Positions 1 to 64,000 of a stretch of DNA of 64,000 nt are shown in pieces. Below the pieces are notes generated by a model. That model was not told the DNA's origin. It ran no database searches and was given only the letters and a program-made list of their open reading frames with translations. This DNA comes from Pseudaquabacterium terrae. Its GTDB lineage: Bacteria; Pseudomonadota; Gammaproteobacteria; Burkholderiales; Burkholderiaceae_C. Every line of letters starts with the position of its first letter. Positions within the stretch are counted from its first letter, which is position 1. The position numbers and the translations under genes were made by a program. The stretch covers positions 682,001 to 746,000 of the forward strand of contig NZ_JABRWJ010000001.1 in assembly GCF_013266755.1 (NCBI RefSeq). Direction: 5' to 3'.

Positions 1-210
1 GTCGGCGCCGGCGCCGGCATCGCCGTGCTGCCGGACTTCCTGTACCGGCCGTGGACGCTGGACGCCGAGCATGTCGAGGCACGCGCGCTGCGCGACGAGG
101 TGCCGACCGTCGATGTCGGCCTGGTCTGGCGCCGCGGCTCGGGGCTGAAGCCCGCGGCGCAGGAATTCATCGACCTGGCCCGCGAGCAGTCGCGCAGCCG
201 GCGGGCGTGA
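1..210 (+). CDS. LysR-family transcriptional regulator, C-terminal fragment (gene runs off the left edge)
   Basis: The frame is open from base 1 to the TGA at 208-210, and its start lies outside the window. The visible 69 residues resemble the last part of a LysR effector-binding domain: a GAGIAVLP segment, a charged stretch, then the typical LysR ending LKPAAQEFIDLAREQ. Such proteins are DNA-binding regulators, usually controlling a neighbouring gene; the target cannot be named from here. The last 57 bases are repeated, imperfectly, at 1376-1432. The family is fairly secure; the function of this member is unknown. Confidence 0.75.
   Translation, partial: VGAGAGIAVLPDFLYRPWTLDAEHVEARALRDEVPTVDVGLVWRRGSGLKPAAQEFIDLAREQSRSRRA
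154..210 (+). repeat. Direct repeat copy 1 (57 bp, LysR 3' end)
   Basis: These bases encode AAQEFIDLAREQSRSRRA plus stop. A copy matching at 51 of 57 positions by my count lies at 1376-1432 in the same orientation. The two copies bracket a 1.2-kb segment with a small ORF and a LuxR-type gene. Both minus-strand genes that enter the repeat stop at the same relative position, 167 here and 1389 in copy 2. Confidence 0.85.
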
Positions 211-406
211 GCGTGGACTCCGCCGGCAGCCGCGGCGCGGCCGAGCCGTTCGTCAGCAGCCACAGCACGGCATCGCGGTTCAGGGGCACGCCCCGCCGCC
301 ACGACGATTCGGTCAGCGTCGTCGCGGCCTCGTCGATCGAGATCACGCTCTCGTCGCACGGCAGGGGGTCGGCAGCATTCAGCAGATCGGCGATTCGGTG
401 GTTCAT
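167..406 (-). CDS. Hypothetical 79-residue protein
   Basis: An ATG-initiated frame with codon use like its neighbours; I recognise no family. The sequence begins MNHRIADLLNAADPL and carries no signal peptide, membrane segment or clear motif. It converges on and overlaps the LysR 3' end by 44 bases, so its last residues (ATARGPGR) are an antisense reading of the LysR tail. The DUF885 protein ends with the same residues for the same reason. There is no good Shine-Dalgarno sequence before the ATG. It could be a real short gene or a chance open frame. Confidence 0.4.
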   Translation of the reverse strand: MNHRIADLLNAADPLPCDESVISIDEAATTLTESSWRRGVPLNRDAVLWLLTNGSAAPRLPAESTLTPAGCATARGPGR

Positions 407-523
407 GGCGAGCGGCGGATGGTGTTGGTCAGGCGAGCCATGGTCGCGCGCGGCGCGGCCCGGGTCATCCTAGAAACGCACTACGGCCCAGTGCGCAATT
501 CACTCTGCAAGCGCGGCGCCCGC

Positions 524-1216
524 TCAGGCCGGCGTTGCGCCCACCGGCAGCACGCTGACCAGCGGCGGCAGCGCCGCGATGCAACGCACCAGGTCGCGCA
601 GGCTGGCCACGCCGGTCTTCGCGCGCACGCTCGACAGCTGCGTGCGCACCGTCGACAGCGCGACACCCTGGATCTGCGCGATCTGCTGCGGTGAGCGCCC
701 TTCGCAGACCAGCGCCAGCACGCGCGATTCGGTCAAGGTCAGGTCGTGCGCACGGCCGAAGCACTGGATCGACAGCTGCGAACAGACGGCGCGGCGCTCC
801 AGCACCAGCAGTGCGGCGTCGCGCCGCGCGAGCCGCACCGGCACGACTGCGACCGTCATGCGCTGGCGCGCGCTGCCGACCGCGAGCAGGCGCCGAATCT
901 GGCGCGTCACGGCCGCCTCCACCGCCTGCGCGAGCGCTGCGGCATCAGCGGGCGCGCGCGCCGCCAGGCAGTTGCCGAGCAGTTGCAACGCATGGCTGCC
1001 GTGGCGCAACTCGCCATGCGCCGAGGCATTGATATGCAGCACCCGCATCGACGCGCCGAGCACCACCAGCCCGTAGTCGATCTGGTCCAGCACTGGCGCC
1101 AGCCACTCCTGGATCACGGGTGCCTGGGTCCCCGCAGCGGCATCGCTGTCGAAGACGGCCGGTATCGACGGGTGCCCGGGCATGGACGCTGCCGGCACTG
1201 CACATAAGGTAGACAT
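524..1216 (-). CDS. LuxR-family helix-turn-helix transcriptional regulator
   Basis: This 230-residue cytoplasmic regulator has a PAS-like N-terminal half (around residues 35-150) and a C-terminal LuxR/GerE helix-turn-helix (about 160-220), where LTLTESRVLALVCEG and the recognition-helix region GVALSTVRTQLSSVRAKTG are visible. The ATG at 1216 is preferred over the in-frame GTG at 1222 because GGGAG lies five bases before it. There is no receiver domain, so this is not a classical two-component regulator. It is the main gene inside the segment bracketed by the 57-bp repeat. Its signal and targets are not evident. Confidence 0.8.
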   Translation of the reverse strand: MSTLCAVPAASMPGHPSIPAVFDSDAAAGTQAPVIQEWLAPVLDQIDYGLVVLGASMRVLHINASAHGELRHGSHALQLLGNCLAARAPADAAALAQAVEAAVTRQIRRLLAVGSARQRMTVAVVPVRLARRDAALLVLERRAVCSQLSIQCFGRAHDLTLTESRVLALVCEGRSPQQIAQIQGVALSTVRTQLSSVRAKTGVASLRDLVRCIAALPPLVSVLPVGATPA

Positions 1217-1375
1217 GTTCACTCCCTGTCGTTGATGGCGTGGCGCGACGCGACAGCGCTCGGTGGGCCGCGGGCCCTCAGGCGTTGACGGATCAGGCCT
1301 GCATCGTGCAGTTCTTCACGCTCGGGGTCAGGCCAGCAACGCACCGTGCTGGAGTGAACAATTCACTGGCGCGCG

Positions 1376-1432
1376 GCGGCGCAGGAATTCATCGACCGGG
1401 CCCGCGCGCAGTCGCGGAGCCGCCGCGCCTGA
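1376..1432 (+). pseudogene. Remnant of a LysR-family gene 3' end (repeat copy 2)
   Basis: Read on the plus strand this stretch encodes AAQEFIDRARAQSRSRRA and a TGA, nearly the same as the end of the LysR gene at 154-210. No LysR coding sequence precedes it: similarity stops just before 1376 and the upstream bases are non-coding. It lies inside the 3' end of the DUF885 gene on the opposite strand. The likely history is duplication of the LysR/DUF885 junction around an inserted or rearranged 1.2-kb segment. The six differences suggest an old event. Confidence 0.7.
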
Positions 1433-3257
1433 CCGTCTGGCCGGCGAGTGCGGTGCGCCCTGCGGCGCGCTGTTCACCGGCAATCCACTCCTCGATGCGG
1501 CTTTGCAGCAGCGTCAGCGGCAGCGCGCCGTCGTCCAGCAGCGCGTTGTGGAAGCGGCGCAGATCGAAGCGCGCGCCCAGCGCGGCCTCGGCCTGCGCGC
1601 GCAGCGCCTTGATCTTCAGCTCGCCGAGCTTGTAGCCCAGCGCCTGGCCCGGCTGCAGCAGGTAGCGGTCGACCTCGCTGGCCACGTAATCCACGTGATA
1701 GCCGGTATGGTCGACGAGGTAGCGGATCGCCTGCGCACGCGTCCAGCCGAAGGCATGCAGCCCGGTGTCGACCACCAGCCGGCAGGCGCGCAGCATCTCC
1801 GAGGCATAGGCGCCCAGCCGTGAATGCGGATCCTGGTAGAGGCCCAGCGCCGGGCCGAGGCTCTCGGCGTACAGCGCCCAGCCTTCGCCATAGGCCACGT
1901 ACCAGCCGTTGCGCCGGAACGCCGGCAGGCCGCGGATCTCCTGCGCCCGCGCGATCTGCAGGTGGTGGCCTGGCACGGCCTCGTGCAGCAGCGTGTTCTC
2001 GAGGTCGAAGCTCGGCCGCGTCGCCAGGCTGGTGACGTTGGCCTCGAAGAAGCCGGCGCGGCTGCCGTCGAGCGCGCCGGGCGTGTAGTGCTCGGCCGCA
2101 TCGCCGGCGTTGGCTTCCATGCCCCGGATGCCGTAGGGCAGCCGCGGCAGCTCGGCGAAGAGCTTCGGCAGCTCGGCATCGACGCGCTTGGCGATGTCGC
2201 GGTAGGCCTTCAGCATCTCGTCGCCACGGCTGAAGCGAAAACGCGGGTCGGCGCGCAGCGCGGCGATGAAGTCCGCGCGCGGGCCGCTGCCGCCGAGGCG
2301 CCGGATCAGCGCGTCCATCTCGGCGGCGATGCGCGCCACTTCGGTCAGGCCGGTCTCGTGCACCTGGCGAGCGCTCTGCGTCGTCGTCGTGTGCTGGCGC
2401 ACCGCCAGCTCGTAGTAGGCCATGCCGCCGGGCAGCTGCGATGCCGCGAGCGTCGCGCGGCAGGCCGGCAGGTACTCGGCTTCGAGAAAGCGCCGCAGCG
2501 CGACGAAAGCCGGCCGCACGCGCTGGCCGAGCACGCTGCGGGCAGCGGCTTCGAGGCGGGCGCGCTCGGGCGCCGCGATGGCAGGCGGGAAGGACTTGAA
2601 CGGCGCGTACAGCGGGTTCGCGTCGATGTCAGGGCCGGTGAACGGATCGAACTGCGCCGGCACCGCGGCCATCGCCTCGGCGGCCGGCAGCCAGCCGCTG
2701 CGCATGCCTGCGCGCAACATGGCGATCTGCTCGTCGAGCGCGCCCGGCACCTGCGCCAGCCGCTTCAGGTAGTGCTCGTAGTCGCGCGCGTCGCGAAACG
2801 GGCTCGCCTTCGCCAGCGCCGGCAGCTCGTGCTGCGGACCGTGCTGCGGGCCGACGACCTGCCAGCCGCCGAGCCCGGCGAAGGGCAGCGCGCCGTACAG
2901 CGCATCGATCTGCGCGTCGAGCTGCAGCTGCTCGATCATCAGTGCACGCGAGATGCGGTCCTGCGTGTTGAGCCGGCGCGCATCGAAGCGCTGCAGCGCC
3001 GCCAGCACCGCCGCGGCCTGTGCCTTGCGCCGCGCCACCGCCGCCGGCGTGCGCTCGGTCAGCCGATCGTTGTAGCGCGTGTCGCCGACGAAGGTCGCGC
3101 TCTCGGGATCGTCCTGCAGCTGCCACTGGTGCGTGCGCTCGAACAGCGCGGCAAGCGCACGGTCGGGCGGCGGCTCGGCGGCGGTGAGCGGCGTGGCGGC
3201 TGCCAACAGCCACGCCACGGCGATGGCCGCCTTCGCCAGCAGCCTGGTGATCGACAT
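1389..3257 (-). CDS. DUF885-family hydrolase (putative metallopeptidase), exported
   Basis: The 622-residue protein starts with a signal peptide (MSITRLLAKAAIAVAWLLA, cleavage likely after TAAEP region) and is probably periplasmic. The family is known for a metal-binding HExxxGHH-type motif, visible here as LLHEAVPGHHLQ about two thirds along, followed by the conserved GEGWALYAESLG segment. Members are zinc-dependent peptidases or dipeptidases, usually of unknown substrate. The start was chosen at 3257 because the upstream frame extension is antisense to the next gene, and the signal peptide begins there. The last nine residues are read through a LysR remnant and are probably not original to the protein. 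Confidence 0.85.
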   Translation of the reverse strand: MSITRLLAKAAIAVAWLLAAATPLTAAEPPPDRALAALFERTHQWQLQDDPESATFVGDTRYNDRLTERTPAAVARRKAQAAAVLAALQRFDARRLNTQDRISRALMIEQLQLDAQIDALYGALPFAGLGGWQVVGPQHGPQHELPALAKASPFRDARDYEHYLKRLAQVPGALDEQIAMLRAGMRSGWLPAAEAMAAVPAQFDPFTGPDIDANPLYAPFKSFPPAIAAPERARLEAAARSVLGQRVRPAFVALRRFLEAEYLPACRATLAASQLPGGMAYYELAVRQHTTTTQSARQVHETGLTEVARIAAEMDALIRRLGGSGPRADFIAALRADPRFRFSRGDEMLKAYRDIAKRVDAELPKLFAELPRLPYGIRGMEANAGDAAEHYTPGALDGSRAGFFEANVTSLATRPSFDLENTLLHEAVPGHHLQIARAQEIRGLPAFRRNGWYVAYGEGWALYAESLGPALGLYQDPHSRLGAYASEMLRACRLVVDTGLHAFGWTRAQAIRYLVDHTGYHVDYVASEVDRYLLQPGQALGYKLGELKIKALRAQAEAALGARFDLRRFHNALLDDGALPLTLLQSRIEEWIAGEQRAAGRTALAGQTVRRGGSATARGPGR

Positions 3258-3288
3258 GATCGGGTCCCTTCTTTCGAAGGGCGACAGG

Positions 3289-4887
3289 CTAACGCAGCGC
3301 GCGCCAGGCCTGGTCTGCGGCGCGCGCGCCGGACAGCAGCGCGCCTTCCATGAAGCCCTGGTAGCTGTAGAACGAATCGGTGTGCTCGCCGGCGAACCAC
3401 AGGCCGGCGGCTGCCGGCTTCGCGTAGTGGCCTTCGATCGTCGTGAAGTAGCCCGGCTGGTTGTTGCTGTAGGCGCCCCGGTACAGCGGATTGCGCGACC
3501 AGTTCTCGAGGTGCGCAACGATGCGGCCGGCGCCGTCGCGGCGTGCGAAGCCGGTGCAGCCGGGCCACACCACCTCCAGGTCGGCGAGAAAGCGCGTGGC
3601 TTCGGTCTGCAGCTTCGCCGGGTCGAGGCGCGCGCCGCGCTCGCCGCCGGAATAGTCGGTGATCACGCCGCGCTGGCCGGCGATGGCGGTCGACGGCGCG
3701 GTCTCCCAGGTGTTCTGGTGATTCGGCAGATCGCTGTAGCTGCCGCCGTTGCAATGCAGCCGCTCGAACCACGGCCGGCCGGTGAAGCCGATCATCATCT
3801 TGCTGTTGGTGCCGTAGTCCAGGCCGTCGATCGCGGTGCGGCTGTGCGCGGCCAACCCGACGCTCGTTTCGAACGTTATCAGGCGCATCATCGGCGCCGG
3901 CAGGGCGAGGATCGCCGCGGCGTGCACGCGTTCGACGGTCTTGCCGCCCTGGCTGAAGGCGAGCTTCAGCCGCCCGTCCGCCAGGCGGCTCACGCGCAGC
4001 AGCTGGTGGCCGAAAACCACCGGCCGCGGCAGGTCGCCGGCGAGCCCGGTGGCGATGGCATCGTTGCCTTCGACGATGTGGAAGCGTTCGTCGCTGAAGT
4101 TGCCGAACGGCGTGAAGTGCCCGCGCTTGTTGGCCTGCGCGAAGAACAGCAGCGCGAGGCTGCTCTGGGCGTCGATCTCGCGGCCGAACTCGATCGTGTA
4201 CGCGGTGTCCATCACGCGCCGCAGCAGCGGCCCGGCGCCGCGCGAATCGAGGTAGGCCGACAGCGGCAGCCGGTCGAGCTCGATGTCATGGGCGTTGTGG
4301 CTGTCCGCGGTCGGCCCGCCGGACAGGCGCCGCAGGTCGGCGTGCATCGCCGCGCTGAAGGCACGGTACTCGGCGACCACCTCGGCCTCGCTCCAGTGCC
4401 GGCCCATGAAGTGGAAGAACTCCTCACCCGGCTGCTTCTCGTGGTTCTCCAGCGTCAGCCCGTAGGCGTTGGCGAGGCCTCGGACGGTGCTGTGCGTGGT
4501 ATCGATCAGCTCGGCGCCGCGCTCGACGACCTGGCCCGGGAAGACATCGCGCAGCGACCAGACGCGGCCGCCGACGCGGCTGCCCGCTTCGTAGACCTGC
4601 GCGCCGATGCCTTTGGATGCCAGCACGCTGGCGGCGTAGAGGCCCGCGAAGCCGGCACCGACGATCGCGACATCGCCCGCCGCCGGGGCCGCGCGCACAC
4701 GCGGCGCGGCCGCCCCCAGCGCCACCAGCGCCGCACCGCCCGCCGCGCCCTGCAGCAGCCGCCGCCGTTGCGCGGCCTGCTCACGCAGCCGTTCGACGGC
4801 CTCGCGCTCGGACTGCCCGGTGCGATCGCACCAGGCCGCGGTGGCGGCACAACGGGCCAGGAAGCGAAAGGCGGCACTGCGGCTCAT
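3289..4887 (-). CDS. Flavin-dependent amine oxidase, probable polyamine oxidase
   Basis: A 532-residue FAD protein of the monoamine oxidase family. The dinucleotide-binding motif VAIVGAGFAGLYAA is near residue 75, followed by the GG-doublet region EAGSRVGGRVWS, and a C-terminal FAD-contact segment with AGEHTDSFYSYQGFMEGAL. A twin-arginine-like stretch RRRLLQGAAGGAALVAL at about 40-57 suggests Tat export, though the preceding N-region is long. It follows the PatD aldehyde dehydrogenase by 15 bases in the same operon. The inferred role is oxidation of putrescine to 4-aminobutanal with release of ammonia and hydrogen peroxide. Substrate assignment rests on context only. Confidence 0.85.
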   Translation of the reverse strand: MSRSAAFRFLARCAATAAWCDRTGQSEREAVERLREQAAQRRRLLQGAAGGAALVALGAAAPRVRAAPAAGDVAIVGAGFAGLYAASVLASKGIGAQVYEAGSRVGGRVWSLRDVFPGQVVERGAELIDTTHSTVRGLANAYGLTLENHEKQPGEEFFHFMGRHWSEAEVVAEYRAFSAAMHADLRRLSGGPTADSHNAHDIELDRLPLSAYLDSRGAGPLLRRVMDTAYTIEFGREIDAQSSLALLFFAQANKRGHFTPFGNFSDERFHIVEGNDAIATGLAGDLPRPVVFGHQLLRVSRLADGRLKLAFSQGGKTVERVHAAAILALPAPMMRLITFETSVGLAAHSRTAIDGLDYGTNSKMMIGFTGRPWFERLHCNGGSYSDLPNHQNTWETAPSTAIAGQRGVITDYSGGERGARLDPAKLQTEATRFLADLEVVWPGCTGFARRDGAGRIVAHLENWSRNPLYRGAYSNNQPGYFTTIEGHYAKPAAAGLWFAGEHTDSFYSYQGFMEGALLSGARAADQAWRALR

Positions 4888-4902
4888 CGTGAATCCTCCG
4901 GT

Positions 4903-6336
4903 TCAGAGCTTGACCATCACGTGGCGCGCGACGGTGTAGTCCTCGAGAGCGTACATGCTCATGTCCTTGCCGTAACCACTTGACTTCATGCCGCCGTGCG
5001 GCATCTCGTTGACCAGCATGAAGTGGGTGTTGATCCAGGTGCAGCCGTATTGCAGCGAGCGCGCGACGCGCATCGCGCGGCCGACGTCCTGCGTCCACAC
5101 GGACGACGCGAGGCCGTAGTCGCTGTCGTTGGCCCAGGCCACCGCCTGGTCGGGATCGGTGAAGCGGGTGACGCTGACGACCGGGCCGAAGACCTCGCGC
5201 TTGACGATCTCGTCGTCCTGGCGCGCGCCGGCGATCACCGTCGGCTCGTAGAAGAAGCCGCTGCCGCCGCGCAGCTTGCCGCCGGTGGTGATCTCCATGT
5301 GGCCGGTCATCTGCGCACGCTCAACGAAGCTGGCAACGCGGGCGCGCTGGCGGTCGCTGATCAGCGGGCCGACTTCGGACTCCGGATCGTCCTGCGCGCC
5401 GACCTTGATCGCCTTCACTGCGCTCGACAAGTCGGCGACCAGCTTGTCGTGCACCTTGGCGCCGGCGTAGACGCGGCAGGCCGCCGTGCAGTCCTGGCCG
5501 GCGTTGTAGTAGCCGAAGACCTTGAGGCCGTCGACGACGGCGGCGAGGTCGGCGTCGTCGAAGACGATCACCGGGGCCTTGCCGCCCAACTCCAGGTGCG
5601 TGCGCTTCAGGCTCGTGCTCGCGGCCTGCAGGATCTTGCGGCCGGTGGCCACGTCGCCCGTCAGGCTCACCATTGCTACCTTGGGATGCTCGACCAAAGG
5701 CTGGCCAACCGATGCGCCGCGCCCGGTGATGACGTTCAGCACCCCCTTCGGGAAAATCTCGGCGGCGATCTGCGCCAGCAGCAGCGCGGTCAGCGGCGTC
5801 TGCTCGCTGGGCTTGAGCACGACGGTGTTGCCGGCGGCCAGGGCCGGCGCGATCTTCCACGCGGCCATCATCATCGGATAGTTCCACGGCGCGATCGAGC
5901 CGACCACGCCGAGCGGGTCGCGCCGGATCATGCTGGTGTGGCCGGCCAGGTATTCGTTGGCCACCGTGCCGCCGATGCAGCGCGCGGCACCGGCGAAGTA
6001 GCGGTAGCAGTCGACGATCGCCGGGATCTCGTCGCCGAGCGCGCGCGCATAGGGCTTGCCGCAATTCAGGCTCTCCAGGCGCGCAAAGTCCTCGGCCCGG
6101 GTCTCGATCGCATCAGCAAGCTTCAGCAGCAGGCGCGAGCGCTCCATCGGGGTCGTGTCGCGCCAGGCGTCGAAGGCGCGGTGCGCCGCCGAGACGGCCT
6201 TGTGCACCTGTTCCACCGAGGCCTCCGGCACCGCGACGATCAGCTCGCCGGTGGCCGGGTTCAGCACACGCTCGGCCTCGCCCTCGCCTTGCACGAAGGC
6301 GCCGTCGATCAGCAGTTGGGTGGGCAGGATGTTCAT
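4903..6336 (-). CDS. patD: Gamma-aminobutyraldehyde dehydrogenase (PatD/YdcW-like)
   Basis: A full-length 477-residue NAD-dependent aldehyde dehydrogenase. Visible motifs include the APWNYP cofactor segment, the general-base region LELGGKAP and the catalytic cysteine in NAGQDCTAA. It lies at the end of a YdcSTUV-type transporter operon, exactly as patD (ydcW) does in E. coli, and the sequence style agrees. Expected reaction: 4-aminobutanal to 4-aminobutanoate (GABA) with NAD+. With the amine oxidase downstream it makes a two-step oxidative putrescine pathway. A related role as betaine aldehyde dehydrogenase is less likely given the transporter. Confidence 0.88.
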
Positions 6337-6410
6337 GTCGGGTCTCCGGGCTCAACGAAGGGAATCCCAGCGAACACCGCGGAACCGGCTCTGCCGGGCC
6401 GCTGGTGTTG

Positions 6411-6424
6411 CCCCCTTGAGGGGG
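6411..6424. repeat. Short C5-TTGA-G5 hairpin between ydcV and patD
   Basis: CCCCCTTGAGGGGG forms a compact stem-loop in the 97-bp gap between the permease and the aldehyde dehydrogenase. No T-tract follows on either strand, so it is not a standard terminator. From memory, similar elements recur between genes in Burkholderiales; the role is unknown, perhaps mRNA processing or stability within the operon. Confidence 0.5.
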
Positions 6425-6433
6425 AGGCGGCCG

Positions 6434-7234
6434 CTAGGACGACTCGGGGGTGGGTCTTGTTAACCAGTAGGCGGCGAGGATCGGAAAGAAGGTCAGCGCG
6501 ATGATCACCACCGCGACGACGTTGGTCACCGGCCGCTGGCGCGGGCGGATCAGCTCCTGCAGCATCCAGATCGGCAGCGTGGTCTGCTGGCCGGCGGTGA
6601 AGGTGGTGACGATGACCTCGTCGAAGCTCAGCGCGAACGCCAGCAGCGCGCCGGCCAGCAGCGCCGAGCCGAGCTGCGGCAGCACGACGTGGCGCAGCGT
6701 CTGGAAGCCGTCGGCGCCCAGGTCCATCGACGCTTCGATCAGGTTCGGGTTCAGCCGCCGCAGCCGCGCGACCGCGTTGTTGTAGATCACGACGACGCAG
6801 AAGGTCGCGTGGCCGACGACGATGGTCCAGAACGAGAACGGGATCTGCAGCGTGCCGTAGGCCGATCGCAAGGCGATGCCGGTGATGATGCCGGGCAGCG
6901 CGATCGGCAGCACCAGCAGCAGCGAGATCGCGTCGCGGCCGAAGAAGTTCGCGCGCGCCAGCGCCGCCGCGGCCAGCGTGCCGAGCACCAGCGCCAGCGC
7001 GGTCGACCAGGCGGCGACCTCGAAGCTGAGCCGGATCGCCGCCCACACGTCCTCGCGCGCCCAGGCCACCGCGAACCACTGCGTCGTCAGCTCGGGCGGC
7101 GGGAAGACGTAGCTCTTGTCCTCGGCGCTGAAGGCATACAGGATGATCAGCACCAGCGGCACGTGCAGGAACGCGATCACGCCCCAAGCAGACAGCTTCA
7201 GGGCCAGCGGTGCCTTCGAGGGATCAGAGCGCAT
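6434..7234 (-). CDS. ydcV: Polyamine ABC transporter permease (YdcV-like)
   Basis: A 266-residue inner-membrane permease with about six hydrophobic segments. The family's ATPase-contact EAA loop is visible as [22 protein letters not shown] near residue 165. It overlaps the 3' end of the upstream permease gene by 11 bases, so the two are translationally coupled. It pairs with YdcU to form the transmembrane channel of a spermidine/putrescine-type importer. Confidence 0.9.
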
Positions 7235-8168
7235 CGAAAGCCCCCAGCCGGCGTGCGAACCACAAATACACGCCGATGACGACGATCGGCACCAGCGAGA
7301 AGGCCGCGGCGAACGGCACGTTGCCCGCGGTGCCCTGCTGCAGGTAGACGACCTGGCCGATGTACATCGTCGAGTCGCCGATCACCTGCGGCACGATGTA
7401 GTCGCCCAAGGTCAGCGAGAAGGTGAAGATCGAGCCGGCGGCAATACCCGGCAAAGCGAGCGGCAGGATGACGCGCCGCAGCGTGATGCCGGGCGCGGCG
7501 CCGAGGTCGCCCGAGGCCTCGATCAGCGAGCCGGGAATGCGCTCGATCGAGGCCTGGATCGGCAGCACCATGAAGGGCAGCCACATGTAGACGAAGACGA
7601 TGAAGGTGCCGAGCGTCGAGAAGCTCAAGGATTGCCCGCCGATGCCGGGCAGCCCGAGCAGCGCCTCGAGCACCCAGGTGAGGTGCAGCTGCGCCGCCAG
7701 CCACGACACCGCGCCCTCCTTCGCCAGCAGCAGCTTCCAGGCATACAGCCGTACCAGGTAGCTCGACCACAGCGGCAGCATCACCGCGAGGTACAGCGCC
7801 GCCTTGGTCGCGCCGCGCGCGTGGCGGGCCATGTAGTACGCGAGTGGGAAGGCCAGCACGATGCTGGCGAGCGTTACCGCGCTGGCCATCACCACCGTGC
7901 GCAAGGCGACGTCGAGGTTCGCGCCTTCGAGCAGCTCGGCGAAGTTCTTCAGCGTGAGCTCGCGCACCACCTGGCCGGTGAAGTCGTCGAGGCTGAAGAA
8001 GGCATTGGCCAGCAGCGTCAGCAGCGCGCCGACATAGATCACGCCGAACCACAGCAGCGGTGGCGCGAGCAGGGCCAGCAGCAGCAGGCCGGGGCGGGTG
8101 TAGAGCGTGTCCGAGATGCGCCGGCGCAGCGAGGGCGCGGGCGTCGGCAGCGCCAGCGCGAGGTTCAC
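7224..8168 (-). CDS. ydcU: Polyamine ABC transporter permease (YdcU-like)
   Basis: A 314-residue permease of the PotB/YdcU type: a cytoplasmic N-terminus of about 30 residues, then six hydrophobic segments, with an EAA-type loop read as [20 protein letters not shown]. The start is a GTG that shares four bases (GTGA) with the stop of the ATPase gene, a sign of coupled translation. It works with YdcV, the ATPase and the periplasmic receptor of the same operon. Confidence 0.9.
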
Positions 8169-9232
8169 GCCGCGGCCCCGAGCGGCGCCGGTGCGGCAAC
8201 GGCGGCCGCAGTCGCCGCGGCCGCCGGCTCGTCGCTCAGCGCGTGCACCGCGCTCGCATCCCAGTGCAGATGCACCGTCGCACCGACCTCGGGCACGGCG
8301 GCGCCCGGCGGCAGGTCGGCCTGCAGGCCGACGCCGGCCGCATTCACCCGCACGCGCGTGAAGGCGCCGAAGTACTGCACCTCGCTGACCGTGCCGCCGG
8401 CGCGCGCACCGGCCGCGCCGCCGAGGCGGATGCGCTCGGGCCGCAGCATCACGCTGACGTGGCCGGTCAGCCGCCGCGCGGCGTCATCGTCGAGCACGTT
8501 GGCCGCACCGACGAAACGCGCGACGAAGCGCGTGGCCGGCCGGTCGTAGATGACCTGCGGCGTGCCGACCTGCTCCAACCGGCCGCGGTGGAACACGCCG
8601 ATGCGGTCGCTCATCGACAGCGCCTCGTGCTGGTCGTGCGTGACGAAGACGAAGGTGATGCCGAGCTGCCGCTGCAGCGCCTTCAGCTCGCTTTGCATCT
8701 GCTCGCGCAGCTTCAGGTCGAGCGCGCCCAGCGGCTCGTCGAGCAGCAGCAGCTGCGGCCGGTTGATCAGCGCGCGCGCCAGCGCGACACGTTGGCGCTG
8801 CCCGCCCGACAGCTGCGCCGGCCGGCGCTCGCCGACACCGTCGAGCTGCACCAGCGCGAGCATGTCGTTCGCCTGCCGGCGCCGCGCCGCCTTGCCGACA
8901 CCGCGCACCATCAGGCCGTAGGCGACGTTGTCGGCAATCGACATGTGCGGGAACAGCGCGTAGTCCTGGAACACGGTGTTGACCGGCCGCGCGTACGGCG
9001 GGCGCAGCGTGACGTCTTCACCGCCGATCAGCAGTCGGCCGGCGCTCGGCAGCGTGAAGCCGCCGATCATCCGCAGCACCGTCGTCTTGCCCGAGCCCGA
9101 GGGCCCGAGCAGCGTGAAGAACTCGCCCGGCGCGATGGCCAGATCGACGCCGTCGACCGCGCGCACCGCGCGCTCGCCGGTGCCGAACACGCAGTGCACA
9201 CCCTCCAGCTGAACCGCGGCAGGCACGCTCAC
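8165..9232 (-). CDS. ydcT: Polyamine ABC transporter ATP-binding protein (YdcT/PotA-like)
   Basis: The 355-residue ATPase has a Walker A motif GPSGSGKT near residue 39, the signature [15 protein letters not shown], the Walker [13 protein letters not shown] and an H-loop in [10 protein letters not shown]-terminal TOBE-like regulatory domain follows, as in PotA. The GTG at 9232 is chosen because the ATPase homology starts about 10 residues later and the upstream extension would run back into the receptor gene. It energises uptake through the two permeases. Confidence 0.88.
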
Positions 9233-9251
9233 TTTGCGCGTCACCAGATCA

Positions 9252-10418
9252 TCAGCGGCCACCCAGTACCGCGATGTAGTCCGACACCCACTTGTGGTAC
9301 GGCACGCACTGGTTGTTCTGCGATGCGCACTGCGCCACCGGCGTGCGCCAGAACGAGATCTTGTCGAAGGACTCGTAGCCCTGGCGCTTGCAGCCCTCGT
9401 CGCCGAGCAGTGCATTGCCCTTGCACGCCGCCGGCACCGCGGGCACCGAGCCGAACCAGGCCGACAGGTCCCCCTGCAGCTTCGGATTCAGCGAATGCTC
9501 CATCCACAGGTAGGCGCAGTTCGGATGCTTGGCATCCGCATGCATCATCGTCGAGTCGGCCCAGCCGGTGGCGCCTTCGGTCGGCACGACGGTGGCGATC
9601 GGCCGCTTCTTCGAGCCCAGGATGTTGGCCTGGAACTGCCAGCTCGACGACGCGACGACGCCCTCGTTGGTGAAGTCGTCGATCTGCACGAAGGCGTCGT
9701 GCCAGTACTTGCCGACGATCTTGCGCTGCCCGCGCAGCAGCTCCAGCGCGGCCTTGTACTGCGCCTCGGTCAGCTCGTACGGATCCTTGATGCCCAGCTC
9801 GGGCTTCTTCGCCTTCAGGTACAGCGCCGCATCGGCGATGTAGATCGGCCCGTCGAAGGCCTGCACGCGGCCCTTGTTGCTCTTGCCGTCGGGCAGGTTC
9901 TGCTCCTCGAAGACGACGCTCCACGAGGTCGGCGCCTTGTCCTTGAAGACCGTCGTGTTGTACATCAGCACGTTCCAGCCCCACTGGTAGGGCACGCCGT
10001 AGTGCGTATTGCCCTCGAAGTGCCAGGGCGCCTTCTGCAGCCGCGCATCGACGTTCTTGTAGCTCGGGATCAGCGCGGTGTTGATCGGCTGCACCTTCTT
10101 GCCGCGGATGAGCCGGGTCGATGCGTCGCCCGACGCGGTGACGAGGTCGAAGCCGCCTTCGTTCATCAGCGCGACCATCTCGTCGGAGGTGCCGGCGGTC
10201 TTGACGTTGACCTTGCAGCCGGTCTTCTGCTCGAAGCCGGTGACCCAGTCGAACTGCTTGTCGGTCTGGCCGCGCTCGATGTAGCCGGGCCAGGCGACGA
10301 TGTCGACCTGGCCTTCGCCCTTGCCGAGCTTCTGCAGCATGCCTTTTTGGGCCAGCGCGTGGCTGGTGAAGGCAAGCAGGGCCGCGGTGGCGGCGAGCGT
10401 GGGGAGATGTCGGTGCAT
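9252..10418 (-). CDS. ydcS: Periplasmic polyamine-binding protein (YdcS-like)
   Basis: A 388-residue extracytoplasmic receptor with a clear signal peptide ending HALAQ. The segment [19 protein letters not shown] and the ending DYIAVLGGR match what I remember of E. coli YdcS very closely. It is the first gene of the operon, with GGAGG six bases before the ATG. The product would capture putrescine or a related amine in the periplasm. E. coli YdcS has also been linked to polyhydroxybutyrate complexes, so a second role cannot be excluded. The 184-bp divergent region to the malonate operon holds its promoter; I could not fix the boxes. Confidence 0.9.
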
Positions 10419-10602
10419 GTGCGTCCTCCAGCGTTTTGGCGCGAGGGCGGATCTTCCGGCGCGCGGCCAGCGCGGTGAAATTCAATCGAACGCCCGCGGG
10501 CTCACTCTTTTGGAGATACCTGGGGTAAGCACGGAGGGTTGCGGGGCTGATGGCTCAACTCGCAGGCGGTGAAAGTGCAGCGGAAGAAGGGGAAACTTCG
10601 CC

Positions 10603-11907
10603 ATGCTTGATCGACTTCGTAGCGCCGCCCGTCGCGTGCAGGGCGACCGTGCGGTGCGCGCGCTGCTCGGCGACTGCCGGCGCCTGCTGTCCGCGCGCGG
10701 CGAGGCCAACAGCCCGGCGATCGCCGCCGACATCGTCGGCCAGATCGACCGCCTGGGCGACGATCAACGGCTGAGCTTCTTCGAGCACCTGGCGCAGGAC
10801 TTCGGACCCGACGTGCAGCAGGTGCTGGACGCCGCGCAGGCCTATGCGCAGGCCCCCACCGATCCGCAGCGGCTGCTGGCGCTGACGCAGGCCGCCGAGC
10901 CGCCGCGCCAGGAGCTGTTCCGGCGCCTGAACCGCACGCCCGGCGGCACCGCGGCGATCGTGCGCCTGCGCCGCGCGCTGCTCGAACGGCTGCCGAAGCA
11001 GGCGCCGCTGGCGACGGTCGAGAACGACCTGCTGCACCTGCTGTCGAGCTGGTTCAACCCCGGCTTCCTGCAGATGCGCAAGGTCGACTGGAATTCGCCG
11101 GCGCAGCTGCTCGAACAGATCATCCGCCATGAGGCGGTGCACGAGGTCGACGGCTGGGACGACCTGCGCCGCCGGCTGCAGCCCGATCGGCGCTGCTTCG
11201 CCTTCTTCCACCCGCAGTTGCCGGACGAGCCGCTGATCTTCGTCGAGGTGGCGCTGGTGCCGGAGATGGCGGCGCAGATCGCGCCGCTGATCGACAAGAA
11301 GTCGCAGCCGCTCGATCCGGCGCAGTTCAAGGTCGCCGTGTTCTATTCGATCAGCAACTGCCAGCCGGGGCTGCGCGGCGTCTCGCTGGGCAACTTCCTG
11401 ATCAAGCGCGTTGCCGAACAGTTGAAGCGCGAGCTGCCGCAGCTGAAGACCTTCTGCACGCTGTCGCCGATTCCCGGGCTGATGGCCTGGCTGCACAAGG
11501 CCAAGGACACGTTCACGACGCTGCCGGCGGCCGCCGGCGAATCCGCGGCGCAGGCGCTCGCCGCGCTGCGCAAGGCGGCCGGCGACGAGCTCGCATCCCT
11601 CGGCACCGGCGCCGGGCTGGGTGCCCTGCCCGAAGCCGGCCACGCAGCCTTGTCGACGCTGGCCGCGCTGTACCTGGTGCATGCCTCGCCGACGCCCAAG
11701 GGCGACCCGGTGGCGCGCTTCCACCTCGACAACGGCGCGCGGCTCGAACGGCTGAACCCGCGCGCGAACCTGTCGGCCAAGGGCTTGAAACAATCCGCCG
11801 GGCTGATGGTCAACTACCTCTACGACCTGCAGCGCATCGAGACCTGCCACGATCGCTTCGTGCACGGCCGGGTCGTGCATTCACGTGCCGTCGCGGCGCT
11901 GCTGTGA
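10603..11907 (+). CDS. matA: Malonyl-CoA decarboxylase
   Basis: A 434-residue cytoplasmic enzyme converting malonyl-CoA to acetyl-CoA and CO2. The N-terminal helical domain spans about residues 1-170 and the C-terminal acetyltransferase-like catalytic domain follows. Family-conserved blocks seen include FNPGFLQMRKVDWNSPA, FYSISNCQPGLRG and the C-terminal NYLYDLQRIE. The ATG follows a GAAGAAGGGG purine run. It is the first gene of a three-gene cluster with a solute receptor and malonyl-CoA synthetase, matching known malonate catabolic clusters, hence the mat symbol. Confidence 0.9.
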   Translation: MLDRLRSAARRVQGDRAVRALLGDCRRLLSARGEANSPAIAADIVGQIDRLGDDQRLSFFEHLAQDFGPDVQQVLDAAQAYAQAPTDPQRLLALTQAAEPPRQELFRRLNRTPGGTAAIVRLRRALLERLPKQAPLATVENDLLHLLSSWFNPGFLQMRKVDWNSPAQLLEQIIRHEAVHEVDGWDDLRRRLQPDRRCFAFFHPQLPDEPLIFVEVALVPEMAAQIAPLIDKKSQPLDPAQFKVAVFYSISNCQPGLRGVSLGNFLIKRVAEQLKRELPQLKTFCTLSPIPGLMAWLHKAKDTFTTLPAAAGESAAQALAALRKAAGDELASLGTGAGLGALPEAGHAALSTLAALYLVHASPTPKGDPVARFHLDNGARLERLNPRANLSAKGLKQSAGLMVNYLYDLQRIETCHDRFVHGRVVHSRAVAALL

Positions 11908-11953
11908 CGCCAGCGAGACTCCTGACAACACACACACACAACCCGGAGACAAC

Positions 11954-12937
11954 ATGAGCGCTCGACTCCCTGCCCGCCGCCACCTGTGGGCCGCTGCCGT
12001 GCTGGCCGCACTGCCGTTGGGGCAAGCCTGGGCCCAGGCCTGGCCCGTCAAGCCGGTCACCATCGTCGTGCCCTTCCCCGCCGGCGGCGGCACCGATGCC
12101 TTCGCGCGGCCGCTGTTCGCCGTGATGTCGAAGAACGCCGGCAAGCAGTTCGTCATCGACAACAAGGGTGGCGCCGGCGGCACCGTCGGCGCGAGCCTGT
12201 CGGCACGTGCGGCGCCCGACGGCTACACCTTCTTCATGGGCGCGGTGCACCACGCGATCGCGCCGTCGATGTACCCCAAGCTCGACTACAACCTCGAGAC
12301 GGATTTCATCCCGGTCGGCCTGATCTCGAGCGTGCCGCAGGTCATCGTCGTGCACCCGCAGCGCGTGCCGGTCAGCGACCTGAAGGGGCTGCTGGAGTAC
12401 CTGCGCAAGAACCCGGGCAAGCTGAACTACGGCTCGGCCGGCAACGGCACCTCGCACCACCTGGCCGGCGAGCTGTTCAAGCTGCAGACGAGGACCTTCA
12501 TCACCCACATCCCGTACCGCGGCGCCGGACCGGCGCTGCAGGACCTGATCGCCGGCCAGGTCGACATGATGTTCGATGGCCTCGGCTCCTCGTCCGGCCA
12601 CATCAAGGGCGGCCGCATCAAGGCGCTGGCGGTGGCCTCCGACAAGCGCGCCCCCGGCTTCCCCGATACGCCGACCGCCGCCGAATCCGGCGTGCCGACC
12701 TACCAGGTCGCCACCTGGTACGGGCTGTGGGCGCCGAAGGGCACGCCGAAGGAGGCCGTCGACGCGATGCAGGCCGAGATGAGGAAAGCTCTGCACTCCG
12801 ACGAGCTGAAGGCCACCTGGGCCGGCCTGGGCGCGAACCCGCCGAACATCTGGGGGCCTGACTTCGGCAAGTTCGTCAACAGCGAGATCAAGCGCTGGCA
12901 GGAGGTCGTCAAGGGCTCCGGCGCGAAACTCGACTGA
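11954..12937 (+). CDS. Bug-family (tripartite tricarboxylate type) solute-binding receptor, probable malonate receptor
   Basis: A 327-residue periplasmic receptor: signal peptide MSARLPARRHLWAAAVLA up to about AWAQ, then the Bug signature VKPVTIVVPFPAGGGTDAF and, further on, the KLNYGSAGNGTSHHLAGE block. The ATG at 11954 has GGAG seven bases upstream and starts the signal peptide; the longer frame does not. No TctA/TctB membrane genes are present, so it is an orphan receptor of the kind abundant in Burkholderiales. Malonate as ligand is inferred from its place between the decarboxylase and synthetase genes. Confidence 0.88.
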   Translation: MSARLPARRHLWAAAVLAALPLGQAWAQAWPVKPVTIVVPFPAGGGTDAFARPLFAVMSKNAGKQFVIDNKGGAGGTVGASLSARAAPDGYTFFMGAVHHAIAPSMYPKLDYNLETDFIPVGLISSVPQVIVVHPQRVPVSDLKGLLEYLRKNPGKLNYGSAGNGTSHHLAGELFKLQTRTFITHIPYRGAGPALQDLIAGQVDMMFDGLGSSSGHIKGGRIKALAVASDKRAPGFPDTPTAAESGVPTYQVATWYGLWAPKGTPKEAVDAMQAEMRKALHSDELKATWAGLGANPPNIWGPDFGKFVNSEIKRWQEVVKGSGAKLD

Positions 12938-12958
12938 TCGCTCACCCCACCCGAGCCC

Positions 12959-14542
12959 ATGAACGACCAGAGCCTCTTCGCCGCACTGCGCGCGGCTTTC
13001 CCGGCCAACCTCGACAGCGTCGCGATCGAAACCGCCGACGGCCCGGCGGGCCAGCCCTTCACGCCGCAGCACTACACCTGGCGTGACCTGGAGCGCGGCA
13101 CGGCGATGCTGGCCAACCTGCTGGCCGGCCTGGCGCTGCCGCCGGCCAGCCGCATCGCCGTGCAGGTCGACAAGAGCGTCGAAGCGCTGATGCTGTACCT
13201 GGCGGTGCTGCGCGCCGGGCACGTCTTCCTGCCGCTGAACACCGCCTACCAGGCGGCCGAGATCGAGTACTTCATCGGCAATGCCGAGCCGGCGGTGGTC
13301 GTCTGCACGCCGAAGAACTTCGCCTGGGTCAGCCGCCTGGCGTTCAGCTCGGGCGTCGGCCATGTCTTCACGCTCGGCGACGACCGCTCGGGCAGCCTGC
13401 TCGAACGCGCGTCGCACTGCAGCGACCAGCACAAGCCGGTTCCGAAGCAGGCCGACGAGCTCGCCGCGATCCTCTACACCAGCGGCACCACCGGGCGCAG
13501 CAAGGGCGCGATGCTGAGCCACGGCAACCTGCTGTCGAACGCGCGCACGCTGCAGTCCTACTGGGGCTGGCGCTCGGCCAGGGAAGGCGGCGACGTGCTG
13601 ATCCACGCGCTGCCGATCTTCCATGTGCATGGCCTGTTCGTCGCCTCGCACGGCGCCTTGCTCAACGGCAGCCGGATGATCTGGTTCAACCGCTTCGACC
13701 CGGCCGCGGTGATCGCCCGTTTGCCCGAGGCCACGGTGTTCATGGGCGTGCCGACGCTGTACGTGCGTTTGCTGGCCGATGCGCGGCTCGACCGCGACGC
13801 CTGCCGCACGATGCGTTTGTTCATCGCCGGCTCCGCGCCGCTGCTCGCCGAGACCTTCCACGCCTGGGAGCAGCGCACCGGCCACACGATCCTCGAGCGC
13901 TACGGCATGAGCGAGACGGTGATGCTGACCTCGAACCCGTACCACGCGGTCGAGGGCGAGCGGCGCGCCGGCACGGTGGGCTTCCCGCTGCCGGGCGTCA
14001 GCGTGCGCGTGATCGACCCGGCGCGGCCCGGCCAGCCGCTGCCGGCCGGCGAGATCGGCGGCATCGAGGTCAAGGGCCCGAGCGTCTTCGCCGGCTACTG
14101 GCGAATGCCTGAGAAGACCCAGGAGGAGTTCACCGCCGATGAATCGGGTGATCGGTGGTTCAAGACCGGCGACGTCGGCCGCTTCGACGAGCGCGGCTAC
14201 CTGACCATCGTCGGACGCAGCAAGGACCTGATCATCAGCGGCGGCTACAACGTCTATCCGGCCGAGATCGAAGGTTTCATCAACGAGATGCCCGGCGTTG
14301 CCGAATCGGCTGTGGTCGGCCTGCCGCATCCCGACTTCGGCGAAGGCGTGATCGCGGTGATCGTGCCCAAGCCGGGTGCGACGCTGGACCCCGCGGCCGT
14401 CGTCGGCGCGCTGAAGGGCTGCATCGCCAACTTCAAGGTGCCCAAGCAGGTCTTCGTCGTGCCCGAGCTGCCGCGCAATGCGATGGGCAAGGTGCAGAAG
14501 AACCTGCTGCGCGAGCAGCACCAGGGGCTGTTTGCGCGTTGA
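12959..14542 (+). CDS. matB: Malonyl-CoA synthetase (MatB-type acyl-CoA ligase)
   Basis: A 527-residue adenylate-forming enzyme. The ATP-binding P-loop is AILYTSGTTGRSKGAM, followed by the ERYGMSET motif, the hinge-region FKTGDVGRFDERGYLTIVGR, and the C-terminal catalytic-lysine segment PRNAMGKVQKN. Expected reaction: malonate + CoA + ATP to malonyl-CoA, AMP and pyrophosphate, feeding the decarboxylase encoded upstream. It follows the receptor gene by 21 bases. A broader acyl-CoA ligase would look similar; the operon partner favours malonate. Confidence 0.88.
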   Translation: MNDQSLFAALRAAFPANLDSVAIETADGPAGQPFTPQHYTWRDLERGTAMLANLLAGLALPPASRIAVQVDKSVEALMLYLAVLRAGHVFLPLNTAYQAAEIEYFIGNAEPAVVVCTPKNFAWVSRLAFSSGVGHVFTLGDDRSGSLLERASHCSDQHKPVPKQADELAAILYTSGTTGRSKGAMLSHGNLLSNARTLQSYWGWRSAREGGDVLIHALPIFHVHGLFVASHGALLNGSRMIWFNRFDPAAVIARLPEATVFMGVPTLYVRLLADARLDRDACRTMRLFIAGSAPLLAETFHAWEQRTGHTILERYGMSETVMLTSNPYHAVEGERRAGTVGFPLPGVSVRVIDPARPGQPLPAGEIGGIEVKGPSVFAGYWRMPEKTQEEFTADESGDRWFKTGDVGRFDERGYLTIVGRSKDLIISGGYNVYPAEIEGFINEMPGVAESAVVGLPHPDFGEGVIAVIVPKPGATLDPAAVVGALKGCIANFKVPKQVFVVPELPRNAMGKVQKNLLREQHQGLFAR

Positions 14543-14666
14543 ACGCGGGATCAGCGCGAGGTGGTCAACCCCTTCGTCCCTCGCGCCCACGAGCCCGCCG
14601 CGCCTGACGCCACGACTGCGCCCAGCCGTGCCCGCCGCCGCTCTATCCCAAAACGTCCTCGGCGCC

Positions 14667-14672
14667 TATAGT
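14667..14672 (+). promoter_or_regulatory. Candidate -10 box (TATAGT) of the microprotein gene
   Basis: TATAGT lies 36 bases before the ATG at 14709 and resembles the TACAGT boxes of the two paralogous microprotein genes at 42780 and 43338. No -35 box is found at the usual distance, as for the paralogues. Clear 21-bp phased repeats are not visible upstream here. Confidence 0.4.
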
Positions 14673-14708
14673 CCCGTCAGAGGGGCCTTTCCCTCGACGG
14701 AGGCTGCC

Positions 14709-14921
14709 ATGTTCAGGCGCTTCTACACCCACCCGCTCGCCCTCGGCTCGGCGATCGCGATCACCTTCCTGCTATTGCTCGGCGTCTCCCACCTGGGTGG
14801 CCGGGAAGGGGCCTACCACGTGCTGGCGCGCGCCAGCGACCAGGTGGCCCAGCAAGTGGTGATCGTCGGCAAGCGCTTTGTGCAGACGGTGGAAGTGATC
14901 GGCAAGAAGCTGCGCGACTGA
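14709..14921 (+). CDS. Small single-span membrane protein with V-x-V-x-G-K-R repeats (microprotein family, member 1)
   Basis: A 70-residue protein: a short basic N-terminus (MFRRFYTHPL), one membrane segment (about residues 10-27), a linker, then two 11-residue units, QQVVIVGKRFV and QTVEVIGKKLR. The C-terminus would be periplasmic if the N-terminus stays inside. Two more members with the same plan occur at 42780 and 43338. The repeat resembles the VVVTGSR-like strand at the start of TonB-dependent receptor plug domains, but no receptor follows. GACGGAGG lies before the ATG. I know no function. It converges with the AraC gene 20 bases on. Confidence 0.7.
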   Translation: MFRRFYTHPLALGSAIAITFLLLLGVSHLGGREGAYHVLARASDQVAQQVVIVGKRFVQTVEVIGKKLRD

Positions 14922-14941
14922 GCGCGGCGCACAGCGGGCAG

Positions 14942-15916
14942 TCAGCGCACCAGCACGGCCTGCCCGTACCCCTCCCGCCGGTAGACGCTCGGCGGCACGC
15001 CGAAGCGTTGTGCAAAAACGCGGCTGAAATGCGGCAGGCTGTTGAAGCCGCGTGCGAGTGCGATGTCGGTGATCGAACGGCTGGCCTGCGCCGGCTCGGC
15101 CAGGTCGCGGCGCACCGCTTCGAGCCGCTCGCGCAGCAGGTAGCCAGCCACGCCTTCGGGCTCCTCGGAGAACGCGTTGTAGAGCTGGCGCCGGCTGCAG
15201 CGCAGCGCGAGCGCGATGTCGTCGACGCTCAAGCCGGGATCGCCGAGCCGGTGCGCGACGAGCTGCTTGATCCGGTCGCGCAGTGCCTCGCGCTGCGTCA
15301 AGGCCGTTCCGCGGCCGGCCAGGTCCAGCAGCGACAGGTGCACCAGCTGCGTGATCGCCGCGCCGACGCCGCGCGCCGCTTCGTCGCCCATGTCCGGCAG
15401 CTCCTGGTAGGCGCTGCGCATCGTCTGCAGTGCGAGCCGCGCGATGCCGTGGCCACCGCCGAGCGGCCGCGCGACCAGCTCCGACAGAACCAGCCCGCGC
15501 TCGGCCAGGTCGGCCTTCGGCAGCATCACGATCAGGTGCTCGACCGGCTCCGGGTTCGCGACCGCATAGGTCTCGGTGGTGTCGTAGAGGCTCCATTCGC
15601 CGGGCCCGACCCAGGCTTGGCGCCCGAACTGCTCGACGCCCGCGCAGCCGCGCTGCGGCGCGACGATCTTCAAGTAGCCCTGGTCGCTCTTGCGCACGAG
15701 GTTCTGCGTGCGCATCACGCGGTGGCGGCCCGATTCCAACCGCGTCAGCACCACCGGGCCGGCACGGGTCGTGGCGATGCGGCCGTCGAAGACCGTGTCG
15801 CCGTAGAGGTCCGAGTCGAGGCCGCCGAACAGCTTCCAGACCCAGTCGCGCCAGTACGGCAGCTTGTCGCGCGCACTGACGTCGTCGGTGCTCATCATCG
15901 CGGTCGTGATCGCCAT
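14942..15916 (-). CDS. AraC-family transcriptional activator (FeaR-like)
   Basis: A 324-residue regulator: an N-terminal effector/dimerisation domain of the AraC_binding_2 type (about 1-190), then two helix-turn-helix motifs, visible as LSVDDIALALRCSRRQLYNAF and SITDIALARGFNSLPHFSRVF. The ATG at 15916 is preferred because GGGAG lies eight bases before it; the GTG at 15925 would abut the Shine-Dalgarno. It is divergent from a Liv-type transporter and aromatic aldehyde dehydrogenase operon, and the gap holds a two-copy direct repeat typical of AraC/XylS operators. The inferred effector is an aromatic compound. Confidence 0.88.
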   Translation of the reverse strand: MAITTAMMSTDDVSARDKLPYWRDWVWKLFGGLDSDLYGDTVFDGRIATTRAGPVVLTRLESGRHRVMRTQNLVRKSDQGYLKIVAPQRGCAGVEQFGRQAWVGPGEWSLYDTTETYAVANPEPVEHLIVMLPKADLAERGLVLSELVARPLGGGHGIARLALQTMRSAYQELPDMGDEAARGVGAAITQLVHLSLLDLAGRGTALTQREALRDRIKQLVAHRLGDPGLSVDDIALALRCSRRQLYNAFSEEPEGVAGYLLRERLEAVRRDLAEPAQASRSITDIALARGFNSLPHFSRVFAQRFGVPPSVYRREGYGQAVLVR

Positions 15917-16004
15917 CGCACGCACTCCCGAGGGCAGGTTCGCCGCGATTATGGGAAGCGGGCTGGCGCCGCAACGCTGCCGCTAGGGAAAGCTCGGGGC
16001 GGCG

Positions 16005-16042
16005 TGCACAAAACAGCAAGCCGGCGTGCATGGTCAAGCAAG
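16005..16042 (+). promoter_or_regulatory. AraC/XylS-type direct-repeat operator with -10 box downstream
   Basis: Two copies of TGCA-N6-AGCAAG begin at 16005 and 16027, exactly 22 bp apart. A candidate -10 box TACGAT lies at 16063-16068, and the downstream copy covers the place expected for the -35 box. This is how XylS/AraC-type activators sit at their promoters. The divergently encoded AraC protein is the obvious candidate to bind here and switch on the transporter operon starting at 16102. Confidence 0.65.
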
Positions 16043-16101
16043 ACGGCGGCGGCGCGGCTTCCTACGATGCATCACGTCCATCCCAACGACGAGGAGACAT
16101 C

Positions 16102-17328
16102 ATGGCCGCGCCGACGTCAGCGAAGACCGCATCCCAGCTCGTGAGCCCGTCCCGCCGCCGCGCCACGCAGGCGCTGGCCGCCGGCCTGGCCTGTCCTGCG
16201 CTGCTGCGCGCCGCCGAGCCGGCTGTGCGCATCGGCTACGCGATCGCCCGCACGGGCCCGTGGGCCGGCGGCGCGCAGGTCAGCCAGGAGCCGAACTACC
16301 TGCTGTGGGCCGAGACGGTGAACGCCGCCGGCGGCCTCGACGTCAAGGGCAAGAAGCGGCCGATCGAGCTGATCAGCTCCGACGACCGCAGCGACATCGA
16401 GACCTGCGTGCGCAGCTACGAGAAGCTGATGGGCAGCGACAAGGTCGACCTGGTGCTGCCGCCGTGGGGCTCGAACGCCAACTTCGCGGTCGCGCCGCTG
16501 GCCAACCGTTTTGGCTACCCGTTCGTGGCGCCGACCGCGCTGTCGAAGAAGCTGATCGAGATGAAGCTGCCGTACTTCTTCCTGATGCTGCAGCAGCCGG
16601 CGCCGATGACCACCGCGCTGGTCGACATGCTGAAGGCCAACGGCGCGAAGACCGCCGCGGTGATCTACGTCGACGACCTGTTCGGCCTGGAGAACTACGC
16701 GGCGCTGAAGGTCGCGCTGTCGGGCAGCGGCATCACGCTGGTCGAGGAGAAGAGTTATCCCGCCGGCGTCAAGGACCTGAGCCCGGTGCTGCGCAGCATC
16801 AAGGACAAGGCGCCCGACGCCTTCATCGGCTTCACCTACCCGCCCGACACCATCCTCGCCAGCAAGCAGAGCAAGGAGATCGGCTTCAACCCGAAATTCT
16901 TCTACGCCTCGGTGGGCACCGCGTTCCAGCTCTACAGGAACGTGATGACGCCGGCCGGCGCCGAGGGCGTGCTCGGCATGGGCTCGTGGAACGCCAAGAC
17001 CAGCTCAGGCGCGAAGGCCTACTTCGAGGCCCACACGAAGAAGTACGCCGGCAAGGAGCCCGACCGCTGGGCCTCGGGGGCGTGCTGGGCGGCGCTGGAG
17101 ATCCTGCAGGCCGGCGTCGCCCGGGTCGGGCTCGACCGCAAGGCGCTGCGCGACTACATCGCCAAGACCGAGCACAAGACCATCCTCGGACCGATCCGCT
17201 TCGAGGGCAGCGAGAACGTCGCGACGCCGGGCGCGGTGAGCCAGTGGCAGAACGGCGAGTTCGAGGTGGTCTGGCCGAAGAGCATTGCGACGGCCGCGCT
17301 GGTCCCCGCGAAGCCGGCCTGGAAGTGA
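16102..17328 (+). CDS. Branched-chain-amino-acid-type ABC transporter substrate-binding protein
   Basis: A 408-residue periplasmic receptor of the LivJ/HAAT family. The N-terminus carries SRRRATQALAAGLACPALL, a probable Tat signal. The mature part starts with VRIGYAIARTGPWAGGA, typical of the Peripla_BP_6 fold, and has the second-lobe segment AAVIYVDDLFGLENY. The ATG at 16102 has GAGGAG five bases upstream. It is the first gene of a complete transporter operon ending with an aromatic aldehyde dehydrogenase, so the ligand may be an aromatic acid or aldehyde precursor rather than an amino acid. Confidence 0.9.
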   Translation: MAAPTSAKTASQLVSPSRRRATQALAAGLACPALLRAAEPAVRIGYAIARTGPWAGGAQVSQEPNYLLWAETVNAAGGLDVKGKKRPIELISSDDRSDIETCVRSYEKLMGSDKVDLVLPPWGSNANFAVAPLANRFGYPFVAPTALSKKLIEMKLPYFFLMLQQPAPMTTALVDMLKANGAKTAAVIYVDDLFGLENYAALKVALSGSGITLVEEKSYPAGVKDLSPVLRSIKDKAPDAFIGFTYPPDTILASKQSKEIGFNPKFFYASVGTAFQLYRNVMTPAGAEGVLGMGSWNAKTSSGAKAYFEAHTKKYAGKEPDRWASGACWAALEILQAGVARVGLDRKALRDYIAKTEHKTILGPIRFEGSENVATPGAVSQWQNGEFEVVWPKSIATAALVPAKPAWK

Positions 17329-17335
17329 GTTGCGG

Positions 17336-18223
17336 ATGTCACTCGGCGCGTGGCTCGAACTGCTGGCTTCCGGCCTGATCAGCGGCGGCGTGTACGCGCT
17401 GGTCGCCCTCGGGCTGAACCTGCAGTACGGGCTGATGCGCATCATGAACATCTCGCACGGCGAGTTCCTGATGCTGGGCGCCTACGCCACCTGGGCGGCG
17501 ACGGTCGGGCTCGGGCTGTCGCCGCTCGTGATGCTGCCGGTGTCGTTCGTGCTGCTGGCCGCGCTCGGCCTCGTCGTGCACCGGCTGTGCTTCAGGCGGC
17601 TGGCCGCCAGCTCGCCGACGGTCGACATCTTCGAGGCGCGCAGCCTGATGGTCGGCTTCGGCCTGCTGTTCCTGGTGCAGAACTTCGCGTCGCTGGTCTG
17701 GGGCGGCGAGCTGCGCGGCTACGACTTCCTGACCATGCCGGTGGTGGTGCCGCTCACTTCGGGGGGCAGCCAGTTCGCCGCCAACAAGCTGCTGGTCTTC
17801 GCACTGGCGCTGGTCTTCTCCGGCGGACTGATCGCGTTGCTGCGGCTGACCTTGCTCGGCAAGGGCGTGCGCGCGCTGATGCAGTCGCCCACCGGCGCGC
17901 AGCTGGTCGGCATTCCGACCGAGCGGCTGCACCCGCTGATGTTCGGCCTCGGGCTCGGGCTGGCGGGTGTCGCCGGGTGTCTCCTGTCGATGATCGAGGC
18001 GATCACGCCGGCGATGGGTGAACCGTACACGGTGACGGCGCTGATCGTCATCACGCTCGGCGGCTTCGGCAGCATGGCCGGCAGCCTGGCGGGCGGACTG
18101 CTGCTGGGTGTCGTCGAAGCGCTGGGCATGCACTTCACGAGCCCGAGCCTGAAGATGCTGCTGTCCTACGGCGTGTTCATCGGCGTGCTGCTGTGGCGGC
18201 CGAACGGCCTGTTCAAGAAATGA
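17336..18223 (+). CDS. ABC transporter permease, LivH type
   Basis: A 295-residue inner-membrane permease with about eight hydrophobic segments. It begins with the LivH-type pattern LLASGLISGGVYALVALGLN followed by YGLMRIMNISHGEFLMLGAY. It starts eight bases after the receptor gene and overlaps the next permease gene by four bases (ATGA). It forms the membrane channel together with the LivM-type protein. Confidence 0.9.
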   Translation: MSLGAWLELLASGLISGGVYALVALGLNLQYGLMRIMNISHGEFLMLGAYATWAATVGLGLSPLVMLPVSFVLLAALGLVVHRLCFRRLAASSPTVDIFEARSLMVGFGLLFLVQNFASLVWGGELRGYDFLTMPVVVPLTSGGSQFAANKLLVFALALVFSGGLIALLRLTLLGKGVRALMQSPTGAQLVGIPTERLHPLMFGLGLGLAGVAGCLLSMIEAITPAMGEPYTVTALIVITLGGFGSMAGSLAGGLLLGVVEALGMHFTSPSLKMLLSYGVFIGVLLWRPNGLFKK

Positions 18224-19133
18224 TGCCGAAGCTCACCCCCGACACCCGGCGCGATGCGCTGATCCTCGTCGCCGCCACCGGCTGGCTGCTGGCACTGCCG
18301 GGCTACGCCAGCGAGTTCGTCACCTCGCTTGCCTTGAGCTGCCTGATGTACGCCGCGCTGGCGTCGAGCTGGTCGCTGTTCTGCGGCGCGACGCGCTACC
18401 TGTCGCTGGCCACCTCGGCCTTCTTCGGCATCGGCGCCTACGTCTGCGCGCTCGGCCTCGACACGCTGCCGTGGCCCGTGCTGATCGCCGCCGGCGCCGC
18501 GGCGGCCGCGCTCGTCGCCGCCATCATGGGCAGCGCGGTGCTGCACCTGCGCGGCACCTATTTCGCGGTGCTGACCTTCGGGATGACGGAGCTGATCCGC
18601 CATGCCGTCACCTACGGCGAGAAGCAGGTCGCCGGCACGGTCGGCCGCGTGCTGGCCAGCGTGCCGGAGCCGGGCACCGTCTACGTCACCGTGCTGCTGA
18701 TCGCGCTGACCGCGCTGCTGACGGCGATCGCCGTGCGCTCGAGTCGCTTCGGCCTGGCGCTGGCGGGCATCGGCGCCGACGAGCAGCGGGCGCAGACGCT
18801 GGGCGTCGATACGCGCCTGGTGAAGATCGCCGGCTTCGCACTGACCGCCGCTTTCGCCGGCGCCACCGGTGCGGCGATGGCGGTGCGCTGGACCTACATC
18901 GATCCGCACACCGTCTTCAACCCGTTCATCGGTTTCCAGACCGTGCTGATCGCGTTGATCGGCGGCGCATCGACCTTGTGGGGCCCGGTGATCGCAGCGG
19001 TGGTGTTCTCGCTGCTGGCCGAGGTGCTGCGGCTGCAGCTGCCGCAGCTGTACATGATGGTGCTGGGGGTGTTGTTGATCCTGTGCGTGCTGTACCTGCC
19101 GGGTGGCTTGGCTTCGTTGCGGTGGAGGGCCCG

Positions 19134-19137
<4 letters not shown>
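18220..19137 (+). CDS. ABC transporter permease, LivM type
   Basis: A 305-residue permease. LivM hallmarks include LATSAFFGIGAYVCA, the HLRGTYFAVLTFGMTELIR block and the C-terminal LIGGASTLWGPVIAAVVF. Two ATGs stand in tandem at 18220 and 18223; the first gives an ATGA overlap with the upstream stop. Its own stop overlaps the ATG of the first ATPase gene by four bases. The whole operon is therefore translationally coupled. Confidence 0.9.
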
Positions 19138-19867
<730 letters not shown>

Positions 19868-19868
<1 letters not shown>

Positions 19869-22090
19869 TGAAGACTGCCGACCTCCCGCTGGCCACCTCG
19901 ATGGCCGAACTGAAGATCGAAGGCCTCACAGCCGGTTACGGCGGCTTCGCGGTGCTGCGCGCGCTGTCGCTGCACGTGCGGCCGGGGCTGACCGTGATCC
20001 TCGGGCCGAACGGCGCCGGCAAGACCACCTTGCTGAAGGCGATCGCCGGCTTGCTGCCGCGCGAAGGACGCGTCCAGCTGGACGGCACCGAGCTGCCGCC
20101 GCTGCAGCCGGCGGAGAACGTGCGCCGCGGCCTCGCGCTGGTCGCCGAAGGGCGCCAGCTCTTTCCGCAGATGACGGTGATGGAAAACCTCGAGCTCGGC
20201 GGCTGGCTGCTGCCGAAGGCCGAACGGGCCACGCGCCTGGCGCAGGCGCTGCGCGACTTCCCGAAGCTGGCAGAACGTTCACGCCAGCTCGCCGGCACGA
20301 TGAGCGGCGGCGAGCAGCAGATGCTGGCCGTCGCGCGCGCCTTGATGTGCGCGCCGCGCCTGCTGATGCTCGACGAGCCCTCGCTCGGCCTCGCGCCGCG
20401 CATGGTCGACGAGCTGCTGGCGATCGTGCGGCGCATTGCCGACGCCGGCACCACCGTGCTGATGGTCGAGCAGAACGTGCGCAAGGCACTCGCCGTCGCC
20501 GACCGCGGCCACGTGCTCGAACGCGGCCGGCTCGTCGCCGGCGGGCCCGCGTCGCTGCTGGCGCGTTCGAGCGTCATCCGCCAGGCCTACCTCGGTGCCG
20601 CCGCGGCGCCGTCCTCATCCTCCCAGGAGCCCAAGATGTCCGATCTGTCGATGTTGATCAACGGCCTGGCCGTGCAGGCCGAAGGTGGCCGCTCGTTCGA
20701 GCGCCGCAATCCGCTCGACGGCAGCGTCGCGTCGCGCGCGCCGGCGGCGTCGACGGCCGATGCGCTGGCCGCCGTCGAAGCCGCGGCCGAGGCCTTCAAG
20801 AGCTGGAGCCAGACGGGGCCCGGCGAGCGCCGCGCGCTGCTGCTGAAGGCCGCTGCCGCGCTCGAAGCGAAAACACCGCAGTTCATCGAAGCCGTCGCCG
20901 CCGAGACCGGCGCGACCGCCATGTGGGCCGGCTTCAACGTGCACCTGGCCGCCGGCATGCTGCAGGAAGCCGCCGCGCTGACCACGCGCATCAGCGGCGA
21001 GGTGATCCCGAGCGACGTGCCGGGCTCGTTGGCGATGGGTGTGCGCCAGCCGGCCGGCGTCGTGCTCGGCATCGCGCCGTGGAACGCACCGATCATCCTC
21101 GGCGTGCGCGCCATCGCCGCGCCGCTGGCCTGCGGCAACACGGTGATCCTGAAAGGCAGCGAGAACTGCCCGCGCACGCATGGGCTGATCGCCGAGGCTT
21201 TTCAGGACGCCGGCTTCCCGCCCGGGGTGGTCAACTACCTGACCAATGCACCCGCCGACGCGGCCGCGCTGGTCGAGACCCTCGTCGCGCAACCGGCGGT
21301 GCGGCGCGTCAACTTCACCGGCTCGACGCGCATCGGCAAGCTGGTGGCGCTGACCTGCGCGAAGTACCTGAAGCCGGTGCTGCTGGAGCTCGGCGGCAAG
21401 GCGCCGCTGCTTGTGCTCGACGATGCCGACATCACCGATGCGGTCAACGCCGCGGCGTTCGGCTGCTTCGCGAACTCGGGCCAGATCTGCATGAGCACCG
21501 AACGGCTGATCGTCGATCAGAAGATCGCCGACGCCTTCGTCGACAAGTTCGTCGCCAAGGCCGGCGCGCTGCCGCTGGGCGATCCGCGCGGCAGCGATCC
21601 TGTCGTGCTGGGCAGCGTGATCGGCATGGCCACCGTCGAGCACTGCAATGCGCTGATCGACGACGCGTTGGCCAAGGGCGCGAAGCTGCTGTGCGGCGGC
21701 AAGGCGACCAGCACGCTGATGCCGGCGACCGTGCTCGACCGCGTGACGCGCGCCATGCGCATCTACCACGAGGAGACCTTCGGACCGGTCAAGTGCATCG
21801 TGCGCGTGGCCGACACCGAGGCCGCGATCGCCTGCGCCAACGACAACGACTACGGCCTCGCCGCCGCGGTGTTCGGCCGCGACATCGCACGCGCGATCAA
21901 CGTCGCGAAGCGCATCGAATCGGGCATCTGCCACGTCAACGCGCCGACCGTGCACGACGAGGCGCAGATGCCCTTCGGCGGCGTGAAGGGCTCGGGGCTC
22001 GGCCGCTTCGGCGGCGCGGCCGGCATCGCCGAATTCACCGACCTGCGCTGGATCACCGTGCAGACGACGCCGCGGCACTATCCGTTCTAG
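19868..22090 (+). CDS. LivF-type ATPase fused in frame to aromatic aldehyde dehydrogenase
   Basis: The frame runs 740 codons without a stop. Residues 1 to about 240 are a LivF ATPase (Walker A GPNGAGKTTLLKAIAG, signature MSGGEQQMLAVARAL, Walker B LLMLDEPSLGLAPRM). Residues about 241-256 form a linker, GAAAAPSSSSQEPK, and residue 257 begins a complete aldehyde dehydrogenase. I read the junction codon by codon and found no stop. An internal AGGAG and ATG at 20636 could also start the dehydrogenase separately. So the products may be a fusion, a free dehydrogenase, or both. LivF proteins usually end near residue 235-240, so a lost stop codon is the simple explanation. Confidence 0.8.
20636..22090 (+). 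CDS. Salicylaldehyde/vanillin-type aldehyde dehydrogenase (internal start within the LivF fusion frame)
   Basis: From the ATG at 20636, with AGGAG seven bases upstream, 484 residues give a normal-length NAD(P)-dependent aldehyde dehydrogenase. Motifs: GIAPWNAPIIL (cofactor site), [22 protein letters not shown] (general base) and catalytic cysteine in NSGQICMSTE. The style resembles salicylaldehyde and vanillin dehydrogenases (DoxF/NahF/Vdh group). Expected reaction: an aromatic aldehyde to its carboxylic acid. With an AraC regulator and an importer in the same unit, it probably handles an imported aromatic compound. The exact substrate is not decided by sequence. Confidence 0.85.
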   Translation: MSDLSMLINGLAVQAEGGRSFERRNPLDGSVASRAPAASTADALAAVEAAAEAFKSWSQTGPGERRALLLKAAAALEAKTPQFIEAVAAETGATAMWAGFNVHLAAGMLQEAAALTTRISGEVIPSDVPGSLAMGVRQPAGVVLGIAPWNAPIILGVRAIAAPLACGNTVILKGSENCPRTHGLIAEAFQDAGFPPGVVNYLTNAPADAAALVETLVAQPAVRRVNFTGSTRIGKLVALTCAKYLKPVLLELGGKAPLLVLDDADITDAVNAAAFGCFANSGQICMSTERLIVDQKIADAFVDKFVAKAGALPLGDPRGSDPVVLGSVIGMATVEHCNALIDDALAKGAKLLCGGKATSTLMPATVLDRVTRAMRIYHEETFGPVKCIVRVADTEAAIACANDNDYGLAAAVFGRDIARAINVAKRIESGICHVNAPTVHDEAQMPFGGVKGSGLGRFGGAAGIAEFTDLRWITVQTTPRHYPF

Positions 22091-22190
22091 CGGCCTGCCC
22101 GGCCCGGCTCCGGGCGAGCCCCTAGGCTCGCGACGAGGGCCCGCGCGTTAAGCTGCCAAGCCCCGTCTTGCAGTCCGGGGCGCAGGAGCG

Positions 22191-24149
22191 ATGTTGGCTG
22201 ATGACCCGCAGCGCCCGGCAACCGACGCCGAGCGCACGCTGAAGGAGCTGACGGCGATCGTCGACAACGCCGCCGTCGGCATCCTGTTCCTGCGCCGTCA
22301 GCGCATCGAGCGCTGCAACAGTCGCGCCGCCGAGATCTTCGGCTACGCGTCGGCGCAGGCCTTGACCGGCCTGCACGCCACGCAGCTGCATCCCGACGAG
22401 GAGAGCAACAACCGCATCCGCGCGCAGGCCGAGCCGCTGATGAGCGCCGGCCTGTCCTTCCACCACGACTGGCTGCTGCGCCGCGCCGACGGCACGCCGC
22501 TGTGGTGCAACGTCTACGGCCGGGCGATCGACCCGCAGCACCCGGAGGACGGCTCGGTGTGGATCGCCGAGGACATCAGCGGGCTGCGCAAGGTGCAGCG
22601 CGAGGTCGAGGCCATCATGCGCAATGCGCCGGTGGGCATCGGTTTCACCCGCGACCGCCTGATCGTGCGCTACAACGCGCGCTTTGCGGAGATGTTCGGC
22701 TTCGAGGGCGACGAGGCGATCGGGCTGCCGGCGCGCGTCACCTTCCTCAGCGACGAGCACTATGCCGAGGTCGGCCGCATCGCCGGCCCGCTGCTGGCCG
22801 CCGGCAAGCCCTTCCAGACCGAGCACTACATGCGCCGCAAGGACGGCTCGACCTTCTGGGTCAGCCAGATCGGCTACCTGCAGGATCCGGACGATCCGCC
22901 GGCCGGCACGATCTGGATCATGGAGGACCGCAGCGCGGCGCTCGAAGCCGAGCAGGCGATGCGTGCGGCGAAGGAGCATGCCGAGGGCGCGAACCGCGCG
23001 AAGAGCCGCTTCCTCGCCAACATGAGCCACGAGTTGCGCACGCCGCTGAACGCGGTGCTCGGCTTCGCGCAGCTGCTGCAGCTCGACGCTGCGCTGAGCG
23101 ACCGCCAGGGCGAGGCGCTCGATGCGATCCGCCAGAGCGGCGAGCACCTGCTGGCGCTGATCAACGACGTGCTCGACCTGTCGCGCGTCGAGGCCGGCAA
23201 GCTCGAGCTGCAGGCGCAGCCGATCGAGCTGCCGCAGTTCCTGCAGACGGTGCTCGACATCGTCGGCGTGCGCGCGCGCGGCAAGGGGCTGCAGATCGGC
23301 ATCGAGGCTGCGGCCGGCCTGCCGCGGCGCGTCGAAGGCGACGAGCACCGGCTGCGCCAGGTGCTGCTGAATCTGCTGGGCAACGCGGTGAAGTTCACGG
23401 CCCAGGGCGCGGTCGTGCTGCGCGCGCGCAGCACGCCGGTCGGCGCCGACCGCGTGCGCCTGTCGATCGAGGTGTCCGACTCCGGCCCCGGCATCGCGCC
23501 CGAGCAGCTCGAAGGCATCTTCCGCCCGTTCGAGCAGGCCGGCGACGCACTGCAGCGCGCCGGCGGCAGCGGCCTCGGGCTGGCGATCAGCCGCGAGCTG
23601 GCGCGCGCGATGGGCGGCGAGGTCAGCGTGCGCAGCACCCCGGGCGACGGCAGCACCTTCACGCTCGACATCACGCTGCCGCTGCTGGAGGCGGCCGCGT
23701 CGCTGCCGGTCGGCCGGCAGCACGTCAGCGGCTACGGCGGCCGGCGCCGCCGCGTGCTGGTGATCGACGACATCGCCGACAACCGCGCGCTGATCGTGCA
23801 GCTGCTGGGCCGGCTCGGCTTCGAGGTCTTCGAGGCCGCCGACGGCCAGGCCGGACTGGAATGCGCCGCCGAGCTGCGGCCCGACCTGGTGCTGATGGAC
23901 AACACGATGCCGGTGCTCGATGGCCTGAGCGCGACGCGCCGGCTGCGCCGCATGCCCGGCTTCGAGCGCACGCCGGTGATCTCGCTGTCGGCCAGCGCCT
24001 CGGCGGCCGACCAGCAGGCCAGCCTGCAGGCCGGCGCCGATGCCTTCCTCGCCAAGCCGGTGGTCTTCGACCTGCTGTTGCAGCAGGTCGGGCGGCTGCT
24101 GGGCCTGCGCTGGATCGGAAGCGACGCCGCGCCGCCGAGCGCGGACTGA
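22191..24149 (+). CDS. Hybrid sensor histidine kinase, PAS-PAS-HisKA-HATPase-REC
   Basis: A 652-residue protein without membrane segments, so a cytoplasmic sensor. Order: PAS 1 (about 18-135), PAS 2 (about 140-255), a dimerisation/phosphoacceptor helix with FLANMSHELRTPLNAVLG, the ATPase domain (N-box LRQVLLNLLGNAVKFT, G1 VSDSGPGIAPEQ, G2 GGSGLGLAIS), and a C-terminal receiver with LVIDD and the phosphoacceptor aspartate in LVLMDNTMPVLDG. Each catalytic element appears intact. No partner regulator is adjacent. The gene ends exactly where the convergent RND permease gene ends, with no spacer. Confidence 0.92.
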   Translation: MLADDPQRPATDAERTLKELTAIVDNAAVGILFLRRQRIERCNSRAAEIFGYASAQALTGLHATQLHPDEESNNRIRAQAEPLMSAGLSFHHDWLLRRADGTPLWCNVYGRAIDPQHPEDGSVWIAEDISGLRKVQREVEAIMRNAPVGIGFTRDRLIVRYNARFAEMFGFEGDEAIGLPARVTFLSDEHYAEVGRIAGPLLAAGKPFQTEHYMRRKDGSTFWVSQIGYLQDPDDPPAGTIWIMEDRSAALEAEQAMRAAKEHAEGANRAKSRFLANMSHELRTPLNAVLGFAQLLQLDAALSDRQGEALDAIRQSGEHLLALINDVLDLSRVEAGKLELQAQPIELPQFLQTVLDIVGVRARGKGLQIGIEAAAGLPRRVEGDEHRLRQVLLNLLGNAVKFTAQGAVVLRARSTPVGADRVRLSIEVSDSGPGIAPEQLEGIFRPFEQAGDALQRAGGSGLGLAISRELARAMGGEVSVRSTPGDGSTFTLDITLPLLEAAASLPVGRQHVSGYGGRRRRVLVIDDIADNRALIVQLLGRLGFEVFEAADGQAGLECAAELRPDLVLMDNTMPVLDGLSATRRLRRMPGFERTPVISLSASASAADQQASLQAGADAFLAKPVVFDLLLQQVGRLLGLRWIGSDAAPPSAD

Positions 24150-27100
24150 TCAGCCGGCCGCCGCCGCCGCGGCGGGCTGGGCGCCACGCGAGCGCCGGAT
24201 GCGCGCCATGAACCAGCCATGCACGTCGTCGACGAACGTGAAGACGACCGGGATCACCAGCAGGCTCAGGAAGGTCGACGTGATCAGCCCGCCGATCACG
24301 ACGATGGCCATCGGCGAGCGGAAGCTCGGATCGACGCCCCAGCCGAGCGCGATCGGCATCATGCCGGCGCCCATCGCGATCGTCGTCATGACGATCGGGC
24401 GCGCGCGCTTGCGGCATGCATCGAGCAGTGCGTCCCAGCGGTTCAGGCCATGGTCGCGGCGCGCGATCACGACGTAGTCGACGAGCAGGATCGAGTTCTT
24501 CGTGGCGATGCCCATCAGCATGATCAGCCCGATCATCGAGGGCATCGACAGCGGGCTGTGGGTGATGAACAGCGCCAGGAACGCGCCCGGCACCGACAGC
24601 ACCAGCGCGGCGAGGATGGTGATCGGCTGCACGAAGTCCTTGAACAGCAGCACCAGCACGATGTAGATGCACAGCACGCCGGCGCCCATCGCCATGCTGA
24701 AGCCCGCGAACAGGTCGCCCATCGCCTCGGCATCGCCGACCGAGGCGCGGCTGATGCCCGGCGGCAGCTGCTGCAGGCTCGGCAGCGCCAGCGCCTTGGC
24801 CTCGACTTCGCCGAGCCCCTGGCCGTTCAGCTCGATCTCGAAGTTGACGTTGCGCTGCCGGTCATAACGTTCGATCTGAGCGGGTCCGGCGTCGATCGCC
24901 AGCGTCGCGACGTTGCCGAGCATCACCGGCCCCTTCGCGCCCGGCACCGGCAGCCGCGCCAGCAGCTCGAGGTCCTGGCGCGCCTGCGCCGGCAGCCGCA
25001 CGACCACCGGCACCTGGCGCTGCGCCAGGTTCAGCTTCGCAAGACCCTGGTCGTAGTCGCCGGCGGTGGCGATGCGCAGCGCGTCGGCCAGGCCCGCCGA
25101 GGTGACGCCCAGGTCGGCCATGCGCGCGAAGTCGGGCCGCACGATCAGCTCGGGCCGCTGCAGGCTGGAGGTCGACGTGATGCTGCCGACGCCGGGAATC
25201 GTGCGCAGATCGCGCTCCACCTTCGCGGCATGCTCGGCGAGCGCGCGGCCATCGTCGCTGGCCAGCACCAGCACGTACTTCTCGGCCGAGCCGCCGAAGG
25301 CCACCTTCACGCGCACGCCCGGCAGCACCGTCAGCGCCTCGCGCAGCTGGGCCTCGATCTGCTGCTTCGACAGCCCCGGGCGATCCTTGCGCGGCGTCAG
25401 GTTCAGCGTCAGCGTGGCCTTGCGCACATCGGCCTGGCCGGGCGCGGCGAACGGGTCGGCGCCCGAGTTGCCGCCGCCGATCGCCGTGTAGACCTGCTTG
25501 ACCTGCGGGTTCTTGCGCAGGATCTGCAGCGCCGCTTCGGCGCTGGCGCCGGTCTGCTGGATCGTCGAGCCCGGCGGCAACGTGAGCGTGACCTGCGTCT
25601 GCGACAGGTCGTCCGGCGGGATGAACCCGGTCGGCAGCAGCGGCACCAGCGCGAACGAGCCGAAGAAGAACACCGCCGTGCCGAGCATCGTCCACCAGCG
25701 GTGGCGCACGCACCACGCGGCCCAGCGTTCGTAGATCTGCAGCCAGCGCGGCAGGCGGTCGGGCTTCGTCGGCGGCTTCAGCAGGTAGGCGGCCATCATC
25801 GGCGTCAACATCCGGGCGACGACCAGCGAGACGAACACCGCGATCGCCGCGGTCCAGCCGAACTGCACGAAGAAGCGGCCGACGATGCCGGTCATGAAGG
25901 CCGTCGGCAGGAACACCGCGATCAGCGTGAAGGTGGTGGCGATCACCGCCATGCCGATTTCGTCGGCCGCCTCCATCGCCGCCTGGTAAGGCGTCTTGCC
26001 CTGCGCCAGGTGGCGCATGATGTTCTCGATCTCGACGATCGCGTCGTCGACCAGGATACCGACCACCAGCGACAGCGAGATCAGCGTCACGCCGTTGAGC
26101 GTGAAGCCGAGCAGGTACATCGCCGCGAAGGTCGGGATCGCCGACAACGGCAGCGCCGCCGCGGCGACCAGCGTCGCGCGCCAGTTGCGCAGGAACAGCC
26201 ACACCACCAGCACGGCCAGCGCTGCGCCCTCGTACAACAGGATCATCGAGCCGTCGAAGTTCTCCTGCGCCGGGTCGACGAAGTTGAAGGCCTCGGTGAT
26301 CGTGATGTCCGGATGGCGCGCCTTCAGCGCCTCGAGCGCCGGCTTCACGCCGTCGGCGACCTCGATCTCGCCGGCCCCGCGCGAGCGCGAGATCTCGAAG
26401 CCGACCACCGGCTTGCCGTCGAGCAGCGCGGCCTGCCGGCGCTCGGCCACCGTGTCGGCGACCGTCGCCACCTGGTCGAGGCGAATGCGGCGGCCGTCGG
26501 ACAGCGGAATTTCCATGCGCGCCAGCTCCTCGGCCGACTGCACCGTTGCCAGCGTGCGCACCGATTGTTCGACGCCGCCGATGTCGGCGCGCCCGCCCGA
26601 GGCGTCCTGCTGCATCTGGCGCAGCTGGCGCGAGATGTCGCCGGCGGTGACGTTCAGCGCCAGCAGGCGCGCCGGGTCGAGCTCGATGCGCACCTCGCGG
26701 CTGACGCCGCCGACCCGCGCCACCGCGCCGACGCCGCGCACCGCGAGCAGCGTCTTGGTCACTTCGTTGTCGACGAACCAGGACAGCGCCTCGTCGTCCA
26801 TCTTCTTCGAGGCGACGGTGTAGGTCAGGATCGGCATGCCGGCCAGGTCGGCCTTGGCGATCACCGGATCGCGCAGGTCGGCGGGCATGTCCGAGCGCAC
26901 GCGCGAGACCGCCGAGCGCACGTCGTCGAGCGCTTCCTGCACCGGCTTCTCGAGCCGGAACTCGACGGTGATCGAGACGACGCCGTCGCCGACCATCGTG
27001 TACAGGTGCTTGACGCCCTGCACCGAGGCGACCGAGTTCTCGATCTTGCGCGCGACCTCGGTCTCGAGCTGCCCCGGCGCCGCGCCCGGCAGCGCCGCGG

Positions 27101-27287
27101 TGACGATCACCATCGGCAGGTCGATGTCGGGGAAGTTCTGCACCTTCATCGCCTTGAAGGCGATCAGGCCGGCGACGGTCAGCAGCAGGAACAGCAGCAC
27201 CGAGGGTATCGGGTTGCGGATCGACCAGGCGGAGACGTTGATGCCGCCGCTGACGCGCTCGGCGTGCGCGTGTTCGGCGTCGTTCAT
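24150..27287 (-). CDS. RND-family multidrug efflux permease (AcrB/HAE-1 type)
   Basis: A 1045-residue inner-membrane pump, the usual length for the family. The N-terminus shows a membrane helix and the NFPDIDLPMVIV porter start; the characteristic VGILVDDAIVEIENIMRH helix with the proton-relay Asp-Asp pair is present. A second half repeats the architecture (LIMLMGIATKNSILLVDYV). It is coupled by an ATGA overlap to the upstream membrane-fusion protein gene. No outer-membrane channel gene is nearby, so it would borrow a TolC-like protein. Substrates are unknown. Confidence 0.93.
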   Translation of the reverse strand: MNDAEHAHAERVSGGINVSAWSIRNPIPSVLLFLLLTVAGLIAFKAMKVQNFPDIDLPMVIVTAALPGAAPGQLETEVARKIENSVASVQGVKHLYTMVGDGVVSITVEFRLEKPVQEALDDVRSAVSRVRSDMPADLRDPVIAKADLAGMPILTYTVASKKMDDEALSWFVDNEVTKTLLAVRGVGAVARVGGVSREVRIELDPARLLALNVTAGDISRQLRQMQQDASGGRADIGGVEQSVRTLATVQSAEELARMEIPLSDGRRIRLDQVATVADTVAERRQAALLDGKPVVGFEISRSRGAGEIEVADGVKPALEALKARHPDITITEAFNFVDPAQENFDGSMILLYEGAALAVLVVWLFLRNWRATLVAAAALPLSAIPTFAAMYLLGFTLNGVTLISLSLVVGILVDDAIVEIENIMRHLAQGKTPYQAAMEAADEIGMAVIATTFTLIAVFLPTAFMTGIVGRFFVQFGWTAAIAVFVSLVVARMLTPMMAAYLLKPPTKPDRLPRWLQIYERWAAWCVRHRWWTMLGTAVFFFGSFALVPLLPTGFIPPDDLSQTQVTLTLPPGSTIQQTGASAEAALQILRKNPQVKQVYTAIGGGNSGADPFAAPGQADVRKATLTLNLTPRKDRPGLSKQQIEAQLREALTVLPGVRVKVAFGGSAEKYVLVLASDDGRALAEHAAKVERDLRTIPGVGSITSTSSLQRPELIVRPDFARMADLGVTSAGLADALRIATAGDYDQGLAKLNLAQRQVPVVVRLPAQARQDLELLARLPVPGAKGPVMLGNVATLAIDAGPAQIERYDRQRNVNFEIELNGQGLGEVEAKALALPSLQQLPPGISRASVGDAEAMGDLFAGFSMAMGAGVLCIYIVLVLLFKDFVQPITILAALVLSVPGAFLALFITHSPLSMPSMIGLIMLMGIATKNSILLVDYVVIARRDHGLNRWDALLDACRKRARPIVMTTIAMGAGMMPIALGWGVDPSFRSPMAIVVIGGLITSTFLSLLVIPVVFTFVDDVHGWFMARIRRSRGAQPAAAAAAG

Positions 27288-28384
27288 TGCACGACCTTCA
27301 CCAGATCCCCGTCAGCGAGGAAAGCACCGCCCGACGAGACGACGCGCGCTTCGGGTGTTATTCCGTTGGTGATCTCGATGCGGTCGCCGACACGCCGGCC
27401 GACCGCCACCTTGGTCAGTGCGACGCGGTTGTCGGGCCCCAGCCGGTGCACGTAGCTGAAGCCGTCGCGCAGCAGCACGGCGGTCTGCGGCAGCGTCAGC
27501 CCCGGCGCCGAGCCGAAGGCGAACTCGCCGCGCACGAACATGCCGGGCCGGGCATCGCTGCCCGGCGCCAGGTCGACGTAGACCAGGCCGTTGCGCGTCA
27601 ACGGATCGACCGTCGGCGCGACCATGCGCACGCTGCCCTTCAAGCTCTGGCCGCTGGGCGTCGTGACCAGCGCCGGCACGCCGGGCTTCAGACGCGCCAG
27701 GTCGCCGGCCGGCACCTCGGCGCGCCACTCGAGCCGCTCGCGCCGGATCAGCCGGAACAGTTCCTGCCCGGGCTGCGCCATCGCGCCCTCGGTCGCCAGC
27801 CGCGCCGAGATCACGCCGTCGTCGGGGGCGACGATGCGCGTCTGCGCCAGGCGCACCTCGTCGGCCTTGACGCGGGCCCGCAGCGCTTCGAGCCGCGCCT
27901 TCGCGGTCTGCTCGGCGGTCAGGATCTGCGTCGTCTGCTGCAGGCTCAGCACGCCGGTGGGCTGCAAGGCACGGGCGCGGTCGGCGTTGGCGGTCGCTTC
28001 GGCCAGAAGCGCCTCGGCTTCCTTCACGCTGGCGCGTGTCGCGGCGACCTCGGCCGTCAGCCAGTCGGTCGACAGCCGGGCGAGCAGTTGCCCGCGCTTG
28101 ACGCGCTCGCCGACCTGCACCAGCACCTCGACCAGCCGAAAGCCGGCGGCCGCCTCGACGCTGATCACCGCTTCCTGCCAGGCGCCGACCGTGCCGGCGG
28201 CAGCGAGCTTCAGCGGCCAGTCGCTGCGCTGCGGCGTGATCGCCTGCACCGTCAGCGCGGGCCGGCCCGGCGCCGAGGTGGCATTGGGCGACGGTGTCGC
28301 CGCGGCGGCCCCCTGGGCGACGGCAACGGGCGCCGCGAACAGCGCTGCCAGCAGGATGAGCAAGCGCCTCGAGTCATGGATCAT
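27284..28384 (-). CDS. RND efflux periplasmic adaptor (HlyD/AcrA-type membrane-fusion protein)
   Basis: A 366-residue adaptor. It has a signal peptide (MIHDSRRLLILLAALFAAPVAVAQ), a split lipoyl-like domain (VEAAAGFRLVEVLVQVGERVKRGQLLARL), an alpha-helical hairpin rich in Ala and Glu (about 95-165) and a beta-barrel region. There is no lipobox cysteine. The ATG at 28384 begins the signal peptide; a longer frame adds a non-signal extension. It bridges the RND pump to an outer-membrane channel. Confidence 0.9.
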   Translation of the reverse strand: MIHDSRRLLILLAALFAAPVAVAQGAAAATPSPNATSAPGRPALTVQAITPQRSDWPLKLAAAGTVGAWQEAVISVEAAAGFRLVEVLVQVGERVKRGQLLARLSTDWLTAEVAATRASVKEAEALLAEATANADRARALQPTGVLSLQQTTQILTAEQTAKARLEALRARVKADEVRLAQTRIVAPDDGVISARLATEGAMAQPGQELFRLIRRERLEWRAEVPAGDLARLKPGVPALVTTPSGQSLKGSVRMVAPTVDPLTRNGLVYVDLAPGSDARPGMFVRGEFAFGSAPGLTLPQTAVLLRDGFSYVHRLGPDNRVALTKVAVGRRVGDRIEITNGITPEARVVSSGGAFLADGDLVKVVQ

Positions 28385-28481
28385 GGTGTGCGTGGCTATC
28401 CGGGGAACCACGGATGTTGACACGAGTGCGCAGGACAATCCCGTTGGCGGCGCGGGGCCTCGGGCTTACCGCATGGCGCCG

Positions 28482-28497
28482 CTGATCTTTCATACAG
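28482..28497. promoter_or_regulatory. Possible LexA (SOS) box
   Basis: CTG-N10-CAG is seen, with a near-ideal right half (ATACAGTA) and a weaker left half (CTGAT). It lies 59 bases before the CxxC protein gene, which is followed by a UvrD-like helicase. The same bases include TACAGT, which could instead be a -10 box. Confidence 0.35.
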
Positions 28498-28556
28498 TAT
28501 CCTTGCGGGTTCGCGTGGCTTCGCTACGCTTAAGCGCTCTCCAGGAGGATTTGCCG

Positions 28557-28826
28557 ATGGCCAAAGATGAGGTCAAGACCCGGATCGAGCCGGATGGTCT
28601 GCGCTACAAGAGCAAGGCCCCGGGTTCGCCCTTCGCGCCAGCGGGCGCATTCGGCGGCTCGACGATGTCGTGCTTTCTGTGTGGCGTGCACCGCCCGCGC
28701 GCGATGCTGAAGATGCGCAAGCTGCTCGGCCGCTCGCAGACGGTGTGCGATCCGTCGTGCAAGGCCGTGTCGGCACAGTCGAGCACGCCCGCCGTGGCGC
28801 CGACGACCGCATCGTCGGACACCTGA
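28557..28826 (+). CDS. Small conserved-type protein with paired cysteines (possible zinc ribbon)
   Basis: An 89-residue hydrophilic protein, well started: AGGAGGA lies eight bases before the ATG. The core reads MSCFLCGVHRPRAML and then TVCDPSCKA, giving C-x2-C and C-x3-C pairs about 25 residues apart, which could bind zinc or iron. The rest is basic, with a Ser/Thr/Pro-rich tail. It stands 60 bases before the helicase gene on the same strand and may be co-transcribed with it. I do not recognise a named family; a role in DNA or RNA binding is only a guess. Confidence 0.7.
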   Translation: MAKDEVKTRIEPDGLRYKSKAPGSPFAPAGAFGGSTMSCFLCGVHRPRAMLKMRKLLGRSQTVCDPSCKAVSAQSSTPAVAPTTASSDT

Positions 28827-28886
28827 CCCGCGCGACGCTCCGCTTCAACGTTCCCTGATCGCGCCGCCGGCGCCGGTGAGTTTCCA

Positions 28887-30941
28887 GTGCCAACGCCGGC
28901 GGCCGATCCTTTCGAAACACTGAATCCGCAGCAGCGCGCCGCCGTCGAGCACGGCGATGAACCGCTGCTGGTGATCGCCGGCGCCGGCTCCGGCAAGACG
29001 CTGACCCTGGCGGCGCGCGTCGCGCAGCTGGTCCTCAAAGGCGCCGATCCGCAGCGGCTGATGCTGCTGACCTTCTCGCGCCGCGCGGCCATCGAGATGC
29101 AGCGCCGCACCGGCCGCCTGTTGCACCAGGCGCTTAGGCTGAGGGCCACCCACGCCGCCCCGGCACTGCCCTGGGCCGGCACCTTCCACAGCCTGGGCGC
29201 GCGGCTGCTGCGCGAACACGCGACGCAGATCGGGCTGTCAGAGCACTTCACCATCGCCGACCGAGCCGACAGCGAAGACCTGATCGGCCTGGTGCGCCAG
29301 GAGCTCGGCTTCGCCGCGGCGCGCGAGCGCTTTCCGCTGAAAAGCACCTGCCTGGGCATCTACTCGCGCTGCGTCAATGCGCAGGCGCCGCTGGCCGAGG
29401 TGCTGAGCGAGCATTTCCCGTGGTGTGCCGCTTGGGGCCCCGAGCTGAAGCGCCTGTTCCGCGGCTACGTCGCCGCCAAGCAGCAGCAGCACACGCTCGA
29501 CTACGACGACCTGCTGCTCGCCTGGCAGCAGCTGATGCAGGAGCCCGTGCTCGCGCGCACGCTCGGCGCGCGCTTCGACCATGTGCTGGTCGACGAGTAC
29601 CAGGACACCAACCGGCTGCAGGCGGCGATCCTGCAGGGCCTGAAGCCCGACGGCCGCGGCCTCACCGTGGTCGGCGACGACGCGCAGGCGATCTACGGCT
29701 TCCGTGCCGCCGAGGTGCGCAACATCCTCGATTTCCCGCGCCAGTTCGGCGCCGCGACGCGGGTCATCGCGCTGGAGCGCAACTACCGCTCGACGGCGGC
29801 GATCCTCGACGCATCCAACGCCGTGATCGCGCTGGCCGCCGAGCGCCACGCCAAGACGCTGTGGACCGACCGCGCCGGCCACGCGCGGCCGCTGCTGGTG
29901 ACGGTCGAGGACGAGGCCGCGCAGGCGGCGTGGGTCGCCGACCGGGTGCTCGAGCAGCGCGAGGCCGGCATCGCGCTGACGGCGCAAGCGGTGCTGTTCC
30001 GCACCAGCCACCACAGCGCGCCGCTGGAGCTGGAGCTGACGCGGCGGCGCATTCCGTTCGTCAAGTTCGGCGGGCTCAAATTCCTCGAAGCGGCGCACAT
30101 CAAGGACGTGCTCGCGGTGCTGCGCTGGGCCGAGAACCCGAAGAGCCGGCTGGCGGGCTTTCGCGTCGCGCAGCTGGTGCCGGGCATCGGCCCGGCGGCC
30201 GCGCGGCGGCTGCTCGATGCGATGGATGCGGCGGTCGACCCGTTGCGCGCGCTGCAGGGCTTCGAGCCGCCGGCCGCGGCGCGTGACGACTGGCCGGCGC
30301 TGGTCACGCTGATCGGATCGCTGCGCCGGGAGGACAGCCCGTGGCCGGCCGAGCTCGACGCGGTGCAGCGCTGGTACCAGCCGCAGCTCGAACGCCTGCA
30401 CCCCGACGACGCCGGGCTGCGCCGCGCCGACCTCGACCAACTGCAGCGTTTGGCAGCCGGCCACCCGCGCCGCGAGCGCTTCCTGACCGAGCTGACGCTC
30501 GATCCGCCGCAGGCGACCAGCGACGAAGCCGGCCCGCCGCACCTCGACGAGGACTACCTGATCCTGTCGACGATCCACTCGGCGAAGGGCCAGGAGTGGA
30601 GCGCCGTGACGGTGCTCAACGTCGTCGACGGCTGCATCCCCGCCGACATGGCCACCGGCGATGCGGCGCAGATCGAGGAGGAGCGCCGGCTGCTGTATGT
30701 CGCGATGACGCGCGCGAAATACCAGCTCGCGCTGGTCGTGCCGCAGCGCTTCTACGTCACGCAGCAGGCCCGGCGCGGCGACCGCCATTTGTATGCCGGG
30801 CTGACGCGCTTCATCCCGCCGGCGGTCGCCGACCTGTTCGACCGGTGTGGACCGGTTGGCGCCGAACCGACAGCCCCGGTGCTCGCGCCTGCGGCTCCAC
30901 GCATCGACATCGGCGAACGCCTGCGCGCTGCCTGGGACTGA
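28887..30941 (+). CDS. UvrD/Rep-family superfamily 1 DNA helicase
   Basis: A 684-residue ATP-dependent 3'-5' helicase. Motif I is AGAGSGKT near residue 33, motif Ia LLTFSRRAAIEM, motif II VLVDEYQDTN, motif III VVGDDAQAIYGFR, motif IV ERNYRST, motif V STIHSAKGQEW, and motif VI LLYVAMTRAK. The predicted start is the GTG at 28887. At 684 residues it resembles the shorter UvrD-like helicases that accompany, but do not replace, UvrD itself. It is probably involved in repair or replication restart. A possible LexA box lies upstream of the gene pair. Confidence 0.92.
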   Translation: MPTPAADPFETLNPQQRAAVEHGDEPLLVIAGAGSGKTLTLAARVAQLVLKGADPQRLMLLTFSRRAAIEMQRRTGRLLHQALRLRATHAAPALPWAGTFHSLGARLLREHATQIGLSEHFTIADRADSEDLIGLVRQELGFAAARERFPLKSTCLGIYSRCVNAQAPLAEVLSEHFPWCAAWGPELKRLFRGYVAAKQQQHTLDYDDLLLAWQQLMQEPVLARTLGARFDHVLVDEYQDTNRLQAAILQGLKPDGRGLTVVGDDAQAIYGFRAAEVRNILDFPRQFGAATRVIALERNYRSTAAILDASNAVIALAAERHAKTLWTDRAGHARPLLVTVEDEAAQAAWVADRVLEQREAGIALTAQAVLFRTSHHSAPLELELTRRRIPFVKFGGLKFLEAAHIKDVLAVLRWAENPKSRLAGFRVAQLVPGIGPAAARRLLDAMDAAVDPLRALQGFEPPAAARDDWPALVTLIGSLRREDSPWPAELDAVQRWYQPQLERLHPDDAGLRRADLDQLQRLAAGHPRRERFLTELTLDPPQATSDEAGPPHLDEDYLILSTIHSAKGQEWSAVTVLNVVDGCIPADMATGDAAQIEEERRLLYVAMTRAKYQLALVVPQRFYVTQQARRGDRHLYAGLTRFIPPAVADLFDRCGPVGAEPTAPVLAPAAPRIDIGERLRAAWD

Positions 30942-30948
30942 ACTCTCT

Positions 30949-33129
30949 TCAGCCCGCGCGCAGCGGCATCATCGTCGACGGCGAGAACTGCAGCGCCTCG
31001 CTGCCCTCGGACATGCGCAGGTCGGCCTGCAGCAGCGCGTCGGGCGCCATCGGACGCGCCAGATAGAAGCCCTGGAACTCGTCGCAGCCGAGCTCGAGCA
31101 GCGTCTCGCGCTGCAGCCGGTTCTCGACACCTTCGGCAACGACGCGCAGGCCCAGCGCATGGCCGAGCCGCACCACCGCATCGACGACCGCGCGCGCATC
31201 GGCATTCGTCGCCACGTCCTTGACGAAGCTGCGGTCGATCTTCAGCTCCTGCGCGCCGATCTGGCGCAGCGACGACAGGCTCGAATAGCCGGTGCCGAAG
31301 TCGTCGATCGACAGCTTGACGCCCAAGTCGCCGAGCTGCTCGATGACGCGCTGCGTCGCCATCGTGTCTTCCATCGCCACCGACTCGGTGATCTCGCAGA
31401 CCAGCTGGTCGGCATCGACCCCATGGCGGTAGAGCGCCTGCTGCACCCGGTCCACCATGTCCGGCTGGCGCAGCTGGTAGGCCGAGACATTGATCGATAC
31501 GCGCATGCGCAGGCCGAGCTCGGACCACAGCGCCATCTGTCGGCAGGCCTCGTCGATGACCCAGTTGCCGATCGCGATGATCAGGCCGAAGCGCTCGGCG
31601 ATCGGGATGAACACCGCCGGGCTGATCGGCCCGCGCGTCGGATGCGTCCAGCGCAGCAGCGCCTCGATGCCGCAGACGCAGCCGCTGCGGCTGTCGACCT
31701 TGGGCTGGTAGTGCAGCTTCAGCTGGCCGGCCTGCAGCGCCTCGCGCAGCGCCTGCTGCAGCTCGATCTGCTCGCCGACGCCATCGTTCATGTGCGATTC
31801 GAACACCGCATAGCCGCCGCTGCCCGAGCGCTTGGCGGCGTACATCGCCGCATCGGCGGCGGCCATCAGCTTGTCGCGCTGGCCGTGCTCGGGGTAGGCG
31901 GCGATGCCGATCGAGCACGACAGCGACAGCTTGCGCTCGGCCAGCTCGAAGGGCCGCCCCATCGCCTGCAGGATGCGGCCGGCGGCGGACACCGCATCGT
32001 GCAGGCCGCCGATGTCCTCCAGCAGCAGCACGAACTCGTCGCCGCCGACGCGGGCGACCGTGTCGACATCGCGCGAGACCATCTTCAGCCGCTCGGCCAC
32101 CTGGCGCAGCACGTGGTCGCCGGTGTCGTGGCCGTAGCTGTCGTTGACCGGCTTGAAGCCGTCCAGATCGATGAACAGGATGGCCAGCCGAGACGGCGGC
32201 GGCGGATGGCCGGGCTGCGTGCCGAGCCGGTCGACGCGCGCCAGCGCATGCGCGAGCCGGTTCTCGAACAGCGCGCGGTTGGCAACGCCGGTCAACGGGT
32301 CGACGAACGCCATGCGCTGCAATTGCGCGTTCGCGCCCTGCAGCTGCTCGTTGGCCGTCTGCAGCGAGCGCGTCAGGCTCTGCGCGCGCGCCTGCATGCG
32401 GGCGTCGAGCACCGAGGTGAACAGCGTGATCGACAGCAGCACAACGGTGGCCAGCACGATCAGCGTGCCCAGGCTGCGGCCGCCGAGGCCCTCCACGCTC
32501 AGGCACAGCGCGCCGACGGGAAAGTCGGCGGCGGCCATCGCGGTGTAGTGCATGCCGCTGATCGCCGCGCCCATCACCACCGCGGCGCCCAGCTGCGCCA
32601 GCCGCGCGCGCAGGCCGGCCAGGCGCCGCATCAGGAAGAAGATGATCAGCGCCGCGGTCGACGCCGCGCAGGCGATGGCCGCCGACGCCGCGACCAGCCG
32701 CCAGTCCCAGACGATGCCCGGCGCCAGCTCGATCGCCGCCATGCCGGTGTAGTGCATCACGCAGATGCCGGCGCCCATCGCCAGGCCGCCGCCGGCCAGC
32801 GTCGCCGGTGCCAGCCGGTCGCGCGCGGCGATCAGCAACGCGATCGCCGACACCGCCACCGCGGCGGCCCACGACAGGAAAGTGGTGAACGGCTGGTAGC
32901 CGATCTCGATCGGCAAGGTGAGCGCCAGCATGCCGACGAAGTGCATCGACCAGATGCCCGAGCCCATCACCAGTGCGCCGCCGACCGTCCAGGCGCGCGC
33001 CGAAGCGCGGTCGCTGCTGCGCACGCGGCGCGCCAGGTCCAGCGCGACGTAGGAGGCGAAGGCTGCCACCAGCACCGACAGCGCGACACCGCCGGCGTCG
33101 TAGCTGGCTTTGAGGAGTTCCGGATTCAT
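30949..33129 (-). CDS. Membrane cyclic-di-GMP enzyme with MHYT, GGDEF and EAL domains
   Basis: A 726-residue protein. The N-terminal 230 residues form a seven-helix MHYT sensor with three motifs (MHFVGM, MHYTGM, MHYTAM), proposed to bind metal and sense a gas such as O2, CO or NO. The GGDEF domain has an intact GGDEF and the inhibitory I-site (RDVD five residues before). The EAL domain keeps EALLRW, EITES, DDFGTGYSSL, KIDRSFV and EGVE, so it is probably active as a phosphodiesterase. It may both make and degrade c-di-GMP. Similar proteins include Pseudomonas MucR and NbdA. Confidence 0.93.
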   Translation of the reverse strand: MNPELLKASYDAGGVALSVLVAAFASYVALDLARRVRSSDRASARAWTVGGALVMGSGIWSMHFVGMLALTLPIEIGYQPFTTFLSWAAAVAVSAIALLIAARDRLAPATLAGGGLAMGAGICVMHYTGMAAIELAPGIVWDWRLVAASAAIACAASTAALIIFFLMRRLAGLRARLAQLGAAVVMGAAISGMHYTAMAAADFPVGALCLSVEGLGGRSLGTLIVLATVVLLSITLFTSVLDARMQARAQSLTRSLQTANEQLQGANAQLQRMAFVDPLTGVANRALFENRLAHALARVDRLGTQPGHPPPPSRLAILFIDLDGFKPVNDSYGHDTGDHVLRQVAERLKMVSRDVDTVARVGGDEFVLLLEDIGGLHDAVSAAGRILQAMGRPFELAERKLSLSCSIGIAAYPEHGQRDKLMAAADAAMYAAKRSGSGGYAVFESHMNDGVGEQIELQQALREALQAGQLKLHYQPKVDSRSGCVCGIEALLRWTHPTRGPISPAVFIPIAERFGLIIAIGNWVIDEACRQMALWSELGLRMRVSINVSAYQLRQPDMVDRVQQALYRHGVDADQLVCEITESVAMEDTMATQRVIEQLGDLGVKLSIDDFGTGYSSLSSLRQIGAQELKIDRSFVKDVATNADARAVVDAVVRLGHALGLRVVAEGVENRLQRETLLELGCDEFQGFYLARPMAPDALLQADLRMSEGSEALQFSPSTMMPLRAG

Positions 33130-33233
33130 CGGGGCGGTAGGGGGCTTGATTGAATGACGACACGAGGCCGGCGCTGAAACGCCGGACTTGCAGGTGTCAT
33201 TTTTATCGGCTTTTGCCGCCGCCGCTTGAGGAC

Positions 33234-34484
33234 TTACTCCCGCCCGAGCTCAATCAGCAGCCGCGACGCCAGGTACAGCCGCGGCACGATCGAGTCGATC
33301 TCGATGTACTCGTCGCGTGCGTGGTAGCCCCAGCCGGCCAGGCCCAGGCTCTCCAGCACCGCCGGCTTGCCCGAGCGCCCGGCGTAGCCGGCGTCGGTGG
33401 CGCCGCCGGTCGTCGGCACCAACGCCAGCGTGCGGCCGTCGAGCTCGGCGTAGATCGCCTGCGCCTTCAGTGCCAGTGCCCGGCCGCGTTCGCTGGCCAC
33501 GTACGGTGGCCGCCCGATTACGAGGCGCACGCTCACTTCGGTGTCCGGCACGCGTTTGCTTTCGGCGATCCTGGCCTTCAGCGCCGCTTCGAGCTTCGCC
33601 GCGCTGTCGGCCTGCATCAGGCGGACGTCGGCGGTGGCGCTGGCGCTTTCGGGAATCTGGTTGCGGATCGCGCCCGCGTGGGACCAGGTCCAGTTCAGCT
33701 GCGCGCCGGGGATGTTCTTCGCGATGTCCTGCGTCTGCAGGATCTGGTGCGCGAGCTCGATCAGCGCGTTGCGGCCGATGTCCGGCGCGGCGCCGGCGTG
33801 CGACGCGCGGCCCTTGACCTCCAGCACCGCGGTCGCCGTGCCGGCGGCCGACAGCAGCACACCTTCGGCCCGGGCCACCGCCTTCGCCGCGGGCGGCTCG
33901 AAGCTCAGCACGACATCGTGCTGCTCGCCCAGCGTCGCCAGCAGCTCGCCGGAGCCGGGCGAGCCGATCTCCTCGTCGGCGTTCAGCAGCACCGTCAATT
34001 GCGCGTAGTCGCGCCAGGCGGCCTGCTTCAGCAGCGCCAGCGTGTGCAGGATCACCGCGACGCCGCCCTTGTCGTCGGCGATGCCGGGGCCGTAGATCTT
34101 GTTGCCGTCGATGCGCCAGGGCTGCTGCGCCAGCGTGCCGGCCGGGTACACGGTGTCCATGTGGCTGATCAGCAGGAAGCGGCGCTTGCCGGTGCCGGTG
34201 AGCGTCGCCTTGACGATCGCGCCCTTGCCGTTCGAGGGCGGCACGCGCTCGACCGCCGCGCCGAGCGCCTTCAGCCGCTGCTCGGCGTAGTCGGCCATGC
34301 GGGCGACGCCGGCGGCGTCCTGGCTGCCCGATTCGATCGCCACCATGTCCTTCAGCGACTCGATCAGCGCCGGCTGCGCGGCCTCGGCCGCGGCCAGCAA
34401 GGCGGCGTCGCGCGCGGCCAGCGCTGGGGTGGCGGGCAGCGCCAGCAGTGCGGCGACGGCGAATCCGAGCGCGGTCTTGTTCAT
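33234..34484 (-). CDS. M20-family metallopeptidase, glutamate carboxypeptidase type
   Basis: A 416-residue exported enzyme with a signal peptide ending TPALA. Zinc-site segments appear in order: SHMDTVYPAG, ADDKGG, NADEEIGSPGSGE, and the late histidine in GWGYHARDEYIE. A dimerisation domain lies in the middle (about 200-310). The layout fits carboxypeptidase G2-like enzymes, which cleave C-terminal glutamate from folates or peptides. It follows the lipoprotein dehydrogenase gene by 17 bases on the same strand. The actual substrate is unknown. Confidence 0.88.
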   Translation of the reverse strand: MNKTALGFAVAALLALPATPALAARDAALLAAAEAAQPALIESLKDMVAIESGSQDAAGVARMADYAEQRLKALGAAVERVPPSNGKGAIVKATLTGTGKRRFLLISHMDTVYPAGTLAQQPWRIDGNKIYGPGIADDKGGVAVILHTLALLKQAAWRDYAQLTVLLNADEEIGSPGSGELLATLGEQHDVVLSFEPPAAKAVARAEGVLLSAAGTATAVLEVKGRASHAGAAPDIGRNALIELAHQILQTQDIAKNIPGAQLNWTWSHAGAIRNQIPESASATADVRLMQADSAAKLEAALKARIAESKRVPDTEVSVRLVIGRPPYVASERGRALALKAQAIYAELDGRTLALVPTTGGATDAGYAGRSGKPAVLESLGLAGWGYHARDEYIEIDSIVPRLYLASRLLIELGRE

Positions 34485-34501
34485 CGGCTGCCTCTCCCGG
34501 T

Positions 34502-36004
34502 TCAGGGCGTCGTGATGCGCGTGATGGTGGTTGCGCCGAGCACGTAGAGCGCACCGTCGGCCCCCACGCGCAGGTCGCGGGGAGAGATGTCGACGCTGGC
34601 GAAACTGCTGGCCAGCGCCGGCTCGGCGGGGTCGAGCCGCGCGATGACGCCCGTGCCGAGGTCGGCGAAGAAGTAACTCCCGTGGTACGCGGCCGGAAAG
34701 GCGCCGCCGGCCGGATAGAAGGCCGCGCCGACGATCGCGATGCCGCTGAAGAAGCCGCCGGGGCCGGCACCGGGCGGGTTGCCTTCGCCGTGGCGGTAGG
34801 CGAAGACCGGCGCGGTGTGGCCGGCAGCGACGCCGTTCGGCCCCTCGGAGCCCGGCCAGCCGTAGTTCGCGCCGGCCGCACCAAGGTTGATCTCTTCCCA
34901 GGCGTTGGCGCCGACGTCGTTGATGTGCAGGCGACCGCTGCCAGGCTGCATCGCGAAGGTGAACGGGTTGCGCAGGCCCATCGCCCAGACCGCGCAGCCG
35001 AGCTGCCCCGGCGTGCCGCAGAACGGGTTGTCGCTCGGGATGCTGCCGTCGTCGTTGAAGCGCAGCAGCTTGCCGAAGGGGTGGTTGCGATCCTGCGCCT
35101 TCGCGCTGTCGGCGTTGTCGCCGACGCCGGCGTAGAGCTTGCCGTCGCTGCCGAAATGCAGCGCGCCGCCGTTGTGGTTGGTCGCCTGCGACAAGGCCGG
35201 CAGGTTCACCAGCACCTGCTCCGGCCCGCTCGCCACGTCACCCGCCGCGACCAGCCGGCTGATGCGGTTGTGCGCGCCGCCCTGCGCCGAGGTGTAGTGC
35301 ACGTAGACCCAGCCGTTGGCCGCGAAATCCGGATGCAGCGCAATGCCGATCAAGCCGCGCTCGCCGACCGCCGCGGTCGGCAGCACGGCGAAGGGCGTGG
35401 CCAGCAGCTGGCCTTGCTTGACGATGCGCACCACACCGCCCTGCTGGGCGACGAACCAGCGGCCGTCCGGCGCCTGTGCCAGCGCGGTCGCCGACTGCAG
35501 GCCACTGACCCAGCCTTCGGTCTTCGTGAACCCGGCCGGCAGCGCGCGGCTGCCGCCGAAACGCACCGTCACGCTGGCCCAGGCCGAGCGGCTGCCGTCG
35601 GCCAGGCGCGAGCGCGCGCGCAGCACGTGCTGACCGGCGGCATGCAACTGTGTGTCGACGACGGCGGCAAACGGCGCGCTGGTGTCTTCCGGCAGGGCCA
35701 GCCCATCGATCTGGAACTCGACCGCCGCGGCGCCGGGCGCATCGGCCGCGAGGCTCAGGCTGCCGCTCAGGCCATCGGCCAGCGCGGCGGGCGCGGTGAT
35801 CACCGGCGCGGCGCCCGGTGCGGGGGGCGGCGCGGGTGAAGGTGATGGCGGTGGCGACGGTGTCGGAACCGGCGGCGGCGCGGGCGGGTTGCCCGCAGAA
35901 CCGCCGCCGCCACCGCAGGCCGCGACCCACAGGCTCAGCAACAGCAGCAGCGAACGGCGCGCGCCGCGATCGGCAATGCTCGGGCGAACGGCATCGGCGC
36001 ACAT
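34502..36004 (-). CDS. Lipoprotein PQQ-dependent sugar dehydrogenase-like protein
   Basis: A 500-residue protein with a lipoprotein signal (LLLLLSLWVAAC, lipid on the cysteine) followed by a Gly- then Pro-rich linker of about 50 residues. An immunoglobulin-like domain (about 65-150) precedes a six-bladed propeller of the glucose/sorbosone dehydrogenase family (about 155-500). Propeller blocks include NHNGGALHFGSDGKLYAG and a C-terminal DLRVGADGALYVLG. The start at 36004 is the ATG just before the signal peptide. It should sit in the outer membrane facing the periplasm or surface. PQQ binding is a family expectation, not proved here. Confidence 0.83.
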   Translation of the reverse strand: MCADAVRPSIADRGARRSLLLLLSLWVAACGGGGGSAGNPPAPPPVPTPSPPPSPSPAPPPAPGAAPVITAPAALADGLSGSLSLAADAPGAAAVEFQIDGLALPEDTSAPFAAVVDTQLHAAGQHVLRARSRLADGSRSAWASVTVRFGGSRALPAGFTKTEGWVSGLQSATALAQAPDGRWFVAQQGGVVRIVKQGQLLATPFAVLPTAAVGERGLIGIALHPDFAANGWVYVHYTSAQGGAHNRISRLVAAGDVASGPEQVLVNLPALSQATNHNGGALHFGSDGKLYAGVGDNADSAKAQDRNHPFGKLLRFNDDGSIPSDNPFCGTPGQLGCAVWAMGLRNPFTFAMQPGSGRLHINDVGANAWEEINLGAAGANYGWPGSEGPNGVAAGHTAPVFAYRHGEGNPPGAGPGGFFSGIAIVGAAFYPAGGAFPAAYHGSYFFADLGTGVIARLDPAEPALASSFASVDISPRDLRVGADGALYVLGATTITRITTP

Positions 36005-36138
36005 TGCATGGGGCTCCGGGCAGCGGCAGTCGCCGGGTTGTACCCGCTCGGCCGTCCGGCGTCGGCTACCGATCGTGTCCGCTGCGGCGCATCTCCACAA
36101 GCCGAGCGGCGCGTGGCGCTCGAAAAACCGCTGCGCCG

Positions 36139-36642
36139 ATGCAGAATCAGCGCGTGGTCTCCAGTGCCGTCACCCTGCGACCTGCCCGCGCCGCCGATGC
36201 CCGCCAGATGGCGGCGATGTCGCGCGACCTGATCGAGGCCGGCCTGCCCTGGCGTTATCACACGGTGCACATGCTGCGGCTGATGGGTGACGACGAGACC
36301 ATCGCGCTGGTGGCGCACGATCACGCCGGCGTGCAGGGCTTCACGGTGATGCAGTTCGGCGACGAGCGCGCGCATCTGGTGCTGCTGGCGGTGCGGCCGC
36401 AGCAGCAGCGGCGCGGCATCGGCCGCCGGCTCGTCGAATGGCTGCTGGCGTCGGCGCGCGTCGCCGGCATCGCGGCGGTGCAGCTGGAGCTGCGCGCCGA
36501 CAATCCCGCGGCCTATCGCTTCTATCTCGGGCTCGGCTTCGACGACCTGCAGCTGCTGCCCGGTTACTACGACGGGTTGATCGCCGCGCGGCGCATGCGG
36601 CTGACGCTGCGGGAGCCCGCCGGCGGCGAGGGCGGCGGCTGA
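36139..36642 (+). CDS. GNAT-family N-acetyltransferase (RimI-like)
   Basis: A 167-residue acetyltransferase. Motif A, the acetyl-CoA pyrophosphate loop, is VRPQQQRRGIGRRLVEWLL (Q/RxxGxG/A pattern), and the motif B region AAYRFYLGLGFDD follows. It stands alone between a lipoprotein gene on the other strand and the receiver protein. There is no clear Shine-Dalgarno sequence. The acceptor could be an amino group on a protein or small molecule. Confidence 0.83.
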   Translation: MQNQRVVSSAVTLRPARAADARQMAAMSRDLIEAGLPWRYHTVHMLRLMGDDETIALVAHDHAGVQGFTVMQFGDERAHLVLLAVRPQQQRRGIGRRLVEWLLASARVAGIAAVQLELRADNPAAYRFYLGLGFDDLQLLPGYYDGLIAARRMRLTLREPAGGEGGG

Positions 36643-36785
36643 CGGGAACTCCGCCACGGATTGAGCCGGCGATCTGCGCTATTTCGTCGCATTGCCGCGC
36701 GGGCGCCGACGCTATGCTCGCCGGAACAGGTTCACCAGCGCCTGCAGCCGCCGCGCTGCGGGTCGCGATTTGAGGTTTCACGCCG

Positions 36786-38090
36786 ATGAACGAGTACTTG
36801 CTGTGGGCCCTGGCGGGCGTCCTGATGGTCTGGCTGCTGGCAGGCCGTCCCGGCTGGCCGCGCAAACGCGACGCCAGCGACACGCCCAGTCCACTGTCGC
36901 CGAGCATCCAGATCGACAGCGGCATTGCCGAGAACCAGGCCGAAGCCGAGGCCGAGCGCCAGCAGGCGGCGCGCCTCGAAGCCGAACGCGCCGAAGCCGC
37001 CCGCGCCGAGCGCGCGCGCGTCGACGCCGAGCGCCTGGAAGCGATCCGCCTCGAGAACGAACGCCTGGCCGCCGAAGCGGCGCGGGCCGAAGCAGAGCGC
37101 GCCGAAGCGGAGCGCGCCGAAGCGCAACGGCTGGAAGCAGAGCGCCTTGAAGCCGAACGGCTGGCCGCGCAGCAGCGCGAAGCCGAGCGCATCGAAGCGC
37201 TGCGGCTGGAAGCCGAACGGGTCGAGGCCGAGCGCGTCGAAGCTCAACGGCTCGAGGTTCAACGGCTCGAGGCAGAACGGCTGGCGGCGGAACGCGTCGA
37301 AGCGCAACGGCTGGAAGCGGCACGCATCGAGGCCGAGCGCCTTGAAGCGGCCCGGCTGGAATCGGAACGCCTGGCGGCCGAACGCCTGCATGCCGAGCGT
37401 GCCGAAGCCGCGCGCATTGAAGCAGCGCGCTTCGAAGCCGAACGCGCTGCCGAGGCCGCCCGCGTCGAAGCCGAACGCCGCGCCGCAGCGCAGGCCGAAG
37501 CCGCGCGCCGCGAAGCCGAACGCCTGCATGCCGAGCGGCTGCATGCCGAGCACCTGGCTGCCGAGCGCCGCGCCGCCGAAGAACGTGCCGCACACGAGGC
37601 TCGTGCGGCCGCTGAAGCGGCCGCGCGCCGCGAAGCCGCCGAACGCGCTGCCGCCGCCCCGGTGGCGCCGAAGCGCACGCTCGCGCCGAGCGAGACCCTG
37701 GTGATGGTCGCCGACGATTCGAAGGTCGTGCGCGTCAAGACCAGCCGGGCGCTCGCCAAGCACCAGTACCAGGTCACGCTGGCCGAGGATGGCATGGCCG
37801 CGGTGCGCCTCTTTGGCGACGCGCTGCCGCACGTGCTGATCACCGACGTCGAGATGCCCGGGATGGACGGGTTCGAGCTGACCCGCCATGTGCGCAGCAA
37901 CCCGCGCACCGCCCACATCCCGATCATCATGATCACCTCGTCCGACGAGAAGCACCGCAACGACGCGTTCGAAGCCGGCGTCAGCGTGCTGATGGGCAAG
38001 CCCTACGAAGAAGACGCGTTGATCGCCGAGATCCAGGCCGCGCTGTCGCGCGCGCCGGTCAGTGCGCCGGCGCTGGCGCTCGACGACTGA
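36786..38090 (+). CDS. Membrane-anchored response-regulator receiver with a long Glu/Arg/Ala-rich helix
   Basis: A 434-residue protein in three parts: an N-terminal membrane helix (about residues 4-20), about 240 residues of near-continuous A/E/R/L with a five-residue period (EAERL-type), and a CheY-like receiver (about 303-425). The receiver has the acidic pair D310/D311, phosphoacceptor D354 ([10 protein letters not shown]), the switch residue T384 and K405, so it looks active. The period of five rather than seven fits a stiff single alpha-helix better than a coiled coil. Membrane-tethered receivers with such a spacer are unusual. No kinase is adjacent. Confidence 0.88.
36939..37656 (+). 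repeat. In-frame 15-bp-type repeats encoding the Glu/Arg/Ala helix
   Basis: Degenerate repeats such as GAAGCCGAGCGCCTG recur every 15 bases within the receiver gene. They encode units like [10 protein letters not shown] and EAQRL. Such tracts are prone to slippage, so the helix may vary in length between strains. Confidence 0.75.
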
Positions 38091-38448
38091 AGCCGGCATC
38101 GGCCTTCAGCGCCCAATGCGTCCAGAGGCCGCCGAGCAGGTCCACCACGCCGAAGAGCACCAGCATCGGAGGGCCCAGGCCGAGCACGACGAAGGTCGTG
38201 AACAGCACGAAGACGGCGCAGCGCGTGTACACGGTGGCCACCAGGAACGGCCTGAGCCGGTATCGGCCCCCGACCCAGGCGAAGACGCCGATCATGAACG
38301 CGGTGACGCCGACGACGCGGAACCAGACGTCGGTGGTCGTCGGCATCTGAAGCGCCGACAGCACCCCGTTCGGGGCCACGATCACCAGGCCACCGATCAA
38401 GAACAGGTAGACGGCGAATACCTGGGCGCTGAGCGCAGAGCGGGACAT
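38059..38448 (-). CDS. Small four-helix membrane protein, unknown function
   Basis: A 129-residue protein with about four hydrophobic segments ([68 protein letters not shown]). I do not recognise a named family, though similar short proteins are common. It lies 32 bases after the DCC protein gene on the same strand and may share its transcript. Its 3' end overlaps the convergent receiver gene by 32 bases. Confidence 0.7.
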
Positions 38449-38480
38449 GTCTTGCCTTTCGCGTGGGAGGTTGATAGCGG

Positions 38481-38966
38481 TCAAAGGACGCGGCCTGCCG
38501 GCGCTGCCGGGGGCGCGCCACGCTCGCATGCGTCGTCGCGGCAGCGCGACCGCCGCGCCGCATGGTGCGCGGCCAGACTCGACACGTAGGGCGCGATCCG
38601 ATGCAGCCCCAGGCTCGACAGCGCGTGGCGGTGGCGCACGACCCACGGATAGAAGCGCTCGGTGAAGCGGCGCGACAGCGGATGCGTCCACGCGGTGGCG
38701 ATCGCGTCGAGCCCGAGCGTGCCGTACAGCAGCCCGAAGGCGTCGACGCCGATGTGCCAGGCGCCCGCCGGCTCGCGCACGTGCAGGGCTTCGAGCATCG
38801 CCGCGCGGGTGATGCCGTCGGCACGATAGGGCGTGTCGTCGAAGTCCGGCGCCGAGCAGTCGATCAGCTCGATCCAGTCGTCGTGGTCCAGCGCCTTCAG
38901 GCTGTGCATCTCCGCGGCGCAGAGCCGGCATGAGGCGTCGTAGAACACCTGCAGTCGATCGGTCAC
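38481..38966 (-). CDS. DCC-family (DUF393) thiol-disulfide oxidoreductase-like protein
   Basis: A 161-residue protein beginning VFYDASCRLCAAEM, which contains the family's D-x-x-C-x-x-C motif near residue 9. The GTG at 38966 is chosen because AAGGAG lies seven bases upstream. The family has a thioredoxin-like fold and is thought to act on disulfides, without a proved substrate. The gene follows the GbsR-like regulator gene on the same strand and has a copy of half its operator upstream, so it is probably a target. Confidence 0.8.
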   Translation of the reverse strand: MTDRLQVFYDASCRLCAAEMHSLKALDHDDWIELIDCSAPDFDDTPYRADGITRAAMLEALHVREPAGAWHIGVDAFGLLYGTLGLDAIATAWTHPLSRRFTERFYPWVVRHRHALSSLGLHRIAPYVSSLAAHHAARRSRCRDDACERGAPPAAPAGRVL

Positions 38967-38981
38967 AATTTCTCCTTCCGA

Positions 38982-39003
38982 AATTTCTGTCAAGAGAGAA
39001 GCA
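38982..39003. promoter_or_regulatory. Degenerate second copy of the GbsR-like operator
   Basis: The left arm AATTTCTGTC and spacer AA match the perfect operator at 39668-39689, and the right arm reads GAGAGAAGCA with four mismatches. It lies 15 bases upstream of the DCC gene start, and includes TTGACA on the minus strand. Confidence 0.55.
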
Positions 39004-39041
39004 AGTGGACGGACGAGTGCCTTGTGATGTGCTCGCAGCCT

Positions 39042-39644
39042 TTACTCGCCCTTGCCTCGAACGAGCGCCTGGATGCGCGCGCCGAGCTTCATGATCTTCA
39101 TCAGCGTCTCGGGCGGCATGCGCAGCATCTCGTCGCCCCAGGACGACAGCGTTTCCATCAGCGTCAGCGTCTGCGCGATGCGCTGGCGGCTCGCCGCCGG
39201 TTCGAGCGCGATGTCGGGATGCGCCAGGCACTCGCGCAGCACCCCCGCGGTGGGGTCGAATTCACGCGCCTTGCGCTCGCGCACCACGGTGCGGAACAGC
39301 TCCCAGACATCGCCCTGCGCCTCGAAGTGGTCGCGCCGGTCGCCGAGCAGGTGGACGACGCGCACCAGCCCCCAGCTCTGCAGCTCCTTCAGGCTGTTGC
39401 TGACGTTCGAACGCGCGACGACCAGCGTCTCGACGATCTCGTCGGCATGCATCGGCCGCGCGGCGATGAACAGCAGCGCGTGGATCTGGCCGACCGTGCG
39501 GTTGACGCCCCAGCGTGAACCCATCTCGCCCCAGTGCAGCACGAAGCGCTGCGACACCGGCGTGAGCCGCGACGGCGGCGCAGCGGGCGGCTCGGGCGCC
39601 GGCGCGGGGGGTGGCAGTGCGCCGGTGACGTCCTCGTTGGCCAT
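39042..39644 (-). CDS. GbsR/MarR-like winged-helix transcriptional regulator
   Basis: A 200-residue regulator (COG1510 type). After a Pro/Ala-rich N-terminus of about 27 residues comes a winged helix: VGQIHALLFIAARPMHADEI, then the recognition helix region VVARSNVSNSLKELQSWGLV and a wing with LLGDRRDHFEA. Related proteins control glycine betaine or membrane-lipid genes. The promoter carries a perfect inverted repeat over its TTGACA box, consistent with autorepression. With TTGACA at 39674-39679 and TACGAT at 39652-39657, transcription would begin at or next to the ATG, so the mRNA may be leaderless. Confidence 0.82.
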   Translation of the reverse strand: MANEDVTGALPPPAPAPEPPAAPPSRLTPVSQRFVLHWGEMGSRWGVNRTVGQIHALLFIAARPMHADEIVETLVVARSNVSNSLKELQSWGLVRVVHLLGDRRDHFEAQGDVWELFRTVVRERKAREFDPTAGVLRECLAHPDIALEPAASRQRIAQTLTLMETLSSWGDEMLRMPPETLMKIMKLGARIQALVRGKGE

Positions 39645-39667
39645 GGCGGCGATCGTAGGCTTTCCAT

Positions 39668-39689
39668 AATTTCTGTCAAGACAGAAATT
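39668..39689. promoter_or_regulatory. Perfect inverted-repeat operator in the gbsR-like/sugar dehydrogenase divergent region
   Basis: Arms AATTTCTGTC and GACAGAAATT are perfect reverse complements around a two-base AA spacer. The minus-strand -35 box TTGACA (39674-39679) lies inside it. On the plus strand a TTGATG at 39688-39693, 17 bases before GACTAT, could be the sugar dehydrogenase promoter. The low GC of this element stands out in its surroundings. Confidence 0.75.
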
Positions 39690-39749
39690 GATGCTGATGC
39701 GAGGCGTTGCGACTATCCTGGCCGGCCGTCTTGCTGCCGAGTCCTTTCC

Positions 39750-40880
39750 ATGCTGGCCTTCGTTCGCCGCCGGGTCCTTGCCCTCGCCGTCCCGCTGCTG
39801 ATGGGCAGCGCCGCGGCGCTCGCCGCCGACTTGCCGCTGCAGAAGATCGAGCTGCCGCCCGGCTTCTCGATCGAGCTGCTGGCGCGGGTGCCGAACGCGC
39901 GCCAGATGGCGCTCGGCGAACGCTCCGGCGGCGGCCACGTGCTCTATGTCGGTTCGATGGGCGAAGGCAAGGTGCATGCGCTGGAGCTCGATGCGCAGGG
40001 CCGCGCCGGCAAGCTGCACGTCGTCGCCAGCGGGCTGAAGATGCCGGTGGGCGTCGCGCTGCGCGACGGTGCGCTCTACATCAGCGCGGTCAGCCGCATC
40101 CTGCGGCTCGACGACATCGCGCGGCGCCTGGCCGACCCGCCGGCGCCGAAGGTGGTGCGCGATGACCTGCCGAGCGAAACGCACCACGGCTGGAAGTTCA
40201 TCGGCTTCGGTCCCGACGGCTGGCTCTACGTGCCGGTCGGTGCGCCATGCAACATCTGCGAGTCCGACCCCGACCGCTACGCGACGATCCTGCGCATGCA
40301 GCCCGACGGCTCGAAGCTCGAGACCTTCGCGCGCGGCGTGCGCAATAGCGTCGGCTTCGACTGGCATCCGGCAACACGCGAGCTGTGGTTCAGCGAAAAC
40401 GGCCGCGACATGCTCGGCGACGAGGTGCCGCCCGACGAGCTGAACCATGCACCGCGCGCCGGCATGCACTTCGGCTACCCGTACTGCCATGGCGGCGCGC
40501 TGCCCGATCCGCAGTTCGGCGCCAAGCGGCCGTGCAGCGATTTCACGCCGCCGGCGCAGCCGCTGGGCCCGCACGTCGCGGCGCTCGGCCTGCGCTTCTA
40601 CACCGGCACGCAGTTCCCCGAGGCCTGGCGCGGCCAGATCTTCATTGCCGAGCACGGTTCATGGAACCGCAGCAAGCGCATCGGCTACCGCATCACCAGC
40701 GTGCGGCTCGAGGGCAACCGCGCGGTCGCCTACACGCCATTCGCCACCGGCTGGTTGCAAGGCGAATCGCCGTGGGGCCGGCCGGCCGACGTGCTGGTGG
40801 CGCCGGACGGTTCGCTGCTGGTCTCGGACGACCACGCCGATGCGATCTATCGCATCCGCCACACCCGGCCGGCGCGCTGA
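39750..40880 (+). CDS. Exported PQQ-dependent sugar dehydrogenase (sorbosone dehydrogenase-like)
   Basis: A 376-residue periplasmic protein with a signal peptide (MLAFVRRRVLALAVPLLMG to about ALAAD). The propeller carries family blocks ETHHGWKFIGFGPDGWLYV, VRNSVGFDWHP, GMHFGYPYCHGG and HGSWNRSKRIGYRI. Related proteins oxidise aldose sugars such as L-sorbosone with PQQ. It differs from the lipoprotein paralogue at 34502 in lacking the lipid anchor and Ig-like domain. Divergent from the GbsR-like gene, it may share its operator. The next gene, dadA, starts directly after its stop. Confidence 0.85.
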   Translation: MLAFVRRRVLALAVPLLMGSAAALAADLPLQKIELPPGFSIELLARVPNARQMALGERSGGGHVLYVGSMGEGKVHALELDAQGRAGKLHVVASGLKMPVGVALRDGALYISAVSRILRLDDIARRLADPPAPKVVRDDLPSETHHGWKFIGFGPDGWLYVPVGAPCNICESDPDRYATILRMQPDGSKLETFARGVRNSVGFDWHPATRELWFSENGRDMLGDEVPPDELNHAPRAGMHFGYPYCHGGALPDPQFGAKRPCSDFTPPAQPLGPHVAALGLRFYTGTQFPEAWRGQIFIAEHGSWNRSKRIGYRITSVRLEGNRAVAYTPFATGWLQGESPWGRPADVLVAPDGSLLVSDDHADAIYRIRHTRPAR

Positions 40881-42134
40881 ATGAAGATCCTGATCCTCGG
40901 CAGCGGCGTCATCGGCAGCACCGCGGCCTGGTACCTGGCGCGCGCCGGCCACGAGGTCGAGGTGCTCGAGCGCCGGGCCGGTCCCGCGCTCGAGACCAGC
41001 TTCGCCAACGCCGGCGAAGTCTCGCCCGGCTATTCCGCGCCGTGGGCCGGCCCCGGCGTGCCGGTCAAGGCGATCAAGTGGCTGCTGATGCAGCACAGCC
41101 CGCTGGTCATCAAGCCGATGCTCGACCCGGCGATGTGGCGCTGGGGCATCTCGATGCTGCGCAATTGCACCGAGGCACGTTACCGGATCAACAAGGCGCG
41201 CATGGTGCGGCTGGCCGAGTACAGCCGCGATTGCCTGATCGCCCTGCGCGCCGAGACCGGCATCCGCTACGACGAGCGCATGCAAGGCACGCTGCAGCTG
41301 TTTCGCACGCAGGCGCAGCTCGACGGCACCGCGAAGGACGTCGAGATCCTGAAGCAATACGGCGTGCCTTATCAACTGCTCGACCGCAGCGGCTACCTGA
41401 AGTACGAGCCGGCGCTCGAATCGCAGCAGCACAAGTTCGTCGGCGCGCTGCGGCTGCCGGGCGACGAGACCGGCGACTGCTTCCTGTTCAGCACTGCGAT
41501 CGCGCAGCTGGCCCAGCAGGCCGGCGCGCGCTTTCGCTTCGGCGTCGACGTGCAGTCGCTGACGCGTCAAGGCAGCGTCATCGACGCGGTGCAGACGAAC
41601 ACCGGCGCGGTGCGCGCCGACCGCGTGCTGGTCGCGCTCGGCAGCTACTCGACGCCGCTGTTGAAGCCATTGGGCTTGCGGCTGCCGGTCTACCCGGTCA
41701 AGGGTTTCTCGATCACCGTGCCGATCACCGATGCCGCGCAGGCGCCGGAGTCGACGATCATGGACGAGACGCACAAGGTCGCGGTGACGCGGCTGGGCGA
41801 CCGCATCCGCGTCGGCGGCACCGCGCAGCTGTCGGGCTACGACCTGGAGCTCAATCCACGCCGGCGCGAGACGCTGGAGTTCGTCGTCGGCGACCTGTTC
41901 CCGCACGGCGGCGACATCGCCCAGGCCAGCTTCTGGACCGGGCTGCGGCCGATGACCCCCGACGGCACGCCGCTGGTCGGGCCGACGCCGATCCAGAACC
42001 TGTGGCTCGCGACCGGCCACGGCACGCTCGGCTGGACCATGGCCGCCGGCACCGGCGCGCTGCTGGCCGACTGGATGTCCGACCGCCGGCCGGCGATCGA
42101 CACCGAGGGGCTGACGCTGGCGCGCTACGATTGA
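40881..42134 (+). CDS. dadA: D-amino acid dehydrogenase, DadA-type FAD subunit
   Basis: A 417-residue flavoprotein. The FAD-binding motif [20 protein letters not shown] is at the N-terminus, followed by the DadA-typical [19 protein letters not shown]. The C-terminal part has [16 protein letters not shown] and [12 protein letters not shown]. Members oxidatively deaminate D-amino acids such as D-alanine and pass electrons to the respiratory chain from the inner face of the membrane. The gene abuts the sugar dehydrogenase stop with no spacer. No alanine racemase is nearby. Confidence 0.92.
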
Positions 42135-42170
42135 GCGCCGCGCCTTTCAAGCGCTAGGAAGGATTCACGG

Positions 42171-42761
42171 ATGAGTGTGCAGGACCGCGTGCGCGTGAAG
42201 GACGTCCGCTTGCTGTCGGACAACTGGTACACGCTGAAGACGACGACCTTCGACTGGCGCCGCAGCGACGGCCGCTGGCAGGAGTGCAAACGGGAAACCT
42301 ACGACCGCGGCAACGGCGCAGTGCTGCTGCTGTACAACCGCGCGCGGCGCACGGTGATCCTGACGCGGCAGTTCCGCTACCCGGCCTACGTCAACGGCCA
42401 CGACGGCCTGCTGATCGAGGCCCCGGCGGGGCTGCTCGACGACGCGTCGCCGGAGGAGTGCATCCGCGCCGAGGCGCAGCAGGAAGTGGGCTTTCACGTG
42501 CGCACGCCGCGCAAGGTGTTCGAGGCCTTCATGAGCCCGGGCTCGGTGACCGAGCGGCTGCACTTCTTCGTCGCCGAATACGATCCGGCGGACCGCACCG
42601 GCTCGGGCGGCGGGCTCGAGGAGGAAGGCGAGGACATCGAGGTGCTGGAGCTCGGCGTCGACGCGGCGCTGGCGATGGTCGAGCGCGGCGAAATCTGCGA
42701 TGCGAAGACGATCATGCTGCTGCAGCACGCGGCGCTGTTTCTGCTGCCAACGCCGCGCTGA
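42171..42761 (+). CDS. Nudix hydrolase, NudK/ADP-sugar pyrophosphatase-like, with altered Nudix box
   Basis: A 196-residue protein like E. coli NudK (GDP-mannose hydrolase). The region around the Nudix box reads [20 protein letters not shown]. The canonical REUxEE core appears as AEAQQE, so the first of the paired glutamates is Gln, and the earlier conserved Glu is Ser. Reduced or different activity is possible. [18 protein letters not shown], conserved downstream in this subfamily, is present. AGGAAGGA lies before the ATG. Confidence 0.85.
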
Positions 42762-42779
42762 TCTTCGGGCGCTGCCTCA

Positions 42780-43055
42780 TCAGGTCCGCGGCGCGCGCTT
42801 AGCCGTCACGAACACCTGCTGCGGCGCGCGCTGACCCATCACCGTCACGCGTTGCGGCGCGGGATGGCCGACCACCATCACGCGCTGCGGCGCGGGTTCG
42901 GCCTGCGCCAGCGCCAACGCCTCCTCGGCGGTGGCCCGCTCGGTCTCGGCGAGCACGCCGATGCCGGCCAGCACCATCAGCGTCATCATGGTCGCGGCGC
43001 CGAGTGCGGCGAGGCGTTCTCGAAGGCTGGTCTGCGGGGCTTGCGGGTGGTTCAT
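42780..43055 (-). CDS. Small single-span membrane protein with three 11-residue repeats (microprotein family, member 2)
   Basis: A 91-residue protein. After a short cytoplasmic start comes one membrane span (LGAATMMTLMVLAGIGVLA), an Ala/Glu-rich linker, and three tandem units: APQRVMVVGHP, APQRVTVMGQR, APQQVFVTAKR. The DNA repeats every 33 bases. Of two adjacent ATGs, the one at 43055 has the better spacing (six bases) from AGGAG. It shares the layout and, upstream, the promoter elements of the gene at 43338. I know no function; the tail would lie in the periplasm. Confidence 0.7.
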   Translation of the reverse strand: MNHPQAPQTSLRERLAALGAATMMTLMVLAGIGVLAETERATAEEALALAQAEPAPQRVMVVGHPAPQRVTVMGQRAPQQVFVTAKRAPRT

Positions 43056-43098
43056 CATCGGCTCCTGGGTCTTGGCTGCTATCACTTGGGATGGTGAG

Positions 43099-43167
43099 AC
43101 TGTAGGCAGCGCCCTCGCCTGCCGCCACCGGTTTGCGACGAGCCGTCGTGCAACGGGGTCGAAGTGC
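43099..43167 (-). promoter_or_regulatory. Promoter of microprotein 2: TACAGT box and two 21-bp-spaced direct repeats
   Basis: On the minus strand, GCACTTCGAC (43158-43167) and ACGGCTCGTC (43137-43146) begin exactly 21 bp apart; the second ends 32 bases before TACAGT (43099-43104). No -35 consensus is seen. The distance and surrounding bases are the same as in the promoter of microprotein 3. Two-turn spacing suggests a dimeric activator of the LytTR type. Confidence 0.6.
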
Positions 43168-43288
43168 AGCGGCAGCCACTTCAAGCGCGCGCGCCCTGCG
43201 CGGTTGCGTCTTGTCGGTCACCGTCTTGACGCGTCTTTTGAACGCTATTGGCCTGCGACGCCGCCTGCAAATGGCCGGCCCCAAAAGC

Positions 43289-43315
43289 AACGAGCCCCGC
43301 ATCGCGGGGCTCGTT
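43289..43315 (-). terminator. Intrinsic terminator of microprotein gene 3
   Basis: A perfect 12-bp stem, AACGAGCCCCGC against GCGGGGCTCGTT, with a three-base loop. On the minus strand it is followed by GCTTTTGG. It lies 22 bases after the stop of the 43338 gene. Confidence 0.8.
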
Positions 43316-43337
43316 CGCTCGAGGTCGTACGGCGTGA

Positions 43338-43538
43338 TCAGGACTGCGTGCTGCGCTTGCCGACGATCACCACCACCTGCTGCGCAGGCTGCGCCTCGGC
43401 TTGCGCCATCAGTGCGTCGGCATGCCGGTGGTCGGCGATCTGGGAGATGCCACCGAGCACCGCCAGCGTCATCACCGCGGCAACGCCGAACGAGGCGGCT
43501 TGTTGGCGCAGGGTGGTGGACAGGTTCAGGCGGGTCAT
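43338..43538 (-). CDS. Small single-span membrane protein ending in VVIVGKR (microprotein family, member 3)
   Basis: A 66-residue protein. The basic N-terminus (MTRLNLSTTLRQQ) leads to one membrane span (FGVAAVMTLAVLGGISQIA), then a short Ala/Gln-rich linker and a single repeat unit, QQVVVIVGKRS. AGGAG lies seven bases before the ATG. A strong terminator follows, and the upstream promoter has three phased repeats, so it is an independent, regulated gene. It is clearly a paralogue of the 42780 gene and related to the 14709 gene. Confidence 0.72.
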   Translation of the reverse strand: MTRLNLSTTLRQQAASFGVAAVMTLAVLGGISQIADHRHADALMAQAEAQPAQQVVVIVGKRSTQS

Positions 43539-43578
43539 GGTGCGGCTCCTAGGGGTGGGGATCTGTTGCGATGGTTGG

Positions 43579-43668
43579 ACTGTAGGCATCGCCCGCCCTG
43601 CCTGCATCCGGATTGCGACGAGCCGCGGCCGGCGCGTGACGAGCTGCAGCCGAAACGCGACGAGCTGC
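43579..43668 (-). promoter_or_regulatory. Promoter of microprotein 3: TACAGT box and three 21-bp-spaced direct repeats
   Basis: On the minus strand GCAGCTCGTC (43659-43668), GCAGCTCGTC (43638-43647) and GCGGCTCGTC (43617-43626) are spaced exactly 21 bp. The last ends 32 bases before TACAGT (43579-43584), the same as in the paralogous promoter. The unit resembles the CCGTTCGTC box of the LytTR regulator AlgR. No LytTR gene is in the window. Confidence 0.65.
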
Positions 43669-43711
43669 GAGCGATCGGCGATCAAACGCGCCCCGCTACG
43701 ATCGGCGCCAC

Positions 43712-44815
43712 ATGGAACGCGTGCACAGCATCGTCATCGGCGCCGGCGTGGTCGGGCTCGCCGTCGCGCGGACGCTGGCGCGCTCGGGCCGCGAGGTCGT
43801 GATCCTCGAAGCCGAGGAGCGCTTCGGCAGCGTGACCAGCGCGCGCAACAGCGAAGTGATTCACGCCGGGCTGTACTACCCGCCGGGCTCGGCGCGCGCG
43901 CGCCTGTGCGTGCGCGGCAAGGCCTTGTTGTATGACTTCTGCGCCCGCCACCAGGTCGGCCACCGGCGCTGCGGCAAGCTGATCGTCGCCGCATCGGCCG
44001 ACGAGTTGCCGGCGCTGCGCACGCTGCAGGCGCAGGCCGCCGCCTGCGGCGTGCACGACCTGCAATGGCTGGATGCCGCCGCCGCGCGGGCGCTGGAGCC
44101 GGCGCTGCAATGCGAAGGGGCGCTGCTGTCGCCGTCGACCGGCATCGTCGACAGCCACGCACTGATGCGGGCGCTGCTGGGCGACGCTGAAAGCCACGGC
44201 GCGATGCTCGCCCTGCGCTCGCCGGTGCTGCGCGGCGAGCTCAGCGCCGACGGGCTGGTTCTGGAGGTCGGTGGCGAAACGCCGACGACGCTGCTCGCGC
44301 GCGAAGTGGTCAACAGCGCGGGCCTGCAGGCGCCGGCGCTGGCCCGCGCCTTCGCCGGGCTCGACGGGCACCACGTTCCGCGCGCGCACTTCGCGAAGGG
44401 CTGCTACTTCACCCTCGCCGGCCGCTCACCGTTCTCGCGCCTGGTCTATCCCGCGCCGGGCGCCGCCGGCCACCTAGGCGTGCACCTGACGCTCGACCTC
44501 GGCGGCCAGGCGCGCTTCGGCCCGAGCTTTCGCTGGGTCGACCAGATCAACTACACGGTCGACGAGGCCGAGGCCGAGGGCTTCTACGCCGCCGTGCGCC
44601 GCTACTGGCCGGCGCTGCCCGACGGCGCGCTGCGGCCGGGTTATGCCGGCGTGCGGCCGAAGATCAGCGGTCCGGGCGAGCCGGCGGCCGACTTCCGGCT
44701 CGACGGGCCGGCCCGGCACGGCGTGCCGGGGCTGGTCAACCTGTTCGGCATCGAATCGCCCGGCCTGACCTCGGCGCTGGCGATCGCCGATGAGGTGATG
44801 TCATTGCTCGCCTAG
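43712..44815 (+). CDS. FAD-dependent oxidoreductase, L-2-hydroxyglutarate oxidase (LhgO)-like
   Basis: A 367-residue flavoprotein of the DAO family. The FAD motif [20 protein letters not shown] is at the N-terminus, followed by [19 protein letters not shown], which is typical of LhgO proteins. Later blocks include [10 protein letters not shown] and the C-terminal [19 protein letters not shown]. The expected reaction is L-2-hydroxyglutarate to 2-oxoglutarate with electrons to quinone or oxygen. The 3' end overlaps the convergent LysE gene by 15 bases. Confidence 0.87.
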
Positions 44816-45442
44816 CAGCAGCGCGCCCCATTGCCACAGCGCGAAGGCGGCCAGCAGCAGCGCCGAGCCCTGATTGATCCGACGACGCCAGCGGCGGTCG
44901 AAGCGCTCGCGCAGGCGGCCGACCGCCGCCGCCAGGAACAGCCACCACAGCGCCGAGCCGATCAGCACGCCGGCGATCATCGGCCACGGCGAGGCGATCG
45001 CCAGCCGCCCCGCCAGCGCGCCGAACACGGCGATGAAGGACAGGATCGTCGCCGGGTTCGACAAGGTCAGCACGAAGGTGCCGGCAAAGCAGCGCAGCAG
45101 GTCGCGGCCACTGCCGGCGTCGGCGGCGCGCTCGGCGATCGGCGTGCGCCAGATCGACCAGGCCAGCCACAGCAGGAAGGCGCCGCCACCGACCGCGAAC
45201 CACGTTCGAGCGCCCGTCAGCCAGGCGATCACCGCGCTGACACCGAACGCGCCGATCGCGCCGTAGACCGCATCGGCGACCGCAGCGCCGAGCCCGGTCG
45301 CCAGCCCCGCTGCCGGCCCGGATGCCAGCGTGCGCTGGATCGTCAGCAGCCCGATCGGCCCGACCGGCGCGGCGATGGACAGGCCGATCAGCAGCGATTG
45401 AGCGAACAGCAGCAGCATCGGGTCGGTCGTCATGCCCGGCAT
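44801..45442 (-). CDS. LysE-family amino acid exporter
   Basis: A 213-residue inner-membrane protein with about six hydrophobic segments. The family hallmark [20 protein letters not shown] is near the N-terminus, and [17 protein letters not shown] occurs mid-way. Such proteins export basic or small neutral amino acids. The divergent Lrp/AsnC gene at 45541 is a likely regulator, as in LysE/ArgO systems with their own regulators. An alternative ATG at 45433 would remove three residues. Confidence 0.88.
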
Positions 45443-45540
45443 TGTCCGAAGGCGCCGGGCCGGCCGGCCAGTGCGGATTTCCGGCGATGATCACGCGGCG
45501 CCGTCGGATTTGCGGCGCCGCCCCCGATCCGCCGGAATCC

Positions 45541-45996
45541 ATGGCCGACGCTGCTCCCCTGATCGACGACAAGGCCTGGCGCCTGCTCAGCGCGCTGCAG
45601 GCCGATGGCCGCCAGCCGCTGAAGGCACTGGCCGCGGCGGCCGGGCTGTCGATCGCCGCCACCGCGGAGCGTCTGAAGCGACTGCAGGACGCCGGCATCG
45701 TGCGCGGCGTGCATGCCGAGCTGGATGCCGCGGCGCTCGGCTGGGGCGTGCGGGCGATCGTCGGCATCACCGTGCTGCAGCCGCAGAAGAAGCCGCTGCT
45801 GGCCAAGCTGCGCGCGAGGCCCGAGGTGATCGAGTGCCACCACGTGACCGGTGCCGACTCCTATCTGATGAGCGTGGTCGCGCGCGACCTGCCGGACCTG
45901 GAGCGCTTCCTCGCGGCGATCAACGGCTGGGGCGAAACGCGCACGTCGATCGTGCTGTCGACGCCGATCGAGCGGCGGGCGCTCGGCCGACCCTAG
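45541..45996 (+). CDS. Lrp/AsnC-family transcriptional regulator
   Basis: A 151-residue regulator: an N-terminal helix-turn-helix (LKALAAAAGLSIAATAERLKR) and a C-terminal RAM ligand-binding domain (from about residue 70, with VIECHHVTGADSYLMSVVAR). It is divergent from the LysE exporter across 98 bases, so it probably senses an amino acid and controls that gene. The stop overlaps the convergent receiver gene by four bases. Confidence 0.9.
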   Translation: MADAAPLIDDKAWRLLSALQADGRQPLKALAAAAGLSIAATAERLKRLQDAGIVRGVHAELDAAALGWGVRAIVGITVLQPQKKPLLAKLRARPEVIECHHVTGADSYLMSVVARDLPDLERFLAAINGWGETRTSIVLSTPIERRALGRP

Positions 45997-46445
45997 CGCT
46001 GCGGCAGCCGCCGCGCCGGATCAGGGCGGCGGCCGGTCAGCGCACGCCGCAACCCGGCTTCGAACAGCTTCACGTCGAGCGGCTTGACCCAGTATTCATA
46101 GGCCCCGAGGCTCATCGCCTTGATGATGTCCATCGACAGGTTGTCGCCGGTCAGGATGGTCACGCGCAGGCCGCGGTTGGCGATCTCGACGTTGAGCTGG
46201 CGCACCACTTCCAGGCCGGACATGTCCGGCAGGTGCATGTCCAGCAGCACGAAGTCAGGTTGCTCGCTGCAGGCGAGCCGCACTCCGTCGGCGCCGGTGC
46301 CGGCATGGATCATCCGCACGCCGGGGTGGCGCTGGGCCAGGATGCCTTCGACGAGCGCGACGTTCAGCGGCTCGTCCTCCACGTACAGCAGCGTGCCTTG
46401 CAGGGCTGTCGACACTTCTTCCACGCGCGGGTCGGAACTGACCAT
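45993..46445 (-). CDS. Stand-alone response-regulator receiver protein
   Basis: A 150-residue protein made of one CheY-like receiver. The acidic pair is in LLYVEDEPLN, the phosphoacceptor aspartate in FVLLDMHLPDMSG, the switch threonine in VTILTGDN and the lysine in WVKPLD. No output domain follows, so it would act by protein contact, like the receivers of phosphorelays. The hybrid kinase at 22191 is one possible but unproved partner. AAGGGGG lies eight bases before the ATG. Confidence 0.88.
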   Translation of the reverse strand: MVSSDPRVEEVSTALQGTLLYVEDEPLNVALVEGILAQRHPGVRMIHAGTGADGVRLACSEQPDFVLLDMHLPDMSGLEVVRQLNVEIANRGLRVTILTGDNLSMDIIKAMSLGAYEYWVKPLDVKLFEAGLRRALTGRRPDPARRLPQR

Positions 46446-46550
46446 GATGCGAACCCCCTTGAGATGCTCCGTCGTGACGGGCTCTGTGGCCGCTCACGCC
46501 TCGCAGCATAGGCCCCCTGGCGGGATTGGCAAGCGCAGCGGAGCCTTCGG

Positions 46551-47009
46551 TTACGAACGCGAACTTGCGGTCTTGCGCAGCAACCCGTCGATTGCAAGCA
46601 CGTAACCGTCGACTCCGAATCCGACGACGATGCCCGCCGCCACCGGCGACAGCCAGGAGTGGTGGCGAAAGCTCTCGCGCGCATGCACGTTGGAGATGTG
46701 GACCTCGATCACCGGCACGCCGGCGCCCTTGATCGCGTCGTGCAGCGCGATCGACGTGTGGGTGTAGGCGCCGGCATTGAAGACAACGCCGGCCAGGCGG
46801 CCTTCGCGGTGGGCGACGCCGGCCTCGTGGATCCAGTCGATCAGCTGGCCCTCGTGGTTCGACTGCCGGCAGTCGACGCTCGCGCCGCGCGCCGCGCCGG
46901 CCTCGCGGCACAGCGCCTCGACATCGGCCAGCGTCGTCGCGCCATAGACCGACGGCTCGCGCGTGCCGAGCAGATTCAGGTTGGGGCCGTTGAGGACCAG
47001 GACATTCAT
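46551..47009 (-). CDS. aroQ: Type II 3-dehydroquinate dehydratase
   Basis: A 152-residue enzyme of the shikimate pathway, turning 3-dehydroquinate into 3-dehydroshikimate. Family motifs: the opening [20 protein letters not shown] with the catalytic tyrosine and arginine, [31 protein letters not shown], and [20 protein letters not shown] with the catalytic histidine. The length is normal and the enzyme is a dodecamer in known cases. Confidence 0.95.
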
Positions 47010-47099
47010 GCGGCGTTCCCGAAGGCATGTGCAATCGGGCGATGGTACCGAAGCGCTGCAGCCGTCCTGCGGGCCGCAACGTCGGGCTTCAGGCGCGCG

Positions 47100-47255
47100 T
47101 CAGTGCGACGCTGCCGACGCCCCCGGCTTGGCCGGCTCGGCGTGGGTCTCGACGCCGTGCTTCTCGCCGCCCAGGTCGATGTCGCCGCCGGCCTTCTTCA
47201 GCACGACGAGCGCGACGGCAGCAAAGATCACGAAGCCCAAGAGCAGTTTCCACAT
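47100..47255 (-). CDS. Small membrane protein of 51 residues
   Basis: The frame encodes MWKLLLGFVIFAAVALVVLK followed by a Gly/Asp-rich tail with GGDIDLGGEKHG, then an Ala-rich C-terminus. One membrane helix is clear, with a short hydrophilic tail outside or inside. Short proteins of this type, starting MWK and containing a GEKHG-like segment, are familiar to me from other Burkholderiales, but they have no assigned function. There is no strong Shine-Dalgarno sequence. It lies between aroQ and the MFS gene. Confidence 0.6.
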   Translation of the reverse strand: MWKLLLGFVIFAAVALVVLKKAGGDIDLGGEKHGVETHAEPAKPGASAASH

Positions 47256-47344
47256 GGTGTCAGGTCCGGTTCGGTTGAGTCTGGGTAGCGTGCGGGTCCA
47301 TCGTAGCGGGCCCGCACGCCACCCGACGAGGGTGGCGCAAAGAT

Positions 47345-47370
47345 CGGCGGGCGCCTTCAGGCGCCCGCCG
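47345..47370 (-). terminator. Hairpin terminator after the MFS transporter gene
   Basis: A perfect 11-bp stem (CGGCGGGCGCC with its complement) and a TTCA loop lie ten bases after the MFS stop. On the minus strand a weak T-run (ATCTTTG) follows. A second hairpin, CGCCACCC-N5-GGGTGGCG, lies at 47317-47337. Confidence 0.7.
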
Positions 47371-47379
47371 GACTCAGCT

Positions 47380-49086
47380 TCAGTCCTTGGCGTAGATGTC
47401 GACGTCCTTCGTTTCCTTGACGAAGAGCAGGCCGATCACGAAGCAGACCGCGGCGATCACGATCGGGTACCACAGGCCGTGGTACATGTTGCCGTTGGCC
47501 GCCACCATCGCGAAGGTGACCGAGGGCAGCAGGCCGCCGAACCAGCCGTTGCCGATGTGGTACGGCAGGCTCATCGAGGTGTAGCGGATGCGGGTCGGGA
47601 ACAGCTCGACCAGCATCGCGGCGATCGGGCCGTAGACCATCGTCACGTAGATCACCAGCACGGTGAGGATCGCGACGATCGACCACCACTGGCCACCCAT
47701 GAAGTCGATCGGCTTGGCCTTCGGCGGGTAGCCGGCGGCCTTCAGCGATTCGGCGACGTCCTTCTTGAACGCGCCGATCGCCTTGGCCGAGGCCTCGTCG
47801 AACTTGTGGCCCCCGGCCATCGTCTGCGCGGTCGGCGGCGACAGTTCCTTCTCGCCGATCTTGATGACGGTCGGCGAGCCGGCCGGCAGCGCCACGTTCT
47901 CGTAGCTGGCCGACGATTGCGTCAGCGCGCGCTTGGCGATGTCGCAGGCCGAGGTGAAGTCGACTTCACGGGCGATCGGGCTGCCCTGGAACGAGCAGGT
48001 CTTCGGGTCGGCTTGCACGGTGATCTGCGCGGCGGCCTGGGCCTTCGCGAGCTCCGGGTTCGCCGCGCCGGTCAGCGCCTTGAACAGCGGGAAGTAGGTC
48101 AGCACCGCCAGCAGCAGGCCGGCCAGGATGATCGGCTTGCGGCCGATCTTGTCCGACAGCGTGCCGAAGACGACGAAGAACGGCGTGCCGATGATCAGCG
48201 AGACGGCGACCAGCACGTTGGCGGTGGCCGGATCGACCTTCAGCACCGAGGCCAGGAAGAACAGCGCGTAGAACTGGCCCGTGTACCAGACCACGCCCTG
48301 GCCCATCACCAGGCCGAACAGCGCCAGCAGCACGATCTTCAGGTTCTTCCACTGGCCGAAGGATTCGGACAGCGGCGCCTTCGAGACCTTGCCCTCTTCC
48401 TTCATCTTCTTGAAGGCGGGCGACTCGTTCATCGACAGGCGGATCCAGACGCTGACGGCCAGCAGCAGGATCGAGACGATGAACGGAATGCGCCAGCCCC
48501 ACTCGCCGAAGGCGGCGTCACCCATCCAGGTGCGCACGCCCAGGATCACCATCAGCGACAGGAACAGGCCCAGCGTCGCGGTGGTCTGGATCCACGCGGT
48601 GTAGGCGCCGCGCTTGCCGTGCGGCGCGTGCTCGGCGACGTAGGTCGCGGCACCGCCGTATTCACCGCCGAGCGCCAGGCCCTGCAGGATGCGCAAGCCG
48701 ACGAGGATGATCGGCGCGGCGACGCCGATCGATGCGTAGCCGGGCAGGATGCCGACGATGAACGTCGCCAGGCCCATGATCAGGATCGTGACCAGGAAGG
48801 TGTACTTGCGGCCGATCATGTCGCCCAGGCGACCGAAGACCAGCGCACCGAACGGACGCACGATGAAGCCGGCGGCAAAGGCCAGCAGCGAGGCGATGAA
48901 CTGCGCGGTCGGGTCGAGCGCGGCGAAGAAGTGCTTGCCGATGAAGACGGCGAGCGAACCGTAGAGGTAGAAGTCGTACCACTCGAACACGGTGCCGAGC
49001 GAGGAGGCGAAGATGACCTTCTTCTCCTCGCGGGTCATCGGGGCGTTCTTCGCCGCCGCGACCTGGTGGGTGCCTGCAAGGGCCAT
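47380..49086 (-). CDS. MFS transporter of the metabolite:proton symporter (MHS) family with a large extra loop
   Basis: A 568-residue inner-membrane transporter. The MHS start SSLGTVFEWYDFYLYGSLAV, the loop motif GRLGDMIGRKYTF and the GGEYGGAATYVAEHAP block are all present, as in ShiA, ProP and KgtP. Family members are about 430-450 residues; this one has about 128 extra hydrophilic residues (about 339-466) between two late helices, with cysteines near 364 and 381. The loop should face the periplasm and could hold a disulfide. The substrate is probably an organic acid. It has its own promoter region with 21-bp repeats and a terminator. Confidence 0.87.
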   Translation of the reverse strand: MALAGTHQVAAAKNAPMTREEKKVIFASSLGTVFEWYDFYLYGSLAVFIGKHFFAALDPTAQFIASLLAFAAGFIVRPFGALVFGRLGDMIGRKYTFLVTILIMGLATFIVGILPGYASIGVAAPIILVGLRILQGLALGGEYGGAATYVAEHAPHGKRGAYTAWIQTTATLGLFLSLMVILGVRTWMGDAAFGEWGWRIPFIVSILLLAVSVWIRLSMNESPAFKKMKEEGKVSKAPLSESFGQWKNLKIVLLALFGLVMGQGVVWYTGQFYALFFLASVLKVDPATANVLVAVSLIIGTPFFVVFGTLSDKIGRKPIILAGLLLAVLTYFPLFKALTGAANPELAKAQAAAQITVQADPKTCSFQGSPIAREVDFTSACDIAKRALTQSSASYENVALPAGSPTVIKIGEKELSPPTAQTMAGGHKFDEASAKAIGAFKKDVAESLKAAGYPPKAKPIDFMGGQWWSIVAILTVLVIYVTMVYGPIAAMLVELFPTRIRYTSMSLPYHIGNGWFGGLLPSVTFAMVAANGNMYHGLWYPIVIAAVCFVIGLLFVKETKDVDIYAKD

Positions 49087-49148
49087 GGTGGGTGTCTCCT
49101 GTGAAGCGCGCGACCGACCGGCAGCGCATGGGTCGGCACGATGCGCGT

Positions 49149-49211
49149 GCGCTCTGACCTTGCTCTGACGCGGAGCCAACAGCGGCTGACGCGAGCCCAA
49201 CAATTGCTGAC
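49149..49211. repeat. Three 21-bp direct repeats upstream of the MFS transporter gene
   Basis: Units start at 49149, 49170 and 49191; each ends in CTGAC. Units 2 and 3 match at about 15 of 21 positions, sharing GCG, CCAACA and GCTGAC; unit 1 is weaker. On the minus strand each begins GTCAG and lies about 65-125 bases before the MFS ATG. The helical phasing suggests a regulator-binding array. The remaining gap to 49350 holds a hairpin at about 49268-49283 and nothing else I recognise. Confidence 0.55.
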
Positions 49212-49350
49212 AAACCTGGGAGCAACCCGCAGCTCTTGTTTCGCGATGTGGGAATCGAGGCCTTCCGGGGCGATTCGGCCCCGATGGCACAAGCCTGGGA
49301 CAAACCCTTGGGAGCGCCGCAGCACGCGGCGCAGTGGCCGGCGCGAGCGC

Positions 49351-49995
49351 CTAACGCGCGCGCTGCACGCCCAGCGGCTGCTGGCCGGCCTCGTCCCAGG
49401 CCGGCCCGTCGAACCACGGGTCGCGCTGCAATGCGGCGCGCAGCATCGGCAGCGCGTCCTGGCCCCAGAACTGGCGGCCCTCGGCCTCCAGCGTCGGCAC
49501 GCCGAAGATGCCGCGGGCGACCGCCTCGTCGGTCGCCGCGCGCAGTGCGTTCTTCACCTCGTCGGAGGCCGGGTCGCGCTGCGGCGCGACGGCGGCCGTC
49601 AGCGCGGCGAGCGCGACCGGGTCGTTCGGATCGGCGCCGCCCGCGCACCAGGCGTGGCGGAACAGCAGCTCGACGGTGCGCCGGTTCGGCCGGCCGTCAG
49701 CGCTGGCCGCGAGCGCCAGCCGCTGCAGCGCCAGCGGGTTGAACGGATGCGGCCGCGGCAGCTCGAGCGGCGTGCCCTGCGCGTGCGCGAGCCAGGCGAT
49801 CTGGCGGTAGGTCCAGGCGCGCTTCGGCGCAACCTCGGCCGGCCCCTTCTGGCCCCAGGACTTCAGGAGCCCGGCAAACAGCAGCGGCCGGTACTCGACG
49901 ACGTAACTGCTGCCTTCGAGCGCCTGCGGCAGGCGATCGAAAGCCAGCCAGGCATAGGGCGAGACCACGTCGAACCAGAAGGTGATCGGCGTCAT
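49351..49995 (-). CDS. 2-hydroxychromene-2-carboxylate isomerase-like protein (DsbA family)
   Basis: A 214-residue protein of the HCCA isomerase/kappa glutathione transferase group. It begins ITFWFDVVSPYAWLAFDRLP, the typical start with the glutathione-site serine, and has GIFGVPTLEAEGRQFWGQD near the C-terminus. Known members isomerise naphthalene-pathway intermediates, but many lie in other contexts. It is the last gene of a tightly coupled operon (ATGA overlap) with the DUF1289, YbaK and HMG-CoA lyase genes. The real substrate is open. Confidence 0.85.
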   Translation of the reverse strand: MTPITFWFDVVSPYAWLAFDRLPQALEGSSYVVEYRPLLFAGLLKSWGQKGPAEVAPKRAWTYRQIAWLAHAQGTPLELPRPHPFNPLALQRLALAASADGRPNRRTVELLFRHAWCAGGADPNDPVALAALTAAVAPQRDPASDEVKNALRAATDEAVARGIFGVPTLEAEGRQFWGQDALPMLRAALQRDPWFDGPAWDEAGQQPLGVQRAR

Positions 49996-50222
49996 GGCGT
50001 CTCGCCGGGTGCGGCCTGCAGGGCGGCGGCGGCACGCAGCACGCGCCATTGGCGGCGCCGCTTCGGCAGCAGGGCCAGCACCTCGCGCTTCAGCTGGTCG
50101 TTCAGTGCCCCCCAGGCGGCGATCTCGTCGATCGTGCGCAGGCAGCCTTCGCACCAGCCGGTGCCGGCGTTCATCCGGCAGACGTTGATGCAGGGGCTCT
50201 TGATCGTGGAGTCAGGCGTCAC
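49992..50222 (-). CDS. DUF1289-family small cysteine-rich protein
   Basis: A 76-residue protein with the family pattern SPCINVCRMNAGTGWCEGCLRT, four cysteines that may bind a metal, followed by a conserved W in DEIAAW. The GTG start shares four bases with the stop of the YbaK gene, and its own stop shares four bases with the next ATG. The function of DUF1289 is unknown. Its length is normal. Confidence 0.85.
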   Translation of the reverse strand: MTPDSTIKSPCINVCRMNAGTGWCEGCLRTIDEIAAWGALNDQLKREVLALLPKRRRQWRVLRAAAALQAAPGETP

Positions 50223-50710
50223 ACCACCACCACGTCGGCGACCGGCGCGCCGGTCAGGGCCACCAGCTCGTCGGGCGCCAGCCGGAACACGCCGTTCGGA
50301 TGCCCGGCCGCGGCCCAGATCTCGCCGAAGCGAAAGAGCTCGCGGTCGACCAGCACCACCGGCGGATTGACATGCCCGACCGGCGCGACACCGCCGATCG
50401 AAAAACCGGTGCGCGCCTTGACGAAGTCCGCGTCCGCGCGGCCGATCGCGCCGACCTGCGCCGCCACCTTCTTCTCGTCGACGCGCCGGTCGCCCGAGGC
50501 CACCACCAGCACCGCCGTCTCGTCCGCGCGGCGCTTGAAGATCACGCTCTTGGCGATCTGGCCGACCTCGACCTTCAATGCGTCCGCCGCTTCGGCGCAG
50601 GTTCTTGCCGAGACCTCGAGCCACAGCGGCGCATGCGGATGGCCGCGCTCGCTCAGCACCTGTGCGACGCGGCGAAAGCCTTCCGGTCGTTCGTCTCCAC
50701 CGAGGCTCAT
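50219..50710 (-). CDS. YbaK/ProX-type aminoacyl-tRNA deacylase
   Basis: A 163-residue protein of the YbaK/EbsC/ProXp family. It has the KSVIFKRRADETAVLVVASG core with the catalytic lysine, GFSIGGVAPVGH and the C-terminal AGHPNGVFRLAPDEL. Such proteins hydrolyse wrongly charged tRNAs, for example Cys-tRNA(Pro) or Ala-tRNA(Pro). The gene overlaps its neighbours on both sides by four bases, so it is translated with HMG-CoA lyase and DUF1289. Confidence 0.88.
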   Translation of the reverse strand: MSLGGDERPEGFRRVAQVLSERGHPHAPLWLEVSARTCAEAADALKVEVGQIAKSVIFKRRADETAVLVVASGDRRVDEKKVAAQVGAIGRADADFVKARTGFSIGGVAPVGHVNPPVVLVDRELFRFGEIWAAAGHPNGVFRLAPDELVALTGAPVADVVVV

Positions 50711-51660
50711 GCATTCACTCCCGGCGCACCAGCGCCATCGAAGACCTTGCCACTCTTGATCAACAGCGCCTTGCCGGCCCGCGACACCGGTGGCCGGCCG
50801 AGCCGGGCGGAAATGAAGCCGCCCGCCTCGACCAGCTTCGAGAGGTCGATGCCGGTCTCGATGCCCATCCCATCGAGCATGAAGACGATGTCCTCGGTCG
50901 CCACGTTGCCGGTCGCGCCCTTGGCATACGGGCAGCCGCCGAGGCCGGCGACGCTGGCGTCGAACACGTGCACGCCGACCTCGAGGCTGGCGTAGATGTT
51001 CGCCAGGGCCTGGCCATAGGTGTCGTGGAAGTGCCCGCTCACCTCGGCGAGCGGGAAGTGCTTCAGCGCCCGCTCGAGCACCGCCTGCACGCGGCGCGGC
51101 GTGCCGACGCCGATGGTGTCGGCGATGCCGCAGTGCTGCACGCCGATGTCCTTCATCAGACGGACCACGTGCTCGACCTCGTCGGGCGTCACCTCGCCCT
51201 GGTACGGGCAGCCCAGCGCGCAGGAGATCGCCGAGCGCACCTTCAGCCCGGCTTCGCGCGCCGCGGCGACCACCGGCGCGAAGCGCTCGATGCTCTCTTC
51301 GATCGAGCAGTTGATGTTGCGCTGGCTGAAGGCCTGGCTGGCGGCGCCGAAGACGACGATCTCGTCCGGGCGCGTCGCTACACCGCCGGCCAGCGCGGCC
51401 TGCAGGCCGACCATGTTCGGCACCAGCACCGAATGGCGCACACCGGGCGGCCGGGCGATCGCGGCCATCACCGCGGCGTTATCGGCCATCTGCGGCACCC
51501 ACTTCGGGCTGACGTAGCTGGTGACCTCGATCTCGCGCAGGCCGGCCGCCTGCAGCCGGCCGACCAACTCGACCTTGTCGGCGGTGGCGACCGGCTGCTT
51601 TTCGTTCTGCAGCCCGTCGCGCGGACCGACATCGACCAGGGTGACTCGGGTGGGGAACAT
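50707..51660 (-). CDS. Hydroxymethylglutaryl-CoA lyase
   Basis: A 317-residue TIM-barrel enzyme that splits HMG-CoA to acetoacetate and acetyl-CoA, the last step of leucine degradation. Motifs: LVDVGPRDGLQNEKQ with the catalytic Arg-Asp, EVSGHFHDTYGQALAN with metal-binding His-x-His, and the signature loop GLGGCPYAKGATGN with the catalytic cysteine. The ATG at 51660 is preferred to an upstream TTG. The methylcrotonyl-CoA carboxylase genes lie about 0.6 kb upstream. It corresponds to LiuE/MvaB. Confidence 0.93.
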   Translation of the reverse strand: MFPTRVTLVDVGPRDGLQNEKQPVATADKVELVGRLQAAGLREIEVTSYVSPKWVPQMADNAAVMAAIARPPGVRHSVLVPNMVGLQAALAGGVATRPDEIVVFGAASQAFSQRNINCSIEESIERFAPVVAAAREAGLKVRSAISCALGCPYQGEVTPDEVEHVVRLMKDIGVQHCGIADTIGVGTPRRVQAVLERALKHFPLAEVSGHFHDTYGQALANIYASLEVGVHVFDASVAGLGGCPYAKGATGNVATEDIVFMLDGMGIETGIDLSKLVEAGGFISARLGRPPVSRAGKALLIKSGKVFDGAGAPGVNA

Positions 51661-51845
51661 CTCGACTGCTTTCAAGCGTGTCGCGGGTGCGACTTTCAAT
51701 TTGGGAACTAGATCACAGGGATCGGCGAGCTAGTTACACGAGCTTTCAAAATGGGCGCCTGCAGCTTCCGGATAAGGGGGTGGCGGATCGGGCGAGGGCC
51801 GGGAGAATCCCGCCCACGTCGCCGCCCGCCACCGAAAGCCGTCTC

Positions 51846-52229
51846 GTGTCGCACAGCCCCAGTCCCCTGCAGATCGCCACCAAGATCCATTTCTACCTGA
51901 TGCGGGAGCTGGGCCGGGGCATCGACGTCGAACAGATGCTCCAGCATCCCCGGTATGCGCGTGACGTGCTGCTGGTCTGCGATGCCTGCGCCGGCACCGA
52001 GCTGGCCGACCTGGCGAGCCAGTACCGGCGCGTGCGGGCGCTGTACGACAGCCTGGAGGCCTCGCGGCCGAGTGCGGCGCCCGGCCGCGCGGCGCAGCCG
52101 ACCGAGTGGGCCAAGGACACCACCGGCTTCGGCCTGTCGCGGCCGCTCGAGGACGACGCCGACCCTCGGCCCCACGGGCCGGCATCGGCCGGGGTCCGCC
52201 AGTGGTTGACTCGCTGGCGCCAACGCTGA
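51846..52229 (+). CDS. Hypothetical protein of 127 residues
   Basis: The likely start is a GTG at 51846. The first 75 residues, including LQIATKIHFYLMRELGRGID and a VCDACAG motif, look like a compact helical fold; the tail is Pro/Arg-rich. I recall similar short proteins from Burkholderiales but no function. It is the only plus-strand gene in this part and separates HMG-CoA lyase from the carboxylase genes, convergent with the latter. Two cysteines three residues apart may bind metal. Confidence 0.6.
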   Translation: MSHSPSPLQIATKIHFYLMRELGRGIDVEQMLQHPRYARDVLLVCDACAGTELADLASQYRRVRALYDSLEASRPSAAPGRAAQPTEWAKDTTGFGLSRPLEDDADPRPHGPASAGVRQWLTRWRQR

Positions 52230-52245
52230 AGTCACCGCGCAGGCC

Positions 52246-54273
<2,028 letters not shown>

Positions 54274-54292
54274 GTCTTGGTCTCCACCACCG

Positions 54293-54916
54293 TCACGCCG
54301 CCGCCGCGCCGGCGCCGAAGCGCTGGCGCAGCGTGCGGATCAATCGAATCAGGAATTTCATCAGCAGCCAGGTCAGCGCCACCATCACGACCAGCGCCAG
54401 CGCGAGGCAGGCGAAGAAGACGATCGGATGCTCGACCGCCAGCCACAACATCACCGGCACTGCGGCATCGCCGAGCAGCGACAGCGCGATGTTCGAGAAC
54501 GGCTCGGGCGAGGTGTTGGCCGCCGCGCGCGTCGTCGTCTTCGCGACGTGGCTGGTCGCGGCCAGCGTGCCGCCGAGCAGCGCGGCGACCGTCGCCCAGG
54601 CCGCGTGGTCGCCGCCGAACACTGCCGCGGCCAGGGCCGCGCCGGCGGGGATGCGGATCACCGTGTGCACCGCGTCCCACATCGAATCGAGCGCCGGGAT
54701 CTTGTCGGCAAGGAACTCGATCACCAGCATCAGCCCGGACGCGCCGAGCACGACCGGATGCTCGAGGACCTTCAGCCCCGCCGGCAGCGGCAGCCAGCCG
54801 AGCCAGCCGGCCAGGCCGGTGAGGAACACCACTGCGTACAGGCGCAGGCCGCTGGCCCAGCCCAGCGCCGCGGCGAGCGCGACGAGGTGGGTGGTGTCCA
54901 ACGTATCGAGCGTCAT
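54293..54916 (-). CDS. DUF4126-family membrane protein
   Basis: A 207-residue integral membrane protein with about five hydrophobic segments. It begins LVALAAALGWASGLRLYAVVF, and has the loop LADKIPALDSMWDAVHTVIRIPAG characteristic of DUF4126. The function is unknown. It lies within the leucine-degradation operon, nine bases after the hydratase gene and 19 before the carboxylase gene, so it is co-transcribed. A role in the pathway is not obvious. Confidence 0.85.
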   Translation of the reverse strand: MTLDTLDTTHLVALAAALGWASGLRLYAVVFLTGLAGWLGWLPLPAGLKVLEHPVVLGASGLMLVIEFLADKIPALDSMWDAVHTVIRIPAGAALAAAVFGGDHAAWATVAALLGGTLAATSHVAKTTTRAAANTSPEPFSNIALSLLGDAAVPVMLWLAVEHPIVFFACLALALVVMVALTWLLMKFLIRLIRTLRQRFGAGAAAA

Positions 54917-54925
54917 CGCCGTGCC

Positions 54926-55711
54926 TCAGGCGGGCTTCCACGCCGGGTCGCGCTTGGCGAGGAAGGACTGCACGCCCTCCTTGCCTTCGTCGCTGGCGCG
55001 GATGTCGGCGATGCGGCGTGCGGTCTCGGCGCGCAGCGTGTCATCGATCGGCGCGCCCGCCAGGTCCTGCACCAGCCGCTTGCTGGCCTTCACCGCCTGC
55101 GGCCCGTTGGCCGCCAGCGTGGTGACCACCGTCTCGACCTGGTCGTCCAGCGCTTCGAGCTGCGCCACCACGTGCACGAAGCCGATGCGCAGCGCCTCTT
55201 CGGCATTGAAGCGCTCGGCGGTGATGAAGTAGCGCCGCGCCGCCTGCTCGCCCATCGCGCGCACGACGTACGGGCCGATCGTCGCCGGCAGCAGGCCGAG
55301 CCGTGCTTCGCTCAGGCAGAAGGTCGCGCGCTCGGCGGCCAGCAGCACGTCGCAGCAGGCGGCGAGGCCGAGGCCACCGGCGAAGCAGTCGCCATGGATG
55401 CGGCCGACCACCGGCAGCGGGCAGCGGTAGATCGTCCACAGCATGTCGGCCAGCGCCTGCGCGTCGGCGCGGTTCTGCTCCCAGTCGTAGTCGGCCATCG
55501 CGCGCATCCAGTTCAGGTCGGCGCCGGCGCAGAACACCTTGCCGTGGCCGCCGAGCACGATGACGCGCAGGCTCGGGTCGGCGCCCAGCGTCTCGAACGT
55601 GGTCTTCAACTCGGCGATGACCTCGCTGTTGAAGGCATTGCGCACCTCCGGCCGGTTCAGGAAGACGCGGGCCACCGGGCCCTTGCGCGTGATGTCCAGG
55701 ACGTCGCTCAT
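54926..55711 (-). CDS. liuC: Methylglutaconyl-CoA hydratase (enoyl-CoA hydratase family)
   Basis: A 261-residue crotonase-fold enzyme. The oxyanion-hole segments are GKVFCAGADLNWM and GDCFAGGLGLAACCDVLLA, the second including the family's usual glycine-rich turn. The context between the two methylcrotonyl-CoA carboxylase genes assigns it as LiuC, hydrating 3-methylglutaconyl-CoA to HMG-CoA. Sequence alone would only support enoyl-CoA hydratase. Confidence 0.88.
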   Translation of the reverse strand: MSDVLDITRKGPVARVFLNRPEVRNAFNSEVIAELKTTFETLGADPSLRVIVLGGHGKVFCAGADLNWMRAMADYDWEQNRADAQALADMLWTIYRCPLPVVGRIHGDCFAGGLGLAACCDVLLAAERATFCLSEARLGLLPATIGPYVVRAMGEQAARRYFITAERFNAEEALRIGFVHVVAQLEALDDQVETVVTTLAANGPQAVKASKRLVQDLAGAPIDDTLRAETARRIADIRASDEGKEGVQSFLAKRDPAWKPA

Positions 55712-55721
55712 TGCCGATCTC

Positions 55722-56597
55722 CTACTCGCGGATCTCGAAACCCTGCCTGCGCAGGAACGCGGCCACCACCGGCTGCCAGGCCTGCGGATAGGCCGTGAAC
55801 AACATGTGGCCGTCGTTGCCGTGCGGCGGGAACTGCACGAATTCGCCCTGCCCGCCGGCGGCGCGGAAGGCCTCGAACCAGCGCCGCGGATGCGTGGCGC
55901 CGAAGTACAGGTCGTTCTCGGTGTAGACCCACAGCGTCGGCAGCCGCGCGGTCTCGCCGTAGCCCGCGAACAGACGCTCCAGCTGGTGCGGCATGCACGG
56001 CCGGCGCGGCGAGCCCTGCGGATTGCCGCCCCCGCCGCCGGCGAAGTTGATCGCCGCCACCATGCCGGCCGGCTGGCGTGCGGCCACCGCGATCGCCGTC
56101 GCGCCGCCGTAGGACTGGCCGGCGATCACCGCGCGCTCGGGCGCCACGTCGGGTCGCGCATGCATCGCCTTCAGCACCGCGAGCACCTGCTCGGCCGCGG
56201 CCGCGTAACCCGGCGGGTAGTTCTTGCGCTGACAGGCGCCGGTGTCCTCGACGTCCTCGCCGCCGGTGACGCCGTAGCCGATGCGCGTCGGCACCGCGAC
56301 CGCGAAGCCCTGGCGCGCGAACCACGCCGACGCTTCCGGGTAGCGCGAGCGGCCGACGGCGGCCCGCCCGGACGGGCTGCCCGAACGGCCATGGTTGAGC
56401 ACCAGCACCGGGCGCGGCGCGGGCGTCTCGTCATCGACGAACACGGTGACGACGATGGTCCGGCTGATCTGCTTGCGGTAGGCGTCGACCACGTCGACCG
56501 GCAGCTCGAACGACTCCTCGACCAGCGCGGCCTGCGCAGCGGGCAGCGCCGCGAGCGCGACGGCCGCCAGCAGCACCCGGCGCAGCCGGACGTTCAC
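55722..56597 (-). CDS. Exported alpha/beta hydrolase (dienelactone hydrolase-like)
   Basis: A 291-residue protein with a signal peptide (VNVRLRRVLLAAVALAALPAAQA). The nucleophile elbow is AGQSYGGATAIAVA with the catalytic serine; a late histidine in HGNDGHMLF completes a likely triad with an upstream aspartate (ENDLYFG). The GTG start shares four bases with the stop of the GNAT-NTF2 gene. It is an odd periplasmic member of the leucine operon; its ester or lactone substrate is unknown. Confidence 0.8.
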   Translation of the reverse strand: MNVRLRRVLLAAVALAALPAAQAALVEESFELPVDVVDAYRKQISRTIVVTVFVDDETPAPRPVLVLNHGRSGSPSGRAAVGRSRYPEASAWFARQGFAVAVPTRIGYGVTGGEDVEDTGACQRKNYPPGYAAAAEQVLAVLKAMHARPDVAPERAVIAGQSYGGATAIAVAARQPAGMVAAINFAGGGGGNPQGSPRRPCMPHQLERLFAGYGETARLPTLWVYTENDLYFGATHPRRWFEAFRAAGGQGEFVQFPPHGNDGHMLFTAYPQAWQPVVAAFLRRQGFEIRE

Positions 56598-57541
56598 GCG
56601 CCGCCCTCGCGCCGATAGGCGCCGATCGCCTCGGCCGTGCGCCATGCGGGCGGCGCCTCGAACTGGCCCCAGGTCTCGTGCACGTCGACGATGCGGCCGG
56701 CGGCGAAGCGCCACAGCGAGTGCGCGAAGAAGCGCCCGTCGCCATGGTTGACCTGCACCAGCGAATGCACGCGGCCGTCGGCCATCGGCGTCACCTCGTG
56801 CACGTGGATCGCCCAGCCTTCGGGATAGATCGCGTTGACGCGGATGATCGCGTCGGCATCGTCGAGGTGCTCGCCGCTGGCGATCCAGTACAGGTGCGCG
56901 TCGTCGGCGAAGAGCGCTCGCGCGCCGGCCCAGTCGCGCGCCTCGAAGCTGGCCCACAGCGTGCGCACCAGCGCGGCGTGGTGCTCGGCATCGTCGTCGT
57001 GCGGCGCGACCGTCACGCCGGCCAGCGGCTTGACCATGATCACGCTGCGGTAGTGCTTGCCGTCGCGCTGCAGCTGCGCGACCTCGGCGAAGCCGGCGCG
57101 CCGGTAGCGCTCGCGCAGGTGCGTGGCCGGCATCGCGGTGTCGAGCGCGATCGCGTGGTGGCCGTGGGTGCGCGCCCAGTCCTCGCAGGCGGCCCTCAGC
57201 TTCGCACCGATGCCCAGGCCCTGACATTCCGGGTCGACCGCGTACTGCTGCACATGGGCGACGTCACGGCGGAAGAACCACGGCGACACGCGCGCAAAGC
57301 CTTGCCGGTTCGGGTCGAACATGCCGTTGACCGTGGCCGTGCCGACAAGCGCGCCGCCTTGCTCGGCAACGAAACACGGCCCGCGCTGCACCCGCTCGCG
57401 CGTGACCTCGACCGACTGGTCGACCGCGGTGAAGTTCATGCCGGCCGCGCCGAGCGGCGCATAGGCGCGGTGCAGCAGCGTGGTCAGCGCCTCGAGCGAA
57501 TCGCTGTCGGCGAGCGGGCGGATGGTGGTGCTGGCAGTCAT
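56594..57541 (-). CDS. GNAT acetyltransferase fused to an NTF2/SnoaL-like domain
   Basis: A 315-residue two-domain protein. Residues about 1-175 are a GNAT fold, with the acetyl-CoA loop VDPECQGLGIGAKLRAACE. Residues about 185-305 resemble a SnoaL/NTF2-type pocket domain (LVRTLWASFEARDWAGARALFADDAHLYW). The two domains share one continuous frame with no internal stop. The gene is tightly packed between liuB and the hydrolase. The joint function is not known. Confidence 0.8.
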   Translation of the reverse strand: MTASTTIRPLADSDSLEALTTLLHRAYAPLGAAGMNFTAVDQSVEVTRERVQRGPCFVAEQGGALVGTATVNGMFDPNRQGFARVSPWFFRRDVAHVQQYAVDPECQGLGIGAKLRAACEDWARTHGHHAIALDTAMPATHLRERYRRAGFAEVAQLQRDGKHYRSVIMVKPLAGVTVAPHDDDAEHHAALVRTLWASFEARDWAGARALFADDAHLYWIASGEHLDDADAIIRVNAIYPEGWAIHVHEVTPMADGRVHSLVQVNHGDGRFFAHSLWRFAAGRIVDVHETWGQFEAPPAWRTAEAIGAYRREGGA

Positions 57542-57550
57542 CGGCGCTGC

Positions 57551-59173
57551 CTACATCCGGAACACGCCGAACCGCGTCTGCGGAATCGGCGCGTTCAGGC
57601 TCGCCGACAGCCCCAGCGCCAGCACGCGTCGGGTGTCCGACGGATCGATGACGCCGTCGTCCCACAGCCGGGCGCTGGCGTAGTACGGGTGGCCCTGGCG
57701 CTCGTACTGCGCGCGGATCGGCGCCTTGAAGGCTTCTTCCTCGTCGGCGCTCCAGGCGCCGCCCTTGCCTTCGATGCCGTCGCGCTTGACGGTGGCCAGC
57801 ACGCTGGCCGCCTGTTCGCCGCCCATCACGCTGATGCGCGCGTTCGGCCACATCCACAGGAAGCGCGGCGAGTACGCGCGGCCGCACATGCCGTAGTTGC
57901 CGGCGCCGAAGCTGCCGCCGATGATGATCGTGAACTTGGGCACCGCGGCGCAGGCCACCGCGGTCACCATCTTGGCGCCGGCGCGGGCGATGCCCTCGTT
58001 CTCGTACTTGCGGCCGACCATGAAGCCGGTGATGTTCTGCAGGAACACCAGCGGCACCTTGCGCTGGCAGCACAGCTCGATGAAGTGGGCGCCCTTGTTC
58101 GCGCTCTCGGCGAACAGGATGCCGTTGTTGGCGATGATGCCCACCGGCATGCCCTCGATGTGCGCGAAGCCGCAGACCAGCGTCGCGCCGTAGCGCGACT
58201 TGAACTCGTGGAACTCGCTGCCGTCGACCACGCGAGCGATGATCTCGCGCACGTCGAAGGGCTTGCGCGTATCGGTCGGCACGATGCCGAGCAGCTCCTC
58301 TGCCGCGTACTTCGGCGGACGCGGCGGCTGCACCGGCACCGGCATGTCCTTGCGCCAGTTCAGCTGGACGATCGCCTGCCGCGCCAGCGCCAGCGCATGC
58401 AGGTCGTTCTCGGCCAGGTGGTCGGCGACGCCCGACAGCCGGGTGTGCACGTCGCCGCCGCCGAGGTCTTCGGCGCTGACGACCTCGCCGGTGGCGGCCT
58501 TCACCAACGGCGGGCCGCCGAGAAAGATCGTGCCCTGGTTTTTGACGATGATGGTCTCGTCGCTCATCGCCGGCACGTAGGCGCCGCCGGCGGTGCACGA
58601 GCCCATCACGACGGCGATCTGCGGAATGCCCTGCCCCGACAGGTTGGCCTGGTTGTAGAAGATGCGGCCGAAGTGATCGCGGTCGGGGAACACGTCGTCC
58701 TGGTTCGGCAGGTTGGCGCCGCCGGAATCGACGAGGTAGATGCACGGCAGCCGGTTCGCTTCGGCGATCTCCTGCGCGCGCAGGTGCTTCTTGACGGTGA
58801 TCGGGTAGTAGGTGCCACCCTTGACCGTCGCATCGTTGCAGACGATCAGGCATTCGACGCCGGCGACGCGCCCGATACCGGCGATCATGCCGGCGCAGGG
58901 CGCGGCGTCCGAGCCGTCCTTCTCCGGGTACATGCCGAAGGCGGCCAGCGGCGCGATCTCGAGGAAGGGCGTGTCCGGGTCGAGCAGGCGCTCGACGCGC
59001 TCACGCGGCAGCAGCTTGCCGCGCCCCAGGTGCTTGGCGCGCGCATCGGCGCCGCCGCCTTCGGCGATCTTCGCCAGCTTCGCGTTCAGGTCCTCGACCA
59101 GCGCGCGCATCGCCGCAGCATTGGTCTTCCACTCCTCGGAGCGCGGGTTCAGCTTGGCTTCGAGCACGGACAT
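57551..59173 (-). CDS. liuB: Methylcrotonyl-CoA carboxylase beta (carboxyltransferase) subunit
   Basis: A 540-residue carboxyltransferase. Blocks include [20 protein letters not shown], the first oxyanion region [19 protein letters not shown] and [19 protein letters not shown], and the second-domain [19 protein letters not shown] and [20 protein letters not shown]. The ATG at 59173 has AGGAG five bases upstream. It heads the operon with LiuC and LiuD. Isovaleryl-CoA dehydrogenase, usually first in such clusters, is not in the window. Confidence 0.93.
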
Positions 59174-59328
59174 GGAGTCTCCTGTTCGGTGTTCTGATGC
59201 GCGGATCGAATGTAGCGCGGCCCCGCGCGTCGACGCGCCGGACGTGACCGCGGCAGCATACGCAGCCGCGGGGTGCAGCGGGCGCCGAGGAGGTTGCAAT
59301 CCGTGCCACGAATGGCCAGACTGCGTGC

Positions 59329-60339
59329 ATGTCCGACCGAGCCCCCCGCGCCGTCACGCCGATCGCCTTCGTGGGCGCCATCGTGCTGGCGTACGAACGC
59401 TACGGCCGGAGTCCTGCCGAGGCCCTGGCGAAGGCGCAGATCGCGCCAAGCCTGCTCAAACGCAACGACGCGCGCATCAGCGCTGCGCAGATGGAGGCGG
59501 TGTCGGCCTTCGCGATGCAGCAGCTCGACGACGAGGCGCTCGGCTGGTTCTCGCGCCGGCTGCCCTGGGGCAGCTACGGCATGCTGGCGCGCGCTTCGAT
59601 CAGCGCTCCGGACCTCGGGCTGGCGCTGAAGCGCTGGTGCCGCCATCACGGCCTGCTGACCGACGACCTCGTTCTGACACTCGAAGCCTCCGGCGGCCGC
59701 GCGCGGCTGCGCATTCACGAGCGGCGGGCGCCGAGCGCCGGCCTGCGCGAGTTCTGCCTCGTCACGCTGCTGCGCAATGTGCACGGCGTCGCCTGCTGGC
59801 TGGTCGACTCGCGGATCCCGCTCGACGCGGTGCATTTCCCGTTCGCGGCGCCGCCGCATGCGGCGGTCTACCCGCTGTTGTACCCGGGGCCGGTGAACTT
59901 CGATGCTGCCGGGGCCGGCTTCGATTTCGATGCGCGCTACCTCGCGCTGCCGCTCAAGCGCGACGAGCGCGCGCTGAACCAGATGCTGCAACGCGCGCTG
60001 CCGTTGACCGTGCTGCCCTACCGGCGCGACCGGCTGCAGGCCCAACGTGTGCGGCAGTGGCTGCACGCGTTCCCGGGCCAGGCGCACAGCGCGGCCTCGG
60101 TGGCCGCGGCATTGAACGTCTCGGTGCGCACGCTGCACCGCCAGCTCGCCGAGGAGGGCTCGTCGCTGCAGGCGCTGAAGGACGAAGCGCGCCGCGAGCA
60201 CGCGATCGCGCTGTTGACGCGCAGCCAGCGGCCGGTCAAGCAGATCGCTGCCGCGGTCGGCTTTGCCAGCGAGAAGAGCTTCGCGCGCGCCTTCCGCGAA
60301 TGGACCGGCCGCACGCCGAGCGCGCTGCGGCGGCGGTGA
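59329..60339 (+). CDS. AraC-family transcriptional regulator (arabinose_bd type)
   Basis: A 336-residue regulator. The N-terminal effector domain (about 10-215) resembles the OruR/ArgR-like group, and the C-terminal AraC domain shows [21 protein letters not shown] and [25 protein letters not shown]. It is divergent from liuB across 155 bases, so it is a candidate regulator of the leucine cluster, although the known liu regulators belong to MerR and TetR families. A GC-rich palindrome, GCGCGTCGACGCGC, lies between the genes at 59225-59238. Confidence 0.88.
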
Positions 60340-60441
60340 CGACCGCCCCTTCCGCAACCCGCCCCATGAACGCGGGATCCGCAGCGCGTACCGCGCCCTC
60401 TAGAGTTGCGGGGCCGGCAGTGTGCTGGCGAGGGGCGAGAC

Positions 60442-60996
60442 ATGAGGAAGACCTGGATCGCGGCGCTCATCGGCGCCGCATTGAGCGGCAGCCTGGCTGC
60501 CGCACCCACGCAATGGGCCGGCAACGGCCACTTCTACGAGTTCATCCCCGGCCAGTTCACCTGGCAGCAAGCCTTCGACGCCGCACAGGCGACGAGCTTC
60601 AACGGTCAGCAGGGTTACCTGGCGACGGTGACTTCGGGCGCCGAGAACGGCTTCCTGTCGACGAGCATCAGTCGCGAAATCGGCTGGCTCGGCGGCTCGG
60701 ACGACGGCGCCGAAGGCAACTGGACCTGGCGCGACGGCCCCGAGGCCGGTCAGGCCTTCACGTACACGAACTGGAACCCCGGGGAGCCCAACGACTGCTG
60801 CACCGGCGAAGACTTTCTGCATCTGAACTTCGCCATCGTCGGCGGCTGGAACGACCACGGCGGCCCGGGCAACCCCAACCAGCTGAACGGCTACTTCATC
60901 GAGTTCAACGGGCAGCGGACAGTGCCTGAGCCGGGCTCGCTGGCGCTGCTGGCGGCCGGCCTGATGGCACTGAGCCTGCGCCGCCGCCGCGGCTGA
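60442..60996 (+). CDS. Exported lectin-like PEP-CTERM protein
   Basis: A 184-residue protein. A signal peptide (MRKTWIAALIGAALSGSLAA) is followed by a C-type-lectin-like domain: GHFYEFIPGQFTWQQAFDAA, the WNPGEPND calcium-site pattern and cysteines in DCCTGED. The C-terminus has the sorting tag VPEPGSLALLAAGLMALSLR then RRRRG, the PEP-CTERM signal cut by an exosortase. The product is likely displayed on or released from the cell surface, perhaps bound to exopolysaccharide. No exosortase gene is in the window. Confidence 0.87.
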   Translation: MRKTWIAALIGAALSGSLAAAPTQWAGNGHFYEFIPGQFTWQQAFDAAQATSFNGQQGYLATVTSGAENGFLSTSISREIGWLGGSDDGAEGNWTWRDGPEAGQAFTYTNWNPGEPNDCCTGEDFLHLNFAIVGGWNDHGGPGNPNQLNGYFIEFNGQRTVPEPGSLALLAAGLMALSLRRRRG

Positions 60997-61073
60997 CGCC
61001 CGGCACGAATCGCCAGGGCGCGGGCCTTGGGTCACGGCGCGCCGAGGCGCGCCAGGGCGCGGCTTGGGTATAA

Positions 61074-61095
61074 CCACGGGCGGATCCGCCCGTGG
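61074..61095. promoter_or_regulatory. 22-bp perfect palindrome just after a TATAAC box
   Basis: CCACGGGCGGA and its exact reverse complement join at 61084/61085, next to a likely -10 box TATAAC (61069-61074) and nine bases before the ATG of the beta-helix gene. It could be a repressor operator over the transcription start or a hairpin near the ribosome-binding site (GAGAAG at about 61095-61100). Confidence 0.55.
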
Positions 61096-61104
61096 AGAAG
61101 CCCG

Positions 61105-63021
61105 ATGCGCCCGACGATCCTGCACTTCTGCCTGCTGGCTGCCGCCAGTACCCTCGCGCCGCCGCCGGTGTGGGCCGCCGGCTGCGACGACGCGGCCTTC
61201 GTCGACGCGATCGCCGAGGCCGCCTGGATCAACCTCGACGTCACACCGGCGCAGGGCACGGCCGGCGTGCGCGCCGCGCTGCAGCAGGCGCAAGCGGCGC
61301 ACCCGAACCAGCCGGTGCGCATCCGCCTCGCGCCCGGCGCCTATGCCGACAACATCGGCCACGAGATCTACGCGCAGCGGCTGCTGCGCGGCGCGGCGAG
61401 CCCCATCTGGCTGAAGGCCAGCGACACGCGGCCGAACGCGACCCGGCTCGGCCACGGCATCAACCTGCTCGGTGTCTCGTACATCGCGATCGACGGCGTG
61501 ACGATCGGCCCGGAGCGCGTCGGTGCCTGGAACGGCCAAGCCCACGCCGATCCGCAGCCGCTGCAGGCCGCTGCCGGCATCCACGTCGCCGGCGCGGCGC
61601 TGAACGCGCGCACGAATGCCGCCGGCAACGGCCCGCTGAACTACGCCGTCTATGGGCGTTATGAACCGTCGCACCACATCCTGGTGCGGCGGGTGACGGT
61701 GCAGAACCTGTTCGACCCGCAGGAGCGCGACGGCGAAACGAGCGAAAGCCTGTCGATGGACGGCATGAAGTTCAACCAGGTGCAGGACCTGTGGGTGCTC
61801 GACAGCCAGGTCAGCCAGACCACGCGCCACGGCATCGACATGGTCGGCGTGCACCGCGCGGCGATCTGCCGCAGCCTGATCGCGCAATCGGGCGGCGGGC
61901 TCGGCATCGAGGCCAAGGGCGGCTCCATCGACGTGCTCTACGACAGCAACACCTTCTACCGCGTGCGCCGCGTCGAGCTCGGCGGCGAGGACACCGACGC
62001 GACCTATTACTACTCGGCCGACGGCCGCTGGGACTACGAGGCGCTGCGCACGATCGCGCGCAACAACCTGATCGTCGACGCGCGCGAGGCGGCGCTCGAA
62101 TTCAGCGGCTGCCAGGACTGCGCCGCCGTCGGCAACACCATCGTCTTCACGGCCGGCTACCAGCCGCCGTCCGACGGCGGCACCATCTTCGGCGGCGATG
62201 CGATGCGGCTGCACGACAGCCGCATCCTCGGTGCGGCCGACGGCGCCGGCAGCGACTGCCAGTTCTGGGACGCGGCGCAGCAGGACTACGTGACGGTCGA
62301 CCCGTGCTGGGGCGTCGGCGCCAACGCGCCCGCGCCGGTCAACCGCGTGCTGCGCAGCAACAACCTGCTGGTCGCCAACAACGTGTTCGCAGCGGTTGGT
62401 GGCAGCTTCGGCCGCGGCACGGGAGGCGTCGTGCCCTGCCCGTTGAACGTCACCGGCGGCACGGCGATGCGCACGCACAACGCCAACTACTGGTGGAACG
62501 GCGGCAGCATGCTGCCTTCCGAAGGCTGCAGCGCGCTGAACGAAGGGCCGCGCTCCAGATGGCCCGGCGCCGGCGCGACGCTGTCGCCGATCGCCGGCAG
62601 CAGCATCGACTCAACGAGCCTCGGCCGGCTCGGCGGCAGCATCGTCGCGGCGCTGCTGCCGCGCAGCGGCGCGCCGCTGGCCGACATGGCGATCGCCGCG
62701 GCACAACAGGCCGCCCACGACCGGCTCGGCGCGCCGCGCGGGCTGGTCGGCGGCGCCAGCGTCGGCGCCATCGTCGGCGTCGAGCCGACCAGCGACCGCC
62801 TGTTCAACTTCGCCGAGCGCTTCTACCCCGAGTACTTCCCGACGCACGCCGCCAGCGGCCACGCCATCGGCTACTACTACCGCCACCACGCGGCGACCGA
62901 CACCTACATCGGCAGCAAGGACGGGCGGCTTTACGTGCTCGGGCCGGCCTTCGGCGGCCAGATCACCGACCTCGGGCCGCTGGCGAACTGGCTGCCGGCG
63001 GCGCAGGAGGCCGGTTTCTGA
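61105..63021 (+). CDS. Exported right-handed beta-helix protein with a C-terminal FAExxYPxYFP domain
   Basis: A 638-residue protein with a signal peptide (MRPTILHFCLLAAASTLAPP). The central region (about 60-480) reads as repeated strands with short turns (GINLLGVSYIAIDGVTIG; MVGVHRAAICRSLIAQSGGG), typical of pectate-lyase-like parallel beta-helices. The last 76 residues form a separate compact domain, LFNFAERFYPEYFPTHAASG then YYYRHHAATDTYIGSKDGRL, which I recognise as recurring at the ends of secreted proteins in related bacteria but which has no name I know. No catalytic residues can be assigned. Confidence 0.75.
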   Translation: MRPTILHFCLLAAASTLAPPPVWAAGCDDAAFVDAIAEAAWINLDVTPAQGTAGVRAALQQAQAAHPNQPVRIRLAPGAYADNIGHEIYAQRLLRGAASPIWLKASDTRPNATRLGHGINLLGVSYIAIDGVTIGPERVGAWNGQAHADPQPLQAAAGIHVAGAALNARTNAAGNGPLNYAVYGRYEPSHHILVRRVTVQNLFDPQERDGETSESLSMDGMKFNQVQDLWVLDSQVSQTTRHGIDMVGVHRAAICRSLIAQSGGGLGIEAKGGSIDVLYDSNTFYRVRRVELGGEDTDATYYYSADGRWDYEALRTIARNNLIVDAREAALEFSGCQDCAAVGNTIVFTAGYQPPSDGGTIFGGDAMRLHDSRILGAADGAGSDCQFWDAAQQDYVTVDPCWGVGANAPAPVNRVLRSNNLLVANNVFAAVGGSFGRGTGGVVPCPLNVTGGTAMRTHNANYWWNGGSMLPSEGCSALNEGPRSRWPGAGATLSPIAGSSIDSTSLGRLGGSIVAALLPRSGAPLADMAIAAAQQAAHDRLGAPRGLVGGASVGAIVGVEPTSDRLFNFAERFYPEYFPTHAASGHAIGYYYRHHAATDTYIGSKDGRLYVLGPAFGGQITDLGPLANWLPAAQEAGF

Positions 63022-63441
63022 TCAGGCCTTGTCGACACGCACGCTGACGCGGTACTCGCCGAGCGGGATCGGCTGCGTCGTCATCGGATAGGGATCGACC
63101 GTGATCAGGTTGATCCGGTAGCTGCGGTAGCTGGCGGTGCCCTTGTCGGTCGTGGTCGACAGCGCCAGCGCAGCGGGCGCCTCGCCGTTCTGCACGATGC
63201 CGACCCGCGCGACCGCCTCGCCGGCCCAGATGCACAGCGCCGTGGCAGGGCAGCGCGAGTCATCGACCGCGGTCAGGATCAGGCTCAGGCCTTCGGCGGC
63301 AATCACCGCGGGCGTGCCGGCCTGCAGCGTGACGGTGTAGGGCGCGCTCGACGGTTGGGCGGTCGGACCGCCGGCATCACCGCCGCCGCAGGCGCCCAGC
63401 AGTGCGCAAGCCACGGCAAGCGTCAGGGTCTTCAGGCTCAT
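63022..63441 (-). CDS. Small lipoprotein of unknown function
   Basis: A 139-residue lipoprotein: signal MSLKTLTLAVACALLGAC with the lipid on the cysteine, then a Gly/Ser/Ala linker and a compact beta-rich domain (TVTLQAGTPAVIAAEGLSLIL; RCPATALCIWAGEAVARVGI). Two cysteines in DDSRCPATALC may pair. The ATG at 63441 has GGAGG nine bases upstream; an ATG at 63450 is also possible and overlaps the sodC stop. It is probably co-transcribed with sodC. Confidence 0.72.
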   Translation of the reverse strand: MSLKTLTLAVACALLGACGGGDAGGPTAQPSSAPYTVTLQAGTPAVIAAEGLSLILTAVDDSRCPATALCIWAGEAVARVGIVQNGEAPAALALSTTTDKGTASYRSYRINLITVDPYPMTTQPIPLGEYRVSVRVDKA

Positions 63442-63446
63442 CACGC

Positions 63447-63983
63447 TCATCCTCCGATCACGCCGCACACCACGCGCGCGCCGCCGCCGCCGAGCGGCGC
63501 CGGATGGTCGGCGTGGTTGTCGCCGCCGGCATGGATCATCAGCGAGCGGTTGCGCACGTCGGCCAGCTTCAGCCTCGGCGCGAGCACGGGATTGTCCGCA
63601 CCCCCGCCCGCCGCGACGTACAGCGCCGGCAGGTCGCCGAGGTGGCCGTCGCCCCAGGGCTCGCCATGGCGCTTGGTGCCGGCCGGATCGAAATGGCCGC
63701 CGGCGGCCAGCGCGGCGACCGGGCTGCCGCCGGCCGGTGTCGCCGGCTGGCACGACGGGTTCTCGTGGATGTGGAAGCCGTGCAGCCCGGGCGGCAGGCC
63801 CTTCAGCGACGGATGGAATACCAGCCCGTACGGCGATTCGGCGATGCGCACCGTGCCGGTGGACGCACCGGTGCCCGAGGCGTCGACCAGGTGCATCGTC
63901 ACCGTGATCTCGGCCGATGCGGCCGGGGCGGCGAAGCCGGCGATGCCGGCGGAGAGGGCGAGCAGCGAAATGGCGCGTTTCAT
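63447..63983 (-). CDS. sodC: Periplasmic Cu,Zn superoxide dismutase
   Basis: A 178-residue exported enzyme, signal peptide to about PAASA. The copper ligands appear in [12 protein letters not shown] (two His, plus the disulfide Cys), the bridging/zinc ligands in the [13 protein letters not shown] region and downstream [10 protein letters not shown], and the last copper histidine in [14 protein letters not shown]. The closing [11 protein letters not shown] supplies the second disulfide cysteine. All needed ligands are present. The protein removes superoxide in the periplasm. Its start is 17 bases from the right edge, so the promoter is mostly outside. Confidence 0.93.
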
Positions 63984-64000
63984 CGAGGTCGGTCTCCTGG

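What the first reader, a model, noticed from the sequence alone, without database searches (positions are those of the whole stretch)
14709..43538. A family of three short membrane proteins with 11-residue V-x-V-x-G-K-R units
Genes at 14709, 42780 and 43338 encode 66-91-residue proteins with one N-terminal membrane helix and one to three C-terminal units of the form (A/P)QQVxVxGKR, every 11 residues. The units recall the VVVTGSR strand of TonB-dependent receptors. They may be periplasmic ligands for a protein that recognises this strand, or assemble by strand addition. I know of no description of such a family.
Basis: partly seen in the sequence, partly recalled or inferred. Interest (0 to 1): 0.75.

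Follow-up and report, generated by a model that had tools for sequence, protein, structure and literature searches.

The report
Co-regulated small membrane proteins of Burkholderiales
The three small proteins are real and belong to a family of tiny membrane proteins, for which we found no description, that occurs in several bacterial genera; six of the seven in this genome share one DNA control element, which elsewhere also sits in front of a drug-efflux pump operon, but what the proteins do is still a guess.

Summary
In detail: 14709-14921(+), 42780-43055(-) and 43338-43538(-) encode 70, 91 and 66 aa, each with one hydrophobic segment and V-x-V units. This genome has seven such genes; profile searches find the family in 18 of 21 genus genomes and 42 of 399 family genomes, often multi-copy. 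What members share is the hydrophobic segment and, in about half, a rigid promoter, TTCGTCGCA-N28-CTANAGT, with half-sites 21 and 41 bp upstream. In 28 genomes the promoter occurs 47 times (reversed control 2): 32 before family members, 7 before an RND-efflux adaptor gene. So these are small membrane or exported proteins of one regulon. The repeats resemble AlgR/LytTR sites; the regulator is unidentified. The tail looks like TonB boxes of receptors in the same genome, but TonB binding is untested and a single-sequence model makes the tail helical. Best guess: MgrB/AcrZ-like membrane regulators; a TonB decoy role is a bold minority reading.

The parts
14709..14921 (+). 70-aa family member P0001, two tail units (QQVVIVGKR, QTVEVIGKK)
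   Evidence: dN/dS 0.18 against its G003 counterpart; profile hit E 8e-23
14665..14672 (+). CCTATAGT, -10-like element of P0001; no TTCGTCGCA element (this subgroup lies outside the promoter family)
   Evidence: sequence; CCTATAGT also in L072 and L042; strict promoter absent
42780..43055 (-). 91-aa family member P0002, three 11-residue tail units
   Evidence: counterpart in G003
43099..43142 (-). promoter of P0002: CTCGTCGCA-N28-CTACAGT
   Evidence: (G000:C1:725099-725141)
43338..43538 (-). 66-aa family member P0003, one tail unit
43579..43622 (-). promoter of P0003: CTCGTCGCA-N28-CTACAGT
   Evidence: (G000:C1:725579-725621)
43635..43664 (-). two further half-sites of the P0003 promoter, CTCGTCACG and CTCGTCGCG, at 21-bp steps upstream
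   Evidence: sequence, offset analysis

Best explanation
The genes encode small exported or inner-membrane proteins (cytoplasmic N-terminus, one hydrophobic helix, periplasmic tail of 16-56 residues). Six of the seven in this genome, and about half of those read elsewhere, have a dedicated promoter that looks activator-dependent: tandem 9-bp sites at about 21-bp steps upstream of a weak -35, then CTANAGT at a fixed distance. The activator is probably an AlgR/LytTR-type response regulator (an AraC-type one is not excluded), and the same kind of promoter precedes an RND efflux adaptor-pump operon, so the regulon probably answers envelope or toxic-compound stress. The proteins most likely act in the membrane through the conserved helix, binding and tuning a larger membrane protein of the same response (sensor kinase or pump), as MgrB does with PhoQ and AcrZ with AcrB. 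The V-x-V-x-G-x-R tail of some members would be an extra periplasmic docking strand. Shown: family, coding constraint, promoter architecture, co-targets. Inferred: topology, regulator class, stress role, partner, tail function.
For: Family: profile hits in 18 of 21 genus genomes and 42 of 399 family genomes, 21 of 141 genera. Conserved hydrophobic segment: T19 invariant and A15, L23, A30 in at least 90% of 31 aligned members, more than a plain signal peptide should need (my judgement). N-region charge at least +1, median +2, counting the amino group, in 111 of 111; tail charge median 0. Promoter: spacer exactly 28 in 34 of 111 upstream regions, 0 for spacers 22-27 and 29-34, 0 in reversed regions; half-sites at -21 and -41 (z 4.3, 4.4); 47 hits against 2 control hits in 28 genomes. 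Co-target: an adaptor gene follows the paired site in 9 of 9 loci read, this genome included; Pfam checked for two adaptors and one AcrB-family pump. AlgR core CCGTTCGTC and the LytTR habit of direct repeats about 12 bp apart: PMC4064291, passages; nine LytTR genes in the genome. MgrB: PMC10576120, abstract and outline. AcrZ: PMC7267776, start of abstract in a listing.
Against: No partner, expression or localisation data. I saw no LytTR gene beside the family loci or RND operons that I read (by eye, from the starts of translations), so no regulator is tied to the sites; 21-bp direct repeats also fit AraC-type regulators (recalled). Up to 10 paralogues per genome with fast-changing tails is unlike MgrB or AcrZ. 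51 of 110 members with enough upstream DNA lack the strict promoter regex, the 14709 subgroup among them. 110 of 111 have a small-x-small pattern near the end of the hydrophobic segment (a loose test), so the segment may be a cleaved signal peptide.
Confidence: 0.4

Rival explanations
1. TonB-box mimicry: the tail is a membrane-tethered or released TonB-box peptide that binds the TonB C-terminal domain by strand addition and lowers or redirects TonB-dependent uptake when the promoter is on.
For: Tail core in 49 of 111 members against 4.9 shuffled, 42 of them 3-4 residues from the C-terminus. Receptors of the same genome read ETVVVTGMR, QQRVEVIGGR, PLQTVVITGSPR before their plug; 13 of 30 loci have the exact core. 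Tails such as LQTIIVTGKRI and TQTVVITAKR in g231 look closer still. The FhuA TonB box pairs with TonB strand beta3: PMC11658791, passages.
Against: 62 of 111 members lack the core. In receptors the box is N-terminal, here it is C-terminal. Single-sequence AlphaFold2 makes the tail of P0001 helical, block pLDDT 84-94 over residues 41-70. A V-x-V-x-G-x-R strand is not proof of TonB binding.
Confidence: 0.15
2. Secreted peptide signals or bacteriocin-like peptides: the conserved segment is a cleaved signal peptide, the variable tail the mature peptide, and an AlgR/LytTR system controls and perhaps senses it, as in Gram-positive peptide quorum sensing (recalled).
For: Conserved leader with variable tail, many paralogues, LytTR-like direct repeats, [RKQH][AGSTV]-COOH in 62 of 111.
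Against: No processing, export or kinase genes noticed at the five loci read (by eye); tails within a subfamily are conserved; co-regulation with an efflux pump points to stress.
Confidence: 0.15
3. The proteins are spurious or neutral ORFs on a regulated small RNA; the transcript, not the peptide, is functional.
For: Short genes; leader of 34-67 nt in 57 promoters; no known protein family. Rfam was not searched.
Against: dN/dS 0.14-0.61 in 8 of 8 pairs, conserved residues and C-terminal motif.
Confidence: 0.05
4. Small membrane-active peptides (type I toxin-like or membrane-damaging) induced under stress.
For: Short, hydrophobic, multi-copy, shared promoter.
Against: Hydrophilic tails of 16-56 residues; antisense partners were not searched for.
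Confidence: 0.08

Closest known systems
AcrZ (E. coli), small partner of the RND pump AcrB
   Same: small single-helix protein; here an RND operon has the same kind of promoter as the small proteins
   Different: no convincing match to a known family; up to 10 divergent copies per genome; long tail; no binding shown
MgrB, inhibitor of PhoQ
   Same: small membrane protein of a stress regulon (MgrB's induction by PhoP is recalled)
   Different: kinase and regulator unknown here; tail motif and paralogue number differ
TonB box of TonB-dependent receptors
   Same: V-x-V-x-G-x-R core, found in 13 of 30 receptor loci of the same genome
   Different: C-terminal on a small protein instead of N-terminal on a receptor; absent from 62 of 111 members
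AlgR/LytTR-controlled promoters
   Same: TTCGTC core and direct repeats, 9-bp sites with 12-bp spacing (PMC4064291 passages)
   Different: three half-sites; regulator not identified; AraC-type sites have similar spacing (recalled)

Membership tests
AlgR/LytTR-controlled promoter | imperfect direct repeats about 12 bp apart | tested here: met
   half-site score peaks at -21 (9 + 12 bp) and -41 in 57 non-redundant promoters, z 4.3 and 4.4; exact TCRTC at -21 in 25 of 57
AlgR/LytTR-controlled promoter | 9-bp core like CCGTTCGTC | tested here: inconclusive
   consensus TTCGTCGCA shares TTCGTC (PMC4064291 passages); the flanking CCG is not constant
AlgR/LytTR-controlled promoter | bound and activated by a LytTR regulator | not testable with these tools
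   nine LytTR genes exist, none tied to the sites
Small regulatory membrane proteins (MgrB/AcrZ kind) | under about 100 aa with a single membrane helix | tested here: met
   up to 91 aa; mean hydropathy of the best 19-mer at least 1.6 in 98 of 111; helix 7-28 in the model of P0001
Small regulatory membrane proteins (MgrB/AcrZ kind) | binds a larger membrane protein | not testable with these tools
   none
Small regulatory membrane proteins (MgrB/AcrZ kind) | sequence homology to a named small-protein family | tested here: not met
   31 members: only one or two members match unrelated families at E 0.002-0.007, cut-offs not printed there; not claimed as MgrB or AcrZ homologues
TonB box | short V-x-V strand preceding a plug domain at a receptor N-terminus | tested here: not met
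   the motif is C-terminal in a small protein
TonB box | sequence like the boxes of the same genome | tested here: met
   49 of 111 tails and 13 of 30 receptor loci share the core (receptor loci read on both strands, the 13 each have a sense match)
TonB box | binds the TonB C-terminal domain | not testable with these tools
   single-chain prediction only; tail modelled as helix without an alignment

The most novel reading that the evidence does not exclude
A stress regulon of Sphaerotilaceae-type Burkholderiales displays TonB-box mimics on small membrane anchors: when the activator fires, the cell raises an RND efflux pump and at the same time fills the periplasm with one- to three-box peptides that occupy TonB and shut the TonB-dependent entry routes used by siderophores, antibiotics and bacteriocins.
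Probability: 0.12. Interest if true: 0.88.

Novelty: new variant of a known kind. Interest (0 to 1): 0.6.

Why it matters
Small membrane proteins are hard to find and to assign. Here a rigid promoter, shared with an efflux operon, marks much of a family across several genera and gives a handle on its regulator and signal. If the TonB-box reading were right, it would be a new way to close the TonB-dependent uptake route under stress. The question (is the partner TonB, a kinase or the pump?) is small and direct.

Tried and rejected
Pfam and NCBIfam: nothing at a cut-off for the three proteins; for 31 members only OppC_N (2 members, best E 0.004), PRK13383, a Shiga-toxin B-subunit model and aEF-1 beta (1 member each, E 0.002-0.007), which disagree with each other and were taken as chance and not followed. 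A DNA pattern for the tail unit found one unrelated place, control 2. The order-wide profile search found one genome besides this one (G412, two neighbouring weak members), so the family looks narrow; only the best 15 candidates per genome were scored, so absences there are soft. No shared neighbours were seen in five loci read; the 14709 gene does follow an AMP-ligase gene in G000 and G018, and in G003 judging by the alternate frame of the same gene, but not visibly in L043 and L061. Relaxing the promoter in this genome to two mismatches added four sites, no more than control (8+3 against 4+3). With gaps of 20-40 the promoter gave 11 hits in 40 genomes, all with spacer 28, but the reversed control gave 17 hits (0 in this genome), so I lean on the fixed-spacer searches. 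The paired half-site pattern gave 47 hits against 12 control hits in 30 genomes, so part of those 47 are chance. The regex fixes the spacer, so that call says nothing about spacing. My notebook gives 48 and about 14 for; the recounts are 47/12 and 47/2. The terminator scan of 42500-43900 gave one match, on the + strand, and no sigma-70 consensus promoter. Rfam, PHROGs, PADLOC, PDB and fold searches were not run. No transcript or proteome data were available. Literature: VVVTGKR 0 papers, LytTR with RND efflux, small proteins or Burkholderiales (81 papers, 15 listed), TonB box with peptide, small protein and periplasmic terms (50, 12 listed), TonB box + decoy (9 listed), small protein, TonB, small ORFs, Rubrivivax (12, 10 listed), Aquabacterium + LytTR 0 papers: no listed title or abstract start describes this family; the library lacks most subscription papers.
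Full report
Observation. The three genes exist as described: 70, 91 and 66 codons. Units are spaced by 11 residues in the 70- and 91-aa proteins; the 66-aa protein has one unit. No Pfam or NCBIfam model reaches its cut-off.

Family. BLAST in the same 8.04-Mb genome finds three more genes with the unit (two encode the identical 59-aa protein) and, weakly (E 0.14), a seventh with the same first half but no unit; a profile confirms all seven. The profile of six members hits 18 of 21 genomes of the genus, 12 of 12 good ones. A profile of 31 members hits 42 of 399 genomes of the family at E 0.01 (35 of 350 good ones; 21 of 141 genera), weak single hits included, and 2 of 399 genomes of the order at E 0.001, this one included. 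In the fetched stretches a local profile search lists 113 rows of 20 bits or more; 111 distinct proteins remain after one chance row is dropped.

What is constant. The hydrophobic segment is conserved in sequence (T19 invariant; A15, L23, A30 at least 90% of 31). The N-region carries +1 to +5 (median +2) counting the amino group, the tail is neutral (median 0), which by the positive-inside rule (recalled) puts the tail in the periplasm. A small-x-small pattern near the segment's end in 110 of 111 would allow signal-peptide cleavage, but the test is loose. Coding constraint: dN/dS 0.18 for the 14709 gene against G003 and 0.14-0.61 over 8 pairs.

What varies. It ends 3-4 residues before the C-terminus in 42 of 111 (shuffled 0.36). 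So it is a C-terminal motif of some branches, not the hallmark of the family.

Promoter. Upstream of six of the seven genes in this genome lies YTCGTCGCA-N28-CTACAGT, found 7 times in 8.04 Mb with none for the reversed pattern; the seventh site precedes a MocR-like gene (label recalled). With gaps of 20-40 allowed in 40 genomes, 11 of 11 hits had a gap of 28, though the reversed control had 17 hits in other genomes. Across 111 upstream regions the fixed motif occurs at spacer 28 in 34 and at 22-27 or 29-34 in none, and in none of the reversed regions; a looser form occurs in 75. The strict regex is met by 59 of 110. In 57 non-redundant promoters the same 9-mer recurs at 21 and 41 bp upstream. 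The 14709 subgroup lacks it and has CCTATAGT or CCTATATT instead.

Other targets. TCRTCGCA-N28-CTANANT: 47 sites in 28 genomes, control 2. By my reading precede family members, 7 an RND adaptor gene, 2 GntR-like/ABC operons (GntR label recalled; ABC confirmed for one), 2 a subtilase (Pfam-checked for one), 1 a DUF2807 protein, 1 an ABC-like gene (by eye), 1 the MocR-like gene and 1 unclear. A 391-427-aa adaptor reading frame follows the paired half-sites in 9 of 9 loci read, in three genera, this genome included, where the spacer is 29; HlyD-type Pfam models match two adaptors and the AcrB-family model matches one pump, other pumps were read by eye. In g288 the adaptor's -10 is weaker (CACACT). 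A PspC-like protein (label recalled) follows a paired site in G015. This composition points to envelope or toxic-compound stress; that is inference.

Regulator. Direct repeats about 12 bp apart are the LytTR habit, and AlgR's core is CCGTTCGTC (PMC4064291, passages); the same paper says that AlgR's own sites need not be spaced by 12 bp. The genome has nine LytTR genes; I saw none beside the family or pump loci read (by eye). AraC-type activators also use 21-bp direct repeats (recalled), so the class is likely, not shown.

TonB resemblance. This genome has 39 plug domains; 30 loci were read. Segments before the plug read ETVVVTGMR, QQRVEVIGGR, TQQVEVIGN, PLQTVVITGSPR; 13 of 30 match the exact tail core (both strands were scanned, and two extra antisense matches fell in loci already counted). 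TonB boxes pair with TonB by strand addition (PMC11658791, passages). The resemblance is real but short, and the single-sequence model of P0001 makes its tail helical, so docking to TonB stays a hypothesis.

Mechanism. Most likely: small N-in membrane proteins of a stress regulon that tune a larger membrane protein, as MgrB (PMC10576120, abstract and outline) or AcrZ (PMC7267776, start of abstract). Confidence 0.4 for this mechanism; about 0.95, by my judgement, that the family and the shared promoter are real.

Noticed in passing
L267 (G000:C45:43413-43442), L266, L189, L191, L193, L195, L180, L181, L238: An RND adaptor gene follows paired half-sites of the same promoter in 9 of 9 loci read, three genera, the window's genome included.
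   Followed up: partly
L257/L269, L270, L271, L264, L265, P0005 in L192: Single further targets of the promoter or of paired sites: GntR-like/ABC operons, a subtilase, a DUF2807 protein, a PspC-like protein.
   Followed up: partly
window 12959-14921: The 14709 gene directly follows an AMP-ligase (malonyl-CoA synthetase-like, recalled) gene; the same neighbour is seen in G018 and, by its alternate frame, in G003.
   Followed up: partly
family tails, 111 proteins: 62 of 111 members end in [RKQH][AGSTV]-COOH, with or without the V-x-V motif; meaning unknown.
   Followed up: no
leaders of family genes: CATCG occurs in the last 75 nt before the start codon in 84 of 111 upstream regions, often as CCATCGAC just after the -10.
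   Followed up: no
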